NCBI GenBank assembly: GCA_963556255.1
Contig: OY744604.1
Location: 21,132,566-21,196,565 of the forward strand
Origin: Allolobophora icterica
Lineage: Eukaryota; Annelida; Clitellata; Crassiclitellata; Lumbricidae
Direction of reading: 5' to 3'
Length of the DNA stretch: 64,000 nucleotides
Both the position numbers and the translations under genes were made by a program. Under the pieces are notes generated by a model. That model saw only the letters and a list, made by a program, of their open reading frames with translations. It was not told where the DNA came from and did not search any database. Positions 1 to 64,000 of this stretch are shown here, piece after piece. Each line of letters starts with the position of its first letter. Position 1 is the first letter of the stretch.

Positions 1-117
1 AGTTACTTAAACTGCGCTATGTTGCTTGTTCTCATACATACATATATATAAATATACATCTGATTCAGTTTAGATATCTGGCAAGTTAATTCCTTCTTTT
101 TATTATTATAATTATAT

Positions 118-300
118 TATATTATATTATATTATATTATATTATATTATATTATATTATATTATATTATATTATATTATATTATGTTATGTTATGTTAT
201 ATTATATTATATTATATTATATTATATTATGTTATATTATATTATATTATATTATATTATATTATATTATATTATATTATATTATATTATATTATATTGT
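118..300. repeat. (ATTAT)n pentanucleotide microsatellite
   Basis: About 36 near-perfect ATTAT units with a few TGTTAT variants near 184-230. The open frame across it is only translated repeat. Nothing suggests a gene. Confidence 0.95.
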
Positions 301-1287
301 AATCATATTATTATTATCAAACATCATTTAGGCTATCGTAGAAAGCGACTCTTGTTAGTTGCTTTTCCTGAGGTGGCGCTATATCAATTTCTAACTACAA
401 TTACAAAAATTCCAATTACTATTGCTACTCTAGATAACTATTTGGTAATGTGAAATCTAATTACATACTACTGTAATTACATACTACATTTATAAGGGTT
501 AGTGTAACACCAATGAGCAGATAAATAGCAATATTGCTACTGTCCAACTTTGGTAGCCGACTGAGCTTTTTACTCGCACAGGACGGGCTCGAGCATCCTC
601 GATGATGTAACTGTGTAGAGGCACTTTAAACTAGTCCTCGTGGATGTCCATTGATTTACTTACTAAGCCATGTCGACGAAATCAATTAGAACTGGTATCC
701 GTAGTAATGTGACTCCGGGTATCAATGCTTCACTAGCATAAGGTGTCTTAAACTTAAAAATTAAAATTAAAGCTTTAGGTTAATATAATCCTTCCTTCCT
801 GTCTAAGTCCATGAGTTTGCTCCCGGTTGGTATCGATCGTATGCCTTCACTTGTTCCACCATTCAGTTGTTCTTATCATTTCAAAATAGCCTGCTTTAAT
901 CGCTGCCCGTTCATCGCACACTTAATCGTTTCCTTGCCCTTGTCAGTGCTGCTCACTGCAAGAGCTAAGCGAGCAAATACAAAAGAGACATTTATAAGGG
1001 TTAGTGTATGATAGGGGTTAAAGTGTGATAGCTTTAAGTAAATATGTGACGCTTAAACACGGACATGGCAGAGGCGAACCTCCTGCGATATGCCTTAAAT
1101 AAGTACAGGCGATTTGAGGTCTGAAGACATTGTGCTTCAACCCACTCTAAAATCAGTAATGAAATCTAACAGTTCATTTCAGCAAATGCAAACTATGTTC
1201 TAGAAGAGTCCACAACCAATGCCCTATTGGCATGGACTACGACTTCATTTCGAAGCGACCTGCAATAATTGACGCCAGTTGTGTTGT
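301..1287. other. Intergenic, no gene recognised
   Basis: I see no coding pattern or known repeat. A 20-bp direct repeat beginning CATTTATAAGG occurs at about 489-508 and 989-1008, which could be a target duplication around about 480 bp of unclassified DNA or chance retention of an old repeat. Confidence 0.5.
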
Positions 1288-1301
1288 GATATTTAGGCCT
1301 A

Positions 1302-1849
1302 CAGTGATGGGCAATAGTTAACTAAAAAGTTCCTAACTTTTAGTTTAACTAAAAAAATTGAGTTAAGGAAGAAGTTTAACTTTAAAAAAATAGTTTAGTC
1401 AAAACCATAGTTTAACTAAAAAATTTTAGTTGCTAACTAAAAAGTTTAACTAAAAAAATCAGCAATATGCAACTATTTTTCCACAGTAAACATTGAACAC
1501 TGTCAGCAGAAAAACATTTTAACACTGCATGGTTTTAGCATTAACAGCCTGTGTTTTCAAATTCATACACTACTTACAGTACACATGTAACTGTATGCCA
1601 GAACAGTACACATTGCATAGTTTGAAGGTGAAATTGTCATTGATGCTTTGCATTATTACAGTTCACTTAACGTCTTTTATTGTGAAAATGTTTGTCGTAA
1701 AAAGTTGGAAAAAAGTTGGAAAAAGTTTAACTACTTTTTTAGTTTAGCTAATTAATTTCCAAAATCAGTTGGCAACTTTAGTCAAACTATTTTTTTAGTT
1801 GGAAAATAGTTTTACTTTAACTAAAAAAATAGCTTAGTGCCCATCACTG
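1302..1849. mobile_element. hAT-like non-autonomous element
   Basis: The terminal inverted repeat CAGTGATGGGCA is present at both ends. The interior is AT-rich with many copies of AGTTTAACTAAAAA. The 8-bp duplication gatattta lies at 1850-1857 on the right and 1288-1295 on the left. On the left it is separated from the inverted repeat by six extra bases, GGCCTA (1296-1301). There is no coding capacity. The 8-bp duplication and CAGTG ends fit hAT. Confidence 0.8.
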
Positions 1850-2201
1850 GATATTTACGCTATAGAAGATACATGTATCTGTAGATTATACTATATTGCA
1901 ACAGCTAAGTTACCATGACCTAAGCAGTTTTTATGAGTAAACTGTTAATCGTTTAATATATTTATATTGTAAGGTTTTAACTAAGAAGTGTAATTTCAGA
2001 TCAGCCATATAGTCAACATACAAAACAACTTAGAAGTATAATAATTAGTGACTACAAAACGTACAGATCTAGGTTGAAACTGCATGTATTAAAAACAGTT
2101 ATGCAATACTAGATGATCCACAAGGTTAAGGTAAATATAAAAACAAAAGACTGTTCAAAACCGAAAATACTCCAACAGAATTTATTTCTAAGTCAACCTC
2201 G

Positions 2202-2435
2202 TTAACAGCCAAGATATCGACTATTTAGATGAAAAACTAAAATTCGTCCATTGCTTAGTAGCGTTTTCCTCTCATCATAATCGTTGTCTACCACAAAAAG
2301 TCTGCCATTTGCTTCATCTAGGTGTATGCTCCACGGATCTCTTAGACCATGTTTCTCTTTCGACAGTAGTACTCGATTAAATTTCAATGATCGACCCAAC
2401 AGCAGAACCCTTCGATTTGCGTATTCAGCTATGAT
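2202..2435 (-). pseudogene. Decayed NHL beta-propeller fragment (TRIM-NHL relative)
   Basis: The reading frame matches the C-terminal blades of the NHL exons at 3955 and 28724. It has a blade core (AEYANRRVLLLGRSL) followed by a stretch parallel to LRRPSRILLDESDGRLFVV of gene 1. Homology stops abruptly at about 2436, where the dispersed repeat 2437-2690 begins, so the exon was cut by that insertion. It has no start or upstream blades. It could be the terminal exon of a lost third gene, but is most likely non-functional. Confidence 0.7.
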
Positions 2436-2436
2436 T

Positions 2437-2690
2437 ATTTAGCCAAGACTTTAGTCAGATAATTATATACCAGATCCAATGCCTTTAAAAAATACAGCCA
2501 TATGCATTTAAGTTTGACTTTTGCACAAAAGATTAAATTCATCATGAAATAAAGTAGCAAAAATTCACTCTTGAAACAGACGATAAAACAAGAAAGTTCG
2601 GACGCTGGCATGCTAAGCATAAGACAACAGAGAAATTGGAACTTATTGTGCACAATTTTTTACTCTCTCTGGAAACATCCTTGACTGCCT
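2437..2690. repeat. Dispersed repeat, copy 1
   Basis: Nearly identical to 19639-19886 over about 250 bp, beginning TTAGCCAAGACTTTAGTCAG in both. It interrupts an NHL fragment here and abuts a non-LTR reverse transcriptase fragment at the second site. No terminal inverted repeats were found, so it may be a SINE-like or truncated element. Confidence 0.85.
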
Positions 2691-2955
2691 TGCCTCCTAT
2701 AATATTCGCCTCGGTGTTTATTATAGCCAGAAATATTCAACTCCGACGCCTCGGCGTTTATTATAGCCAACGATTACGCCCCCATAGCTGCATGTTCGCG
2801 AAGACCAGGATTCCGCCATCTCCTAATAAGTTGCTTTCAAGATTTGCTTTATTGTCAGCAACAAGCAATCGACTGCTTGTCTCGTTCAGGCAGATACAGC
2901 GCAGATTTTTATGGCGCCCCCTTTCGCTCGGGACGAGTTCTTTTACGTAGGCCTA

Positions 2956-3110
2956 ATCAATGTTTCCGTTGAGCAGCAAAACTCTGGCGTTTCTTGTGTC
3001 GTTAACAATGATGTATCCATTTCATCGACGATCAGTTGCATTGGACCATAAAATCCAAAAATCTGCCAGAAAATTTTGACCCACTCACCAGATGACCAAC
3101 TCTGTCCTTT
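2956..3110 (-). pseudogene. Second decayed NHL blade fragment
   Basis: Minus-strand translation gives NGYIIVNDTRNARVLLLNGN, which lines up with NGFVMVADRFNSRVLLFD of gene 1. The preceding peptide LIVDE is in another frame, so there is a frameshift near 3019. Further upstream, a weak match to the preceding loop can be followed to about 3110. It covers the same blade as the fragment at 2202-2435, so the two come from different paralogues. Confidence 0.55.
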
Positions 3111-3339
3111 ACGCCCATCATCGGTTCTCTTCTGCTGACAACCATCTGTCCAATATCGTGAAACTAAATTATAAGTAACAGCCCGCTATAATTTTTATGC
3201 CGAGTTTCTTTTCTCTAAGTAACGCTTTGAAAATGTTTCACTGCACTAATAGACTTACCAACGATCCACATCAACCAGCTACTAACTGATTCATAGTTCA
3301 GTGATCTATTGTCTGCCGCGTGTCAGCTTTTGCCAGTCG

Positions 3340-3905
3340 ATGTTGGCTACAGTTGGGCCAACCATCAACTGAAAATACCATCGCCAACACCAAATTACAT
3401 TTGCCAGACACCTAGTAACAATAACCACTAGTAAGATCATCAATCGAGCCCTGCCAACATATCCATGGGCACTTTAGTTGAGACCCATATGGGCTCTATG
3501 CGGGTTCCGTATGGAATTATGAATCCTTCATGGGCCCGTAGCCCACGTGGGGTTGCTGGTAGGGAGAGTATTCACCAGCACTTCTCGGATTCTCACTATA
3601 ACCTGTTCAATTCGGTAGGCCTCCTCAAAGGAATATTTAAGAAAATTTATTTAGCAAATGGCAAGAATCGAGTTTCTCAAAAATTAATATATTTCTTACA
3701 TATTCAAAAATATAGAGTTTATATAAAACCAAACGATTCACTAGGTTAAGTTTTTCATTTAGTGAGTTTGAAGACTCGCTAAATGAAGATAACTGGACTC
3801 ATTCCAGTTTTAAAATGTAATATTCGGTTGCTAAGTCAATGAAAGTCATGCGATACATCGTCAACAGAATCTTAGACTAAAATCATAAGAAACCGCAAAA
3901 AAGTC
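3340..3905. repeat. Segmental duplication downstream of TRIM gene 1
   Basis: Alignable by eye to 26240-26830. Shared blocks include TATTCACCAGCA, AAACGATTC and CAGAATCTTA in the same order, with many substitutions. Each copy lies just 3' of an NHL exon, so gene and flank were duplicated together. The 3465-3749 open frame is not conserved in the other copy and is not called as a gene. Confidence 0.7.
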
Positions 3906-3954
3906 TTCCAAAATACGAGATATTGGCTTAACAAATTAAGCACACTAAAATTAA

Positions 3955-4840
3955 TTATTCAAAATCAAAAATTAATATCAGTTGATTGTTCGATTGGTTG
4001 TTAACAACGAACAGTCGACCATCTGACTCATCCAAGAGAATCCTCGATGGACGACGTAATGCGTGTTTTTCTTCTCTTGAGAGAATTTCTCTAATAAATT
4101 CCAAATCTGTATCAAATAACAAAACTCGACTATTAAATCGATCAGCGACCATCACAAATCCATTTCCATCGACGGACAAATGGACTGGTTCATTCATTTG
4201 TCCGATGGAAGATCCACATTTCTCACCGAATGACTTCTTAAGCTTTCCATCTGCATCCACTATGCACACTCTATTCAGATCATTAAAGCTATGACTGACC
4301 ACGAAATCACCATTGGTCAGTTTAATAGCATGCAATGGACGACAAATACCTGCGTCTGAAATATTTACTTCTCGGATCAATTGTCCATCTGGTGAATATT
4401 CATTTAATTTATTTTTCCAACGAACAGCTAAAATGACATTCGATTCATCTGTAACAGACAAACCCCATCCATAATCACATCCAGTTGACCATTTCTTTAT
4501 TAATTTTCCATTGGGATCAACTCTCCAGATTTCATGCGACTCCTGGTAGCTTTTGTAGTCGAAGATGTAGAGACATTTGTTTCTGTTGCAGGATCCAATG
4601 TCCAAAGGATCACTTAATTCCTTCAAATTCCATCGACGACTGAAATTCAATTTAATCGTATCGTAAACTTCAACATCTAAACTCCATGCATTCACAACAA
4701 ACAATTCTTTGTCTAAAATCGTCAATCCACGGATCGATTTTGTTCCTTGTTCTGCGGCTTTTGTCCTGATCGTCTGAACTAAAACTGGATCCAATTTGTA
4801 TCGAAGTTCACCTGGATATAGAAATAGATCCATTAAAACT
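3955..4840 (-). CDS. TRIM-NHL gene 1, exon 3: NHL beta-propeller
   Basis: About 295 codons ending in TAA at 3955. The protein consists of repeated blades of NHL type (cores such as GFVMVADRFNSRVLLFD and GRLFVVNN). In TRIM-NHL ligases this domain binds substrate or RNA. It is closely related to 28724-29603: both begin RVLMDLFL and share PLDIGSCNRNKCLYIFDY. I place the start at the AG acceptor common to both copies (TAATATTAG in this one). The open frame continues to 4962 but runs into non-LTR DNA beyond about 4914, so the upstream methionine is not trusted. This acceptor needs two incoming bases while exon 2 supplies one, so an unseen small exon or a damaged junction is implied. Confidence 0.75.
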
Positions 4841-4914
4841 CTAATATTACTAGTTAAATTTTGGAAAAACTGAAGACTAAAGTATGTGACATCGACGATA
4901 ACCATGTTCATTCC

Positions 4915-5265
4915 GAAATGTGGATATGGCGTAGAATGGAGATAATCAGCTGGACAGAGCACAAGACAAATGACGAGATACTACTGCAAATGGTGGGAGA
5001 GGATAGATCCATGATTAGGACAATCAGAGAGCGCCAAAAAAGATGGATTGACCATATTATAATGAGAGGGGATTCTCTGCTGAGAAATATCATCGAAGGT
5101 AGGATGGAGGGGGAAAAGCCGCGAGGAAGGCCAAGAACGATGTTCCTAGACTGGATAATAAAGAGGGACGGCTACAGACAGATGAAAGCGGAAGCTCAAC
5201 ATCGAGAGGAATGGCGCCGTTGGACATACGAACCTGCCTAAGGGCAGAGAACCAAAGAAGAAGAA
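4915..5265 (+). mobile_element. Non-LTR retrotransposon 3' fragment (reverse transcriptase C-terminus)
   Basis: The frame contains [22 protein letters not shown] and [12 protein letters not shown]. These are the conserved C-terminal features of endonuclease/reverse-transcriptase ORFs of non-LTR elements. The same family occurs at 54793-55461 ([22 protein letters not shown]). The copy is severely 5'-truncated and lies in intron 2 of TRIM gene 1, antisense to it, about 75 bp upstream of the NHL exon. Confidence 0.85.
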
Positions 5266-5335
5266 CTACCGATGCCCCATACCCACCCACGGTAATGTTA
5301 TTTCAATGGATCTTCCTAGGACCTGATGAATTTCC

Positions 5336-5361
5336 CTAGTGAGAGAGAGAGACAGACAGAC

Positions 5362-5392
<31 letters not shown>

Positions 5393-5445
5393 TAGACAGA
5401 CAGACAGACAGAGAGTGAGAGTAAGAGTGAGAGTGAGAGTGAGTG
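5336..5445. repeat. (GACA)n/(GA)n microsatellite
   Basis: Runs of GACA with interspersed GATA and a GA-rich tail, in intron 2 of TRIM gene 1. The serine/leucine-rich minus-strand frames here are repeat translations. Confidence 0.9.
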
Positions 5446-5614
5446 AGAAAGTCGAATCGAGTCAGCGGAGCAGTCAACCTTCCGCGGTCGAGTCGAGTTC
5501 TCAGCCAAGTCAAGCGGGAAGTTGCCTTCCGAGTTCGCGGTTGCCCGCTTGTGACGAGAGCACTTGAAATGCGGCGCATACATGCAAACATACATACATA
5601 ATATTATTACGTAC

Positions 5615-5875
5615 CTGCTTTCGTCCTTTCATCTTCTTCCCTCAGTTTCTCGGGAATCTCGGCGTTGGTTTCAAATGTCTTGACTGGCGCTCTATACATC
5701 TTCAATTCTTCAACTAATTTGTCATTGCTGGTTTGAAGTGAATTGTTGGTCGTTCTTTCTGCTTCAAGTTCCTGCTTCAGTTTGTCGTTTTCCTGTCTCA
5801 AGATGTCAACTTTATTACTTATTTCTGCTAACAGAATTTGTTTACTTCTTTTCTTTGGCTTCAACTCACCTTCTT
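5615..5875 (-). CDS. TRIM-NHL gene 1, exon 2: coiled coil
   Basis: 87 codons of heptad-rich sequence between the acceptor TTTTTCAG and the donor CAG/GTACG. It starts EEGELKPKKRSKQILLAE and continues with charged leucine heptads typical of the TRIM coiled coil, which mediates dimerisation. Both borders are phase 1 and join in frame to exon 1 (GEIE then EEGEL). The homologous exon of gene 2 (43126-43557) is 57 codons longer, because gene 2 has extra heptads in the middle. The longer open frame to 5954 reads through the acceptor into the intron and is not used. Confidence 0.85.
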
Positions 5876-6262
5876 CTGAAAAACGTAGCAACAGTTTCTG
5901 ACTGTTATGGTAAGTTTGCAGGAAGTTTTGTTGTAGTCTAATTGAATACGTCATGGAAAAACTCGTGAATAAGTGGGTTACGTGCGCTGAACATTAGAGT
6001 ATCGTTTTAGAATTTGGAGTTTACGATTACGACGTAGTAAGGTGGACAACGTCGTATCACATTCTAAATTTATCACGCTAACAACTAGTGGTTGGCACAA
6101 TGTCATTGTGAGGCGAACATGTACATTGGGATAGTAAAGTTGTGTCGTAGTCTAATTTAGTACACTATGGAAAGACGATGGTCTACGTCACAGCAATTTT
6201 TAAATGTACTACGATAAATGAAAGAAAGAAAGCTTTGAAAACAAGTGTAAAGTAAGTTTTGG

Positions 6263-7455
6263 CTAGGGTTGCCAGGTGTCCGGTAATGAACCGGACAGTC
6301 CGGTATTTAGACAATTTGTCCGGTCAGAAATTTCAGAAATTACCGGACACGGTGGTGTCCGGTAATTTTCGGTAAATAATTATTGTTAACAATAAGTGTT
6401 GGAATACATCATTCTCGAAGGACCTCGACATCATAAAATTTATTATGTCCAGGTCCTCCGAGAATAATATGTATGTAGTATCTATCGTAACTTCGTAACA
6501 ATTACATTTATTATTAAATTTTATTTGAAATTTACGATGACAAAATTACGAACTGTACTGTACTGTCAGTGTACAATGCGCAAGCGTTCGTTTATTATGA
6601 TTTACGAGTTTACTCATCATAATTGTAATTGCAATTGTAACCTGACATTTATATATCGCCATTCAGATCAGCGGCGCTCTCGACCTACATCAGTGCCAGC
6701 ACCGGCAGAAAGAAAGTTTTAATGCGTCCACGGAAATGAAGGGAAGAGAGGACACGAAGCTCTTGGCAGAGTGACTGGGGAAGACTGTTCCAGGTTGAAG
6801 GACCCACACAGGCAAAGCTCCTGCAGGATTGGGCAGTGGAAAAGTGCATACGTGGAACAACCATAAGGCAGGTCCTTGACAGGACCTCGCAAGGAGGTCC
6901 TGTCAAGCAACGAAAAACCAGGGTGCAGAAATTCATTAGGCAAGACGCCCAGTGAGGCAGTTGCGCATGAAGGTGAGGGTTTTGAACTGAATTTTCTGTT
7001 GAGCAGAGAGCCAGTGGAGGGAGTCACGAATAAAGGCAGAACCGCAGAGATGTGGCAAACTTAGGAATATCACCTCTAAGCCGAGCAACAGCATTAAGAA
7101 TAGACTAAGTTTGTGCATATTGGGGAAGGAAAGGCCAATGTATACATCATTACCAAAGTCATCCTTTTTTAAAGCTACCGTCTTATTATTACTTTTTTTC
7201 CAATATTACAAATCACAGTGTAGTATATTTGTATAAATCAGACTGTTTTTAATGTTCATATTAAAAGTAACTTTTCAATTTTTACTGCTGTTTCGTTATC
7301 TTGTCAGGTTCAGGGGGCTTCGCCCCTCTGACCCTCTGAGGGCCTGACCAGAGGCTTTCCCAATGCCCCCGGACCGATCTGGGGACATCGCCCCCAGACC
7401 CTCATGACGCGCTCGCAATAGTCCGGTAATTTCCTCAAGACTACCTGGCAACGCT
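6263..7455. mobile_element. hAT-like element in intron 1 of TRIM gene 1
   Basis: Flanked by the perfect 8-bp duplication agttttgg (6255-6262 and 7456-7463). The inverted ends share GTTGCCAGGT (CTAGGGTTGCCAGG at the left). Subterminal ACCGGAC motifs recur many times at the left end. It carries a non-LTR fragment (6715-7150) and no transposase. Without it, intron 1 is about 490 bp, comparable to the 628 bp in gene 2. Confidence 0.85.
6715..7150 (-). mobile_element. CR1/L2-like retrotransposon 3' fragment
   Basis: Minus-strand frames contain DSLHWLSAQQKIQFKTLTF and GPSTWNSLPQSLC. These are hallmarks of the reverse transcriptase C-terminus in CR1/L2-type elements (LHWLPV..RI.FK and WN.LP). They are split over frames by indels. 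The fragment is nested inside the hAT-like element 6263-7455. Confidence 0.8.
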
Positions 7456-7569
7456 AGTTTTGGCACAGTTTAACACTTTATCGACGGGAGTGTACTAAAA
7501 GCGACACGGAAACCATTGCAGCTCTTCGTCAAAGTGTCAACTGATGATTAATAAAAGAAGGATGCTTAC

Positions 7570-8713
7570 CTTCAATTTCCCCAATCAAGTTGCCACAGTC
7601 TTCCTCTAGAAGTTCTTCAAGTCTAGATTGTCTAAAACATAAATTAAGATCCTGAATTCTTCGTTGGATTATAGGTTGGCACGATTGTTGCAACTCAGTC
7701 GCACTTAGAGATAAGTCAGGAAGAGCGCTACATATGTCGGTGGCCGATACTTTAGCCATTATTCTTTGGCAATAGGAATTGTAACTTTCTAAGTTTGATA
7801 GATAAGCATCAATATCATCTGTTGCCATTTGAATTTCTTTCAATTTGGCTTCACTTTTGGAACATAGACTTTGTAAAAGACGACTTGCGTGTTTATCCGC
7901 AAGCTGCTTGATTTCATCTTTTCTCTTCTCTACATCACATTCTAAGCTTTCCACCTTTTGCTGCATTTCTTCCTTAGCCTTGATGATTTCTACCTTTTTC
8001 ATCTGAGTTTGTGAGATGCACTCATTCATGGCTTCAGTATTGTTTTGTATCTGCTTTCGAAAGCCATCCAAACATTTGTTAACATGAGAGCCTTTATGGT
8101 TATCATGTTCCTCTATGAAGCAGATGGCGCATACAACTGTTTTGCAGTCAGCACAGTATACATCCAGATCCTTTTGTTTATGCAGTTCACAAAGAAGATA
8201 GGTCAACACATGTTGGTCACTTTCACATTCATTTACTGGTATCAATTTATGATTCTTTGTTGCTTTAAATTTCCTGTGTTCGTTAGAGCATTCTTCGCAC
8301 AAGTTGTGCTTGCATTCAACGCAGTATGTATCAGCTGTTGGCGTTTCTTTACCCTCCTGTTCCTTACATGTACATTCCTCCAAACACACAGAACACAGGG
8401 CTTTCGTTAATGCAGACGGGCCTGAAACATTTGACACTTGTATGAACCTCTCAGTGAAGAAATGCTTACGCAGTTCACGAAACCCTTCTGGTGGAATCTT
8501 GAACAGTTGTCTACAGATTGGGCAAGGCATCTCATCTCCAGGTCCTTTGTTGCTTTTAAGCCCAGTCTCTTGGATACACTTCATGCAGAATGTATGAATG
8601 CATGGCAAGGCTTTCGGATCGGTGTAGACTTCGGTGCATATACAACATGTAGTTATATCGTCGAGCTCTTCTTGCTTTTTAATATCACCACCGTCCAAAT
8701 CTTTGGCAGCCAT
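7570..8713 (-). CDS. TRIM-NHL gene 1, exon 1: RING and B-boxes
   Basis: 381 codons plus one base, starting MAAKDLDGGDIKKQEELDD. A C3HC4 RING finger spans residues 23-67 (C23, C26, C38, H40, C43, C46, C64, C67) and is the E2-binding E3 ubiquitin ligase module. A first B-box follows at about 106-155, a second (CELHKQKDLDVYCADC onward) at about 170-215, then a long coiled coil. All zinc ligands appear intact. The exon ends at the donor GAAG/GTAAGC in phase 1. Together with exons 2 and 3 this gives the RING, B-box, coiled coil, NHL order of TRIM-NHL proteins (the TRIM2/3/32/71 class by architecture). I cannot assign an orthologue. Confidence 0.92.
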
Positions 8714-8770
8714 TTTCTTATCTCTAGGCGGATCCTAAAATCGAAAGCACTTTCGATTACTCTATAGATC
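8714..8770 (-). promoter_or_regulatory. Conserved 5' leader of TRIM gene 1
   Basis: The 55-60 bp upstream of the start codon are shared with gene 2 (45318-45375), including GGATCCTAAAATCGAAAGCA in plus orientation. Conservation ends about 60 bp out. This marks a common 5' UTR or core promoter, or simply the duplication edge. I see no clear TATA box. Confidence 0.5.
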
Positions 8771-8794
8771 CTTTTCTTTAATTTTAGGTTGCGT

Positions 8795-8845
8795 AACCTT
8801 GCCGGACTGATCAGTGGATGACAGAGTATTTACTACTAGATCTGA
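8795..8845. repeat. Inverted copy of gene 1 upstream sequence (arm 1)
   Basis: CTTGCCGGACTGATCAGT and GATGACAGAGTATT here reappear as the reverse complement at 11088-11125. The arms flank the hAT element 8855-10965 and are about 36 bp with one or two mismatches. Confidence 0.75.
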
Positions 8846-9172
8846 TCTTCTGTCCAGAGGCGCGTTAACCTGTAGGCGCACTAGGCGCGCGCCTAGGGCC
8901 CCCAAATCCCAGGGGGCCCCTAAACGAAGGAATATATTTTTTAAATTATAAAAAATTACTTTTTTGAATTTTCAATTATTTTAAATATAACCTATTTTTA
9001 TTTTTACGGTTTAGCGTTCACATAAAAATGTATTATTGTAATTATGGCCTTAAATCAAATAACTTCACATTCCTTAAAAATAGCTTCTAATCATAATTAC
9101 AGTGCACAGTGTCAATAACACTCACAAAACGGCTTCAAATTCAACTTCGCGGGTTTTGCACAGCAGCACATT

Positions 9173-10895
9173 GTACTCGGACATTTATAGAGCGTTTCTA
9201 GCGGGAAGGCCATTCAGAAGCGCTTCCACTATACGAGAAACTCCGAGAGAAAAAGCAAGATTTAAGAGAGGTAAAAGAGGAAGAAACGTTACCTAAGAGA
9301 ATAGAAGAACGGACGGACGGAGAAAGGTCATTCCGAAGAGCAGGGCCAATGGAAGCAAAAGATCTAGATTGAACCAGTGAAGCCCTGACACGGGAACGAG
9401 GAGGTCCAAACTATACCCCGTGATCGATCGAGTCGAACTGCTACAATCGACTTGGCTCAGCCGACGATCGACTCGATCGACTTTGTCGACTAGTCGACCT
9501 CTCGTCGACTCGATCGACTTGGCAAATAAACGATCGACTTGATCGACTTTGTCGAATTGGACTGTACCATGTTCCTGGTGGGAGCCATGGCGCCAAGTTT
9601 TGGCTCTGTAAAGCCGAGGCAGAAGCATGCCAACACAACCTTTGGCTGGCGCTTTGTATTTGATATGCTTGCTAAAGTAGTTATTGACTTACTATGCTAT
9701 AGACGTGTTTCATTTCACGAATATGTAGGCCATGTATAATAAACTTTTCCACTGATTGTAAAATACTGACAAAATATTCTTATTGGTTATATCGGATATA
9801 ATGTAGGGCCTATAATTCTATCCATCTTTGGTCTGCAGCCTACTTCCCTGAAGTTAGCTCACGCAACTTTTAAACACTTTCCGAAACACTGCTCTTGGCC
9901 AAAATCGAAGCATTCAGTCCCGTCCTAACATACAGACATTCGAACGTTTTGAGATCGTCGTTATAACTGACTACAGAGCTGAAATTTTCTTAAACTTGCG
10001 CATTTTAACGCATCGTAATCCTTCCATTTTCACCGTAAAACTTTGAAAAAATCTGCAGCTTCCACTATACGATGTCACCAAAAGGCTTATAATTTGCACT
10101 GAACTTCAAATCAAGTTAATTACGGTAGTTGTGCTTTTACAAAGCATTAGGGCCTACGTGAAGTGGGTCATTTTGTGAAGTAGCCGCAAAAAATATTAAG
10201 AAAATATTTCATAGTCGAGTCGAGTCGAGGAACAACGATCGACTCGACTTGTTAAAACATATGATCGACTCGACTTGCAAGTCGATCGAGTCGAAGATTT
10301 TTCGACCGATTCGACTTGGCAGAGTTTCGATCGACTTGATCGACTGACTCGATCGATCACGGGGTATAGTCCAAACGGTCAGAGGAACGAAGAGGACGGA
10401 GAGAAGCAGCAGGGTAAAGGCGATGAATTAAATCATATAAATATTTTGGAGCAAAACCAAGTTGAGCCTCAGAGACGAAGATGTCATCGAGGACCTTGAA
10501 TTGGATGCGGGTAGAAAGCGGGAGCCAGTGGAGTTCTTCTGCCATAAAGGTGGTGATATCAGAGAATCGAGGAAGACGGGCAATTAATCTAGCAGCAGCA
10601 TTGAATAGGAGCAAGACGGACCTTGGGAAGACCAATGCGGAGGTAATTACAGTAGTCAAGTCTAGAGCAGACAAATGCATGGACAATCGAAGTGCAAATC
10701 GGAGATGCGACAGAGCGACGGATAGCCCTAAAGCGCATTAGGTTAAAGTAGGAAGTGCGGGTCAGTTTGGAAATATGTTAAGTAAAGGTGAGAGGATTGT
10801 CAAGGGTCACTCCTAGATCGCGAACACTAGACGAGAAAGAGATAAGCGGAAAAAAGCACATGATAGACTAAGCACCACCAGAGTCTCAGACTCTC
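9173..10895 (-). mobile_element. CR1/L2-like 3' fragment, split by a DNA element
   Basis: Minus-strand frames read VHAFVCSRLDYCN-like, RLIARLPRFSDITTFM and EELHWLPLSTRIQFKVL. This is the reverse transcriptase C-terminus of the same family as 32025-34015 and 34972-35384. The 3' end (TTTATA-AGCG-TTCTAGCGGG in plus orientation) lies at about 9175. The 957-bp element 9412-10368 sits inside it. The related copy at 35200 is uninterrupted at that point, which confirms the insertion. Confidence 0.88.
9412..10368. mobile_element. GTCGA-rich DNA element, copy 1
   Basis: 957 bp with inverted ends TATACCCCGTGATCGATCGA. It is flanked by the 8-bp duplication gtccaaac (9404-9411, 10369-10376). The empty site is preserved in the homologous copy near 35200 (gaggtccaaacggtcag). 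Both ends hold about 150 bp of overlapping palindromic GTCGA/TCGATCGA motifs. No convincing ORF. Other copies are at 39174-41665 and 46275-46440. The 8-bp duplication fits hAT, but the TATACCCC end is not the usual CAGNG. Confidence 0.9.
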
Positions 10896-10973
10896 AGTCT
10901 ATAAGTTCAGAAGGGCCCCCAAAATGTTTGCGCCTAGGTCCCCATTTTCTGTAAACGCGCCTCTGCTTCTGTC

Positions 10974-12161
10974 TGCACTATATGTATTCCTCCTCGGTTT
11001 CTTATTACTTAATATCTTCAGATTATCAGTCATCAGCATGGCCAACATTAGAGTTCAGTGTAGTACTCAGCTCTAACAATACTCTGTCATCGACTGATCA
11101 GTCCGGCAAGGTTTAGCATTCGCTGGAATTAAGTTCTGCCAAGAATGGCCAGTCAACTAGGCCTAACCTAAACACACATCAACGTCGTCTGCGCTATGCA
11201 GGTGAAACTGATCTCAAGTGGCTTATAAGGCTTACTGCGGCAATAGTTGTTAAGTAGGTAATTTTACTGGCAGGGGTACATATTCAATGCTGGATTTTCA
11301 AGTTTTGTTACTGTAGCGGGACTAGGGTTATCAAATGCTTTGTTTATCTTATTTAATGTTAATATAGGAACTTATTACCAGCTAGTTAATTGCAAGCGGC
11401 GTTAGGTTCAATGAGGAAGCGGCGCTATAATAATTTTATAAGCTATATATGAATTTAAACGTGAGATCAAAACGTGGGTAACTGGCTAACTGTGCAACAG
11501 GAAATATGTGGACCGGATACTATGGTAATGGGTAACGTCAGTCAATGAAATCGCTTGGAACGACATCTTTGAAAAAGGAGTTGGATAGTCGCAAGAAACG
11601 GTCGTAGTGAGAGGCTATTTTGAGACGTAAGAAATGTGGGTAACTTCTGTATCCTCATATTCAAACATCTAAAGTACTTTAACTCGAACACTTGGTTAAA
11701 GAGAAAGTTTGAAAACATCTGAAAGCGAAATTAGTAAGACTGACGGTGACATTAAACAAATTCCGTGATTTCCATCGGTCATATCTGATCGATGAAAGTG
11801 ATTTCGATAACGTGGGTAAACTTTGCATTGATTTTCACGAGCGATTTGAAATTTGGAGTTGTCTACTGTCGTACTCTGGTCTACTACGGTAATCATTCAG
11901 GCAGTCGAAATGGACTTATCTCATTCGATAACTACGAAACCCTCGAAAGCCTAAACTTATGAACGGTTTGCACTTCACGTCAAAGGAACCATTAGGCCTA
12001 CTTGCCATAAACCTAAACACATTTCAAGGAGGATCCGAATTCCTTTCTACAATTTTCTCTAAGTTTGTCTCGCGATAATAAAGCTTACTTACTGACTAAA
12101 TGGCATCTTTGATCAAGCGGTAGATTGTTTGATGAAGCTTGACTCAAACCGTCTGATACAC
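10974..12161. other. Non-coding stretch, with inverted arm at 11088-11125
   Basis: Apart from the inverted copy of the gene 1 upstream sequence, I recognise nothing. The short frames have no family features. TAGGCCTA occurs at 11158 and 11993. Confidence 0.5.
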
Positions 12162-12169
12162 CTTCCTTC

Positions 12170-13160
12170 CAGTGTGATTCTCGTTAACGTTAACGATAAC
12201 GAAAATGTTCGTTAACGAACAAAAACTGATTTCGTTAACGATAACTATAATAACTGTAACTAAAAATATCATTAACTATAACTATAACGATAACGAAAAT
12301 AACACTAACGAAAACTCATCGCTATTTTCGTTAATGAAATAAAAAAGTGCAATATCGATAAACATGGCGAATTTAATCATGCGCGATATTTTATTCGTTT
12401 TAACTATCCTGTTCATTGTTCCGAGATAAAAAGAGAAAATGTGGTTCATCTCCTTCCGAATATTCTGGCTTCTTTTCGAAAATCTAATATTTCGAGTTTC
12501 TTTTTGATGGAAAGATAATTTTTTCTTTCGATTGTTAATTTTAGAGTGAGAAACTTGTTTTGATTTTAATATTATATGTTTAAAGGAATATTATAAAAAA
12601 AAGTTATCATGTTCAAATTAGAAATGTTCATAATAAAAATCAAATTGAATACACATTTAAAAGAAAACGAGATTGTATTTTTAATGGGAAAAATCCATTA
12701 AATATCTGTGACAGACAGTGATTACACAAGTAGGCCTACTGTTGTTATTAAGTATTAAATTTAAATCTGAATAACAACGTTTTGTTTTTTGGCAATTTCA
12801 TGTTTTTGCATGTTAGAGAAATATTCTGAGGGTGGGGTAATTTTCTTTGACATAATTTTATTAGGGGGTCCTTGAATGTTTGACAGTTGATGACAAGGGG
12901 AGGAGATCAAACACTGCCTAAAATTTGCTCACATAATTAATCGATGACCCCATATATGTGGACCAGGAGGAGTGCCATTGGGGTCACTTGTAATTATGCA
13001 CTAACTAAATTAACTAAAATAAAAGTCCAGTAACTATAACTATAACTATAACTAAAAAATAATACTAACTATAATTGTAACTATAACTAAAATTAAAAAA
13101 AACCCATTAACTATAACTGTAACTATAACTAAAATAAAATCTGTAAGGAGAATTACACTG
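12170..13160. mobile_element. hAT-like non-autonomous element with AACTATAACTA repeats
   Basis: The perfect 8-bp duplication cttccttc lies at 12162-12169 and 13161-13168. The inverted ends are CAGTGTGATTCTC and CAGTGTAATTCTC. The left subterminal region has repeated GTTAACGATAACG and both sides have AACTATAACTA. It has no ORF. A truncated relative lies at 18419-18605. Confidence 0.9.
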
Positions 13161-13168
13161 CTTCCTTC

Positions 13169-13829
13169 GTGTTGGATATACTTGTAACACCTACTGTATG
13201 TCTTAGTCTCATTAAAATGATTTCGGGCATAGCACATAGCTGCTGTTCCTCCTAAATGAACCTCGACAAGATGAACGGTGGCGACTGCTTTCTGTCGTTT
13301 GAAACTGGCTCGCTTTCCTCCATGGCCGACTTCAGTATACAAATGAACACTATATTAATTTTATTAATAAAATTATTATATCAAATTTTATTATTAATGG
13401 TTTCATTGATATAATATAATTATTTAATTGTCTTTGACTGTCGTTTGGTTGCGTGTCATTACTGGTTGTCCTCTGAGGCCAGTTTCAATAGGTTTGCTGA
13501 TATTTGCGATACTATTTTACCTTTAGGCCTATTCATCATCAGACTCTGAAAGAGGCGACGGATGTCGACATTTTTTAAATTATATGAACATAACATATTG
13601 ATAATTAAGTAACTTCAGTGTAGTTTGAGCTTACCTCTGAACATCTGACAACTGCTAAGCAAAATGACGACGCAGTGTGGACGTTGGGTCTAAGTTAGAT
13701 CTCATGCAAGTTAGCCTGCTAGTGATCTAGGCCTACTAAATAGTTTGTCAGCCTGAGTGTTTACTATTTACATAGTTGATAAGACTAATTAGTCAGCAGA
13801 GACATTTGCTGGAGTAGACAACAGTGGAT
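13169..13829. other. Non-coding stretch
   Basis: AT-rich, with TAGGCCTA at 13524 and 13728. No gene or classified repeat seen. Confidence 0.5.
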
Positions 13830-13837
13830 CCCGGCTA

Positions 13838-15538
13838 CAGTGCCGTTTTAAGGCATAGGCACGCGAGGCCAGGGCCTAGGGCCCCGCGCTGCGGGGGGCC
13901 CCGCGGCGGCCCAGAAACAAAATAATATTATAAGTTCTGTTCTAACAAGTAACAATTCTGCAAAGTAAAGTAAGAACAATAACACAGTTTTATTATTTTT
14001 TAAAACAAACGTTTAGCAATAAATCAGAGCGCTATAGAAATAAATCAATATAATTTTAACGCATGGCGACGATGGCGCACACCTTGCTGTAGGCTATTGG
14101 CTATTAATATGTTTGTTTTCATTTGTCTGCTTTTTCACAACGCTATTCAAGGAATTTTTTATGTCTTTGTAAGTTAATATTAATTTGTAATATTAAATCT
14201 CTCTGTCCTATAATCTAGTCATTTTATAAATTGTTTTAAACTTTAAATTATAAAAAGGGCAAAAACGTATCAAATTATTTCGCACAGTTAATAGGATAAA
14301 TAGAATGATGTTGGCGTGTCGGCACTCGGTACTGAGTCGGCAGTGAACTTGGCAAACTTATTTAACTTAACAAAATCACTTCATTTCCACCTCCTCCAAT
14401 GTGTAAGGTTGAGGGTTTTTGATAGTTTCTACCCTTTTTGTTGTGCAGATTAAGATTCCGATTGTCAGTTATCACCGTCGTTCGCGGTAAACCGATTTGA
14501 AATTTTTGGCCAATTATCACAATATATGATCTATTAAACGAAATATCAGACAACCCATCAAAAATGCGTAGAAATTATATGAGTGGTGTCGCGAAGAGAA
14601 AAAAGGAAGCAACTGAAATGGAAATGTCGACCAAACACCCAAAAGTATCTTCATTTTTTTCAAAGTCAATCATCGACTCATTGATCACTGAACTAAACAG
14701 ACGTGGGGAAGCTTATGAAGAAATCAGCAGCAGATCTACATTCTTAATCAAACTGGTACACTTGAATGCTGAACAAATAGCAGAATACAGTGAAAAGCTT
14801 GCAAAGTTCTATCCTCAAGATCTTGACCAACACGAACTAATTCAGAATGTGAACACCTCAAATACTTTGTGTCAGTTGCAAAAACAATAGTGCCATCTAT
14901 GTCAACAATCTATGCCATGATAAAGAATGACAATCTGGAATCAACGTTTCCAAACGTTGAAATTGCAATAAGAATGTTTCTGTCAATGATGGTGACAAAC
15001 TGTACGGGTGAACGTTCTTTCTCAAAACTTAAATTAATCAAGAACGAGCTTCGCAGCCGTATGATGCATGAACGATTGAACTGCCTGTCTGTCATGAGCA
15101 TAGAATCAGATGTGTTGGAGTCTTTGAATTTCGATGATATTATAAGAGACTTTGCTCAGAGCAAAACACGAAAGCGATGTTTGTAAGAAACTGTCGTTAC
15201 AAAGTCACAATCCATGTATAGCAAACATGTTCTCATTATAATCACACTTTCAGTTTGTGTAACAAATAAACAATGGAAACTGTAAAGTATGTTAAACTAA
15301 ACTTTTATTTTACACTTGTAGTACAAAGATTGATGTGTAAGCTGTGTTATTATGAGTTTAGTAACAGTATACTATATTAATAAATTTAACAAAATGACGC
15401 ATATGCACATACAATGCACTATTGCAATACTCTGTATCTGAGACTGAGATATTGAGGCGGAAATCGGATTACGTTTAAGGTTATTTAGGGTTTGTGCGGG
15501 TTGTGCCTAGGGCCCCCAAACTCCTTAAAACGGCTCTG
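13838..15538 (+). mobile_element. hAT element with transposase remnant
   Basis: 1701 bp. The perfect duplication cccggcta lies at 13830-13837 and 15539-15546. The inverted ends are CAGTGCCGTTTTAAGG and CAGAGCCGTTTTAAGG. GC-rich subterminal stretches (CCTAGGGCCCC) lie next to both ends. It encodes the transposase remnant at 14564-15186, so it is an internally deleted derivative of an autonomous hAT element. Confidence 0.93.
14564..15186 (+). pseudogene. hAT transposase remnant (N-terminal piece and dimerisation domain)
   Basis: Two overlapping frames. The first (14564-14890) is an N-terminal lysine-rich piece (MRRNYMSGVAKRKKEATEME). The second (about 14869-15186) contains MFLSMMVTNCTGERSFSKLK and LIKNELRSRMMHERLNCLSV. 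These are the signature of the hAT C-terminal dimerisation region, close to the ZMYM-type transposase group. The catalytic core between them is missing and the join is frameshifted near 14880, so no active transposase is encoded. Confidence 0.88.
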
Positions 15539-15546
15539 CCCGGCTA

Positions 15547-16734
15547 TAATTTTTATGATGTTAGATGTTTGTCGTAAAATAATTATAATCGACATAAATT
15601 TGATACAGAGCACTTTAAAGAACACGGAAGTTGACAAATGAAAAAAGCATTCGCAACCATCGTCGCCATAATTATGGCTGGCTTCAGAAACCGATGCTGA
15701 TGATGATAATAATGATGATGATGATGATAATAATTTCAAAAATTCTCACCGCAGCTTAAGAGGATCTACACGGACAAAGGCTGTGTTTCTATAGCTGGGA
15801 CAATGCTATAATTTACGATAATAATCATGGGCGCCGACTCTGCGAGGCCCGTGAGTGCCCAGCACTACCAGAAGTAGGCCATGCGAGGCCCACCTATGCC
15901 TGAGCACCACCAGAAATCAGCCCGCAAAGAGCGCTTTTAAGAGATTATTTTTCTATTGGCATTAGCCTACATAATTTATCTATAAAAAGATCAAAAATTT
16001 TTTTCGCGCGTAATTGCTTTCATTTCTTTGGGTACTCACACCTTTTGGGTCAGCTCGATGCAGATAAGCTACCTACCTGGTTTCAATATAACCAAAGATA
16101 TTTTGCTTCGTTTTGACTTAGGCGCTATCACCGGGAAAATGCAGAGGACAAGGGTATGACGGCACCTCTGCCATGTCCGGAGGGATAACTGCATTACAGT
16201 CGAATTAAGGAAGTTTCTGTGTAAACTATACAAATCACTTACTTAATTTAGGCATTCATTAAGCATAATCTAGAGTTCCAGAATGCAGAGACACGATGAA
16301 TATAGACAAAGCTTTAATTAAAATTGCCAGACACTCTCCTCAAAAATGGCATGTTTTGACACAATACAGTTTGAGAGAGAAGCCATTTAGTTGTGAATCA
16401 TGTAGGCCTAACATTATAAAGACATCATAATTATAAAACAAAGGAATAAAGATTTCCTGGACGAGAGAAGCCGCGGTATTTGTAATTTGACATTAATTTG
16501 ACATTATAATTATAAAATAAAAGAACTGAGAATTGATCCTGATTTTTTGTAGCATTTTAACATTGCAACAAAAAAAGGTCAAAAATTTTTTTCCCGACGC
16601 CCGAAAATTGCTTTCACTCTCTTTAAGCACTCACACTATTTTGGTCAACTCGGTGCCTATGATAATAATGCTGTAATTGCCAATGTATTTTCACTCCTTT
16701 GCTTACACATACTGACCCGAACAATAGTGATAAT
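15547..16734. repeat. Non-coding stretch with an 85-bp direct repeat pair
   Basis: 15978-16063 and 16571-16653 share TCAAAAATTTTTTTC, AATTGCTTTCA and CACTCACAC-like blocks in the same order. The pair could be two ends or copies of one degenerate element. A GAT microsatellite is at 15697-15735. No gene recognised. Confidence 0.6.
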
Positions 16735-17930
16735 GGCGACTTGTCAGTTCAACTTAACAGGATTTAAGAGGATTTACAAGGATATAGACTACGTCCTGGG
16801 ACAACTTATCTTCATCCTTTATACCACACTCTTAAGCCATCTGTTGAATACCATCTCTGCGCAGATGACACCCAACTCAACATGTCCTCCCAAGCTCTTT
16901 GTCCACCTCCATCGCACAATTGCTCAACGTAGTAACCTAATCTCTGAATGGAAGTCATCTTATCGGCTCTACTTTAACGCTTCCAAAGCAGAATTAATCA
17001 CCCTAAGCCTTCCCGATAAAAACCAGAATTAATCACCCTAGGCCCTCCTGATCAAATGAAAATCCCTGACCCCAATACAGCTATTGACTAAGTCTTCATC
17101 ACTTACCCTCACCTCTGGCGCCAATTTCCTTAATCTTGGTTTTCTGTTGATCCACATCTCTCTTTCTCTAACCACCTCTCCAACCTATTGCCCTCGTGCT
17201 TCATGCATATTCGTGACCTGCGCCATATCCAGCCCATGCTGACTTTATAACTGCCTCCACCATTTCTACCACTATTGTCCACTCAAAGCTCAATTGCTGC
17301 AATTCCCTCTTCCTCAACCTGTCAAATCGTCTGCAACTTATCCATAACTCACTAGCCAGGACTGTCATTAGAAACGCCAAGCATCATCATATTCATTCCA
17401 ATCCTCATATCACTCCATTGGCTAAAATTCCCAGAGCGAATTCACTTCAAAGTCCTATCACCAACCTACAACTTCGTACAATAGTCCAAGCCCAAATATT
17501 TTCGCGAACTCTTCACCATCCAGCTAACCTGCTCCACCCGATCAACCTTCTATCTCAGTCTTTCTCGACCCCCGGTCACTAATCACGTCAAGTTCTCCAA
17601 CGGAGCCATATCCCACACTGCACCAAGACTTAGTCTCTGGGACGGATCTCCCTTCAATTCCGCAAATTGTCGGTTCCTCCATCATCATTGGCAATCGCGC
17701 ACCATCATCTGCCTCAGGTTCCACTTTATCACCCATCAGGCTTTCCACTAAAAAATGAAGCTTCAAGAACTCATACCCCAACTCATCTGATCTTCCGCCT
17801 TCCGATTCTCGACCTAAAGGGCACCATCATTAGCAGTTACTCTGCCTCCTCAGACGACTCGGGTCTCCTTTTGGCTACCCTGTGGACAATCCCTCTGACT
17901 CGATGCAGCGCTCGTGAATAAGCTGATGTG
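16735..17930 (+). mobile_element. CR1/L2-like retrotransposon, decayed
   Basis: Shifting plus-strand frames give GQLIFILYTT-like and CADDTQLNMS (the reverse transcriptase YADD box, here CADD). They continue with LISEWKSSYRLYFNASKAEL and then LHWLKFPERIHFKVLSPTYN. Many frameshifts and stops occur. The 3' region is the same family as 50866-51548 (minus). Confidence 0.82.
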
Positions 17931-17975
17931 CTTACCTTGCGAGTGGTGGCGCTGTAGAAATTTGGAGTTTACAAT

Positions 17976-18129
17976 CACGATTAATATTATGAGTGCTTAC
18001 TTAGCTGACTGAGACAATAAAACATTTTTAATAATTTATTATTATTGCCATTCACGATTTATAGTATGAGTGCTTACTTAGCTGACTGAGACAATAAAAC
18101 ATTTTTAATAATTTATTATTATTGCCATT
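17976..18129. repeat. 77-bp tandem duplication
   Basis: The block starting GAGTGCTTACTTAGCTGACT at 17991 repeats almost perfectly at 18068. There are two copies only, which suggests a recent local duplication. Confidence 0.9.
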
Positions 18130-18418
18130 GTGTTTGCACTCCGTTGTGTGTGCACATGCAAAAACCCGAACACAACGTACTTTCTCTTGCGTTTGATACT
18201 GAATGCACAATGCACAAGGCAGAGGACGAGCCCAGAATAGAGATGGTTGGCAACGTGGTGTTTGGTTAACAACATCGCACCTCATGACGATGCTGTTCAT
18301 GTTGTTGACGATGGTGATGATGATGTGACGATGACAACTATGCCACCAGCGCATCAACTACTTCAGTATAGGTTCTGGTTCGGCCAAAGCGGGTTAGAGC
18401 GTAACGATGACTAACTGC

Positions 18419-18605
18419 AGTGTGATTGTCGCTAACGTTAACGATAACGAAACTGCTCGTTAACGAAAAAAGGGATTTCGTTTACGATAACTATAACTGT
18501 AACTAAAAATGTCATTAACTATGACTATGACTATAACGAAAATAACACTAACGAAAATATATCGTTATTTTCGTTAATGAAAAAGTGCAATATCAATAAA
18601 CATGA
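18419..18605. mobile_element. Truncated relative of the 12170-13160 element
   Basis: Begins CAGTGTGATTGTCGCTAACG and follows the left end of 12170-13160 (GTTAACGATAACGAAA, then AACTATAACTG). The right half is missing and there is no target duplication. Confidence 0.8.
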
Positions 18606-19638
18606 AAATGCGAAAATGCGCTACAACAGCCTATGTTTGCCTCTGATTTTGGATTTGTGAATTAACCGTATAGGCTAGTAGTGGCTCATTAATCGATATT
18701 TTCAGTCTAAATATAGATATCGATGAGGTCATGTTATTAAATGTAATTATTGTGTAAACGTTTCTATAGCCATTGCGACCCAAGTTGACTAGCGCAAAAT
18801 CGAAAAATTAGTAGTCATATTAATCTTGTAGTCAAAATGACTCTAAAGATCTTGAGCGTCGGCAGGCGTGGGAATGCTGTCTGGGGTCATTTCAAGTAGA
18901 CCATACGAATCAGTCAAAAGCGTATGCAGTTGGTTATTATTATTATTATTATTTTTTTTATTTATTTATATTTTTATTATAATAATAATAACAATAATAA
19001 TAATTATTATTATAATTATCATTGGCGTAAACTCTGTGGGGGGCAGCCGGGGCACGTGCCCCCCCCCCAATAATTGAGGAGCCGGGGCAATGCCCTTCAA
19101 AAATAGAGAGGAGAATTTCTTTAAATATTAAAATATTATGTTTTAATATAGATAAATTTCTTCAGAAACAGCAAAACATAGAAACAGAACTCAAGTACTA
19201 TCAGAAATTCATAATGAAAACAAAGATTCATTTTTATCTTCAATATCTTCAATATGAAACAACTTTACATGTAAACAAAACGCTCCATTCCATACGCATT
19301 AACATAACAGCGGAGGCCTCTGCTGACTGTCCAGACCAGAGGCATTTTCGGATTTTGTTTTTCTTATAAAACCACACAATTTGTTTTTGTTGTTGTTTAA
19401 AAAAATCTTATTTTTGTAGAAGTTATTTTAGTAACATTGATTGAATGGTTTTTAATTTTCGGAAATCGCAACTAAAATTAAAATGAGTTGGAGCTCTTGT
19501 TCATGCCATTTTTCATGACTTTTGTGATCCGAAATCCGAAAATCTTCAAAACAACCAAAACAATAAACACCATAAAAACAAAAAAACGAGAGAAAAAAAC
19601 AACAACAACAAAACTTTTCAGACACGAGCAGTAACACT
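18606..19638. other. Non-coding stretch with simple repeats
   Basis: TTA/ATT simple sequence at 18935-19020. At 19022-19100, GGCGTAAACTCTG followed by a G-run, CACGTG and a C-run looks like the terminus of a DNA element, but I found no partner end. Confidence 0.45.
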
Positions 19639-19886
19639 TTATTTAGCCAAGACTTTAGTCAGATAATTATATACCAGATGCATTGCCTTTAGAAAAATAC
19701 AGCCATATGCATTTAAATTTGACTTTTACACGAAAGATTAAATTCATCATCAAATAAAGTAGCCAAAATTCACTCTTCAAACAGACGATAAAGCAAGAAA
19801 GTTCGGACGCTTGCATGCTAAGCATAAGACAACAGATAAATTTTGACATATTGTGCACAATTTTTTACTCTCTCCGGAAACATTCT
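19639..19886. repeat. Dispersed repeat, copy 2
   Basis: Near-identical partner of 2437-2690. Here it is followed directly by non-LTR reverse transcriptase sequence. Confidence 0.85.
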
Positions 19887-19899
19887 TGACTGCCTTGCC

Positions 19900-21053
19900 T
19901 TCTATCTCCTGGAACGTTCTTGCATTGTGGCTTGTGGGTCTTCTAAGTCATACTGAGCTTCTGCTCAGTTTGGACTACCCCAGGGCTAGGTCCTGGGCCC
20001 ATTGTTGTACAGCAGTAGTGCACAACCTTTTTCGGCCAAGGGCCACAAATCGATTTCTTAAACCCGTTGAGTGCAAACAAGTGTGACGACTCAGCTTAGC
20101 TAGGATGAATGCATGCAAAATTTATGAAGATGACGCATGCAGTAAAACACATTGTTAGCTCCCCTTATAATTTAAAGAAAGTAGGCTCGGTCTAGAGGTA
20201 TGATATTTACAATATGTTTATTTACAATCACAAGTATTGACATCGTTTTTGCTATTAAATTGTGCTGTTTGCCGACGACAATGACACCTTTGCTTCTCAT
20301 AAATCATACGAGAAACTCTTTCAACTAATGAATCAGGAACTTAGAAACGTCATTGATTGGTTTAGCGTTAAGGACAAGCTACACTCTATTCTGTTCACAT
20401 CGTAGGCATATTCCAGAGGTAAAGGAAACACTGTGGACAATAATCCTATACCATAAGTAACTTCGGTCAAATTTCTGGGAATCTATGTGGACCAATTCCT
20501 AACATGGAAGGTGCATATTGATAAAATTTCTGTAAGAATTGCTAAAAATGTGGGATATTGGCCCGCACTGCCTTCTTACAACCGACCCGAGTCATACGTA
20601 GTTTATATTATTCTCTAATTCACCCTTTTCTTTCATATTGCAATGTAGTCTGGGCTTTAAACTATGCATCGCGTTTACTCAGATTAACTTCTTTACAAAA
20701 GCGGGCTGCCAGAATTATTGCAGGTAGATCAAGTCTCTTGTCGTCTCATGCTATGTTATATACTTTGAAAATCCCACAAATAGAACATATCAGAATTCAG
20801 CAGATTTCTGAATTTATGTACAAAAACACTCACTACCTTCCGCCTGGAGCATTTGCGGACTTCTTTAGCTTGATATCCCAAAGAAATCCCTACAATGTTA
20901 GAACATCTGCCAATTATAGAGGAGTAGCTACCAGAACCAACGCAAGAAAATTATCGTTTAACAGTGCCGGTTCGAGAACCTGGAATAATATTCCTATAGC
21001 CACAAGAAATCCGGCCAGTTTCTTTATCTTCAAACGAAAACTGCATGATTAGC
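19900..21053 (+). mobile_element. Non-LTR reverse transcriptase, decayed, with near-intact 3' ORF
   Basis: At about 19950-20010 the translation resembles the FGLPQG.VLGP box. After about 240 bp of unrelated sequence, LFADDNDTF appears near 20270, then KFLGIYVDQFLTW. An open frame at 20558-21052 then has SLQKRAARIIAGRSS and GSRTWNNIP. This is the thumb and C-terminus of a jockey/CR1-group element with several stops upstream. The inserted segment at 20013-20260 is unclassified. Confidence 0.85.
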
Positions 21054-21589
21054 CTACCTATTTGCAGCTGATCCCTAGCTTTTTACTCTCTCTTTCGTGC
21101 TGATTAATTACCGCCTTATGTGCATATTTTTGTGTGTACAGTTCTGTATATATCATGTTTGTGCGCATATCAAGTTTGGTGCTGTCACCCAATGTCTTAG
21201 GATTTATATTATATAGCCAGTTACTATTAGTCTTAGGTACAAGGGTAACCTATCAGCGGGACCTATAGACTGACTTTATGATTTGCTGTACCGACTCACT
21301 GCCGAGCAACGAATCGTTGAACACTATTCAGTGCAGTACAACTGTCGACACACGTAACTGTTGAGTACTTGTTTTCGTAAAATAAGTAACAGTGTCACTA
21401 TGATTCAACTGACGTGCGCCCCCAATCACCACGCGCGTTCGGGACTTTCGAGGAACTGTTTCCCTGTAGAAATTCTCACCCCACCCCGCCACTTGAATTT
21501 AAATAAAAACTTCAACGATGCGATTTTTTTCACCATAAGAGCTGTAATTTAATAGTGCAAATCATCTTTCCAAGCGTGTTCAGAATCAA

Positions 21590-23545
21590 AAAGTTGTAAT
21601 TTGAATATACAATTCAGTATTTCTCTCATCTTAGGAACATACAATTATTCAGAATTCTGATATAGAAAACTTTAAACGATGCGATGTTTCACCATCAGAG
21701 TTGTAGCTTAATCGTGCAAGTCATCGTTCCATGCATGTTAACAATCAAAAAGTTGTAATTTTAAAGTACAATTCAGCATTTAACGCATCTTAGGAACATA
21801 CAAGTCAGAATTCTTACATAGAAAACTTTGAACAATGCGATGTTTAACCACGAGAGTTGTTCTTTAATCGTGCAAATCATTCTATCCATGCTGAGAATCA
21901 AAAAGTTGTAATTTTAAAGTACAATTCAGCATTTCACGTATCTTAGGAACATACAAGTCAGAATTCTTACATAGAAAACTTTGAACAATGCGATGTTTAA
22001 CCACGAGAGTTGTTCTTTAATCGTGCAAATCATTCTATCCATGCTGAGAATCAAAAAGTTGTAATTTTAGTGTACAATTCAGCATTTCACGTATCTTAGG
22101 AACATACAAGTCAGAATTCTTACATAGAAAACTTTGAACAATGCGATGTTTAACCACGAGAGTTGTTCTTTAATCGTGCAAATCATTCTATCCATGCTGA
22201 GAATCAAAAAGTTGTAATTTTAAAGTACAATTCAGCATTTCACGTATCTTAGGAACATACAAGTCAGAATTCTTACATAGAAAACTTTGAACAATGCGAT
22301 GTTTAACCACGAGAGTTGTTCTTTAATCGTGCAAATCATTCTATCCATGCTGAGAATCAAACAGTTGTAATTTTAGTGTACAATTCAGCATTTCACGTAT
22401 CTTAGGAACATACAAGTCAGAATTCTTACATAGAAAACTTTGAACAATGCGATGTTTAACCACGAGAGTTGTTCTTTAATCGTGCAAATCATTCTATCCA
22501 TGCTGAGAATCAAAAAGTTGTAATTTTAAAGTACAATTCAGCATTTCACGTATCTTAGGAACATACAAGTCAGAATTCTTACATAGAAAACTTTGAACAA
22601 TGCGATGTTTAACCACGAGAGTTGTTCTTTAATCGTGCAAATCATTCTATCCATGCTGAGAATCAAAAAGTTGTAATTTTAAAGTACAATTCAGCATTTC
22701 ACGTATCTTAGGAACATACAAGTCAGAATTCTTACATAGTAAACTTTGAACAATGCGATGTTTAACCGCGAGAGTTGTTCTTTAATCGTGCAAATCATTC
22801 TATCCATGCTGAGAATCAAAAAGTTGTAATTTTAGTGTACAATTCAGCATTTCACGTATCTTAGGAACATACAAGTCAGAATTCTTACATAGAAAACTTT
22901 GAACAATGCGATGTTTAACCACGAGAGTTGTTCTTTAATCGTGCAAATCATTCTATCCATGCTGAGAATCAAACAGTTGTAATTTTAGTGTACAATTCAG
23001 CATTTCACGTATCTTAGGAACATACAAGTCAGAATTCTTACATAGAAAACTTTGAACAATGCGATGTTTAATCACGAGAGTTGTTCTTTAATCGTGCAAA
23101 TCATTCTATCCATGCTGAGAATCAAAAAGTTGTAATTTTAGTGTACAATTCAGCATTTCACGTATCTTAGGAACATACAAGTCAGAATTCTTACATAGAA
23201 AACTTTGAACAATGCGATGTTTAACCACGAGAGTTGTTCTTTAATCGTGCAAATCATCGTTATTAAAATTAAAAAGTTGTAATTTTAATGTACAAGTAAG
23301 AATTTCACGCATCTTAGGAATATACAAGTCAGAATTTTGATATAGCAAAACTTCAAACGATGCTAAGATGTCACCATAAGAGTTGCTATTTAATCGTGCA
23401 AATCATCGTTCCGTGCGTGTTAAGAATAAAAGAGTTGTCATTTTAAAATACAGTTCAGCATATCACGCATCTTAGGAACATACAAGTCAGAATTTTGATA
23501 TAGAAAACTTCATATGATGCGATGTTTCACCGAAAGGTTGTTATT
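21590..23545. repeat. 153-bp satellite array
   Basis: GGAACATACAA recurs at about 21637, 21795, 21948 and then every 153 bp to 23478, giving 13 units. The central units (about 21795-23250) are over 95% identical by eye and the edge units are diverged. Two diagnostic sites (TAAAGTACA/TAGTGTACA and CAAAAAG/CAAACAG) define unit types in the order A B A C A A B C B. No coding potential. Confidence 0.97.
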
Positions 23546-24300
23546 CAACCGTGCCAATCAACGTCCCATGCAAACTAAAATTCGTAAGCTTCCAACTCAA
23601 ACTTTCAGTGCACATGTCTTTGAAAACTTAAAAGTTTTAATTTAGCGTACAAGTCTTCATCGCTCGCGTCTTTTTAACTTACATGTTGAAATATTACTGC
23701 GCATATCAGCATTTCACACATCCTAGGAATCTTAGAGGCCTAGTTTAGCATAGGGCCTACGAAACATCAAACTATGCACTTTTGCAAACAAAGAGTTGCA
23801 ATTTAACCATACAAATCATCGTTCCATGCATATTATAAATCTAAAAGTTGTTACTTGAGCATCAGAACATCCAACTCCATCCGCCATTTTACCATAGAAA
23901 TCATTTTCCCATGCATTTTAACCATCCAAAAACGCAATTTTGCTGTAGAAACCTCACCACGTGCATCCAACATGTCTTTGCGGCCAAGAAAATTATAAAT
24001 TTTACTGCTCGATCTTTCACTGCTTTGCCTATGCAATCTAAAAGTGTTAGGTTTAGCGAACAGGCCTTCATCGCGCGCGTCATGGTAACCGACGTGTTGA
24101 AATTTCACTGTATTAGTCAGAATTTCACACACTTTATGAATCTAAATGTCATAATTTCAGTGTAAACATCACAAACTATGCGCTGTTACATGCTAAGAAT
24201 TGCAATTTAACCGTGCAAATCGTCGTCCCATGCAGTTTAAGAATCTAAAATTTGTAATTTGCATTCAGAACACCGACTCTATCTGCAATTGCAAACTAAA
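23546..24300. repeat. Diverged satellite-like flank
   Basis: Motifs of the satellite (AATCATCGTTCCATGCAT, ATTTCACACA, AAAGTTGTAATTT-like) recur at irregular spacing. This is consistent with old units at the array edge. The short frames here have no family features. Confidence 0.65.
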
Positions 24301-24714
24301 ACTATAACTGGTTCGTTTACATAAATTTTGAATGCAAACACGACTGATTATGCTAGAATTGCGCACGTTCGTTAAAAAGTTTATGCGCTAGGGTTCCAAT
24401 TTCGACAATTACAACGCTGTGGCCATTGGTAAATTTTAATTCTCTTCACTTCGTCAAGCATATCCATTCCATTTAAGTCATTAGTTCATACTTCTGTGTA
24501 AACATGGTAGCGAATTCAACTAGAAACTAATAGATGGAGCCACGTGTGCAAATTCCCAACAACAGAACAATGATTTTCTCATCGTCTTCAAATAACTGCA
24601 TAGTCGGACCTACCATATTTGTTAACTTGCTTACTTACTTTCATGCATATTGCGCATGTACTTAAAGAATTTACACGAAAACTTTGTTATTTACATACAC
24701 ACATACACATCTGG

Positions 24715-24803
24715 CCTGAGAGCGCCTCTGAATAGTTATTCTGCGGGAGACGCTTTATAAATTTCTAGATACAATACAATACAATACAATACAATACAAT
24801 ACA
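24715..24803 (+). mobile_element. CR1-like 3' terminal fragment with (ATACA)n tail
   Basis: GAGAGCGCCTCTGAATAG, CGCTTTATAAATTTCTAG and then (ATACA)n match the 3' termini at 34972 and 9175 in opposite orientation. It is only the last 90 bp of an element. Confidence 0.75.
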
Positions 24804-25754
24804 CCAACTATATACAAGCACAAAAATAAACTGAAATATATTTAAATGTACTTAAAATGTATATTTGGTTCAAACTAGTCCATATTATTCAGCTGTCAAA
24901 ATATTAAGTTGCCCATAGGCTATATCTCGTGTAAGAATACAACTTGTAAAACTCATTATAAATATAACTCAACAAATAAAATAAATTAGATTGCATTATA
25001 ATTAAAATTAAAAGATTATTTAAATTTTTTATTACATTAATAGCATAGACTGATCAAATATGTCGCGCAAGAGTACAACTTAGATATATTCGTTTATTCG
25101 TAAAGCATGGTGTCACACCGCACCATGGTACAGCTGAAAATGAGGGAATGAGAGATGATTAACATAATAGACTAGGTGAATAAAAGTGGGAGATGAGTGA
25201 TATGGAGAGAAATGCACATACGCATTCTGGCTGCCTGTGAGGCGCTTAACTCTCAAAGCAGCCGCTAACTTTAAAGTCGGCAGCGCTGGCTTAAAATGAT
25301 GGTAAGTGATGTTACAACGGATAAATTTGAGTCTTTAGGGAGAAACAAAGGGCAGTAATCAGTGGACACGTCCGAGGCAAGTCAGGCCACACGATGATTT
25401 GGCCTTACTTACACTACACATTTAAAATAAAATTGAAATTTAGAATATTTAAAATATTATATAAATATAATTAAAATAATAAAATACTTATTTTTTAAAT
25501 TGCTGCAAGAAATGTCTAATCAACACACGCCTCTCAAATAGGTCGCGCCAAAAACATATTCAAATAAACCGCGCAAGAGTACACCTTAGAATTCAAATAT
25601 AATTAAAATATATTAAGTATAATTAAATTATATTAGATATAATTAAAAGAATTTTCTCTTAAACGCGCGCTAAAACTGACCTTGAAGTTGTACTAAGGTT
25701 GTTATGAATGCAAATGTGGAGCTAGGCCGCGCCCACCCATGGAACTACACTGTG
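24804..25754. other. AT-rich non-coding stretch
   Basis: Blocks of ATTAAAATAT and CGCGCAAGAGTACA recur (about 25062 and 25565), indicating old repeats. No gene seen. Confidence 0.45.
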
Positions 25755-25985
25755 CCCCATAAAAAACACACCAAAAAACTTTGAGGAGTTAGGTCATAAA
25801 AGGCCGACCAATAAGGAACTAGTTCCTGAAAATAATTCAAAGGGTGACCAATGTGGAAGTAGGTCATGAAGTAAGTCAAAAGCGCACCAATGAGAAGTTA
25901 GGTTTTGAAAGTAAGTCAAAAACCGACCAATGAGGAAATAGGACATGAAAGTAGGTCAAAGGCCAACCAATACCATGTGCTTCTA
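25755..25985. repeat. Degenerate tandem repeat of about 45-50 bp
   Basis: GACCAAT-AGGAA-TAGGTCATGAAA-TAGGTCAAA recurs about five times with indels. No element ends are visible. Confidence 0.75.
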
Positions 25986-26239
25986 CTGCGTACAGGTATG
26001 TAAGGCGCCCCTCGTGGCTGCCGTTACTACTATAAAATTATGTATGTTCACTGTACAGCGCAGTGCGGTTAGGGGCGCTTAAATAAAGAAAAGATTATAA
26101 TTATTATTATAAATCAGAAATCAGTATCAAGGTAATAAAAGTAGGTCAAGGCTGAGTTTAAACTATTACTTATTTTACTAACGACACTCCTAAGCCGCTG
26201 ATCTAAGAACTTGCATAGCGCCAGTATATAATGTTTAAG

Positions 26240-26830
26240 GTACCAGGCGATTCGTTGGTATACAGTTACCGTCAACTGCAGTTATCATCAGAACCACCAC
26301 AACCGCAAACCACATTTGGCATATGCCTAGTAGCAATTGCCACTACAACGATCACCACACAAGCCCACCAGCTGCTCTATGGGCAAAAAATTAGATCCAT
26401 AAGAGCTCTGCATATGAAAATATGGGTTTTTTATAGGCTCGACGTGGACTTGCTGGTACTGTGAATATTCACCAGCATTTACGGAATCTGAATATAAGGT
26501 GGCTTCATAACAATAACCAACTATTCATTTCGATAGGCCTGCTAGATAGAACACCATACAAAAAACCTTTGACATATAACAAGAAAAGAAGGTGTACGAA
26601 ATATATCTTACACAACTTAGTGTTCTATAGAATCAAACGATTCGTGAGGTAAAGTTAATCATTCAGAGATATTGGAAACGAGAAAACTGGACTGCGTTGA
26701 ATATTATGATCTACCAGTAAATTGTTAAGTAGGCCTAGACGATAAGTCACGCGATAGGCCTACATCGTCACCAGAATCTTAAAGGCTCGTTTCCTAAAAA
26801 GGCTTAATCCGCTTCAATAATATGGAACGG
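26240..26830. repeat. Segmental duplication downstream of TRIM gene 2
   Basis: Partner of 3340-3905. It carries extra TAGGCCTA octamers at 26730 and 26755; the latter is absent from the partner (GCGATACATCGTC near 3850). Confidence 0.7.
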
Positions 26831-27479
26831 TAGGGTGAACTCATATAAAGTCGGACATCAGGCAATCTCGGCCAAAAATTGTACCAGCCTATCACGCAGA
26901 CGAGACTTCGATCTACTGGCAGCAGTATAATGATTTATATTTACAGAGTGAATGAAACTTAATAAACTTCAAAAGATTGTTTCCAAAATTTTAAGAAATT
27001 GACACGTTTTTGATGTATGTCGAATTTTGAGAATTTTAAAGGTTGACATAGTGAAATCCTTCATTCACTGCTAAGGGTGTATGATAATTTTAATTGCTGA
27101 AGAGGACGAGTTTAAATTTTTATTATATAGATTACATTATGACACCTGTTTTGCGTAACTGATTTGAGCGATATTGAACTAATCTCGCGGTTGAAACTGG
27201 AGCTGTTTGATGTCCATTGTCCAACTTTGCCAAATAGGCTTATTTCAAAGTCGGACAAAATTGTTAAACCCAGCTGATGTGTGTCCGACTTTGTCAAAAT
27301 GAGGTCCACGCTAATGATTCATATTTTGTCACGACAGCTACCCTATGGAATTAGTAATAAACCATGGCTAGGATTCTAAATTTTTGAAATACATGCAAAA
27401 CGAAGAAAATCTGAAGTCACTGAAAACGCCATCTGACAAATAAAAACCCATTATCCAATTGCATGTGAAAACAGGAAGG

Positions 27480-28225
27480 CCATAGCAGTTGAACAGATGG
27501 AGTGAAGAAAAAAATGAAATTAACCATAGAAGAATTTAGAGACCAAAAACGGGAATAAGAACGTTATCGAGAACGTGGGGAATCCCAAAGTCAACTTTGT
27601 GTGACAGAATTAAAGGCAAAGTTAAAGGGTTCAAACATTCTTCTGGTTGGAAGACAGTTCTTTCAGAAAGTGATGAGGAAGAAATTGTGAAACTGATACG
27701 AATTAGTCTAACGCAGTGTTTAATCTAGACGTATTTTGGGGGGGAAATTTACCCCCCAGGATTGAAGTTCCCCCCAGATCTCAGCAATATTGTAAGGCAG
27801 AGACCTTTTTGGGGGGAAATTCCTCCCCCAGAAACCTTGTTCCCCCCAGAACAGAGGGACTAGATTACACACTGGTCTAACGTCATCAGCTGGTTTCCCA
27901 TTAGGCAAACAGGAAGGTCGGTCACTGGCTTAGCAGTTTGCACTAAGGAATGATAACCTAACTGATTGGTTTTTCAAGTCATAAACAGTGGGCAGGCTGT
28001 TAGGCTACTGGTTTCGTGGTTTCATGCAACGACACCCTGACTTAAGTGTGCGCACATCTGAAGCATTGTTTGTTTGTGTGTGTGCCTCCGGTATGAATAA
28101 AGTCATTGTTTCTAAATGGTTTATAACTATTCTGAGTTACTTGACAGACTAGGCATTAAGGATATTCCTTCTCATATTTGGAATTGTGATGAAAGTGGGT
28201 TTCACTTAGTAGTTCCCTAGGTTCA
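27480..28225 (+). pseudogene. pogo/Tigger-type transposase, truncated
   Basis: The plus-strand translation begins with an HTH-like region near 27500. It then has a second DNA-binding stretch (FRGFMQRHPDLSVRTSEAL, MNKVIVSKWF) and the start of the catalytic domain (LGIKDIPSHIWNCDESGF). The first catalytic aspartate of the DDE core is present (CDESG). The rest of the core is lost, with a stop soon after. The MITE 27714-27874 splits the frame, and several stops and frameshifts occur. Confidence 0.85.
27714..27874. mobile_element. hAT-like MITE inside the pogo-like element
   Basis: 161 bp with ends CAGTGTTTAATCTAG and CAGTGTGTAATCTAG. The perfect 8-bp duplication gtctaacg lies at 27706-27713 and 27875-27882. 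G-run and C-run stretches fill the interior. It is younger than its host element. Confidence 0.93.
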
Positions 28226-28723
28226 ATCTTTGTAATAGATGTAGGTAGGCATGAGGGTGTTTGATTGGATTTATTTAAGTTATTTTATTGTTCAGTTTTA
28301 TTTTGCCATTACATTTTGTACATAACCTGATGAAAATCTTTCAGTTTAGCATAGCCTGATTGTCTAACTTTAACATAATAAGGACATGCTAGCACATTAT
28401 TGTCCAAGTTTACCAAACAAAGTCAAAAAGTCAAATTTAGTCAGTTCACTGTACTTGCCACACTCCTGTCCGAGTTTAAATGAAATTGGCCAGGTTTAAC
28501 TGATTCGATTAATTGAATGAGATGATAGGCTACATAATAAACTTTACATCATGTATATATGACTTTCCATTACGGTGTGGCGTCGGTCAGAACAAAAGGT
28601 GTCCGACTTTGTATTAGTTCACCCTATACATTTGAGCTTTGATAACAAAAAATAAGAAAATAAGTTCAAAGCACGCTTAATTTTTCAGATATAAAGACAT
28701 TATTCACATAAATTGCTATAATA

Positions 28724-29603
28724 TTACCTGGATTTATTAAAATCGAAAATTAAAATCTGTGAATTGCTTTCAGAAATATATAGTCGACCATTTGACTCAC
28801 CCTGAAGAATCCTATCTGGAAACTCTAGGCCCATTAAGCTTTGTTTTCCGTCAATTGAGAGAATGTTTCTCTTATATATCAAATCTGAATCCAATAATAA
28901 AGCTCGCCCATTGCAGCGATCACAGACCATCACGAATCCATTTCTGTCGACGGACAAATAGGATGGTTCATCCATTATTCCACGTTTTCCACCGTTTGAC
29001 TTCTTAAGTTTTCCATCTGCATCCACTATACACACTCTATGCAGTTTATCGTCATGTAAGCCATGACAAACCACAAAATGCCCATTGGTAAGTTTTATAG
29101 CATGCAACGGATGAAGAAAACCTGCGTCTGATGATAGATTAATTTCTCGGATCAATTGTCCATCTGGCGAATATTCATTTAATTTATGCTCATTAAAAAC
29201 AGTTAAAATGACATTCGATTCATCTGTAAGAGACAGACGACCAAAATATTCTCCAGTTGACCATTTCCCTCTTAGTGATTCGCTAGGATCAACTTTCAAG
29301 ATTTCTTTCAACTGTCTTTCGCCTTTGTAGTCGAAGATGTAGAGACATTTATTTCTGTTGCAGGATCCTATGTCCAAAGGATCAATTAATTCCTTCAACT
29401 TCCATCGACGACTGAGACTGAATCTAATCAATTCGTAAACTTGAACTTCTGAACTCTTTTCACTCACAACAAATAATTCTTGGTCTAAGATAGCCAATCC
29501 ACGGATCGTTTTCTTTCCTTTTCCTGTTGTGATCGTCTGAACTAAAACTGCATCCGATTTGTATCGAAGTTCGTCTGAAAATAGAAATAAATCCATTAAA
29601 ACT
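28724..29603 (-). CDS. TRIM-NHL gene 2, exon 3: NHL beta-propeller
   Basis: About 292 codons ending SQILIFDFNKSR and TAA at 28724. Blade cores such as GFVMVCDRCNGRALLLD are visible. It is clearly paralogous to 3955-4840. I place the start at the shared TAATAG acceptor, giving the same two-base phase requirement as in gene 1. A consensus donor (CAG/GTAATA) at 28728 overlaps the stop, so an extra 3' exon is possible. It lies 13.5 kb from exon 2, with intervening DNA almost entirely TEs. No stop or frameshift breaks the frame. Confidence 0.7.
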
Positions 29604-29639
29604 CTATTATTACATAATTTCATGACATCTCAATATAAA

Positions 29640-29999
29640 CGACATCACGACATCACAACAACGACGAACTCAGTGATGATGATAAGTGGACAGTAATCAG
29701 TCCAAGATAAACCGAGGTCAACAAAATGATTCAGACACAGAAACGGTCAATGAAAACTAGAGTGACCAAGAGACGCAGACGGACAAAAATACGCAGTCGC
29801 ACAGGGTAACGCAGAGAAAGAGAGAGGAAGAAAAATGAATTGCATCAAGTGCACATACACTGTCAAGTCATCGTAGCACCTGGATCCGGCGTCCATCCAG
29901 CTGTCAGCCATCGGAATCGCTCGCCTTTCATACGGCTTCACTGAATACAGTGACGGAGGTACAAAGAAGAATACCATAAAATCGGCTCCGACTTTACCC
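29640..29999. other. Non-coding stretch upstream of NHL exon 2
   Basis: No gene or known repeat identified. The 152-codon minus frame at 29747-30205 overlaps a plus-strand non-LTR fragment and is not supported. Confidence 0.4.
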
Positions 30000-31050
30000 A
30001 TCCAAAACACAAAACCTCTGGAACAGAACTCTACAGATGCGGTCTCAAATTGACGCAGAACAGCTTCTCTCGTCATTACCGAATTTGGTCTCAAAACACT
30101 TTCTCCATGACCTGGGAGTGCTCTTCGACGGAGAGATATCCATGGCTGATCGTGTGAAATCAGTGTGCAGGTAATGCTTTTTCCAGCTTTGTCAGATTCG
30201 ATCAATACCGCGAAATCTTTCTTTTAGTGTTGCAACGGCTTTTCTCCATTCCTTCGTCCTGTGTCCTGACCCGCCTGCATGGACTATAATTGTGATTTCA
30301 TCTGTGCAGTGTTGCCGAAACTCAGGTTATATTTAAAGTAGTTTAAGGCATTTATATTTAGGCATTAGTTGCTCAATCGGTAATCTTACTGTCAGCTACA
30401 TACAGTCTCTTTGAACACTGGATTTTCAAGTTTGATTAAATCACGATACTACACCCGTGTAATGTTTACCATGACGATCGCTCTAGCTCCAGGAGTTGAC
30501 AGCACAAGGTGAAGGTGACTACACCCGTCATAATTTCTTGAACTTATCCCTGGAAAATCAAAGCTCATCTGCTTTGATCATTCCTTTAAGTGTGTTGAAC
30601 TATCAATCTCTACTTCCTCTTTCTATTCTCTTCATTATGTGTTGTTCGGGATCTTGGAGTCATCCTTGAGTCGACACTTTCATAAAATGTCAGAAAAACT
30701 GCCATTTTTCGGGCGTGCTGTTTCACCACAGAAGAACCAGACAGCCTCGCCATACTCTGGATTCAGCATTACTGAAAATACTGATACGCTGCGTTATTCT
30801 GACGCGAGATGACTACTGCAACTCTATATGCTATGGTCTCACTGCCTTATGGGCGTGGCGCCCATTTATCTTCGAGAGCTCTGCTGCCCTGTTTCGTCTC
30901 ATGATGGCGCTGCCTCCGCTCCGCTGTTCGTGGGGACCTGGTTGTTCCTTTCGCTCACGCAGCTACTATGCGGCGCTTCGCCTTCTCCTGATCGACAAGG
31001 AATGAGTTTACTTTCTCTAGCTATGTTAAGACGTAATGTAATGTAATGTA
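30000..31050 (+). mobile_element. CR1/L2-like retrotransposon fragments (+)
   Basis: LHDLGVLFDGEISMADRVKS near 30100 and VVRDLGVILESTLS near 30645 are the RDLGV motif of the thumb, so two overlapping fragments are present. DDYCNSICYGLT and GVAPIYLRELCCPVS follow at 30800-30890. The end is an (AATGT)n tail at 31025-31052. Heavily frameshifted. Confidence 0.75.
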
Positions 31051-32024
31051 ATAAAACATTAGATTTTATAGGGCGCTTCATAAGAACCTCTCAGAGGCGC
31101 TAGACAGTCTGTGAATAGATGCGTTTTTAGCAGCCGAGTAAATGTGAGAAAGTCTTTAATGAGGATAGTGTCATGAAGTGGGAGTGGAAGTCTGTTCCAC
31201 AGCAATGGTACTGCCACAAACAAGAACCGTTGTGAACACATTGCAATACGAGACTGTGGAACCATCAGGTCCTTCTTTGCAGCCGATCGAAGCATCCGAC
31301 TGTATCGAGACTGGCTGACAAAGCTCGGCGATGTAGTCCGGATCAACTCCAGCCATAGCTTTCCAGACCAGTGTAGTGATCTTGTAACTGATTCTGTCAG
31401 GCACTGGCAGCCAGTGAAGCTCCCGTCGAATGAAGGCAGATATATTTGCTTACCTCGGTAGATCTGCCAGAAGTCGGGCCGCTGCATTCAACACTAGTTG
31501 AAGCTGATGTAGTAGATATCCGGGTAGGCCCAGCAGCACCCCATAACAATGATCAAGCCGAGACAGGACAAAAAGTGCACCAGTGTGGCCGCGGCATACC
31601 TCGAAAGCGTCCTCCGTATGACTCTAATCTGTCTGAGCTCACTGTATCCAATTCTACAGATGTTGTTCACATGGTCACATTGGTCAGTCAGTGTAAGAAC
31701 TTCATCAAGTAGTACTCCCAAATCATGTACTACACTGTAGGTCTCACCAATCAGAAATGAGGACGCCAAATTCTTTGGATCGATCTTCTGCCTCGACGCT
31801 GGCGTGCCGAACCAGATGTACTGTGTCTAAGATGGATTCAAGCGTAGTCGGTTAGATGACATCCAACCCTGGACCTCGTGTAATGCGGAGCGGATGGTAG
31901 CACCACAACTCGACGAGTTCTCAGGCAGGCACGACTGGTACATCTGTAGATCGTCGGCAAAATGGTGTGACCGGGGTCCATAGGAAGCAATGATGGCAGT
32001 GAGGTCCGCTGTGTATATCTTATC

Positions 32025-34017
32025 TGAACATTTATAAAGCGCTTCTCTCAGCAGGGCTATACAGAAGCGCTCTCAACGTGACAGGCCCGTAAACAAGTAA
32101 GTCTTTAGGCAGCGAAGAGAAGCAGGTGTGATCCCCTCTAGAATCCTACTACTGACTGCAGAGGGAAGGTCATTCCATGGTGACACTACAGCGAAGGCCC
32201 GATGCTGGGTCAGGGAAGTCCGCCATCGAGAGACAAAGAGATCAAGCGGACGGAGGAACGAAGAGGACGAGATGAGCGAGCAGAGAGTGGTTTACACATC
32301 AAATCACAGAGATATTTAGGCGCTAAAACCTGCTGGGACTTAGTTACTAAGAGCAAGACTTTAAATCTGATCCTAGACGCCACAGGAAGCCAATGAAGTT
32401 CATTGGTCATGTATGTGGAGATATGCGAGTAACGCGGGAGACGTGCAATAAGTCTGGCTGCAGCATTCAAGACCGACTGCATTGAGGACAGACGCGTCTT
32501 TGGAAGTCCGATTAGCACCGAGTTACAATAGTCGATGCGTGTACAGACAAAGGCGTGCACCATGGTCGCAAAAAACAGTGGTGGATACTGACCTCCTAAT
32601 GGCTCTAAGACGCCTTAGTTGGTAGTAACAGGAGCGAGTCAGCAGTGTTAGGTGCTCAGTGAACGTTAAGGCACTGTCAAGCGTGACACCCAGATCACGG
32701 ACACTAGAGGAGAATGTGAAGTCAGGAAATAGTGAGGCCAGTAGCTGGAGGTCAAGTTTTGACAATTGCTATTTAGTTCCAAACCATATCAATTGGGTTT
32801 TTGAGGGATTAAGGCTAAGTCTATTCGCCAACATCCAGAGGTGGAGATCCCGTGCTAATGACTCCACCTTACCCACCATAGAGACAGGCACGTAACTAGG
32901 ATTTTTCGTTTGGGGGGGCTTAAACCTTGAACATGGCAACATTTATACAGTGTTCATACGAATTTTAGCCGTAAGCATACAACGGCTTGACTTGTTTGGG
33001 GGGGCTTCAACTTCGTTTGGGGGGCTCAAGCCCCCCCAAGCCCAACGCTAGTTACGTCCCTGCATAGAGATCTGCTCAGATGGTGAGCCATGTACTAGAG
33101 CTTGAATATCATCAGCATATAGATGACCCGAAGCTAAGTGTTTAGCCAAAACAGAAGCGATGTCTGCAGTAAACAGAATGTATAAAATGGGGCCCAAGAC
33201 CGACCCCTGCGGGACACCTAGGTCAACCCTAACCCATGGTGTTCTAGTGTCACCCAGGACAACCATCTGTGTGCGGTCAGTAAGATAAGAAGTAAACCAA
33301 AGGAAGGGAGTGCCACATACACCAAAAGATATATGCAGGCGCTGCAGAAGGAGCTCATGATCCACCATATCAAAAGCAGCAGAAACATCAAAAAGTGCAA
33401 GGAGAGACAATTGAGATCTATCAATAGCCGTGTATATGTCAGAGAGGAGTGAGAGAAGAACAGTTTCAGTGGAGTGGTGACCCCTAAAACCAGATTGAGT
33501 TGGAGGCAGGAGTCCTGATTGTTCTAAGTAGGGCACAAATTGAGCAGCAACAAGTCTCTCGAGAGTTTTGGTTAAGTAAGATAAGTTGGAAATAGGCCGG
33601 TAATTTTGACAAACATTAGCATCCAAGTTAGGCTTCTTCAGCGCTGGAAATACTACAGCACGTTTCTGGGATGGTGGAAGATAACCTTCAGAGAGTGACC
33701 TGTTAAACAAATACACAAGAAATGAAACAATGTCATCAAGTACATTAACAATGATGAACGGAGGGAGCGGATCCAGCTCACAAGACTTCTGGTTCGAGGA
33801 ACTGATGACCCGTCGAAGGTCAGCCTCAAGGATTGGGCTGAAACCGTCGAATTTGCAGTCAGTACGAGAGAAATCTGGTAGAGGAGAATCAGCAGTTGTA
33901 GCACGGAGACCCGATATCTTGTACGTCACCATCTTGAGGTAGTCATTCGCAGTGAACGCTGGAGTAGTAGATGAGCGAGAAGCACGACCAAGCAGGACCG
34001 ATATAGTGGACCATAGG
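32025..34017 (-). mobile_element. CR1/L2-like retrotransposon B, inserted in A
   Basis: One long frame (about 34017-33048) carries the reverse transcriptase: NYRPISNLSYLTKTLERL, SGFRGHHSTETVLLSLLSDI, LFDVSAAFDMVDHELLLQRL, GVPQGSVLGPILYILF and YADDIQAL. The frame is then cut by a 178-bp MITE and resumes with ANRLSLNPSKTQLIWFG, SSVRDLGVTLDSALTF and HWLPVASRIRFKVL. The endonuclease part is absent (5'-truncated). The 3' end matches those at 9175 and 34972. Confidence 0.9.
32885..33062. mobile_element. hAT-like MITE in retrotransposon B
   Basis: 178 bp with ends CAGGCACGTAACTAGG and CAGGGACGTAACTAGC. The perfect 8-bp duplication catagaga lies at 32877-32884 and 33063-33070. It interrupts the reverse transcriptase just after the YADD box, so the MITE is the youngest of three nested insertions. 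Confidence 0.95.
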
Positions 34018-34971
34018 CGTTTAGGATGTAGAGGAGCGGTCCCAACACCGGTCCCTGCGGTACACCATACTTCACTAGGGTCCATAGTGACCCATCCTCC
34101 CCCATTTCTACTCGCATGGTCCGCTCTTCTAGGTAGGAGCTGATCCATGACAGCGCCTGGCCAGTGATGCCATATGTCGTGGAGAGTCTTGTAAGTAGAA
34201 TATGATGATCGACGATGTCTCACATCCAACAGCGCCAGTAGAGTAACCTGACCCTGTCCATAGCACCATGCAGGTCCGACATTAGGCGCAGTAGCAACGT
34301 CTGTGTAGAGTGTCCTCTTCTGAAGCCAGATTGGTTCTTAAGCATCAGACCATTTGCTTCCAAGTAGTTTAACAGTTGGACAACCTCCACTCTTTCAATC
34401 AGCTTAGACAGGTAAGTCAGATTGGAAATAGGACGATAGCTGGGCAGGAAATCCGGATCGAGGCCCGCCTTCTTCAGGGATGGTCTGACAATAGCCCTCT
34501 TCTGACTGTCTGGTAGAACAGCCTCATCTAGAGTAGCATTACAGATGAGAGTGATGTATGACAATAAATCCTCCAGCAGCTCACGAAGCAGGAACGCCGG
34601 GACCGGATCGAGTGAGCAGCCGTTCAACGGCGAGGAAAGAATGATTTTCGGAACTTGCGGCTCCGTGACTTTCTGAAAGATATCAAATTGAGTCGTCCCG
34701 AGAGTATAGGTAGGAGGCACAGACCCCCTCAGTGCTCCGACGCACTTCATCAACTTTATCTTTAAGGTGACCTGTCCGGATACTTTAGACAGCTATTATT
34801 CTAACCGCTTTTGAGGGGTTGCTAAAAGGAGCTCTATATAAGTTCAGACACCGACATACTTACATACATACATACATACTAGGCAGACCACTTGGCAATG
34901 CACTTGATGCTCTTCGGATTTCTCAATAGAATATGGAAGGCCGTTTCCATCACAAATTGTATTGTATTGTA

Positions 34972-35384
34972 TTCAGATATTTATAAAGCGCTTCTAGCGG
35001 GCGGGCCATTCAGAAGCGCTCCCACTGCGAGAGACCCCGAGAGAAAAAACAAGTTTTAAGAAAGGTTAAAGAGGAAGATACGTCACTGAGAGAATAGAAG
35101 AACGAACGAACGGAGGAAGCTCATTCCAAAGCGCAGGGCCAATGGAGGCAAAAGACCTAGATTGAGCCAGAGAAGTCCTGACACGGGGAACGAGGAGGTC
35201 CAAACGGTCAGATGAACGAAGAGGACGAAGAGAAGCAGCAGAGTGAGGGCGATGAATTAAGTCACATAAATATTTTGGAGCGAAACCAAGTTGAGCCTTA
35301 GAGACAAGGATGAGAACCTTAAATTGGATGCGGGCAGAAAGCGGGAGCCAGTGGAGTTCTTCTGCCATAAAGGTGGTGATATCG
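34972..35384 (-). mobile_element. CR1/L2-like 3' fragment C
   Basis: An open frame (35066-35368) has EELHWLPLSARIQFKVL and FASIGPALWNELPPFVRS. It ends with the family 3' terminus and a tail of (ATACA)n in minus orientation. It is uninterrupted at the site where copy D (9173-10895) carries a DNA element, so it provides the empty-site reference. Confidence 0.9.
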
Positions 35385-35991
35385 TTGCCTTAACAAACGA
35401 CTGCAGGGTTACAGAGAAAACCTTCGTTTGTTTCTATTTTGAGTAGACTAAAGTTGTACAAGACTAAGAAATGAAAAGGCTTCAATTTTAGAAAAAATAA
35501 TACAATCCAACTTTAATGTTTAAATTTCGTACCTTTGTTTCTGGATCATATTGAAAGTGTAGATTCAACAAGATTTATTTTACAAAACCCAGCATGTTTT
35601 CGAGGCGCTATGCTAAGTGTCTTGATTACAAGAAAACATAAATTCATATATACATAGGCCTACATAGAGTCTGCTAGATTGCTAGAAACCAATAATGTCC
35701 CATAGTAACCAGCAATGTACCTTTGCCCGCCCAAGGCCAAGCGATTTGAATGGATTTTCCTATTCATTTTGAAAACTTAATTTAGCGCTCCCTCAAGGTA
35801 CCTACTCAGAAGCGCTACTTTATCATTACTGTAGGAGGTAATTAAGTGCTCTAGGACAAGTGGGTCCCTCGATTTACTGTTCTAGGTATAAAAAAGAAAG
35901 CGCCGTCAGTCAGAGTGTAGTCGGGTTGGACGTCCATCAGTCGTAGCAGTCGAAATCCAGGAAGCAGAGAGAACAGTCAACCTAACTTCAG
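35385..35991. other. Non-coding stretch
   Basis: No gene or classified repeat. TAGGCCTA at 35655. Confidence 0.45.
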
Positions 35992-36806
35992 ACTTGTTGT
36001 CCTCGAGACCAAGGTCGCGTGACCAAGGTCTTGGTCTCGAGTGCGTTCTTAAAAGTCTTGGTCTTGGTCTTGAGGTTCAAAGTCTTGGTCTTGGTCTTGA
36101 GGTTAAAAATCTTGGTCTTGGTCTCGCAAGACCAAGACCAGCTGTCAATATGAACAGTCATTTAACAAAATTCAAGAATTAAAAAAATTGTCGAGCCTGT
36201 TTGCATCGTAGCCTACGACAAATACCTACGGACGCATACAGGCCTTGTTGGTCAGAAAAACCCATCGGCAGTAGCATTTACATGTTAGTTATGCTGTATC
36301 TGGAAGCCCTGCCGAGACTTGTTTCTGAAGCCAGACGGTCTGATAAACCATGGGAGGATTTCAAAAGACTCACGATTTGTACATTTACATCCAGCGCTTG
36401 AAAAGCTACTGTGTGTGCCAGCGACTTCAGCACCTGTAGTATTTATTTTTCACTGGCAGTATTTTTATGAGACACCACAGGGCACATCTTGGTCTGAACG
36501 AATTGGTTTTTATAAAATGCAACAGGCATTTGAAATAACATTTCGCATGAGGGATTTTTGTAAATGCGAATTCGAAATTTTCTGCAGTCTGCATTTAGAT
36601 TTATTTTTGCTTGAATAAAACAAACGACTCGAGCTTTCATTAAAAATAGGTGTAGTTCGATTTGACAATTTTTAGTAAGGAATAGAAGTCTGGATATGCT
36701 TATGACTTTTTGGGTCTTGGTCTTGGTCTTGAGGTTCAAAGTCTTGGTCTTGGTCTTGAGGTTCAAGGTCTTGGTCTTGGTCTTGATGTTTAAGGTCTTG
36801 ACAACA
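35992..36806. repeat. Element with GTCTTGGTCTTG minisatellites at both ends
   Basis: Arrays of GTCTTGGTCTTGAGGTTCAA (about 30-bp units) lie at 36048-36135 and 36714-36806. The outer sequences TTGTTGTCCTCGAGACC and its partner ending GTCTTGACAACAA are roughly inverted. This suggests a DNA element with repetitive subterminal regions. No clean target duplication was found. Confidence 0.6.
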
Positions 36807-37069
36807 AAACTGCCGAACTTTAGTCTTCCCAGTCGAGTCAGCCATGAGTCGAGTACATATCAAGCGAGAGGTTGCCCTTCGAGTCCACTGTTCCCCTTAT
36901 TACAGTAGAGTATTTCAAATTGATTACTCGCTGATACAAGGAGAGACTATACCTCCGCAGAACGTCACTACTTGTTGCTGAAAACGGACTTTGAACAAGG
37001 AATTAGGCTGACGTCGTCGAAGTTAATAAATTCTAATTATAATTAGTAATTAATAACTTCTATTGCCCC

Positions 37070-39000
37070 GGTGTCTAATGTACAAGGCATCAACCGATGG
37101 CACATCAAAACCAAGTCCTAATCAGGTTAATACCCAGAAGATTGGTCCGTAAGATAGAGAGGCAGCCTATAGCGGATGAGCAATTTGAAAGAAGTAAGTT
37201 TTAAGTTGAGAACGGAATTACACAAGCCACTGAGCAGAGCGCACAGACACAGGGAAAATCCACACGAAAAGTAGGTCCAGCAACCGAAAAAGCTCGTTCA
37301 CCAAGTACAGTTCTTGATTTAGGTGTGACCAGACAAAGATAATCCGATGACCTCGTTGGATAATGATAAGACTAGGGAATAAGAAGTGATTTTAAGTATT
37401 GTGGTTGGCCAGAGTTCACAGTTTTATAAACTATGAGCCTCAATTTGAAACAAATTTTTTTGCTGCTTTTTATGTACTCGACCCAATGCAAACATTTAAG
37501 CACAGATGTTAAATGTTTGTATTTGGACGTGTTAGTTAAGGCTCTAGCCAAAGAGTTTTGAACTCTCTGCAGCTTCAGCATGTTTAACCGATTGATACAA
37601 GGAACAAGCGAGTTACAGTAATCTAGGCGACTGGAAACCAATGAATTTGCCCAGTGCATTTTTCAATCCGGAACGCGCCGTCCGGCACCTTTTTTCAGCT
37701 ACTGAAAAATAATTTTTTTATTTTAATAATAAAAACAATAATTTAGATATTTTAATTTAATTTCAGTGTTGTGAACTGTTTTCAGTATTTATTGAGACCC
37801 CTCCCAACCTCCAATCTCGTTTTCCTCGGGATTTTAGCCCTTCTATAATTGTTCAGTTGCGGAACCTATTGTTCAGTTCCAGAACCTTTTTTTCTAGAAA
37901 CAGCACTAAATTTGCCACATATATCTTTGCGGACATGGGCACATGACGTATAATTCTGCGTATGTCACAACATTAATGAACTGATATAATGACGCACAAA
38001 TACTCTTTACATGGTCAGTGAGACACATGTTACAATTGAAAATAGCGTATAAGCTACGCGCAGCGTCTGCCAGCTCTGCAATTGAGTCACGCAGTTTCAA
38101 TGACTTAAGCCGATCAAATTTGTTAAGTTGCTGTGGAGAAACCAGTCTTTGATGGGTTAAGGAGGAGTTTATTGGCTGCCATCCAAGAATGTCAAATAGG
38201 CCTATAGCAGAAAAGAGCTGCACAGATGAGTCACATGACAGACTGTCAAAAGAAATGTAGATTGAAGTATTGTCAGCAGCGAATAATTACCCAGTAATGT
38301 TCCTAGTGGTGTGGTGTAAAATGGAAACAAAAACAAGCACAGAACTTTATGAAACACCGCCTGCCAACAAAGTACTAGATGAATAATTACGATTTAACTA
38401 CGCTGACCGAGTGCGTGGACTAAATAAAGTACTAAACCAATTTCTAATTGATGCAGGACCAGAGATCCCAAGCAAGTGCTTGAGACGATGAAGAAAAAGA
38501 GAATTATTCACAGTAGCAAAAGCCGCAAACAGGTTAAGAAGAACTACTGCTGCAACGTTACCATCGTCCATTGAGCATAATTATGATGTCATAATGAGCA
38601 AGAAGAAGTGCAGATTCTGTGGAGTGAAACTTGCGATATTCATGCTGAAAAGAGGAGATTAGTGAGATTAGTGAGTCTGATTATTAGTGATTTTGCAGAC
38701 GACTCAAGAATTTCAAGGATTTTAGATATAAAATTCAAGCTTGAGATTGGCCTGTATTTTGACAGATCATCACCGTTTCTTAAGCAGCGGATGAACTATG
38801 GCATGAGCAAAAGCAGATGGGAAGAATCCATAGTTTAATGAGAAATTGATAATGGGAAGGATCGATAGTACAATGAGAAATTGATAATCGATGTAATGGT
38901 TGGACCCAGAACACAAAAGCACTCTTTAAGATTACTAAAGTTACTGCGTTGTCATTTCAAGCCTTCTGACAGAACATGGTCAACATCCGCGGACATTTAA
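37070..39000 (-). mobile_element. CR1/L2-like retrotransposon, decayed
   Basis: Minus-strand frames give HSTESALL-like at about 38600. They continue with VKSICASLYQFINVV at 38000, SSRLDYCNSLV at 37600 and LTSVLKCLHWVEYIKSSKKI at 37480. Many stops occur. The MITE 37652-37908 splits the thumb region. Confidence 0.82.
37652..37908. mobile_element. hAT-like MITE, CAGTGCTTTTTTC family, copy 1
   Basis: The perfect duplication aatttgcc lies at 37644-37651 and 37909-37916. Ends CAGTGCATTTTTC and TAGTGCTGTTTCT. GGAACG/CCGGCACC palindromic stretches are shared with 52160-52406 and 52802-53065. Confidence 0.9.
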
Positions 39001-39912
39001 ATCGATGGTCACTTGTTTTACGCCAACCTGGTTGGCACTAGAGACTATAGTTGTTCCAGGAGGCATAAAGTAAGGCCCCACGACAAACGCGATAAATACA
39101 TAAATACATACATAATATGCATACATACTTACAGACAGACCAGTGGCGTAGCCATACAAGGTACGTAAGGTGCTATACCCCGTGATTGATCGAGTCAGTC
39201 GATCAAGTCGATCGAAACTCCGCCAAGTCGAGTCGATCGAAAAACCTTCGACTCGATCGACTTGCAAGTCGAGTCGATCATATGTTTTGACAAGTCGAGT
39301 CGATCGTAGTTTCCTCGACTCGACTCGACTATGAAATATTGTCTTACTATTTTTTGCGGCTACTTCACAAAATGATCCACATGATGACTGTGATAACGTA
39401 ATGCTTTGTAAACGCACAACTACCGTATTAACCTGATTTGAAGTTCAGTGCAAATTATGAGCCTTTTGGTGATTTCGTATAGTGGAAGCTGTAGATACTT
39501 TTTCACAGTTTTACGGTGAAAATGGAAAGATTAAGATGCGCTAAAAATGCGGGACTGAATAGTTCGACTTTGGCCAGGAGCAGAGGCTCGGAAAGTGTTT
39601 AAAAGTTGCGTGAGCTAACCTCAGCTAAGTAGGCTACAGACCTAAGATGGATAGAATTATACATTATATCCGATATGACCAATAAGAATATTTTGTCATT
39701 TTTTACAATCAGTGGAAAAGTTTATTATACTTGGCCTACATATGCATGAAATGAAACGCGTCTATAGCATAATAAATCAATAACTTCTTTAGCAAGCATC
39801 AAATACAAAGCGCCAGCCAAAGTTGTGTGAGTATGCTTCTGCCTCGGCGCTACAGAGCCAAAACTTGTGTGAGCATTGGCACCTTTGGCGCCATGGCTCT
39901 CGGGCCCCTCGC

Positions 39913-41495
39913 TAGTGGTTAAATTGCTCATCCAGAGGTGGTGGGTCTCTAAATATTTGCAAATCCAAAAAACCAACTGCTAATCGTAAACTAAAACAGG
40001 GACGTCATTTAAGCTTTTCCAGAGGGGAGGCAAAAAAGAATTTCCACGCTGACGCGCGAAAAATTTTTCACCTTTTTCGTGTTTCTTTTTAAATGCTTTA
40101 TATTTAGTCTACATGTGGAAAACTGTAAGCCAGTGCTGCAAATGATTCTCTTTTTTTCTTGTTTACCCCTTTCTTCTTCCTCCTTTTCTTTTTTACATTA
40201 TTTTTTCCCCCAAAATGGGGGGGAAATGCCCTCCATGCCCCCAAATGACGTCCCTGAATTACAACATGCATGAAACACGACACATCACCGATAATTGAAA
40301 GCAAAAACATTAACAATTAAGATTGAAGCATAATATTACTTTACATAACATTTTACAGAAGATTAGGCTTTGATCGCCATGTCAATGCAATAACTTACAA
40401 AGCACATAATGAACAAATACCAAAAATTAATATGCAGACTACTTTCAAATTGAAGAGCCGCGTAAGTAAAGCAGTCTGACTATAGCCTTAGATCATAACA
40501 GATGTAAACCCAGTGAAAAGCTGAAAATTAAGCAGGAGTTTCAATACTGTCATTCTGTCAATGCCACAATATGCAGATTTAGAAACATTTCCGTACTGCC
40601 CTCTGGATGCTTCTGTGGCTGTGGACGTTTTCGGTGCTTTGCACTTGCCTAAATCTGTTTCACGCTAACCACTACACTATCTATCCTGCTAGGGCAGAAA
40701 TTTGGTTCGAGGCTTCTGCTCCACTTGTGCCCCCTAGCCAACTCAGCTATAATGAGTACACCGACAGTCCACTGTGGGTGGGAAGACGAGACGGCGACGG
40801 AGAGGACTCGCCACCCGCCCTCACATGCCAAGGCTAAGAAAATGAAGTCGCTATCACTTCATACCCGTGGTTGTCTGATCAGGGCTAGATTAATAGCTTA
40901 ATTTAAGGGACTGCAAGAAAATCTGTTGCAGCATGACGACCCTTAACAATCCATCCACGTACGATAGCTTTCTTTGCACGCTGGCCAACTTTCTTTTCAA
41001 CATTAGGCTATCTGCAGACTGCATGCGCGATAATTATAACTAATCAGATGACGTGCTATTCCAGATTTTCAAACGATTCCAGCTAAGCCTTCCGAAATTC
41101 CGCAAACGAGTTATTAATGAAGCAAACTACTGTGTTATCGCTCGGATGTATACGCCCAAATCTACTTCTGCTGCCACAGCCTTGGGTTACTACTTACTAC
41201 CCTTCCGCAGCGATTATAAAACAGCAGGCGATTTAAGTAAACACATAGGCCTAAGTAGTTTTCTATGATGCTAGTGAATATTGAACCGCACTGTGAGGCT
41301 GACGAATGCTAATCTGATCTTAGGTGGTGGATCTCCCTATTGAGGTGATGGGTCTCCCTGTTGAGGTGATGGGTCCCCCTTTTTAGGTGGCGGATCTCAT
41401 AATTTGGGTGGTGGGTCTCACAATTCAGGTGGCGGATCTCAAATCAGAGGTGCCGGATCTCATATCCGGCGGGATCCGGCTGAATTTAACCACTG
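39913..41495. mobile_element. hAT-like element nested in GTCGA copy 2
   Basis: The perfect 8-bp duplication cccctcgc lies at 39905-39912 and 41496-41503. Ends TAGTGGTTAAATT and CAGTGGTTAAATT. The right subterminal region has about eight GGTGG-GGATCTC-type units of about 25 bp (41320-41460). No transposase ORF recognised. Confidence 0.9.
39997..40256. mobile_element. hAT-like MITE, innermost of the nest
   Basis: 260 bp with 14-bp perfect inverted ends CAGGGACGTCATTT. Flanks aactaaaa and aattacaa agree at 6 of 8 bases, so the duplication is decayed. Confidence 0.75.
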
Positions 41496-42484
41496 CCCCT
41501 CGCCAAGAGATACAGTCCAAGTCGACAAAGTCGACCAAGTCGATCGTTTATTTGCCAAGTCGATCGAGTCGACGAGAGGTCGACTAGTCGACAAAGTCGA
41601 TCGAGTCGATCGTCGGCCGAGCCAAGTCGATAGTAGCAGGTCGACTCGATCGATCACGGGGTATATAAGGTGCGTACACACCCTCTGTCAAGTGGCAAAT
41701 ATGGTAAGAATATCGCTCCGCCCCTGCTTAGGCTATTTGAGGGAGCTTTGTCGTTCCACCCTGGATGTGCGGTGCCGCCGTTCTCTCCGCTCCTCCACGC
41801 AACGTGAGCTTCTTGTCCCCCACGCACGAACCTCTATCAGAGAGCAACGTGCTTTTTCTGTTGTTGGCCCTTCTGTCTGGAATTGACTTTGCGCTTGTTG
41901 CCTAGGGTTCTGATACTGTTATTCCAATCTTAAAACTATCTCTTTAATTCGAGGCTGGATCGGGAGAGTTCCTGAACAGATACCCTGAAGAGGCGCTATA
42001 AAAATTCTTGCAATGAATGAATTACCTGTAACAACGGCAACTCCAGAACGCACCTTTTCTAGCCATTAAATTTTTTGAACCTATTTATGCTCAAGATTGA
42101 CCGTCGACAATATTCAGGGATTGGTTATGGCTTACATTCACAAGATAGGACAATCAGCGTTGATGACGTCATTGATCGATTCGGAACAAAAAATCGACGG
42201 CTATAGCTTTCTTGAACCAGAGAAATTAAAACTCAATTAACTGATGGAAAGGAACTTCTAAATTCAGAATAGCAGTTGTTGTTGCTGCTTTTAAGTATCC
42301 TACAAGTAAATCTGCTTCACATTGTTAATATTTAGCCTAAGCCTCAAACTTTAAAAATCTGTGAATCTGTTAAAATAAGAAAGATGTATTGAGAAAGTTA
42401 GAAAGAAGGTGCGTAGGCCACCCTGTGATAAAATTCTAGCTTAGCTACTGTTCGTATGTCTTTATAAATTAATAGCAAAGAGTT

Positions 42485-42545
42485 AATAAATAGGCCTAGT
42501 TAATTGCATATATATATATGCTATTAACTAGGCCTATTTATTATT
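42485..42545. repeat. Hairpin palindrome with paired TAGGCCTA
   Basis: AATAAATAGGCCTAGTTAAT and ATTAACTAGGCCTATTTATT are inverted around an AT-rich loop. An (AT)n run follows. Each arm holds one TAGGCCTA. Confidence 0.9.
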
Positions 42546-42559
42546 TATTTAGGCTTATT

Positions 42560-42614
<55 letters not shown>

Positions 42615-43125
42615 CTTATCCGAAGTACTGTAGACCTAGTTAATAAAACTGTCGCATCTCGAGTAAACTGCAGAGAACTTTATCGTGAAGGATATTTGTC
42701 GTTAGTCGACAGAACATGACAAATTATGACAAATTGATTCTGTATCAACAAATACATTTTTACAACGTTTCAATTCAACCTAAAAGGATTAGACAAGGAT
42801 ACAGGCTAAGTGTTTAAGGAGCTGAGCCATAAAACAAACTAATTACTAAGTCTGTTGCTCTATTGTTAAAGTAGTGCATAAGTCATCTGCGCAATTTCCT
42901 GAAACATCAGGCCTACTACGTTACGCTGTGAATCTGTTAAACTTAATAAGAAAGTAGGCCTACTGATTGTCTAAAATTCTATGCCACTATAACTTTATAA
43001 GCCAACCTATGTACATAGGTTCTGTGAAGACTACGCACCCTCTATGGTAAAATCCTAGCTACGCCACTGAGACAGACATGCATACATGCATGCATGAATA
43101 CATACATACATACATATAAATATAC

Positions 43126-43557
43126 CTGATTTCCATGTCTCTAGTTCCTTCTTGAGTTTCTCGGCGTTGGTTTCTACTGTCTTCAGAGTTACTCTATACC
43201 TTTTTAATTCTCCCACAAGTTTGCCATTGTTGGTTTGAAGCGAATTTTTGGTCGTTTTCTCTGCATGAAGTTCCTGCTTTAGTTTATCGTAGTTGACCTG
43301 AAGTGCATTGTTCGTTATTTCATTGTTGCAAAACTCTTGATTCAGTTTCTCTACATGTACATTATAATTAGCTCTCTCTTTAATTAACTCTTCTCTCAAA
43401 GCCTGTGCTTCATTTCTGTGCTGTCCAATTGCAAACCGCAAGCTCTCTTTCTCCGTCCTTTCGATTGCGATTTCTTTTTTTAAGAGATCAATTTCGTTAC
43501 TTTGTTCAACTAATAGAATTTGTTTACTTCTTTTCTTTGGCGTCAAATCACCTTCTT
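43126..43557 (-). CDS. TRIM-NHL gene 2, exon 2: coiled coil
   Basis: 144 codons between the acceptor TTTTTTCAG and the donor CAG/GTATAT, phase 1 at both ends. It starts EEGDLTPKKRSKQILLVE, as in gene 1. It has long leucine/glutamate heptads, including a middle section (about 60 residues) that gene 1 lacks. KNSLQTNNGKLVGELKRYR near the end matches NNSLQTSNDKLVEELKMYR of gene 1. It joins exon 1 in frame. The longer open frame continues to 43600 through the acceptor and down to 43055 into intron microsatellite. Confidence 0.85.
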
Positions 43558-44185
43558 CTGAAAAAAGAGACCAGAGTTCTTGTGATTTACTAATGATCAT
43601 TTAATTTTCCGACTAATTTACAAATTAGGCTACAGTATATACGTCGCAGTATATGCGTCGTCCAATATCACTCTAATCACAACAATGACTTGTAGTACAC
43701 TGGTCTAGCGTTCAAAGAATCGTCCATTAGCGCACGGACCGAGCCATAATCTTGTCATTATCGATAAGATCACTCCCCAGTTACATTGGGCCCATAATTA
43801 TAGCATACACAGCCTATATGTTTGTGGTCAAAATAATATGGGTCCAAGGTTAGCCCAGCGAAAGCCTGCAGAAAGAAGTGTTGTAGGCCAATTTAGTAGG
43901 CCTACATTCAGGAACGACGATGGTCTGCGTCATACCAATTTATAAATTTACTACGACAAATGGAACTACAATAGCCTTTATAACATTAGCATTTTTATTA
44001 TGATTAATTAAATTTGTAACACGCGCAAGGTCATTCCGAAATGTGAATCTGAGGAGCGGATAGTCAGTCGCCAGGAGAAGATTCAGTCAGATATCCAAGT
44101 GCTTAAAAGCCAAGGAGAAATAGAGAAATAGCATAAAGTAAGTTTTAAGAAATTTAACTGACGATTTACAAAGGAAGGCAACTAC

Positions 44186-45317
44186 CTTTTATTTCTCCAA
44201 CCAAGTTGCCACCGTTTTCATCCGGAAGCTCTTCGACTTCAGATTGCATAAAGCAGAATTTAAAATCCTGAATTCCTCGTTCAATTGTAGGTTGGCATTG
44301 CTGTTGCAACTCAAACGCTCTATTAGACAAGTCAGAAACTGCGCTACAGATGTCGCTAGCCGATCCTATATCCAATAATCTTTGGCAATAAGAATTGTAA
44401 CTTTCTAAATACGACAGATAAACATCCGTATCATGTGATGCCATTTGGAATTCTTTCAATCTGCTTTGTCTTTCGGAATATAGACTTTGTAGAAGAATAC
44501 TTGCATGTTTATCTGCAAACTGCTTTATTCCATCTTTTCTTTTCTCTATCTCACATTCTAAACTTTCCATACGTTTCTGCATTGCTTCATTCGCCTTCAC
44601 GATTTCAGTCTTTTTCATATGAGCTTCAGAAATGCACTCCTTCATTGCTTCAGTATTGTTTTGTATCTTTTCCCGAAAGCCATCCAAACATTTGTTAACA
44701 TGGGAACCTTCGTGGTTTTTATGTTTCTCAATGAAGCAGAAGGCGCACACGACTATTTCGCAATCAGCGCAATACACATCCATCGCCTGTTGCTCATGCA
44801 GTTCACAAGCTTCATCGGCCATCACGTTTTGACCAATTTCATTAACTGGTATCAATTTATGATTCTTTGTCAATTTAAAGTGTCTGTGTTCATTACAGCA
44901 CTCTTTGCACAATTTACGCTTGCAATCAACGCAGTATGTATCAGCTGTTGCAGTTTCTGTGTCTGTCTGTTCCTTACTTTCATCCAAACACAGAGAGCAT
45001 AAGGCTTTCGTTACTGCAGACAGGTCTGAAGCGTTTGCCACTTGTATCAGTCTCTCAATGAAGTAATTCTTAGACAGTCCAGGAAACCCTTCAGGTGGTA
45101 TCATGAACAGTCGTCTACAGATTGGGCAAGACATCTCATCGCCAGGTCCTTTGTTGGTTTTAAACCCTGTCTCTTGGAGACATTTCATGCAGAATGTATG
45201 AATGCATGGCAAGACTTTCGGATCGGTGTAGATTTCGGTGCATATACAACAAGTAGTCATATCGTCGAGCTCTTCTTGCTTTTTAATATCACTACTGTCT
45301 AAATCTATCGCAGCCAT
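44186..45317 (-). CDS. TRIM-NHL gene 2, exon 1: RING and B-boxes
   Basis: 377 codons plus one base, starting MAAIDLDSSDIKKQEELDD. C3HC4 RING at residues 23-67 with the same spacing as gene 1. First B-box-like zinc module around 106-150 (CSLCLDE then YCVDCKRKLCKECCNEH). Second B-box (CELHEQQAMDVYCADCEIVV) at about 165-205, then coiled coil. The donor AAAAG/GTAGTT gives phase 1. It is about 70% identical to gene 1 by eye and undamaged, so it looks functional as an E3 ligase module. Intron 1 is 628 bp and free of recognisable TEs. Confidence 0.92.
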
Positions 45318-45375
45318 TTTTCTATTTATTCGGATCCTAAAATCGAAAGCATTTTTGATTTCTCTATTGGCATAG
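45318..45375 (-). promoter_or_regulatory. Conserved 5' leader of TRIM gene 2
   Basis: Shares GGATCCTAAAATCGAAAGCA (plus orientation) with 8714-8770. Divergent beyond it. Confidence 0.5.
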
Positions 45376-45689
45376 GATAAAACTTAATTGTTACTCGCCA
45401 ATCAAACGTAGATGTCACATAATAAGAAATTTAGATCTCACAACATTAGGAACCTACAGTCTATCTACAGTGAGCACTGAGCAATATTGATAGACTGAAT
45501 GCAATGTTAACTGTAATGCGCTGAGCCACTATAATTGAGGACCAAAGTCATAATTCTTTGTACCTTGTACCTACTTCTGTTGCCAGGTTATTTCGATTTA
45601 GCGCAAGATGTAACAGATATTGAACCTACTGTCTGGCAACAGCAAATATGCTACAGTCGTTTGAGGGTGATTAATTTATTTTATATTAA

Positions 45690-46235
45690 TACCGTGGTTC
45701 GCGAAGGTCCTGACTCGCCACTCCCGCGTGGCTAAACAACAGGGAGTAAAACAGGAAGGTGATCCGATCGACGTCTCTCGAGCGGAGATTCGGACCCGAC
45801 CTGGGCAGCAGGACCAAAGTCCTCAGTGCCCACCTTCTTGTGGTGCGAAACGTTAGTACTCTCCCCTAATTAGGAGGGGAACGAACGGGCACGGCAGGCA
45901 AACCCAGAGGAAGGCAATGGCAAACCACCTCTGTATGAGTGCCAAGAAAATCGTCATGAAAAGCATAATCCATGAATCAACAGAAATTGATGTACTTTGG
46001 ACATGTGATGAGAGCAGATGGGATGGAGAAGGAGATGATGCTGGCATGCGGAGAGGGGGTGAGGAATAGTGGCCGCCCGAGAACTCGATGGATGGAGGAG
46101 ATACCCATGAGGACACCAATGAACCTTGCACAATTAAGGGACGCGGTGCGGAACAGGGAGGAATGGAGGAGGCTGGTCATGACGGTCGCTAGAGTTCCAC
46201 GAACTGACGGCACAAGGTGACAAGGTGACCGTGGG
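45690..46235 (+). mobile_element. Short non-LTR element: 5' region joined to reverse transcriptase tail
   Basis: The frame 45972-46220 has QQKLMYFGHVMRADGMEKEM, SGRPRTRWMEEI and WRRLVMTVARVPRTDGTR, the conserved C-terminus of a non-LTR reverse transcriptase ORF. It is preceded by a non-coding GC-richer segment (45690-45960) containing GGCAATGGCAAACCACC. The body between is absent, so this is an internally deleted copy. It is a different family from 4915-5265. Confidence 0.8.
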
Positions 46236-46274
46236 TACGTCTCGATGTGATCTTCTGTCTGCGCTGCTGGTGCT

Positions 46275-46440
46275 GTACAGTATACTTCGTGATTAATCGA
46301 GTAGAACTGCTACGATCAACATGGCTTGGCCGACGATCGACTCGATCAACTTTGTCGACTATTTGACCTCTCGTCGACTCGATCCACTTGGCAAATAAAC
46401 GATCGACTTTGTCGACTTTTTCGACTTGGACTGTAGTCCC
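46275..46440. mobile_element. GTCGA-rich element, truncated copy 3
   Basis: TATACTTCGTGATTAATCGA followed by GACGATCGACTCGATCAACT and similar. It is the left end of the 9412-10368 family, decayed, with no right end. Confidence 0.85.
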
Positions 46441-46826
46441 TTGGTCAAAATTGCTGACGACTGTTGCATTCTTATATAATTATATTCCAGTACCTAAATT
46501 ACTTGTGAATTTCAATTTTACACTCTTCATCAAACTGTAAAACTGTAACTGAACTGGTAAGTAAAATTTCAAACATTATGCTGATAATCGTTTGTGGTTG
46601 ACGAGCTAATCTCTCAAAAATTCATACTGTACACTGCACACTCCAGACAAAAGACTTTAATTACACTGCTCAAGAATACTCAAGTTAGTTACAATAGTAG
46701 TCTGTAGTGCATAGGTTAAGATTAGATGAACAGCGAAAGAAAGCAACCCAGTATGACAATTATTACAACAGTACTATTATTCATTGTCCGATCATTGTAA
46801 CCGTAAGTAAGTATATTCTTTATTAA

Positions 46827-47285
46827 CCCTCAGAGGCTAACCTATAAAAAATCACACATTGGATAACCTGGGGTGAATTTTTCACCCCTCACTATTTGAG
46901 GCATGTGATATAAAATTAAACCATGTTCGATCAACAATGGTAATTGTACCAAGTTCAACATAAAACTGCAAAACTAGGAAACCTAACTAAACTCAACTAT
47001 CAGCACAATCATCGAGTCTACAGTCATCCACACACAAGTAACGCTTTGTTGCATGCGTTCCACAGACAAAGTTGCTACACATATGACAGCGAATACTGGC
47101 CACGGTATGACGTCAGTCACGTGACCATTCAGCCAAAATAAGTAAGACAAAATATATGGAATTAAGCAAAAGTCATCTATGAACAGATACACAAAGGCGC
47201 ACGGCATAACTCCAAAGCTGTAATAAAATTCAGCGCAAATACTGACAGTGGGGTGAAAAATTCACCCCAGGTTGGCCTCTGAGGG
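46827..47285. mobile_element. piggyBac-type non-autonomous element
   Basis: Flanked by TTAA on both sides (46823-46826, 47286-47289), with inverted ends CCCTCAGAGGC. A palindrome GGGGTGAA-TTTTTCACCCC lies about 40 bp inside the left end and again inside the right end. TTAA plus CCCT ends is diagnostic of piggyBac-like elements. No transposase. Confidence 0.88.
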
Positions 47286-47687
47286 TTAAGATTCACTTGC
47301 AAACGCACAGCGGTGTACACTGTACATGGTAAACACATTGCAATCAAACGTGGCAGACATATTATAATCAAACAATTAAACAATATAACCATTCACATAA
47401 GAGAGAAGTTATACGAATCAAGTGGGACAATGACCAGCAGTAGGGCATAAAAATTTAACTAAGATTCAGGGATTTTGTCGACAGGCGAGACTATTTACCT
47501 TTTGTTGTCGAACGATCATAGGCCAGAATCAAACTGCTATGGTTTATGCCATCAGTCGTCTGCTGGATATGTAAATGAGGACTAATGGAGCAAGGAAGGC
47601 TTCAGTGGACACGTCGCGTTCGAAGTCACAGGACGTGCTGTCGATTTATTTGCGTCGGTTAACTCCTTATCAGTAGAAGTTGAATTA

Positions 47688-48068
47688 GTCTAGGCTTGGA
47701 ATTTGAAACAGGCTCTAGAAATGACTGCTAGAATGAAGATATTGGCATTTGAAGATATTTGCCGCCATTTTGTCCGCCATTTTGTTTTATGGCAGTGCTA
47801 CATATATGTCTTTAGTTCCATCGCATTCTTTGACCCTGAAAATGTTAATTCAGACTCTAAAATCATGTTTCCATCACATATACAACTTTACTTATAGCCA
47901 TAGGAAGACACAGGCCGCCATCTTGTTTTCTCATGGAACCGCCAAAAATCCAGCTTGCTACCCGCGATTTTCGTTTTCAGCAGGGTCAAATTAGTCTGGA
48001 AACACCGAGTAGCAAATTGTTACATGATTTGCTTCTAACAATGTCATTTTGAGATTCCAAGCCTAGTC
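47688..48068. mobile_element. TA-flanked MITE
   Basis: 15-bp inverted ends GTCTAGGCTTGGAAT and GACTAGGCTTGGAAT, each bordered by TA. The TA duplication suggests Tc1/mariner mobilisation. The interior has GCCGCCATTTTGTCCGCCAT motifs. No ORF. Confidence 0.65.
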
Positions 48069-48079
48069 TAAATTGACTA

Positions 48080-48950
48080 TCGTTTTGAACGGTGGCATTC
48101 AATGAGCGGTCGTCAAAGGGAGTTATGCGGACTCATCCGAAGAAGAGGTAGTTATATAACTTGTCGAACAAAAGACAAATACGAACGGTGCGTAACGAAG
48201 GACCTTGCCAAAGAGGTCGTAACGGCGAATGCTACCAGTAGAACATAGCGAAAGTCAGTAAATAGTATAGAAGCGCTACGAACTTCGAGGAGTGAATCCT
48301 ATGCGAATAAATAAAGGAACGTTGTTGGAATATTCATCGCTGGAATATCGGTGGATCTAAATATCTACAAAACGAGCAGACACATCGGCGTCATTACCCA
48401 TCATCCGCTGTATGAAGATGGTCACATTCAGCCGTCGATAAGCTTTGCGAATAGAAAGAACGATTGAATCTCTACAATCTACAATACTACAGGAACCATT
48501 CAACATGGGGAGGTTAGCTTAGGTATACTATAAAACGTACAATAATAGTGCTGGTCATAGGTAGGAACTTAGGCCATTTAAACTGATATTATTAAGAAAC
48601 CTTAACACTCCACAGGCCTATTGAATATTATCATTGACTATTTTTATGTTTATCTTGATTACATATTCCAAAATGTTTCTTAGTGATATCTCTCCATCGG
48701 TTGACTATCTGGGGTCGCTTGACCCACTTGCATGTGATTAGGAGGTAGGACTGAATAACAAGCAGTCGGATGCATGATCAGTATCAGACCCTAAGGAAAT
48801 AATAACCAAATATAGGGTTAGACGTTACAAATATACACAAATACACAATTTTCGCACGCGTGTAGGCCCCTACTGGAGTTTCCATTATCAGGCAGATTCA
48901 TCTAAAAAATCAGCCAGAAATGCAATTTCTACTTGCTTATTTGAACACTT
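48080..48950. other. Non-coding stretch
   Basis: No gene identified. The 48110-48500 segment has the look of an LTR or untranslated region (AATAAATAAAGGAACG near 48310), but I found no matching partner. Confidence 0.35.
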
Positions 48951-48954
48951 ACTA

Positions 48955-49744
48955 CCTGACAGTACAATAAAGGCTTTTTGTTACGTCATTTCAACTATGA
49001 AACACGATGAAACACGTTTTTTTGTTAACAAATTTAAATTTTAAGAATAAAGTCCCTGTTTACGTCACTTTTATTATGAAACACGTCTACTGAAGGCATA
49101 TAAGTTTTAATTCTGAAACCAAAGGTCGGTTGTTATGTCACTTCAATTATGAAACACACTATTTAGTAATTTTTAGATTTAGGCCTAGAGAATAAGAGCA
49201 TTTGTTACGTCGCTTCAATTATGAAGTAGTGTATTGTTATTATAAGTTTACATTCAAAGAATAAAGGCCTTTATTACGTCACTTCAGCGTCACTTCATTT
49301 CAATTGTGAAATACGTCTATAGTTTGTAATTTTAGATTTAAAGAATAAAGGCCATTCTTACGTCACTTTAGTTATGAATAAGTCTATTGTTATTAGGTTT
49401 AAATCTAGAGAATAAAAACCTATTGTTACGTCACTTCAGTTATGATCCACACACGTCTCTTCTATAATGAAACACGTCTATTGTTAGTAATTTTGAATTA
49501 TTATTTTATTTTCATTATTATATAATTATTGTTTTCATTGTTATTATATTTATTATTACGCTTATTGTCGTTATTATATTTATTCTTTTGTTATTATTAC
49601 CATCAGCATCGTCATCATCATCATTATTATTCGGCATTGCGCATAAATGGCGCCAAATATAGATTTATTGGGCGCCATTATAATCATTTAACGGCCTTGA
49701 AGAGGAAACGATGCGAAATTTGGTAGACCAAAGTTACGCCTCTG
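48955..49744. mobile_element. TGACGTAA-minisatellite DNA element, copy a (inverted)
   Basis: The right end is the reverse complement of CAGAGGCGTAACTTTGGTCT. The interior is a mirrored version of copy b (51549 on): the GCGCC-flanked segment, ATT/ATC simple repeats, then about seven units with TTACGTCACTTCAATTATGA. The left end was not defined. Confidence 0.75.
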
Positions 49745-50865
49745 ACCTGACCGGAACTCAAGTGCTGTGTGACACATTATAGAATGACGCCATTTAATTA
49801 TGTAGGCCTACACTCTACAGTATGCAGTCGTTGGGGCCCCCACAGTTTTACTGAACAGGGCCACCACATTTGTTAATCCGGCCCTGCCCCTCCCGTCCTC
49901 TCCGCTTCCCTACCCTTACCACTCTTTTTCCCTCCTCTGCCCATCCCTGCTTTCCCGGTCCCGCCCTATCGCCACATTATTTACTGCCTTTCCATTTCCA
50001 AACCCTTCCCATCCCGTCCTCAGCCCCTTCCCTATAGTGAGTGGGGACTGTGGAGACGCTCGTAGGTGAGTTTTAGAACATTTTAAAGCCTACAAAAGCA
50101 GCATTTTGTAATGCCTAAATATGCTTTGAATTGTTCTGTAAAAGCGTGTCTGCAACTATGATCAAACCTGAAGCCGAAGCAAGTTTTTGAAGTAAACATT
50201 ACATTTGTTGCTTTTTTGCAGGACTCTAATTTTGTTGTTCAACTTGTTCTAGCTTCTAAGGTGAATCAGGCTAACACATTTCAGTTTATTACTAACAAAC
50301 ACTATTCAAGCTGTGTTACACAAAAGAATATAATGTAACAAAATAAAAAGTTAGTTCTTAATATTCGACAATAAAACACAAAAACGTAGTCGTTATATAG
50401 GTTGTCGATTCATCATGATCTTGTCCTGTAGTCGACTAAGTCTTCTAATCCTATCTTATTTAAAGTTATTTCTTAAATTTAATGTGTAATAATTATGATT
50501 TAAAAAACAGTTAGCTAATCCTTTAGTTATGTTCGATTACTGGAACCTACGAAATAAAGCAAAATGTCGATTTGGAATTGTATAGGCTAGTCTTTAAATG
50601 TAACCCTAAGTAACCCTAGAATTCGTTCAGAGGTGACTCAATAATATTATTTAGACCAGACGCTTGGAGAAGAAGTCAGCCAAGGTAATCGTTATCGTAA
50701 TCGTAATCTCCAAACTTTCTAAAGCGCCACTCGACGGGCACGCGCAGGGCATCAGCCTATTCTCCAGCGCTACATCAAATCAGAAGAGGTTTTCCAGAGA
50801 GTGGTCCAAAAGAGGTCCGAATCCGGTTCCAGAGGGTCAGACCAAGACAGGAAATAAAGCATCTG
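49745..50865. other. Non-coding stretch
   Basis: C-rich tract at 49880-50030 and AT-rich beyond. TAGGCCTA at 49803. The 50664-50885 frame has no family features. Confidence 0.4.
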
Positions 50866-51548
50866 TTAAGGCGGGTGTCGTTTAGGACGAGAATTGGAAA
50901 ACGGAGGATCAGATGAGTTAGGGTAGGGGTACTTGAAAAGGTGATACCTTAGTTCAGAGTGGAAAGCCCGGGAGGTGATGAGGAGGAGGATGAAGGACAG
51001 GTTGCAATAATGATGGGGGAACCGGGAATTTGCGCAATTCAGAGGGGATATCGTTCCAGAGGCGTGGTGCTTTCTTGGATATGGCTCGGTTGGAGAACTT
51101 GAGATGATTATATAGTGACCGGGGTCGAGAAAGACTGAGATATGAGGATGATCGGGTGGGTCGGGTTGCCTGGATGGTGAGAGATCACGGAGGTACTTGG
51201 GCTGGGAATATTGTAGGGAGTTGTAGGTTTGTGATAGGACCTTGAAGTGGATTTGCACTGGGATTTTTAGCCAATGGAGTGATTTGAGGATGGGAGTGAT
51301 ATGATGATGTTTAGGCGTTCTATAATGACAGCTCTGGCTAGTGAGTTTTGGATAAGTTGGAGACATATGATTTGGGGTGGATTAAAAAAGTTGAGAAAGA
51401 GGGAATTGCAGTAATCAAGCTTCGAATGAAGAATGGAGGAAGCAATGGTGGAGGCAGTTTGAAGGTCGAGCATGGGCCGGATTCGTCAGATGTCACGAAT
51501 GTGCGTGAAGGAGGATCGAGAGAGGTTGGAGATGTTGTTAGTGCAGAG
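50866..51548 (-). mobile_element. CR1/L2-like retrotransposon, 3' portion
   Basis: ILHSKLDYCNSLFLNFF, LIQNSLARAVI and LKSLHWLKIPVQIHFKVLSQ mark the reverse transcriptase C-terminus. It is the same family as 16735-17930. It appears to be the 3' end of a single element whose upstream parts lie at 53850-54470, 57590-58090 and possibly 58250-58560. Confidence 0.85.
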
Positions 51549-51686
51549 TCGTGACTTTGGTCTAGAAAGTGGGGTTACCAAATTTCGTATCGTTTCCCCT
51601 TCAAGACTGTTAGATAATTATAATGGCGCCCAATGAATCTATATTTGACGCCATTTATGCACAATTCCGAATGATGATGATGATGG

Positions 51687-51759
<73 letters not shown>

Positions 51760-52159
51760 AACAATAAAAATAAATATAATAGACCCTCAATATTGATAAT
51801 AAACATAGTAATAAGCATAATAACAATAACAATAATAATTATATGATAATAATGCCAATAATAATATTAAAAAAATAATAATAATTTAAAATAACTAGCA
51901 GTTGACGGTTTCATCATTGAAGAGGCGTGTTTCGATTATAATTGAAGTGACGTAACAACAGACCTTAATTCTCTGAATTTAAACTTAATAACATAAACGT
52001 TTTCATAATTGAAGTGACATAACAAAGGTCTTTATTGTCTAAATCTAAAGCTTCTAATTATATACGTGTTTTTCTTAATCGAAATGACGTAGGCCTACTT
52101 TTCATAATTAAGGTAAAGTAACCAAGCCTTTATTATCTAAATCCGAGATTAAAAATTAC

Positions 52160-52406
52160 CAGTGCTTTTTTTCAGCCAGAACGCGCCGGAATCGCGTTCC
52201 GGCACCTTTTTTCAGGTACTAAAAATAATTTTTTTATTTTAATAACAAAAACAATAATTTAGTTATTTTAATTTAATTTCAATGTTTTGAACTGTTTTCA
52301 GTGTTTATTGAGACCACTCCCAAACCCCAATCCCGTTTTTCTCGGGATTTTAGCCCGCTCATAATTATTTCCGTTCCGGAACCTATTATTCAAGAAAAAA
52401 ACACTG
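52160..52406. mobile_element. hAT-like MITE, CAGTGCTTTTTTC family, copy 2
   Basis: Ends CAGTGCTTTTTTTC and CAGTGTTTTTTTC. Flanks aaaattac and aaaataat agree at 6 of 8. Internal CGCGTTCCGGCACC is shared with the other copies. Confidence 0.8.
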
Positions 52407-52801
52407 AAAATAATAGACGTTTTAAGAATTAGAATGACGTAACAATTAACCTCTATTTTCTAAATTTTAAGTTATAATAACAGTAGACTAAGTCTTTTTC
52501 ATAGCGGAAGTGAGGTAACGAAGGCTTCATTCCCTAAATGCAAACGTATAATGACAATACACTTTTCGATAATTGAAGTGACGTAACAAAGGCCTTTATT
52601 GTATAAATCTAAAAATTACTAAATAATATGTTTCGTAATTGACGTGACGTAACAAAGGCCTGTTTTCCCTAACTGCAAACTTATAATGACAACACATTTT
52701 TCGCTTATTGAAGTGACGTAACAAAGGCCTTTATTGTATAAATCTAAAAGTAACTAAATTCTGTGTTTTATAATTGACGTGACGTAACAAAGACCTTTGT
52801 T

Positions 52802-53065
52802 CAGTCCTTTTTTCTGGGAAAAAAGGTTCCGGAACGGAACAATAGGTTCCGGAACGGAATAATTATTGGCGGGCTAAAATTCCGAGAAAAACGGGATTGG
52901 GGTTGGGAGGGGTCTCAGTAAACACTGAAAACAGTTCAAAACACTGAAATTAAATTAAAATAACTAAATTATTGCTTTTATTATTAAATAAATAAATAAT
53001 TTGTTTGTAGCTGAAAAAAGGTGCCGGAACGCCGTTCCGGCGCGTTCCGGCTGAAAAAAGCACTG
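52802..53065. mobile_element. hAT-like MITE, CAGTGCTTTTTTC family, copy 3 (inverted)
   Basis: The perfect duplication cctttgtt lies at 52794-52801 and 53066-53073. Ends CAGTCCTTTTTTC and CAGTGCTTTTTTC. It is the reverse orientation of copy 2, so the two copies could pair as a hairpin. Confidence 0.92.
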
Positions 53066-53401
53066 CCTTTGTTCCCTAAATGTAAACTTATAATGGCAAT
53101 ACACTTTTCGATTATTGAAGTGACGTAACAAAGGCCTTTATTGTATAAATCTAAAGGTTACTAAATAATGTGTTTCATAATTGAAGTGACGTAACAATAG
53201 GCCTTTGGTTTTAAAATTGAAATTTATACAATTTGGTTTTAAAATTGAAATTTATACAATTTGGTTTTAAAATTGAAATTTATACAAACAACGTGTTTCA
53301 TAATTAAATTGACATGAAAAGGGCCTTAATTCTTAAACTTTAAATTCACTAACAAAAGACGTGTTTCATAATTGAAATTATGTACCAATAGGCCTTTATT
53401 C

Positions 53402-53850
<449 letters not shown>

Positions 53851-54470
53851 TCAAAATATTACCAAGATTGAGGAGCTGAAGGTAAGAGACCACGAGTTAG
53901 TCGGTAGGTGCATGGAAGGGTCAGGGATTGTGTTGATTTGATCAGGAAGCATTAGGAAGATGTACTCGTATTTGAAATGATTAAGGCAGAGGAGATTGGA
54001 TTACATCCACTGTGAGATTAGGTTAACCACGTTGAGTAATTGTGTGATGGAGGTCGAGAAAGAGCTTGCGGAGATGGATATGTAGAGTTTGGTGTCGTCT
54101 GCGTAGAGATGGTGGTCAACAGAGGAGGATTTTATGAGATGGTTTAAATGTGTGGGTATGCAGTAACAGGATGAAGAGGAGTGGACCCAGGACGTAACCT
54201 TGGAGGGACACTACAGGAGAGAGGGAAGGGTTGCGAGCAGTGGCTGTAGGCTTTAACAGAGAAGGATCGGAAAGATAAGTAAGACTAGAACCAGAGTAGA
54301 GCAGTGCCAGAGACGCCAAACCAAGAAGATAATCGTTGAAGGAGGAGGCTGTGAATGATGCTGTCAAATGCGGCGGAGATGTCGAGAAGACAGAGGCAGG
54401 AGACTTGCTGCTGGCTGACGGCAGAGACCAGTTTATTGCACAGAGATTAGGGTGGTCCTCAGCAACATGG
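53851..54470 (-). mobile_element. CR1/L2-like retrotransposon, central portion
   Basis: Minus-strand frames include ASFNDYLLGLASLALLYSG, LTYLSDPSLLKP and GYVLGPLLFILLLHTHTF, the reverse transcriptase palm up to the PQGSVLGPLLF box. It fits between 57590-58090 (upstream) and 50866-51548 (downstream) of the same family. Confidence 0.78.
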
Positions 54471-54792
54471 GGAAAATTTTTTGTTTCCCTTAATGTCTTC
54501 TACCCTCTTATATGGTACTCCTTCAGTAAAACCTTATTGCTGCCAAAACTGGCTGTGGTTGGTGCACATTTATGGTATGCTCAATCTACTTCTGTGTTGG
54601 ACGTTGGACGTCGTTGGTGCTATTCAAAATATAACTCTGCGAAATTGTGAACGGTTAAAATTTTTTATCCCAACTCCTCTCTGTTCAGAAGTTGTCTTCC
54701 AGAACTGGTCAGGCAATGGCATATGAAACGATTGAGGTTCTGTCTGAGTAGGGCGTTAAGGCATCAAAGGATTCTGCTTTCACACAATTTCC

Positions 54793-55461
54793 ATGAAGAT
54801 GAAGGTAATGAAGATAAACAAGAGAAGCGGTATAATACCACAAACAATAAAGATCACACTAAACGGACAAGAAATAGAACAGGTGGAGAAGTTTTGCTAT
54901 CTAGGAAGTGTGATCACAGACGATGCAAGATGCCACGAGGAAATAAAAAGAAGAATATCCATGGGAAAAGATGCATTTTACAAAAGAGGAGAGCTGATGA
55001 GAGGAACCTTAAGCAAGAATCTAAAGAAGAGAATGGTGAAGACACTGGTGTGGAGTGTGGTGCTGTACGGCTCCGAGACATGGACAATGAGGAAGGACGA
55101 CATAAAAAGATTGGAGGCCTTCGAGATGTGGGTGTGGCGCAGAATGGAGAGAGTTAGCTGGGTGGAACGGAGGACGAACGAGGAAATCCTGCAAATGGTA
55201 GAAGAACAAAGATCACTCATAAGTACTATACGCGGACGACAAAGGAAATGGATCGGGCACATCCTAAGGAGTGAGACACTGCTAAGAGACATCATGGAGG
55301 GAAGGATGGAGGGGAGAAAGACGCGAGGAAGACCGAGGGCAATGCTGCTAGACTGGATGATGACAAAAGAAGAAGGATACAGTGGACTGAAGAGAAGAGC
55401 ACAAGACAGAGAACGATGGCGTCATTGGTCATACGAACCTGCCAATGGGCAGAGAACATAA
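54793..55461 (+). CDS. Non-LTR retrotransposon reverse transcriptase C-terminal ORF
   Basis: 222 intact codons with [73 protein letters not shown] and [13 protein letters not shown]. These are the thumb and tail of an endonuclease/reverse transcriptase polyprotein. The polymerase and endonuclease are missing (5' truncation), so it cannot retrotranspose on its own. The open frame suggests a young copy. It is the same family as 4915-5265. Confidence 0.85.
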
Positions 55462-56724
55462 AGACAATTTCCTGCAACACGGGACGAAAGAATGGAGCTT
55501 GCGTTTTGGTAGAAGCTGCTGGAGAGAAAAGTGCTCTACTTGGCGTGCAGGCTACAAAATTCTTTTGGAGGAAGCTGTAATGATCTCCCAAACCACACAA
55601 TGATTTCCAGCTACACAACATGCTATAAGATGTTACAGTGTAGAGAAGAATCTATTCAGATTATATAATGTAGGATAGTAGAGCTACATAAATGTAACTT
55701 AATTTAAATGCCAGCAGCTAAGCCAGCATTGTAGGGATTAATTAATATTAGATAGAGGGGTTCATCATATCTACGCAAAGGACAGCAGACGATGTGGACT
55801 CACCTCATTGGTCAGGACGAACAGCTGATCAAAACCGTTATGGCGAAGCGGCTGACGACTCGGTAACCAAGCAACCGTGGTGACGTGGCGTGGAAATGCG
55901 GCAGTTCGATTTTTGATTTCAACTGAACAAGACGTTCTAGAAATCTTGAGTGGATCGACTCGGTGGATGTTGGACTAAGTCGATGAGAGGGCATCGTTAG
56001 TCAGTATGATCGGTTTTGCGAAACGATCGATACAGTTGAGTTTATAAGTCGAGACGTTGGACAGCGAGGATCGAATAATTCGAGTGAAACGCTCTCGTAA
56101 CAAACCGATGCGAAGCGTGACTTTCCATCATAGGAAGTCGACATTTGCGAAGCGATCTTGTCAACGGACTTAAGGAGTTATTCCGCGAGTGAAGTGTACG
56201 TTACTCTGGAGTAGTAAAGCGCACACTCGGGTTGTAACGACGGTCTCTTTGGGAGAGACATCACGCTACGAGAAGTCACGAGAACGGTGGATAGTCGAGC
56301 TTCGACGAGGGAGAAACAAGGCGATTTGCGAACGGAGCCGCGAAATCATCAGATGAACAAACGGATGAAAGACAGCTTTTCCACGAGGAACAAACTGTGA
56401 GAACATTCCGTGCTAAAGGGTCTTACTGGGAGGTAGCATTAGGCAATAAAATCTAGATAGCAAAGATGCTGGCTAGGTAGGGAGTAAGGCAAAGTAGACA
56501 TAGGATAACTAGACATTGAACTGTTACATGCTTTAACTTTGATATACATTATATTCATATTCATTTAAATGCATACACAGGTGTTCTCTGTTCATTTCCC
56601 TAGTCAAATAGATAGGCCTATGCATTTCCTTGTCCAGTAAAGACAAGATGAAACAGAACTAAAGTAGTCGTGGGTGTAGAACATAACACTAAGCACTCTT
56701 AGTATAGGGTGGCGCTACAGAAGC
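55462..56724. other. Non-coding stretch, CpG-richer 55780-56420
   Basis: No gene recognised. The 55780-56420 part is rich in CG and GTCGA/GCGA motifs, unlike its AT-rich neighbours. It may be an LTR or 5' region of an unrecognised element. Confidence 0.4.
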
Positions 56725-57252
56725 CTTCAGCACCACAATAGGACCATCCAGTGAGCCTGAGATCCTCCTGTTCAAGAGGTTCAACGCATTCTGGCTCATA
56801 ATTCTTGTCGAAGATTACAAGCCTGGTGTTGAAGTTCTGAGCATTGCAGCTGCACTCTGTGATATTTCGTCTGAGGTCATGGACTCGCCAGTGTCCAAAG
56901 GTGTTCTGAAGAAGTTGTGAGGGCAGCTTTGGTATCTGAGTGAAGAGCTGAAAGCATAAGCCTTCTTTGACCGAGGCGTTGATGTAGTCGCGAAAAGAGC
57001 AATGGTGGAAGAACTCAGTCAGGAGGAAAAGGGGATCTTCCGAATCGTATTTCTCTGAACCAGTCCAAGATTCCAGAATTAAGACTACGTGATTTCGTGA
57101 CCGAAAACACGCGTAATTTCTTCCAGATTCTTGACTTGCCAGATTCCTTCATGGAAGTCAACCCGGAGGTCTGGCTGACAAATCCTGACTATCTTCACGC
57201 AGAAGATGTTGTTAAAGAGTTTCTTGTTGTCAATGATACTGCAGAGCAAGGG
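56725..57252 (+). pseudogene. Uncharacterised TE-like protein family, copy 1
   Basis: The plus-strand translation reads SSEPEILLFKRFNAFWLIIL, LSEELKA then AFFDRGVDVVAKRAMVEEL. It continues with FVTENTRNFFQILDLPDSFM and VVKEFLVVNDTAEQGVAL. I recognise the pattern (RF..FW, WYLSEEL, FFD, RT..FF.IL, VVND.AERGVAL) from hypothetical proteins in many metazoan genomes, but know no function. It has in-frame stops and frameshifts. It is truncated by the hAT-like end at 57253. Confidence 0.6.
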
Positions 57253-57341
57253 GTGGCACTGTTAATTTTTTTTTTCAATTTGGAGGCCCCTAGAATCGTG
57301 GGGCCCAGGCGACTGTCCAATGCCTTAAGACGGCACTGGTA
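57253..57341. mobile_element. Short hAT-like element or solo end
   Basis: The right end is the reverse complement of CAGTGCCGTCTTAAGGCAT, matching the end of 13838-15538. The left begins CACTGTTAATTTT right after GGTGG. It contains GGCCCC stretches. It is about 90 bp and no clear duplication was found. Confidence 0.55.
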
Positions 57342-57589
57342 CTATAAACTAGTTGAATGCGCCTGTCCATTATACTACTGCAGCCAATGCATTCTAATGA
57401 CTGATCAAATCATTATTGGAAGACTTTTTATTTACATGTATATGATTGTACAAAATTAGCAAACCTGTCAAGTGGATTGAGCATGCCCTAAATATTGACA
57501 AATAGTTAAGAAATTTAATACCAATTAGTTTCTTCAAAGGGAGAACCTATTTGAAGGGTGGGAGAGTGCGATTTTGAAAGTTGAATAAT

Positions 57590-58090
57590 AAGGACCACCC
57601 AAACAGAGATGCAACTAAAGTTTCTGTGGAGTAGTGTTTAGTGAAGCCAGATTAGTGGGAGTTAGGATGTGAATCAGAAGAGAGGTAGTCGTTTAGCCGA
57701 GCAAGGACAATAATTCGTTCAGTTAACTTAGATAGAGGAGAAAGATTTGAGATGGGACGGTAGTTAGATAGGTTTTCCTTGTCAAGATTTACTTTTTGAG
57801 AAGGGAGTGACTAGAGAGTGTTTAAGTGCAATTGGATAGTTGCCGGTAGAGAGTGAGAGATTGATAATTTTGGTGATTAAAGGAGCGACGACAGAGGCAC
57901 AGTCTTTTAGAAGAGAGGTGGGGATAGGATCAAGTTCGCACTGCTTGTTGGGAAGAGAGTTTAGGAGGAGTGACACTTCTGCTTCGGACGCGGGAGAGAG
58001 AATTGGGAGCGATAACTGATAGGCAATCGGAGTAGGGTAGAGAGAATGGGATGAATCAGTGCTGGAGGAACCAATGGGAGTGTGTGCTTA
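57590..58090 (-). mobile_element. CR1/L2-like retrotransposon, reverse transcriptase N-terminal portion
   Basis: LLNSLPNKQCELDPIPTSLL and LITKIINLSLSTGNYP, followed by frames with NYRPISNLSPLSKL and HYSTETL. These are the start of the reverse transcriptase domain. The continuation lies 3.1 kb away at 54470 after inserted sequences. Confidence 0.82.
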
Positions 58091-58249
58091 GAAGAGATTG
58101 AAATACTCTAGTACTCCTTACACGATATCTTAATTCTCATGTCGAAGTAAGACGAGGCATGCCTCGACTTGCCTCGTCTTGCCTCATACTGGCTACGGCC
58201 CTGTCCACAGCCTCGGCCATGTTCGCTTTAAGGAGATTGTAGCCAGATC

Positions 58250-58560
58250 AGCCAGGTTTCAGTTTCACGACTTAGTGTCTATGGAGGACGTACAGATGAT
58301 TTCGGGCAGGAGTCAGCACCTCCCTTCACCAGTAAAAACGCCACTTATTCGGTAAGTGGATAGATTAAAATTGAAGTCACCACTGAAGAAAATATACATA
58401 CATTGAGCTTCTTAAGCTCTTGTAATATGGTTATGGTGTTTATCTTAGTCTCATAAAATACGAATAAACCAAAGCTGTCCATGATCTGGAATTTCCCGCA
58501 AGCCAAAGCGTTGAAAAGTGCGCATTCTGGAAACTTCCTCGAGTCCCAATTGACTGTATT
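58250..58560 (-). mobile_element. Possible endonuclease-region fragment of the same retrotransposon
   Basis: A minus-strand frame gives YIFFSGDFNFNLSTYRISG, resembling the GDFN motif of apurinic-type endonucleases of non-LTR elements. An adjacent frame has ECALFNALACGKFQIMDSFG. Only the motif and its position support this. Confidence 0.55.
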
Positions 58561-58799
58561 GTCCAAAATTGTTCACGCTGGCTATGCATTTAGCAATAGG
58601 CATGCAGAACCCAACCAACCTTTTGACGATTCAGTGTGCCTTTCCTCTTCCAATAATTATGCACAAACTTCAGTCTGTTCTTAATGCTGCTCCCAGAGCC
58701 GTAGCAACAAAGAACGTGGTCCCCTTCGAACATACGTCCGGACCTCTAACAATGCGGAAACTGAAGTGCTGTAATATGTAGATTCAACACATCTTCAGC

Positions 58800-59930
58800 T
58801 GTAAAAAGAGGGCTCGAGTTATCACTGTGACACCCAGCTTATCTGCAGTACTCGATCGAACCAAACTGAGTGACAGAAGGCAACATTTGTATTAGTAACA
58901 GTTGCTCAAAGTCCTGGTCATAATGTCCAGGAGTTAAATATCAACTATTCATCAACCCACAGAGCTAGAGAGCACCATAGAGCTGAAATTGCTTCACATC
59001 TTAAAGAACAGTTTCAAGCAAATGTCTCTCTTGAGGTACACTGGGATGGTAAACTCCTGAGAGAAATTACTGGAAAGTTACTTGTACATCGATAGCCAGT
59101 AATAGTTTCGGGAGCTGGAGTGAACCAATTGCTTGGTGCTCCAAAGTTGACTTCCAGTAGCCTCAGCTGTAGCTCATTTGACAGAAAATTGGGACCTTGT
59201 CGATCGCACTAATTATATGTTTTTTTATACCACTTCGAGAATTCATTGAGCTTGTAATAATTTTTCCTGGAGGTGCACCATTCAGAATATCATTTTTTGG
59301 CTCCTGGAGCCATACCTCATGCCAGATGGATGTCAAAGGCATTGTACTCACTAAAGACATGGATGTTTCGTGGCAAATTTAAACTTGCCACTAACGAAAA
59401 GAATGGACTCCGGAACCGGAACATGTGCAGTGCGCATCTGCATTGTTCGCATCTAAGTCAAGGCCTGGTTCACGGCTCCAAATGCAGCTGCATTTTCAAA
59501 TCATGCTCTCCACTGCCTTCAGCTCTTGGACCAGGATGAAACAGTGAACACACTCATTGTCAAAGCCACGCGAAAGAAATTTGCTTATCACCTTTGGCGT
59601 CTCAGTGGCTTTGTCATTTTGATGCGACAGTACTGTTTAATCCAAACGAGCAATGGTAAAGGCAATTAATCAGAAGAACGGTATTGGAACGGTATAGAAG
59701 ATTCTGCAAAATGCGTCACAGTTGAAGCAAGGAAATGCCAAAACACGGAAATTGAGTACTTCGTGACAAAAGAAAATACGATGCATTTCTTCTGCCGGCT
59801 TGGCATTCCGGCTGGATTCACGAAATGTGACCCGGACTTAAGGCCACAGCGAGAGGATTATAAAAATGCCATCAAGACTGTTGAACATCTGAAGGTTGTC
59901 AACGACAATGCTGAGTAGTATTGAGGAGTA
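58800..59930 (+). pseudogene. Uncharacterised TE-like protein family, copy 2
   Basis: Plus-strand frames give SLSAVLDRTKLSDR, ELNINYSSTHRAREHHRAEI, LEVHWDGKLLREITGKLLV and VSGAGVNQLLGAPKL. They continue with ARWMSKALYSLKTWMFRGKF, KLATNEKNGLRNRN and finally KTVEHLKVVNDNAE. The order agrees with copy 1 where they overlap (VVND.AE). There are multiple frameshifts and stops and a missing middle. The function is unknown. Repetition and decay argue for a mobile element gene. Confidence 0.65.
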
Positions 59931-60173
59931 GGCCTAAAACAGCATTTTTACTAAGAAAGAAAATCAGAAACAGTATTTACTTCAATTCGTCCAGGAACAC
60001 TATAGAATGTTTCTAACTTGCAAAAAAGACTCGTTTACCGCCAGCTCATTGCCTAGGCAATTCATAGACAATTAGATAATAGGCACTCAGCACTGTAATC
60101 AAGCTTCTCAGGCTCTGTACAGATAATGACTGCTGAATGTTACCTGCTTGAAGCTTGCTAAAATATAGGCCTA

Positions 60174-60226
60174 CTAGCTGGTTTACCCGGCGTTGCCCGG
60201 GGTTATAAGTTTCAATCCCTGTAGCA

Positions 60227-60258
<32 letters not shown>

Positions 60259-60620
60259 ACCACCACACCACAGGAAAAGTTAATGTGAAGTGAAATCCCT
60301 ACGGCGCACCTTTACAAATGCATGCCGTTGAAACAGAATTAGCGATGAAAGACAGAGAATCTTCTCGGGTGGCGCCATCTGGGGAATGAAAATAAGTCGA
60401 CTGGAATTTGTTTGGTGGGGGTTAGGGAGAGGTTTTCGCCCGTTTTCACCATGGAAGAGGTGAAAACGGGGGACGCGAAGCCTCACACTGGGTGTGTAAT
60501 GCCCACCCCGAGACAGTAGTGAAGGTTTCGAGTGAAAAGGTCGAAAACTGTAGAAATGCATTCCGGTCAAAGATCGCGGTGCTACAGACAGTTACTTCTT
60601 TATATATATAGATATCTAAT
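60174..60620. repeat. Unclassified repeat with CCCGGCGTTGCCCGGG head
   Basis: Begins ACTAGCTGGTTTACCCGGCG TTGCCCGGGG, a hairpin-forming head I recognise as widespread in invertebrate genomes. It has a (CCACCG)n run at 60226-60266 and ends in ACTTCTTTATATATATAG. The 96-codon minus frame at 60280-60570 has no family features. Confidence 0.55.
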
Positions 60621-60990
60621 TTGCACAGAAAATTCACGAGATCGCAGAAATTAATTAAACCTAAAGATCTCTTGAGCGCCCTCTAAACATTGAAATATTC
60701 ATCCAAAATTTTGCAGCTGTTGTTTTATACCAATTCGAATCAGTCTGGGGGGGGGGTGAGACCATAAGAAATCAAACATTTATTTTTTCTGTACTGCTAA
60801 GGAACACCCTAAGACAGGTACAAATGGCATTTCTAAGTTAAATACAATAAATATAGGGGCATACAGTACTAAATATTATATCAAAATTTACCTAATGTTT
60901 AGAAAGACCGTATCTGGTTTGTTATGTTTTGAGTGTCTCATTTGAATATGCGGCTTTTAGTACTCATGTCTAAAGTAGTAAGAGCCTATC
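60621..60990. other. Non-coding stretch
   Basis: Contains a G-run at 60748-60757. Nothing recognised. Confidence 0.4.
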
Positions 60991-61884
60991 TGTCGCAATC
61001 GGAGGTCGCCCTGTCGTGTGTTTGCCGTGTGTTGAAGTCGACCCTCGATTGCTTGTTCTTTTACTTGCACTTTTATTTAACGTGCCTAACTTTTCTATAG
61101 AAGATTCACGACGAACTTTGTTTAATTAATAAATGAATTTATTTAAAGAAACAAACATATATACACTAACTCTACGGGAACTTCCACGTAGTACTAAAGC
61201 GTTTAGATATTAAATCGGACTATCTCAAATGTTGCTTCGTACAGCCTAACTACAGATCGTTCTTTCGCGTCAGTCTCTGAATCTGACGGACTAATACTCT
61301 GCCGCCGCCGCTGGTCGCTCCTCTCGATGTTCTTCGCTCGACCGATGTTCACGCGTCGCCCTCGTCAGTAGTACAAGTCCCGTGTTCTCCTTTTCCTTCC
61401 GTTAAGTAGGAACTTCAGCGTGCACCGGTCAGCCCCCTCCCCACGTCAAGCTATCGTCAATTAGTGTCAGATTGCTCCTCGAGACACGGGTCGTCGCTCG
61501 TCTGCAGCGCGGGCGGTGTCTGGTTACATCATAGCCGCGAGGTGTCCTATTACACCTTGGCTGTGTGGTGTCCGATTACACCTCGGCCTCGCTGCCTTCA
61601 TTGTTGACCCAGTGGAGACTGGCTTTCGTCCGTCATCTTCCTATCTCGACCGGCAACGACGCTTACATCATAATGATGATGCCATCTCGTCGTTGTCGTC
61701 GATCTCCACACGCGACACCTCCCTTCCCGGGGGAGGACAAAGCCAGTCATTGGTTCGCCTCCGGGCTGAGAATGATGTCGTTCCCTCCATCGATTTCCTC
61801 CAGACCATGTCCTCGTCGTTCCCATGAAAATACAAAATATCCGCACAGTTAGAAATATATTTACAGTTGTCGCGGTGCCTTACA
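60991..61884 (-). repeat. Probable 3' LTR of the Gmr1-like element
   Basis: In plus orientation it starts TGTCGCAATC and ends GCCTTACA, giving TG...CA ends on the element strand. A purine-rich tract (GAGGAAGAAGGCGGA on the minus strand) lies between its edge and the pol stop. A minus-strand AATAAA at 61138-61143 fits a polyadenylation signal. The 5' LTR is outside the window, so the boundaries are inferred. The plus frames here (61516-61852) are shadows. Confidence 0.55.
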
Positions 61885-61907
61885 TGGTAGTCCGCCTTCT
61901 TCCTCAA

Positions 61908-64000
61908 TCATAGTCTGGACAAGAGATCAGCGGGAATATTCAGCGCCCCAGGACGATATTTAAAAGCGATATCAAAGTCCTGGAGTGCCAGAGCCCACCT
62001 CGCAAGTTTAGCACTTGTGGGCGTAGAAGCAGTTAGGAAAGTCAAGGGATTGTGATCAGAATAGAGGGTGGTCCTTGACATAAAAATCCAATTCCTAAAC
62101 TTCTTCAACGCAAAGATTACAGCATACGCTTCGCGTTCCACAGTGGACCAACGCGCTTGCGTAGCATCTAATAGAACTGGCGAAACATATTGGCCGTTCT
62201 GTTCCATCGTCTTGAATTTGGAATAAGCAGCAACCGACTGCTTTGTCTGAAGCGTCAGTCGATAAACCAAACTCTCTGCCGTAGTCAATTGTCTGCAAAC
62301 ATACAGCGTTATTCAAATCGTGCGTAAGTTTATCTAGCGCATTTTGATGTTCAATTCGCCAGGGTATCTTAGCAGGCACCGATTTCTGGGTCAAGTCAGT
62401 GAGAATTCTGGCTGTCTCAGCCAGGTTAGGGATGAAGTTCCTAAAATAACTGAAGAAGCCAATTAATCTCCGTATGTCCTTTTTGGACTCGGGTTGAGGG
62501 ATTTTCCCTAGCCCTGCGATTTTCATAGGATCCGGTTCAATGCTCCCTGATCCGATCAGGTGACCTACAAACGTTGTTTGTCGCCTAGCAAACGAACTCT
62601 TCTTAATGTTAAGGGTCAGACCCGACTGTTGAATAGTCATTAAGTATTTCTCTAGGTGTTTCATGTGATCCGGCCACGTCATCGAGTGTACTGCCATGTC
62701 ATCCACAAACGTCTCAGTGAAGTCGCGAATGGGATGAAGGACCTTTGACATGCATCGGATAAAAGAATTTGAGGCTGACTTTAAACCAAAGGGCAGTCGT
62801 ACGAACTCAAATAGGCCAGCGTCACATACGAAGGCTGATAACCAACGAGAGTCCTTGTGGAGTCCAATCTGGTAGTATCCTTGACGTGCGTCAAAGCAGG
62901 ATATGAAGTTTGCACTTCCTACCTTCTGTAACACTTCCTGGATGTCGGGGGTGGGGTATGCGTCACCCGCCGAGAACTTGTTTACATATCGGTAGTCAAT
63001 GGCCAGTCTTAAACCGCCTTGACCTCCCTTTTTCACAACGCACACAACGGGACTAGCCATTTCACTATGTGAGGGAGTGATGATACCTAGGGCCAAAAGT
63101 TCGCGGATCTGCTTCTCCATCTCCGGTTTGAGCAGTTCCGGCACCTTATAGGCTCGCAAACTCTTCGGCCTGAACTCCGCGCTAACAGTGATTGTGTGTT
63201 CTAGGACGGGACAGAAACCTGGTTTGTCCGAGAACACATCTGGAAATCTGTCTAACAGACTAAACAGCTGTTTCCGCTCGGGTACCGTTATGTGTGCAAC
63301 GGCAATAGGGTCTACTTGTTCACTGGGCCGTGTCTGACTCGTGACGACGCTACCCACCGCTTCCACGTGACCGAAGTCTTCGTCCTTCTCGAACAGAATG
63401 GAGCAATTGTTAATCAATGCTTGCTGTATTCTTTCGTTATATTTGCGAATACGATTTGCATGTAATAAGCGGCTTTTGCCCCCTATTTCCACGATGTATG
63501 TGTAGGGCGATTTCACCTGAGCGATGATGGCCGGGCCTTGGCATTGGCCCTCCTTCTTTGCTCCTCGCACTTCCGGTGATTGGATGATGACTTTATCCCC
63601 TACTTCGTAACGCCTGTCCATGCTTCTTAAATTGTAATGAGTAGCATAGCGCTGCTGCTCAATGTCTGAATAATATTCGGCATATAATTTAGACATTTCA
63701 AGGTTATCCCTTAATTGGTCCAAGTAAGCTGCGGCGCCTGTGCCCAGACTTAATGGAGAATCCCGCTCTCCCGCCCATTCCTCAGAAAGGACAGATAGAG
63801 GTCCTTTAGGCAGGGTACCATACACCAGGGTGTAGGGACTCACGTGGGTGGTTGCCGAGGGGCGTTCCCTTAAGCTCCAAAGCACGTAAGGTAACAGTCT
63901 GTGCCATCCCCTCGGGTTTTCTTCTGCCAATTTATGAATCATGGTCTTCAGTGTGGCATTGCAGCGTTCCACTAGACCTTGTGACTCGGGATGTGCGACT
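61908..64000 (-). CDS. pol: Gmr1-like LTR retrotransposon pol: integrase, reverse transcriptase, RNase H (partial)
   Basis: Open from the right edge. It begins with the end of the integrase core (HPESQGLVERCN with the catalytic Glu, then PSATTHVSPYTLVYG) and the integrase C-terminal domain (LLHANRIRKYN). The reverse transcriptase follows in the same frame (LRLAIDYRYVNKFSAGDAYP, FDARQGYYQI, LPFGLKSASNSFIR, FVDDMAVHS). RNase H is next (FGLSTDASDKAVGCCLF, VEREAYAVIFALKKF, LYSDHNPLTFL), ending ADLLSRL at 61908. Integrase before reverse transcriptase is the copia-like order within a gypsy-type sequence. A one-base frameshift near 62170 splits RNase H, so this copy is probably inactive. Gag, protease and most of integrase lie outside. 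Confidence 0.88.

What the first reader, a model, noticed from the sequence alone, without database searches (positions are those of the whole stretch)
1294..60173. TAGGCCTA octamers are 6-7 bp insertions at TA, with empty sites in the same window
Exact TAGGCCTA occurs about 23 times (for example 1294, 11158, 12731, 26755, 42491, 43897, 49180, 52090, 60166), and TAGGGCCTA three times. Base composition predicts fewer than one. In several cases a paralogous copy shows the state without it. 26755 GCGATAGGCCTACATCGTC matches 3850 GCGATACATCGTC. 43897 TTTAGTAGGCCTACATTC matches 6157 TTTAGTACACTATGG. 9804 AATGTAGGGCCTATAATTC matches the reverse of 39655 AATGTATAATTC. 10146 GCATTAGGGCCTACG matches the reverse of 39400 GCATTACG. 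49180 matches 49331 within a tandem array. At 1296-1301, GGCCTA separates a transposon end from its target duplication. Each is TA turned into TA-GGCC-TA or TA-GGGCC-TA. A process that repeatedly writes this short palindrome at TA sites is implied. I know of no description of it.
Basis: partly seen in the sequence, partly recalled or inferred. Interest (0 to 1): 0.88.

Follow-up and report, generated by a model that had tools for sequence, protein, structure and literature searches.

The report
Mass scars of pogo transposon excision
This 1.1-billion-base genome holds about 273,000 copies of the word TAGGCCTA; in several places a related copy without it shows it to be a short insertion at a TA, and the words are likely scars left when jumping genes ending in GGG cut themselves out, so they would record a recent storm of transposition.

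Summary
TAGGCCTA occurs 23 times in the window (about 0.6 expected) and 273,201 times in the 1.118 Gb genome. Clean 6-7 bp presence/absence at TA is confirmed, with polarity: GGCCTA lies between one target-site duplication of a hAT-type MITE and its terminal repeat, so it came later.

The process is not unknown. The genome carries intact, nearly identical pogo-type (DDE_1) transposon families. Three with firm ends, two with tentative ends and an old relative in this window (26831-28626) read TA|GGG...CCC|TA. Cutting two bases inside each end and rejoining gives TA-GG-CC-TA; three plus two gives TAGGGCCTA; two plus one gives TAGGCTA/TAGCCTA. All these words are enriched.

Two tests support this. 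Flanks of 51 transposon ends show the octamers' target preference (outward C after TA: 0.55 and 0.41; background 0.20). At one GTAC site of the MITE, 22 of 31 genome-wide insertions of 3-10 bp are GG/CC footprints, in copies that do not form a subfamily. A SINE site with poor context gave 0 of 68.

The mechanism is known for Tc1/mariner and pogo elements; the scale is the surprise: about 262,000 excess octamers against a few hundred detected transposase genes. Excision itself was not observed.

The parts
1294..1301 (.). octamer; GGCCTA 1296-1301 lies between the left TSD and the TIR of a hAT-type MITE (polarity case)
1288..1295 (+). left target-site duplication GATATTTA of the hAT-type MITE
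1302..1849 (+). hAT-type MITE (TIR CAGTGATGGGC), high-copy family whose best other copies are 95-96% identical
1850..1857 (+). right target-site duplication GATATTTA
2948..2955 (.). octamer TAGGCCTA
9804..9812 (.). nonamer TAGGGCCTA with clean empty site in a paralogue (reverse strand near 39655)
10148..10156 (.). nonamer TAGGGCCTA; paralogue lacks it but has a further adjacent indel
11158..11165 (.). octamer
11993..12000 (.). octamer
12731..12738 (.). octamer; a related stretch in L027 also has an octamer there
13524..13531 (.). octamer
13728..13735 (.). octamer
16403..16410 (.). octamer
23751..23759 (.). nonamer TAGGGCCTA; related repeats are too divergent there to judge
26730..26737 (.). 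octamer, 25 bp from the next; paralogue not clean here
26755..26762 (.). octamer with clean empty site in the paralogue near 3850
26831..28626 (+). old pogo-type element with its TA duplications: TA|GGGTGAACTCATATAAAGTCGGAC ... GTCCGACTTTGTATTAGTTCACCC|TA; decayed transposase remnants about 27545-28217 (named by eye; no Pfam match)
35655..35662 (.). octamer
38197..38204 (.). octamer
41246..41253 (.). octamer
42491..42498 (.). octamer in one arm of an inverted repeat
42529..42536 (.). octamer in the other arm of that inverted repeat
42955..42962 (.). octamer
43897..43904 (.). octamer; paralogue near 6157 lacks the 6 bp, right flank divergent
49180..49187 (.). octamer; clean empty sites in two related repeats, others differ
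49803..49810 (.). octamer
52090..52097 (.). octamer; aligned repeats do not show a clean empty site
56613..56620 (.). octamer
59929..59936 (.). octamer
60166..60173 (.). octamer

Best explanation
TAGGCCTA is most likely the excision footprint of pogo-type DNA transposons of this genome, whose ends read 5'-GGG and which sit between duplicated TAs. Such an element inserts at a TA and duplicates it (TA|GGG...CCC|TA; sequence shown). When it leaves, the transposase would cut about two bases inside each end, and end joining would seal TA-GG and CC-TA into TAGGCCTA (inferred). Joints of 3+2 bases would give TAGGGCCTA or TAGGCCCTA, and joints of 2+1 TAGGCTA or TAGCCTA (these words are enriched: shown). 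A few hundred very mobile elements, perhaps with non-autonomous relatives now mostly gone, would have left about 260,000 such scars within a short evolutionary time (inferred).
For: Insertion with polarity: hAT-type MITE case. Clean empty sites against controls. Predicted source found: PF03184 search of the genome, 150 matches scored of 381 candidates, five of the 150 with a stop inside; one member of each of six groups was fetched and all six ORFs carry DDE_1. Ends: alpha, gamma and delta firm, beta and epsilon tentative, all TA|GGG; three gamma copies are 99.97% identical to each other's reference over about 3.06 kb and two delta copies 99.45%, their alignments ending at these boundaries with different flanks; the alpha end occurs 126 times; 18 of 18 fetched ends of the window family read TAGGG. 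Footprint words in a 260 kb sample, observed/expected: GGCC 56/2.5, GGC 27/10.5, GCC 19/10.9, GGGCC 5/0.4, GGCCC 2/0.5, while GC is 45/46.5. Same target preference: outward +1 C 0.55 at 51 element ends, 0.41 at 110 octamer flanks, 0.20 at all TA; ends vs background p = 1.7e-9, octamers vs background p = 1.9e-7, ends vs octamers p = 0.21. One GTAC site in the MITE: 31 insertions of 3-10 bp, of which GGCCTA 10, GCCTA 6, GGCTA 4, GGCCCTA 1, GGCCAA 1, against 784 empty copies; 19 of the 20 filled copies fetched have an empty copy as nearest neighbour.
Against: No excision was observed, and I found no locus with the element in one copy and the octamer in another (none was searched for systematically). 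Octamers outnumber detected transposase genes several hundredfold (262,500 excess octamers, 381 candidates), which ordinary cut-and-paste does not predict. At a SINE site (GTA|GGG) 0 of 68 insertions were GGCCTA; its context is poor (octamer at 1 of 898 GTAG against 12 of 688 GTAC), but the number of empty SINE copies was not measured. Ends are tentative for beta (another TA-flanked pair scored one higher) and epsilon (an inner pair tied), and unresolved for the 919-aa family. TA beside the ends was a condition of my searches; for alpha, gamma, delta and the window family divergent flanks of further copies confirm the boundary, though 5 of 18 window-family ends have one or two extra bases near TA|GGG.
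Confidence: 0.85

Rival explanations
1. A version of the best explanation: the scars are from excision of GGG-ended elements, but mostly of a once huge population of non-autonomous copies (MITEs) that was swept out in one burst, not of a few elements hopping for long.
For: Little decay of the octamers (one-mismatch neighbours 71 observed, 63 expected) fits a short burst; scars far outnumber elements.
Against: Sweeping out nearly all of some 260,000 copies would be unusual; the 260 kb sample shows only one element with the narrow end motif searched, the old one in the window (the motif does not cover the gamma or epsilon ends), and no excess of TAGGG (252 vs 257).
Confidence: 0.3
2. The scars belong to another TA-inserting family with GG ends that I did not identify; the pogo-type families share the ends by chance.
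For: Not all transposases of the genome were surveyed; only DDE_1 was searched.
Against: The resolved DDE_1 families have GGG ends, are young, and share the octamers' target preference.
Confidence: 0.06
3. A process without a transposon (repair or polymerase) writes the palindrome at TA.
For: Scars are very many and uniform; detected elements are few.
Against: It would not predict GGG-ended TA elements, the 3- and 5-nt length variants that fit GGG ends, or the shared target preference.
Confidence: 0.05
4. Chance, base composition, ordinary substitution or an assembly artefact.
For: None found.
Against: About 25-fold genome-wide excess over a Markov background, clean empty sites with controls, separate insertions at one site in many copies.
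Confidence: 0.01

Closest known systems
Tc1/mariner excision footprints (Tc1, Mos1, Sleeping Beauty, ZB)
   Same: TA duplication kept, with a few bp between the TAs: 2-4 bp for Tc1/mariner in general, 0-3 bp for ZB (PMC7913693 passage; individual footprint sequences recalled).
   Different: Footprints recalled for these elements start with CA or similar; here GG/CC. They are known (recalled) from assays or few loci; here about 262,000 excess sites in one genome.
pogo superfamily transposons (Passer, Tigger and others)
   Same: DDE_1 transposase with psq/CENP-B type DNA-binding domain, short TIR, TA duplication; Passer leaves 0-4 bp footprints (PMC9976928 passage; PMC7386202 passages).
   Different: All ends read here begin GGG; long C-terminal extensions, in two families with PHD-finger matches below the curated cut-offs; the alpha open frame of 1149 aa exceeds the 300-977 aa given in PMC7386202.
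DNA transposon excision sites in rice (O. sativa against O. glaberrima)
   Same: Genome-scale study of excision scars (PMC4423477 passages).
   Different: There only 8 of 94 excisions were perfect and insertions outnumbered excisions; here one word dominates and vastly outnumbers the elements.

Membership tests
Tc1/mariner-pogo type excision footprint (the octamer) | gain of a short sequence at TA with TA duplicated | tested here: met
Tc1/mariner-pogo type excision footprint (the octamer) | core bases come from the two ends of an element with TA duplication, with small length variation | tested here: met
   TA|GGG...CCC|TA in alpha, gamma, delta and the window family, tentatively beta and epsilon; 3-, 4- and 5-nt cores enriched. 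That the bases derive from these ends is inferred from the match
Tc1/mariner-pogo type excision footprint (the octamer) | sites share the element's target preference | tested here: met
   (51 ends, 42 of them alpha)
Tc1/mariner-pogo type excision footprint (the octamer) | made by excision | not testable with these tools
   needs resequenced pedigrees or an excision assay
pogo superfamily (the source elements) | DDE_1 catalytic domain | tested here: met
   six of six ORFs, E 6e-18 to 4e-26
pogo superfamily (the source elements) | HTH_psq / CENP-B type DNA-binding domain | tested here: met
   HTH_psq over its cut-off in L105, L106, L108 and L110; HTH_Tnp_Tc5 over its cut-off in L105 and L108; L107 and L109 have matches only below the cut-offs
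pogo superfamily (the source elements) | short TIR with TA duplication | tested here: met
   alpha, gamma, delta; tentative for beta and epsilon, not resolved for L110
pogo superfamily (the source elements) | transposase of 300-977 aa | tested here: inconclusive
   stop-to-stop frames of 664-919 aa in five families, 1149 aa in alpha; range from PMC7386202
pogo superfamily (the source elements) | DDD/E triad spacing and phylogenetic place | not tested
   no tree or triad count was made
hAT-type MITE (window 1302-1849) | 8-bp target-site duplications | tested here: met
   window copy and 17 of 23 other copies exact; the rest have mismatched duplications or an end not found

The most novel reading that the evidence does not exclude
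A few hundred constantly hopping pogo-type transposons have written about 260,000 nearly identical scars into one genome, so that the lasting product of the family is its footprint and not its copies. The elements stay few and young because they nearly always leave again, and the dated scars can be read as a clock of transposition. Scars even lie inside the transposons' own genes as in-frame two-residue additions.
Probability: 0.4. Interest if true: 0.8.

Novelty: new variant of a known kind. Interest (0 to 1): 0.66.

Why it matters
Transposon activity is usually read from the copies that remain. Here the copies are few and the scars would tell the story: an exact, countable eight-letter mark for each excision, with a target preference. 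If the footprint reading holds, cut-and-paste elements can turn over at very high rates without growing in number, and a simple word count plus resequencing could measure germline excision rates. It also warns that an over-represented palindrome need not be a regulatory motif.

Tried and rejected
Parent element with a TIR beginning GGCC: none found in the window and no clear excess of TAGGCC half-sites (76 vs 67); this led to ends beginning GGG instead. The inverted repeat at 42455-42576 as a mini-element: left as a local inverted repeat that carries two octamers. TAGGGCCCC words at 8894, 13877 and 15508: no partner ends seen. SINE test site: 0 of 68, a negative result kept in the report. A second repeat site, TCACAGTA...CGCTAATC, did not complete and was given up for the MITE site. 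A second GTAC site of the MITE did not complete; a poor-context control site of the MITE was planned and not sent. Octamer triples in IMG/VR and GTDB contigs: 11 and 27 stretches; judged by octamer spacing and base composition they are mostly local repeats, with no octamer-rich animal-like DNA; their genes were not examined. Literature: TAGGCCTA in 182 papers, 40 listings seen, with transposon 24, 20 seen, palindromic octamers 26, 20 seen, footprint searches and pogo families, partly capped lists; nothing in the listings seen describes this, and passages of five papers were read. The organism was not identified; one protein search with the TRIM-type ORF gave 55 relatives, with no species shown. 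Pfam and PDB searches with fragments of the window element's broken transposase gave no informative match.
Full report
Observation. TAGGCCTA occurs 23 times in the window against a shuffle mean of 0.57, and TAGGGCCTA 3 times. The window is a stretch of contig C3 of an unnamed 1.118 Gb genome, which holds 273,201 octamers and 65,378 TAGGGCCTA on both strands. A Markov model from a 254 kb sample predicts about 10,700 and 3,900. In that sample (window plus 19 stretches of 10 kb, about 12 kb of it N) 48 octamers stand against 2.3 expected; 23 of the 48 are in the window, which is richer than the genome average (1 per 2.8 kb against 1 per 4.1 kb, p = 0.05).

Insertion and polarity. Self-alignment shows copies with and without the extra 6 or 7 bp. 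Under a flank filter a clean TA empty site is seen for 3 of 8 octamers, 1 of 1 nonamer and 1 of 6 heptamers, against 3 of 798 control words of the same lengths (p = 6e-8). The five octamers that are not clean align only to local repeat copies that carry the octamer too; of the other three, three are clean. The hAT-type MITE at 1302-1849 gives direction: its two 8-bp duplications GATATTTA are intact, and GGCCTA separates the left one from the terminal repeat. Of the 40 other family matches, 38 begin at query positions 40-45, where 43 is the first base of the terminal repeat; one begins at 35 and one at 51. 24 copies were aligned; 17 of the 23 others have exact 8-bp duplications; none of the 23 has an octamer inside the MITE, and one has an octamer in its flank.

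Age. The words one mismatch away from the octamer show 71 matches against 63 expected, and half-sites outside octamers 76 against 67. The excess of decayed octamers is therefore about 8, with a 95% upper limit of about 26 for 46 excess octamers. That puts mean divergence since origin near 2% and not above about 7% (inference).

Source. A search for TA-flanked inverted ends turned up an element in the window itself, 26831-28626, with ends TA|GGGTGAACT..., decayed reading frames and ten further loci in the genome. All 18 fetched ends of this family read TAGGG; 13 have TA directly before GGGTG, 5 have one or two extra bases there. A genome search for DDE_1 (PF03184) gave 150 scored matches of 381 candidates, five with a stop inside and many as groups with identical scores. 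I fetched one member of each of six groups. All encode DDE_1, four with HTH_psq over its cut-off. Ends: alpha GGGGGAAGTGGGGCAAAG, gamma GGGTCATGAGGGGCA and delta GGGGAG(A/G)GTGGGGCAAAACG are firm; beta GGG(C/T)AAAGT is tentative, since another TA-flanked pair scored 17 of 20 against its 16; epsilon GGGTAG... is tentative, since an inner pair tied; the 919-aa family gave none. TA was a condition of that search. For gamma and delta further copies, 99.97% and 99.45% identical, end at the same places with different flanks. The alpha end, searched with TA in the pattern, occurs 126 times, about 63 elements, and 40 of these ends have unlike flanks.

Fit of the footprint. From TA|GGG...CCC|TA, keeping two bases of each end gives TAGGCCTA, three plus two TAGGGCCTA or TAGGCCCTA, and two plus one TAGGCTA or TAGCCTA. 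In the 260 kb sample the counts over expectation are 56/2.5, 5/0.4 and 2/0.5, and 27/10.5 and 19/10.9, while TAGCTA is 45/46.5; the mirror word TACCGGTA is 4/1.6. Passages of two papers give 0-4 bp footprints for the pogo element Passer and 2-4 bp for Tc1/mariner.

Independent test 1, target preference. I fetched 40 of the 126 alpha ends (from the first listed, on C1-C5; two at the head of the list and two belonging to L106 were not fetched) and added 11 ends of L106, L107, L108 and L111-L113. Outward from the TA, the first base is C in 0.55 and G in 0.04 of 51 ends; octamers (110 flanks) have 0.41 and 0.12; all TA have 0.20 and 0.18. Ends differ from background at p = 1.7e-9, octamers at 1.9e-7, and ends do not differ from octamers (p = 0.21). 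The third base leans to T in both (0.41, 0.44, background 0.31; p = 0.05 and 0.006); positions 2, 4 and 5 show no clear signal. In the sample 12 of 688 GTAC sites carry an octamer, against 1 of 898 GTAG.

Independent test 2, all insertions at one site. At TTACAGTA|CACATGTAAC of the hAT MITE the genome holds 784 empty copies and 31 copies with 3-10 extra bases: GGCCTA 10, GCCTA 6, GGCTA 4, GGCCCTA 1, GGCCAA 1 (one step from GGCCTA), CCGGTA 1 and 8 others. I fetched the 20 copies with GGCCTA, GCCTA or GGCTA. For 19 of 20 the nearest relative among them and 18 empty copies is an empty copy, and GGCCTA copies are further from each other (mean 0.077) than from empty ones (0.054); two GGCTA copies are very divergent over the stretch compared. 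So these look like separate events and not one amplified copy; the empty set was drawn from the best matches and is therefore young. Against this stands the SINE site, where 0 of 68 insertions were GGCCTA; its GTAG context is poor, but its number of empty copies was not measured.

Clustering. Among the first 100 octamers of C1, 5 gaps are under 50 bp (0.69 expected), and 5 of 42 TAGGGCCTA lie within 20 bp of an octamer (0.24 expected). This fits local reinsertion or hot spots, which I cannot tell apart. Octamers also lie inside element bodies (alpha 2, gamma 4 plus one nonamer, delta 4, epsilon 1, beta 0). The six that fall in open frames encode RP or GL: five lie beyond the DDE_1 match, one near the N-terminus of L110.

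Reading. That tested octamers are insertions at TA, and that octamers share the target preference of GGG-ended pogo-type elements, is shown for the samples above. That excision made them, that the cut lies two bases inside, that the same holds for the whole genome, and that few elements made so many are inferences. As a rough scale (inference, assumed values), 200-400 elements excising at about 1e-4 to 1e-3 per generation for a few million generations would leave a few hundred thousand scars.

Limits. 

Noticed in passing
window 8365-8372: TACATGTA with a clean TA empty site in the paralogue aligned from 44156, inside the RING/B-box ORF 7529-8713; looks like a CA/TG footprint of a Tc1-like element. 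TACATGTA is mildly enriched in the sample (17 vs 5.7).
   Followed up: no
L105, L110: The beta and 919-aa pogo-type transposases have C-terminal PHD-finger matches, all below the curated cut-offs, perhaps a transposase fused to a chromatin reader.
   Followed up: no
window 27714-27877: A high-copy element of about 160 bp sits inside the old pogo-type element; 28 further places are listed as matching it alone.
   Followed up: no
L107, L108, L111-L113: Octamers inside the gamma and delta element bodies are shared by their nearly identical copies and denser than the genome average.
   Followed up: partly
G000:C2:22184450: TACCGGTA insertion at the MITE test site, perhaps a footprint of an element with CC ends.
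   Followed up: no
window 21548-23560: Tandem array of a 153-bp unit, about 13 copies.
   Followed up: no
window 3955-4962, 7529-8713, 28724-29623, 44166-45317: Paralogous ORFs: two that pair with each other with RING/B-box domains (7529-8713 scanned) and two related to each other with an NHL repeat match (28724-29623 scanned).
   Followed up: no
window 42455-42576: Inverted repeat with an octamer in each arm and a TA-rich centre.
   Followed up: partly
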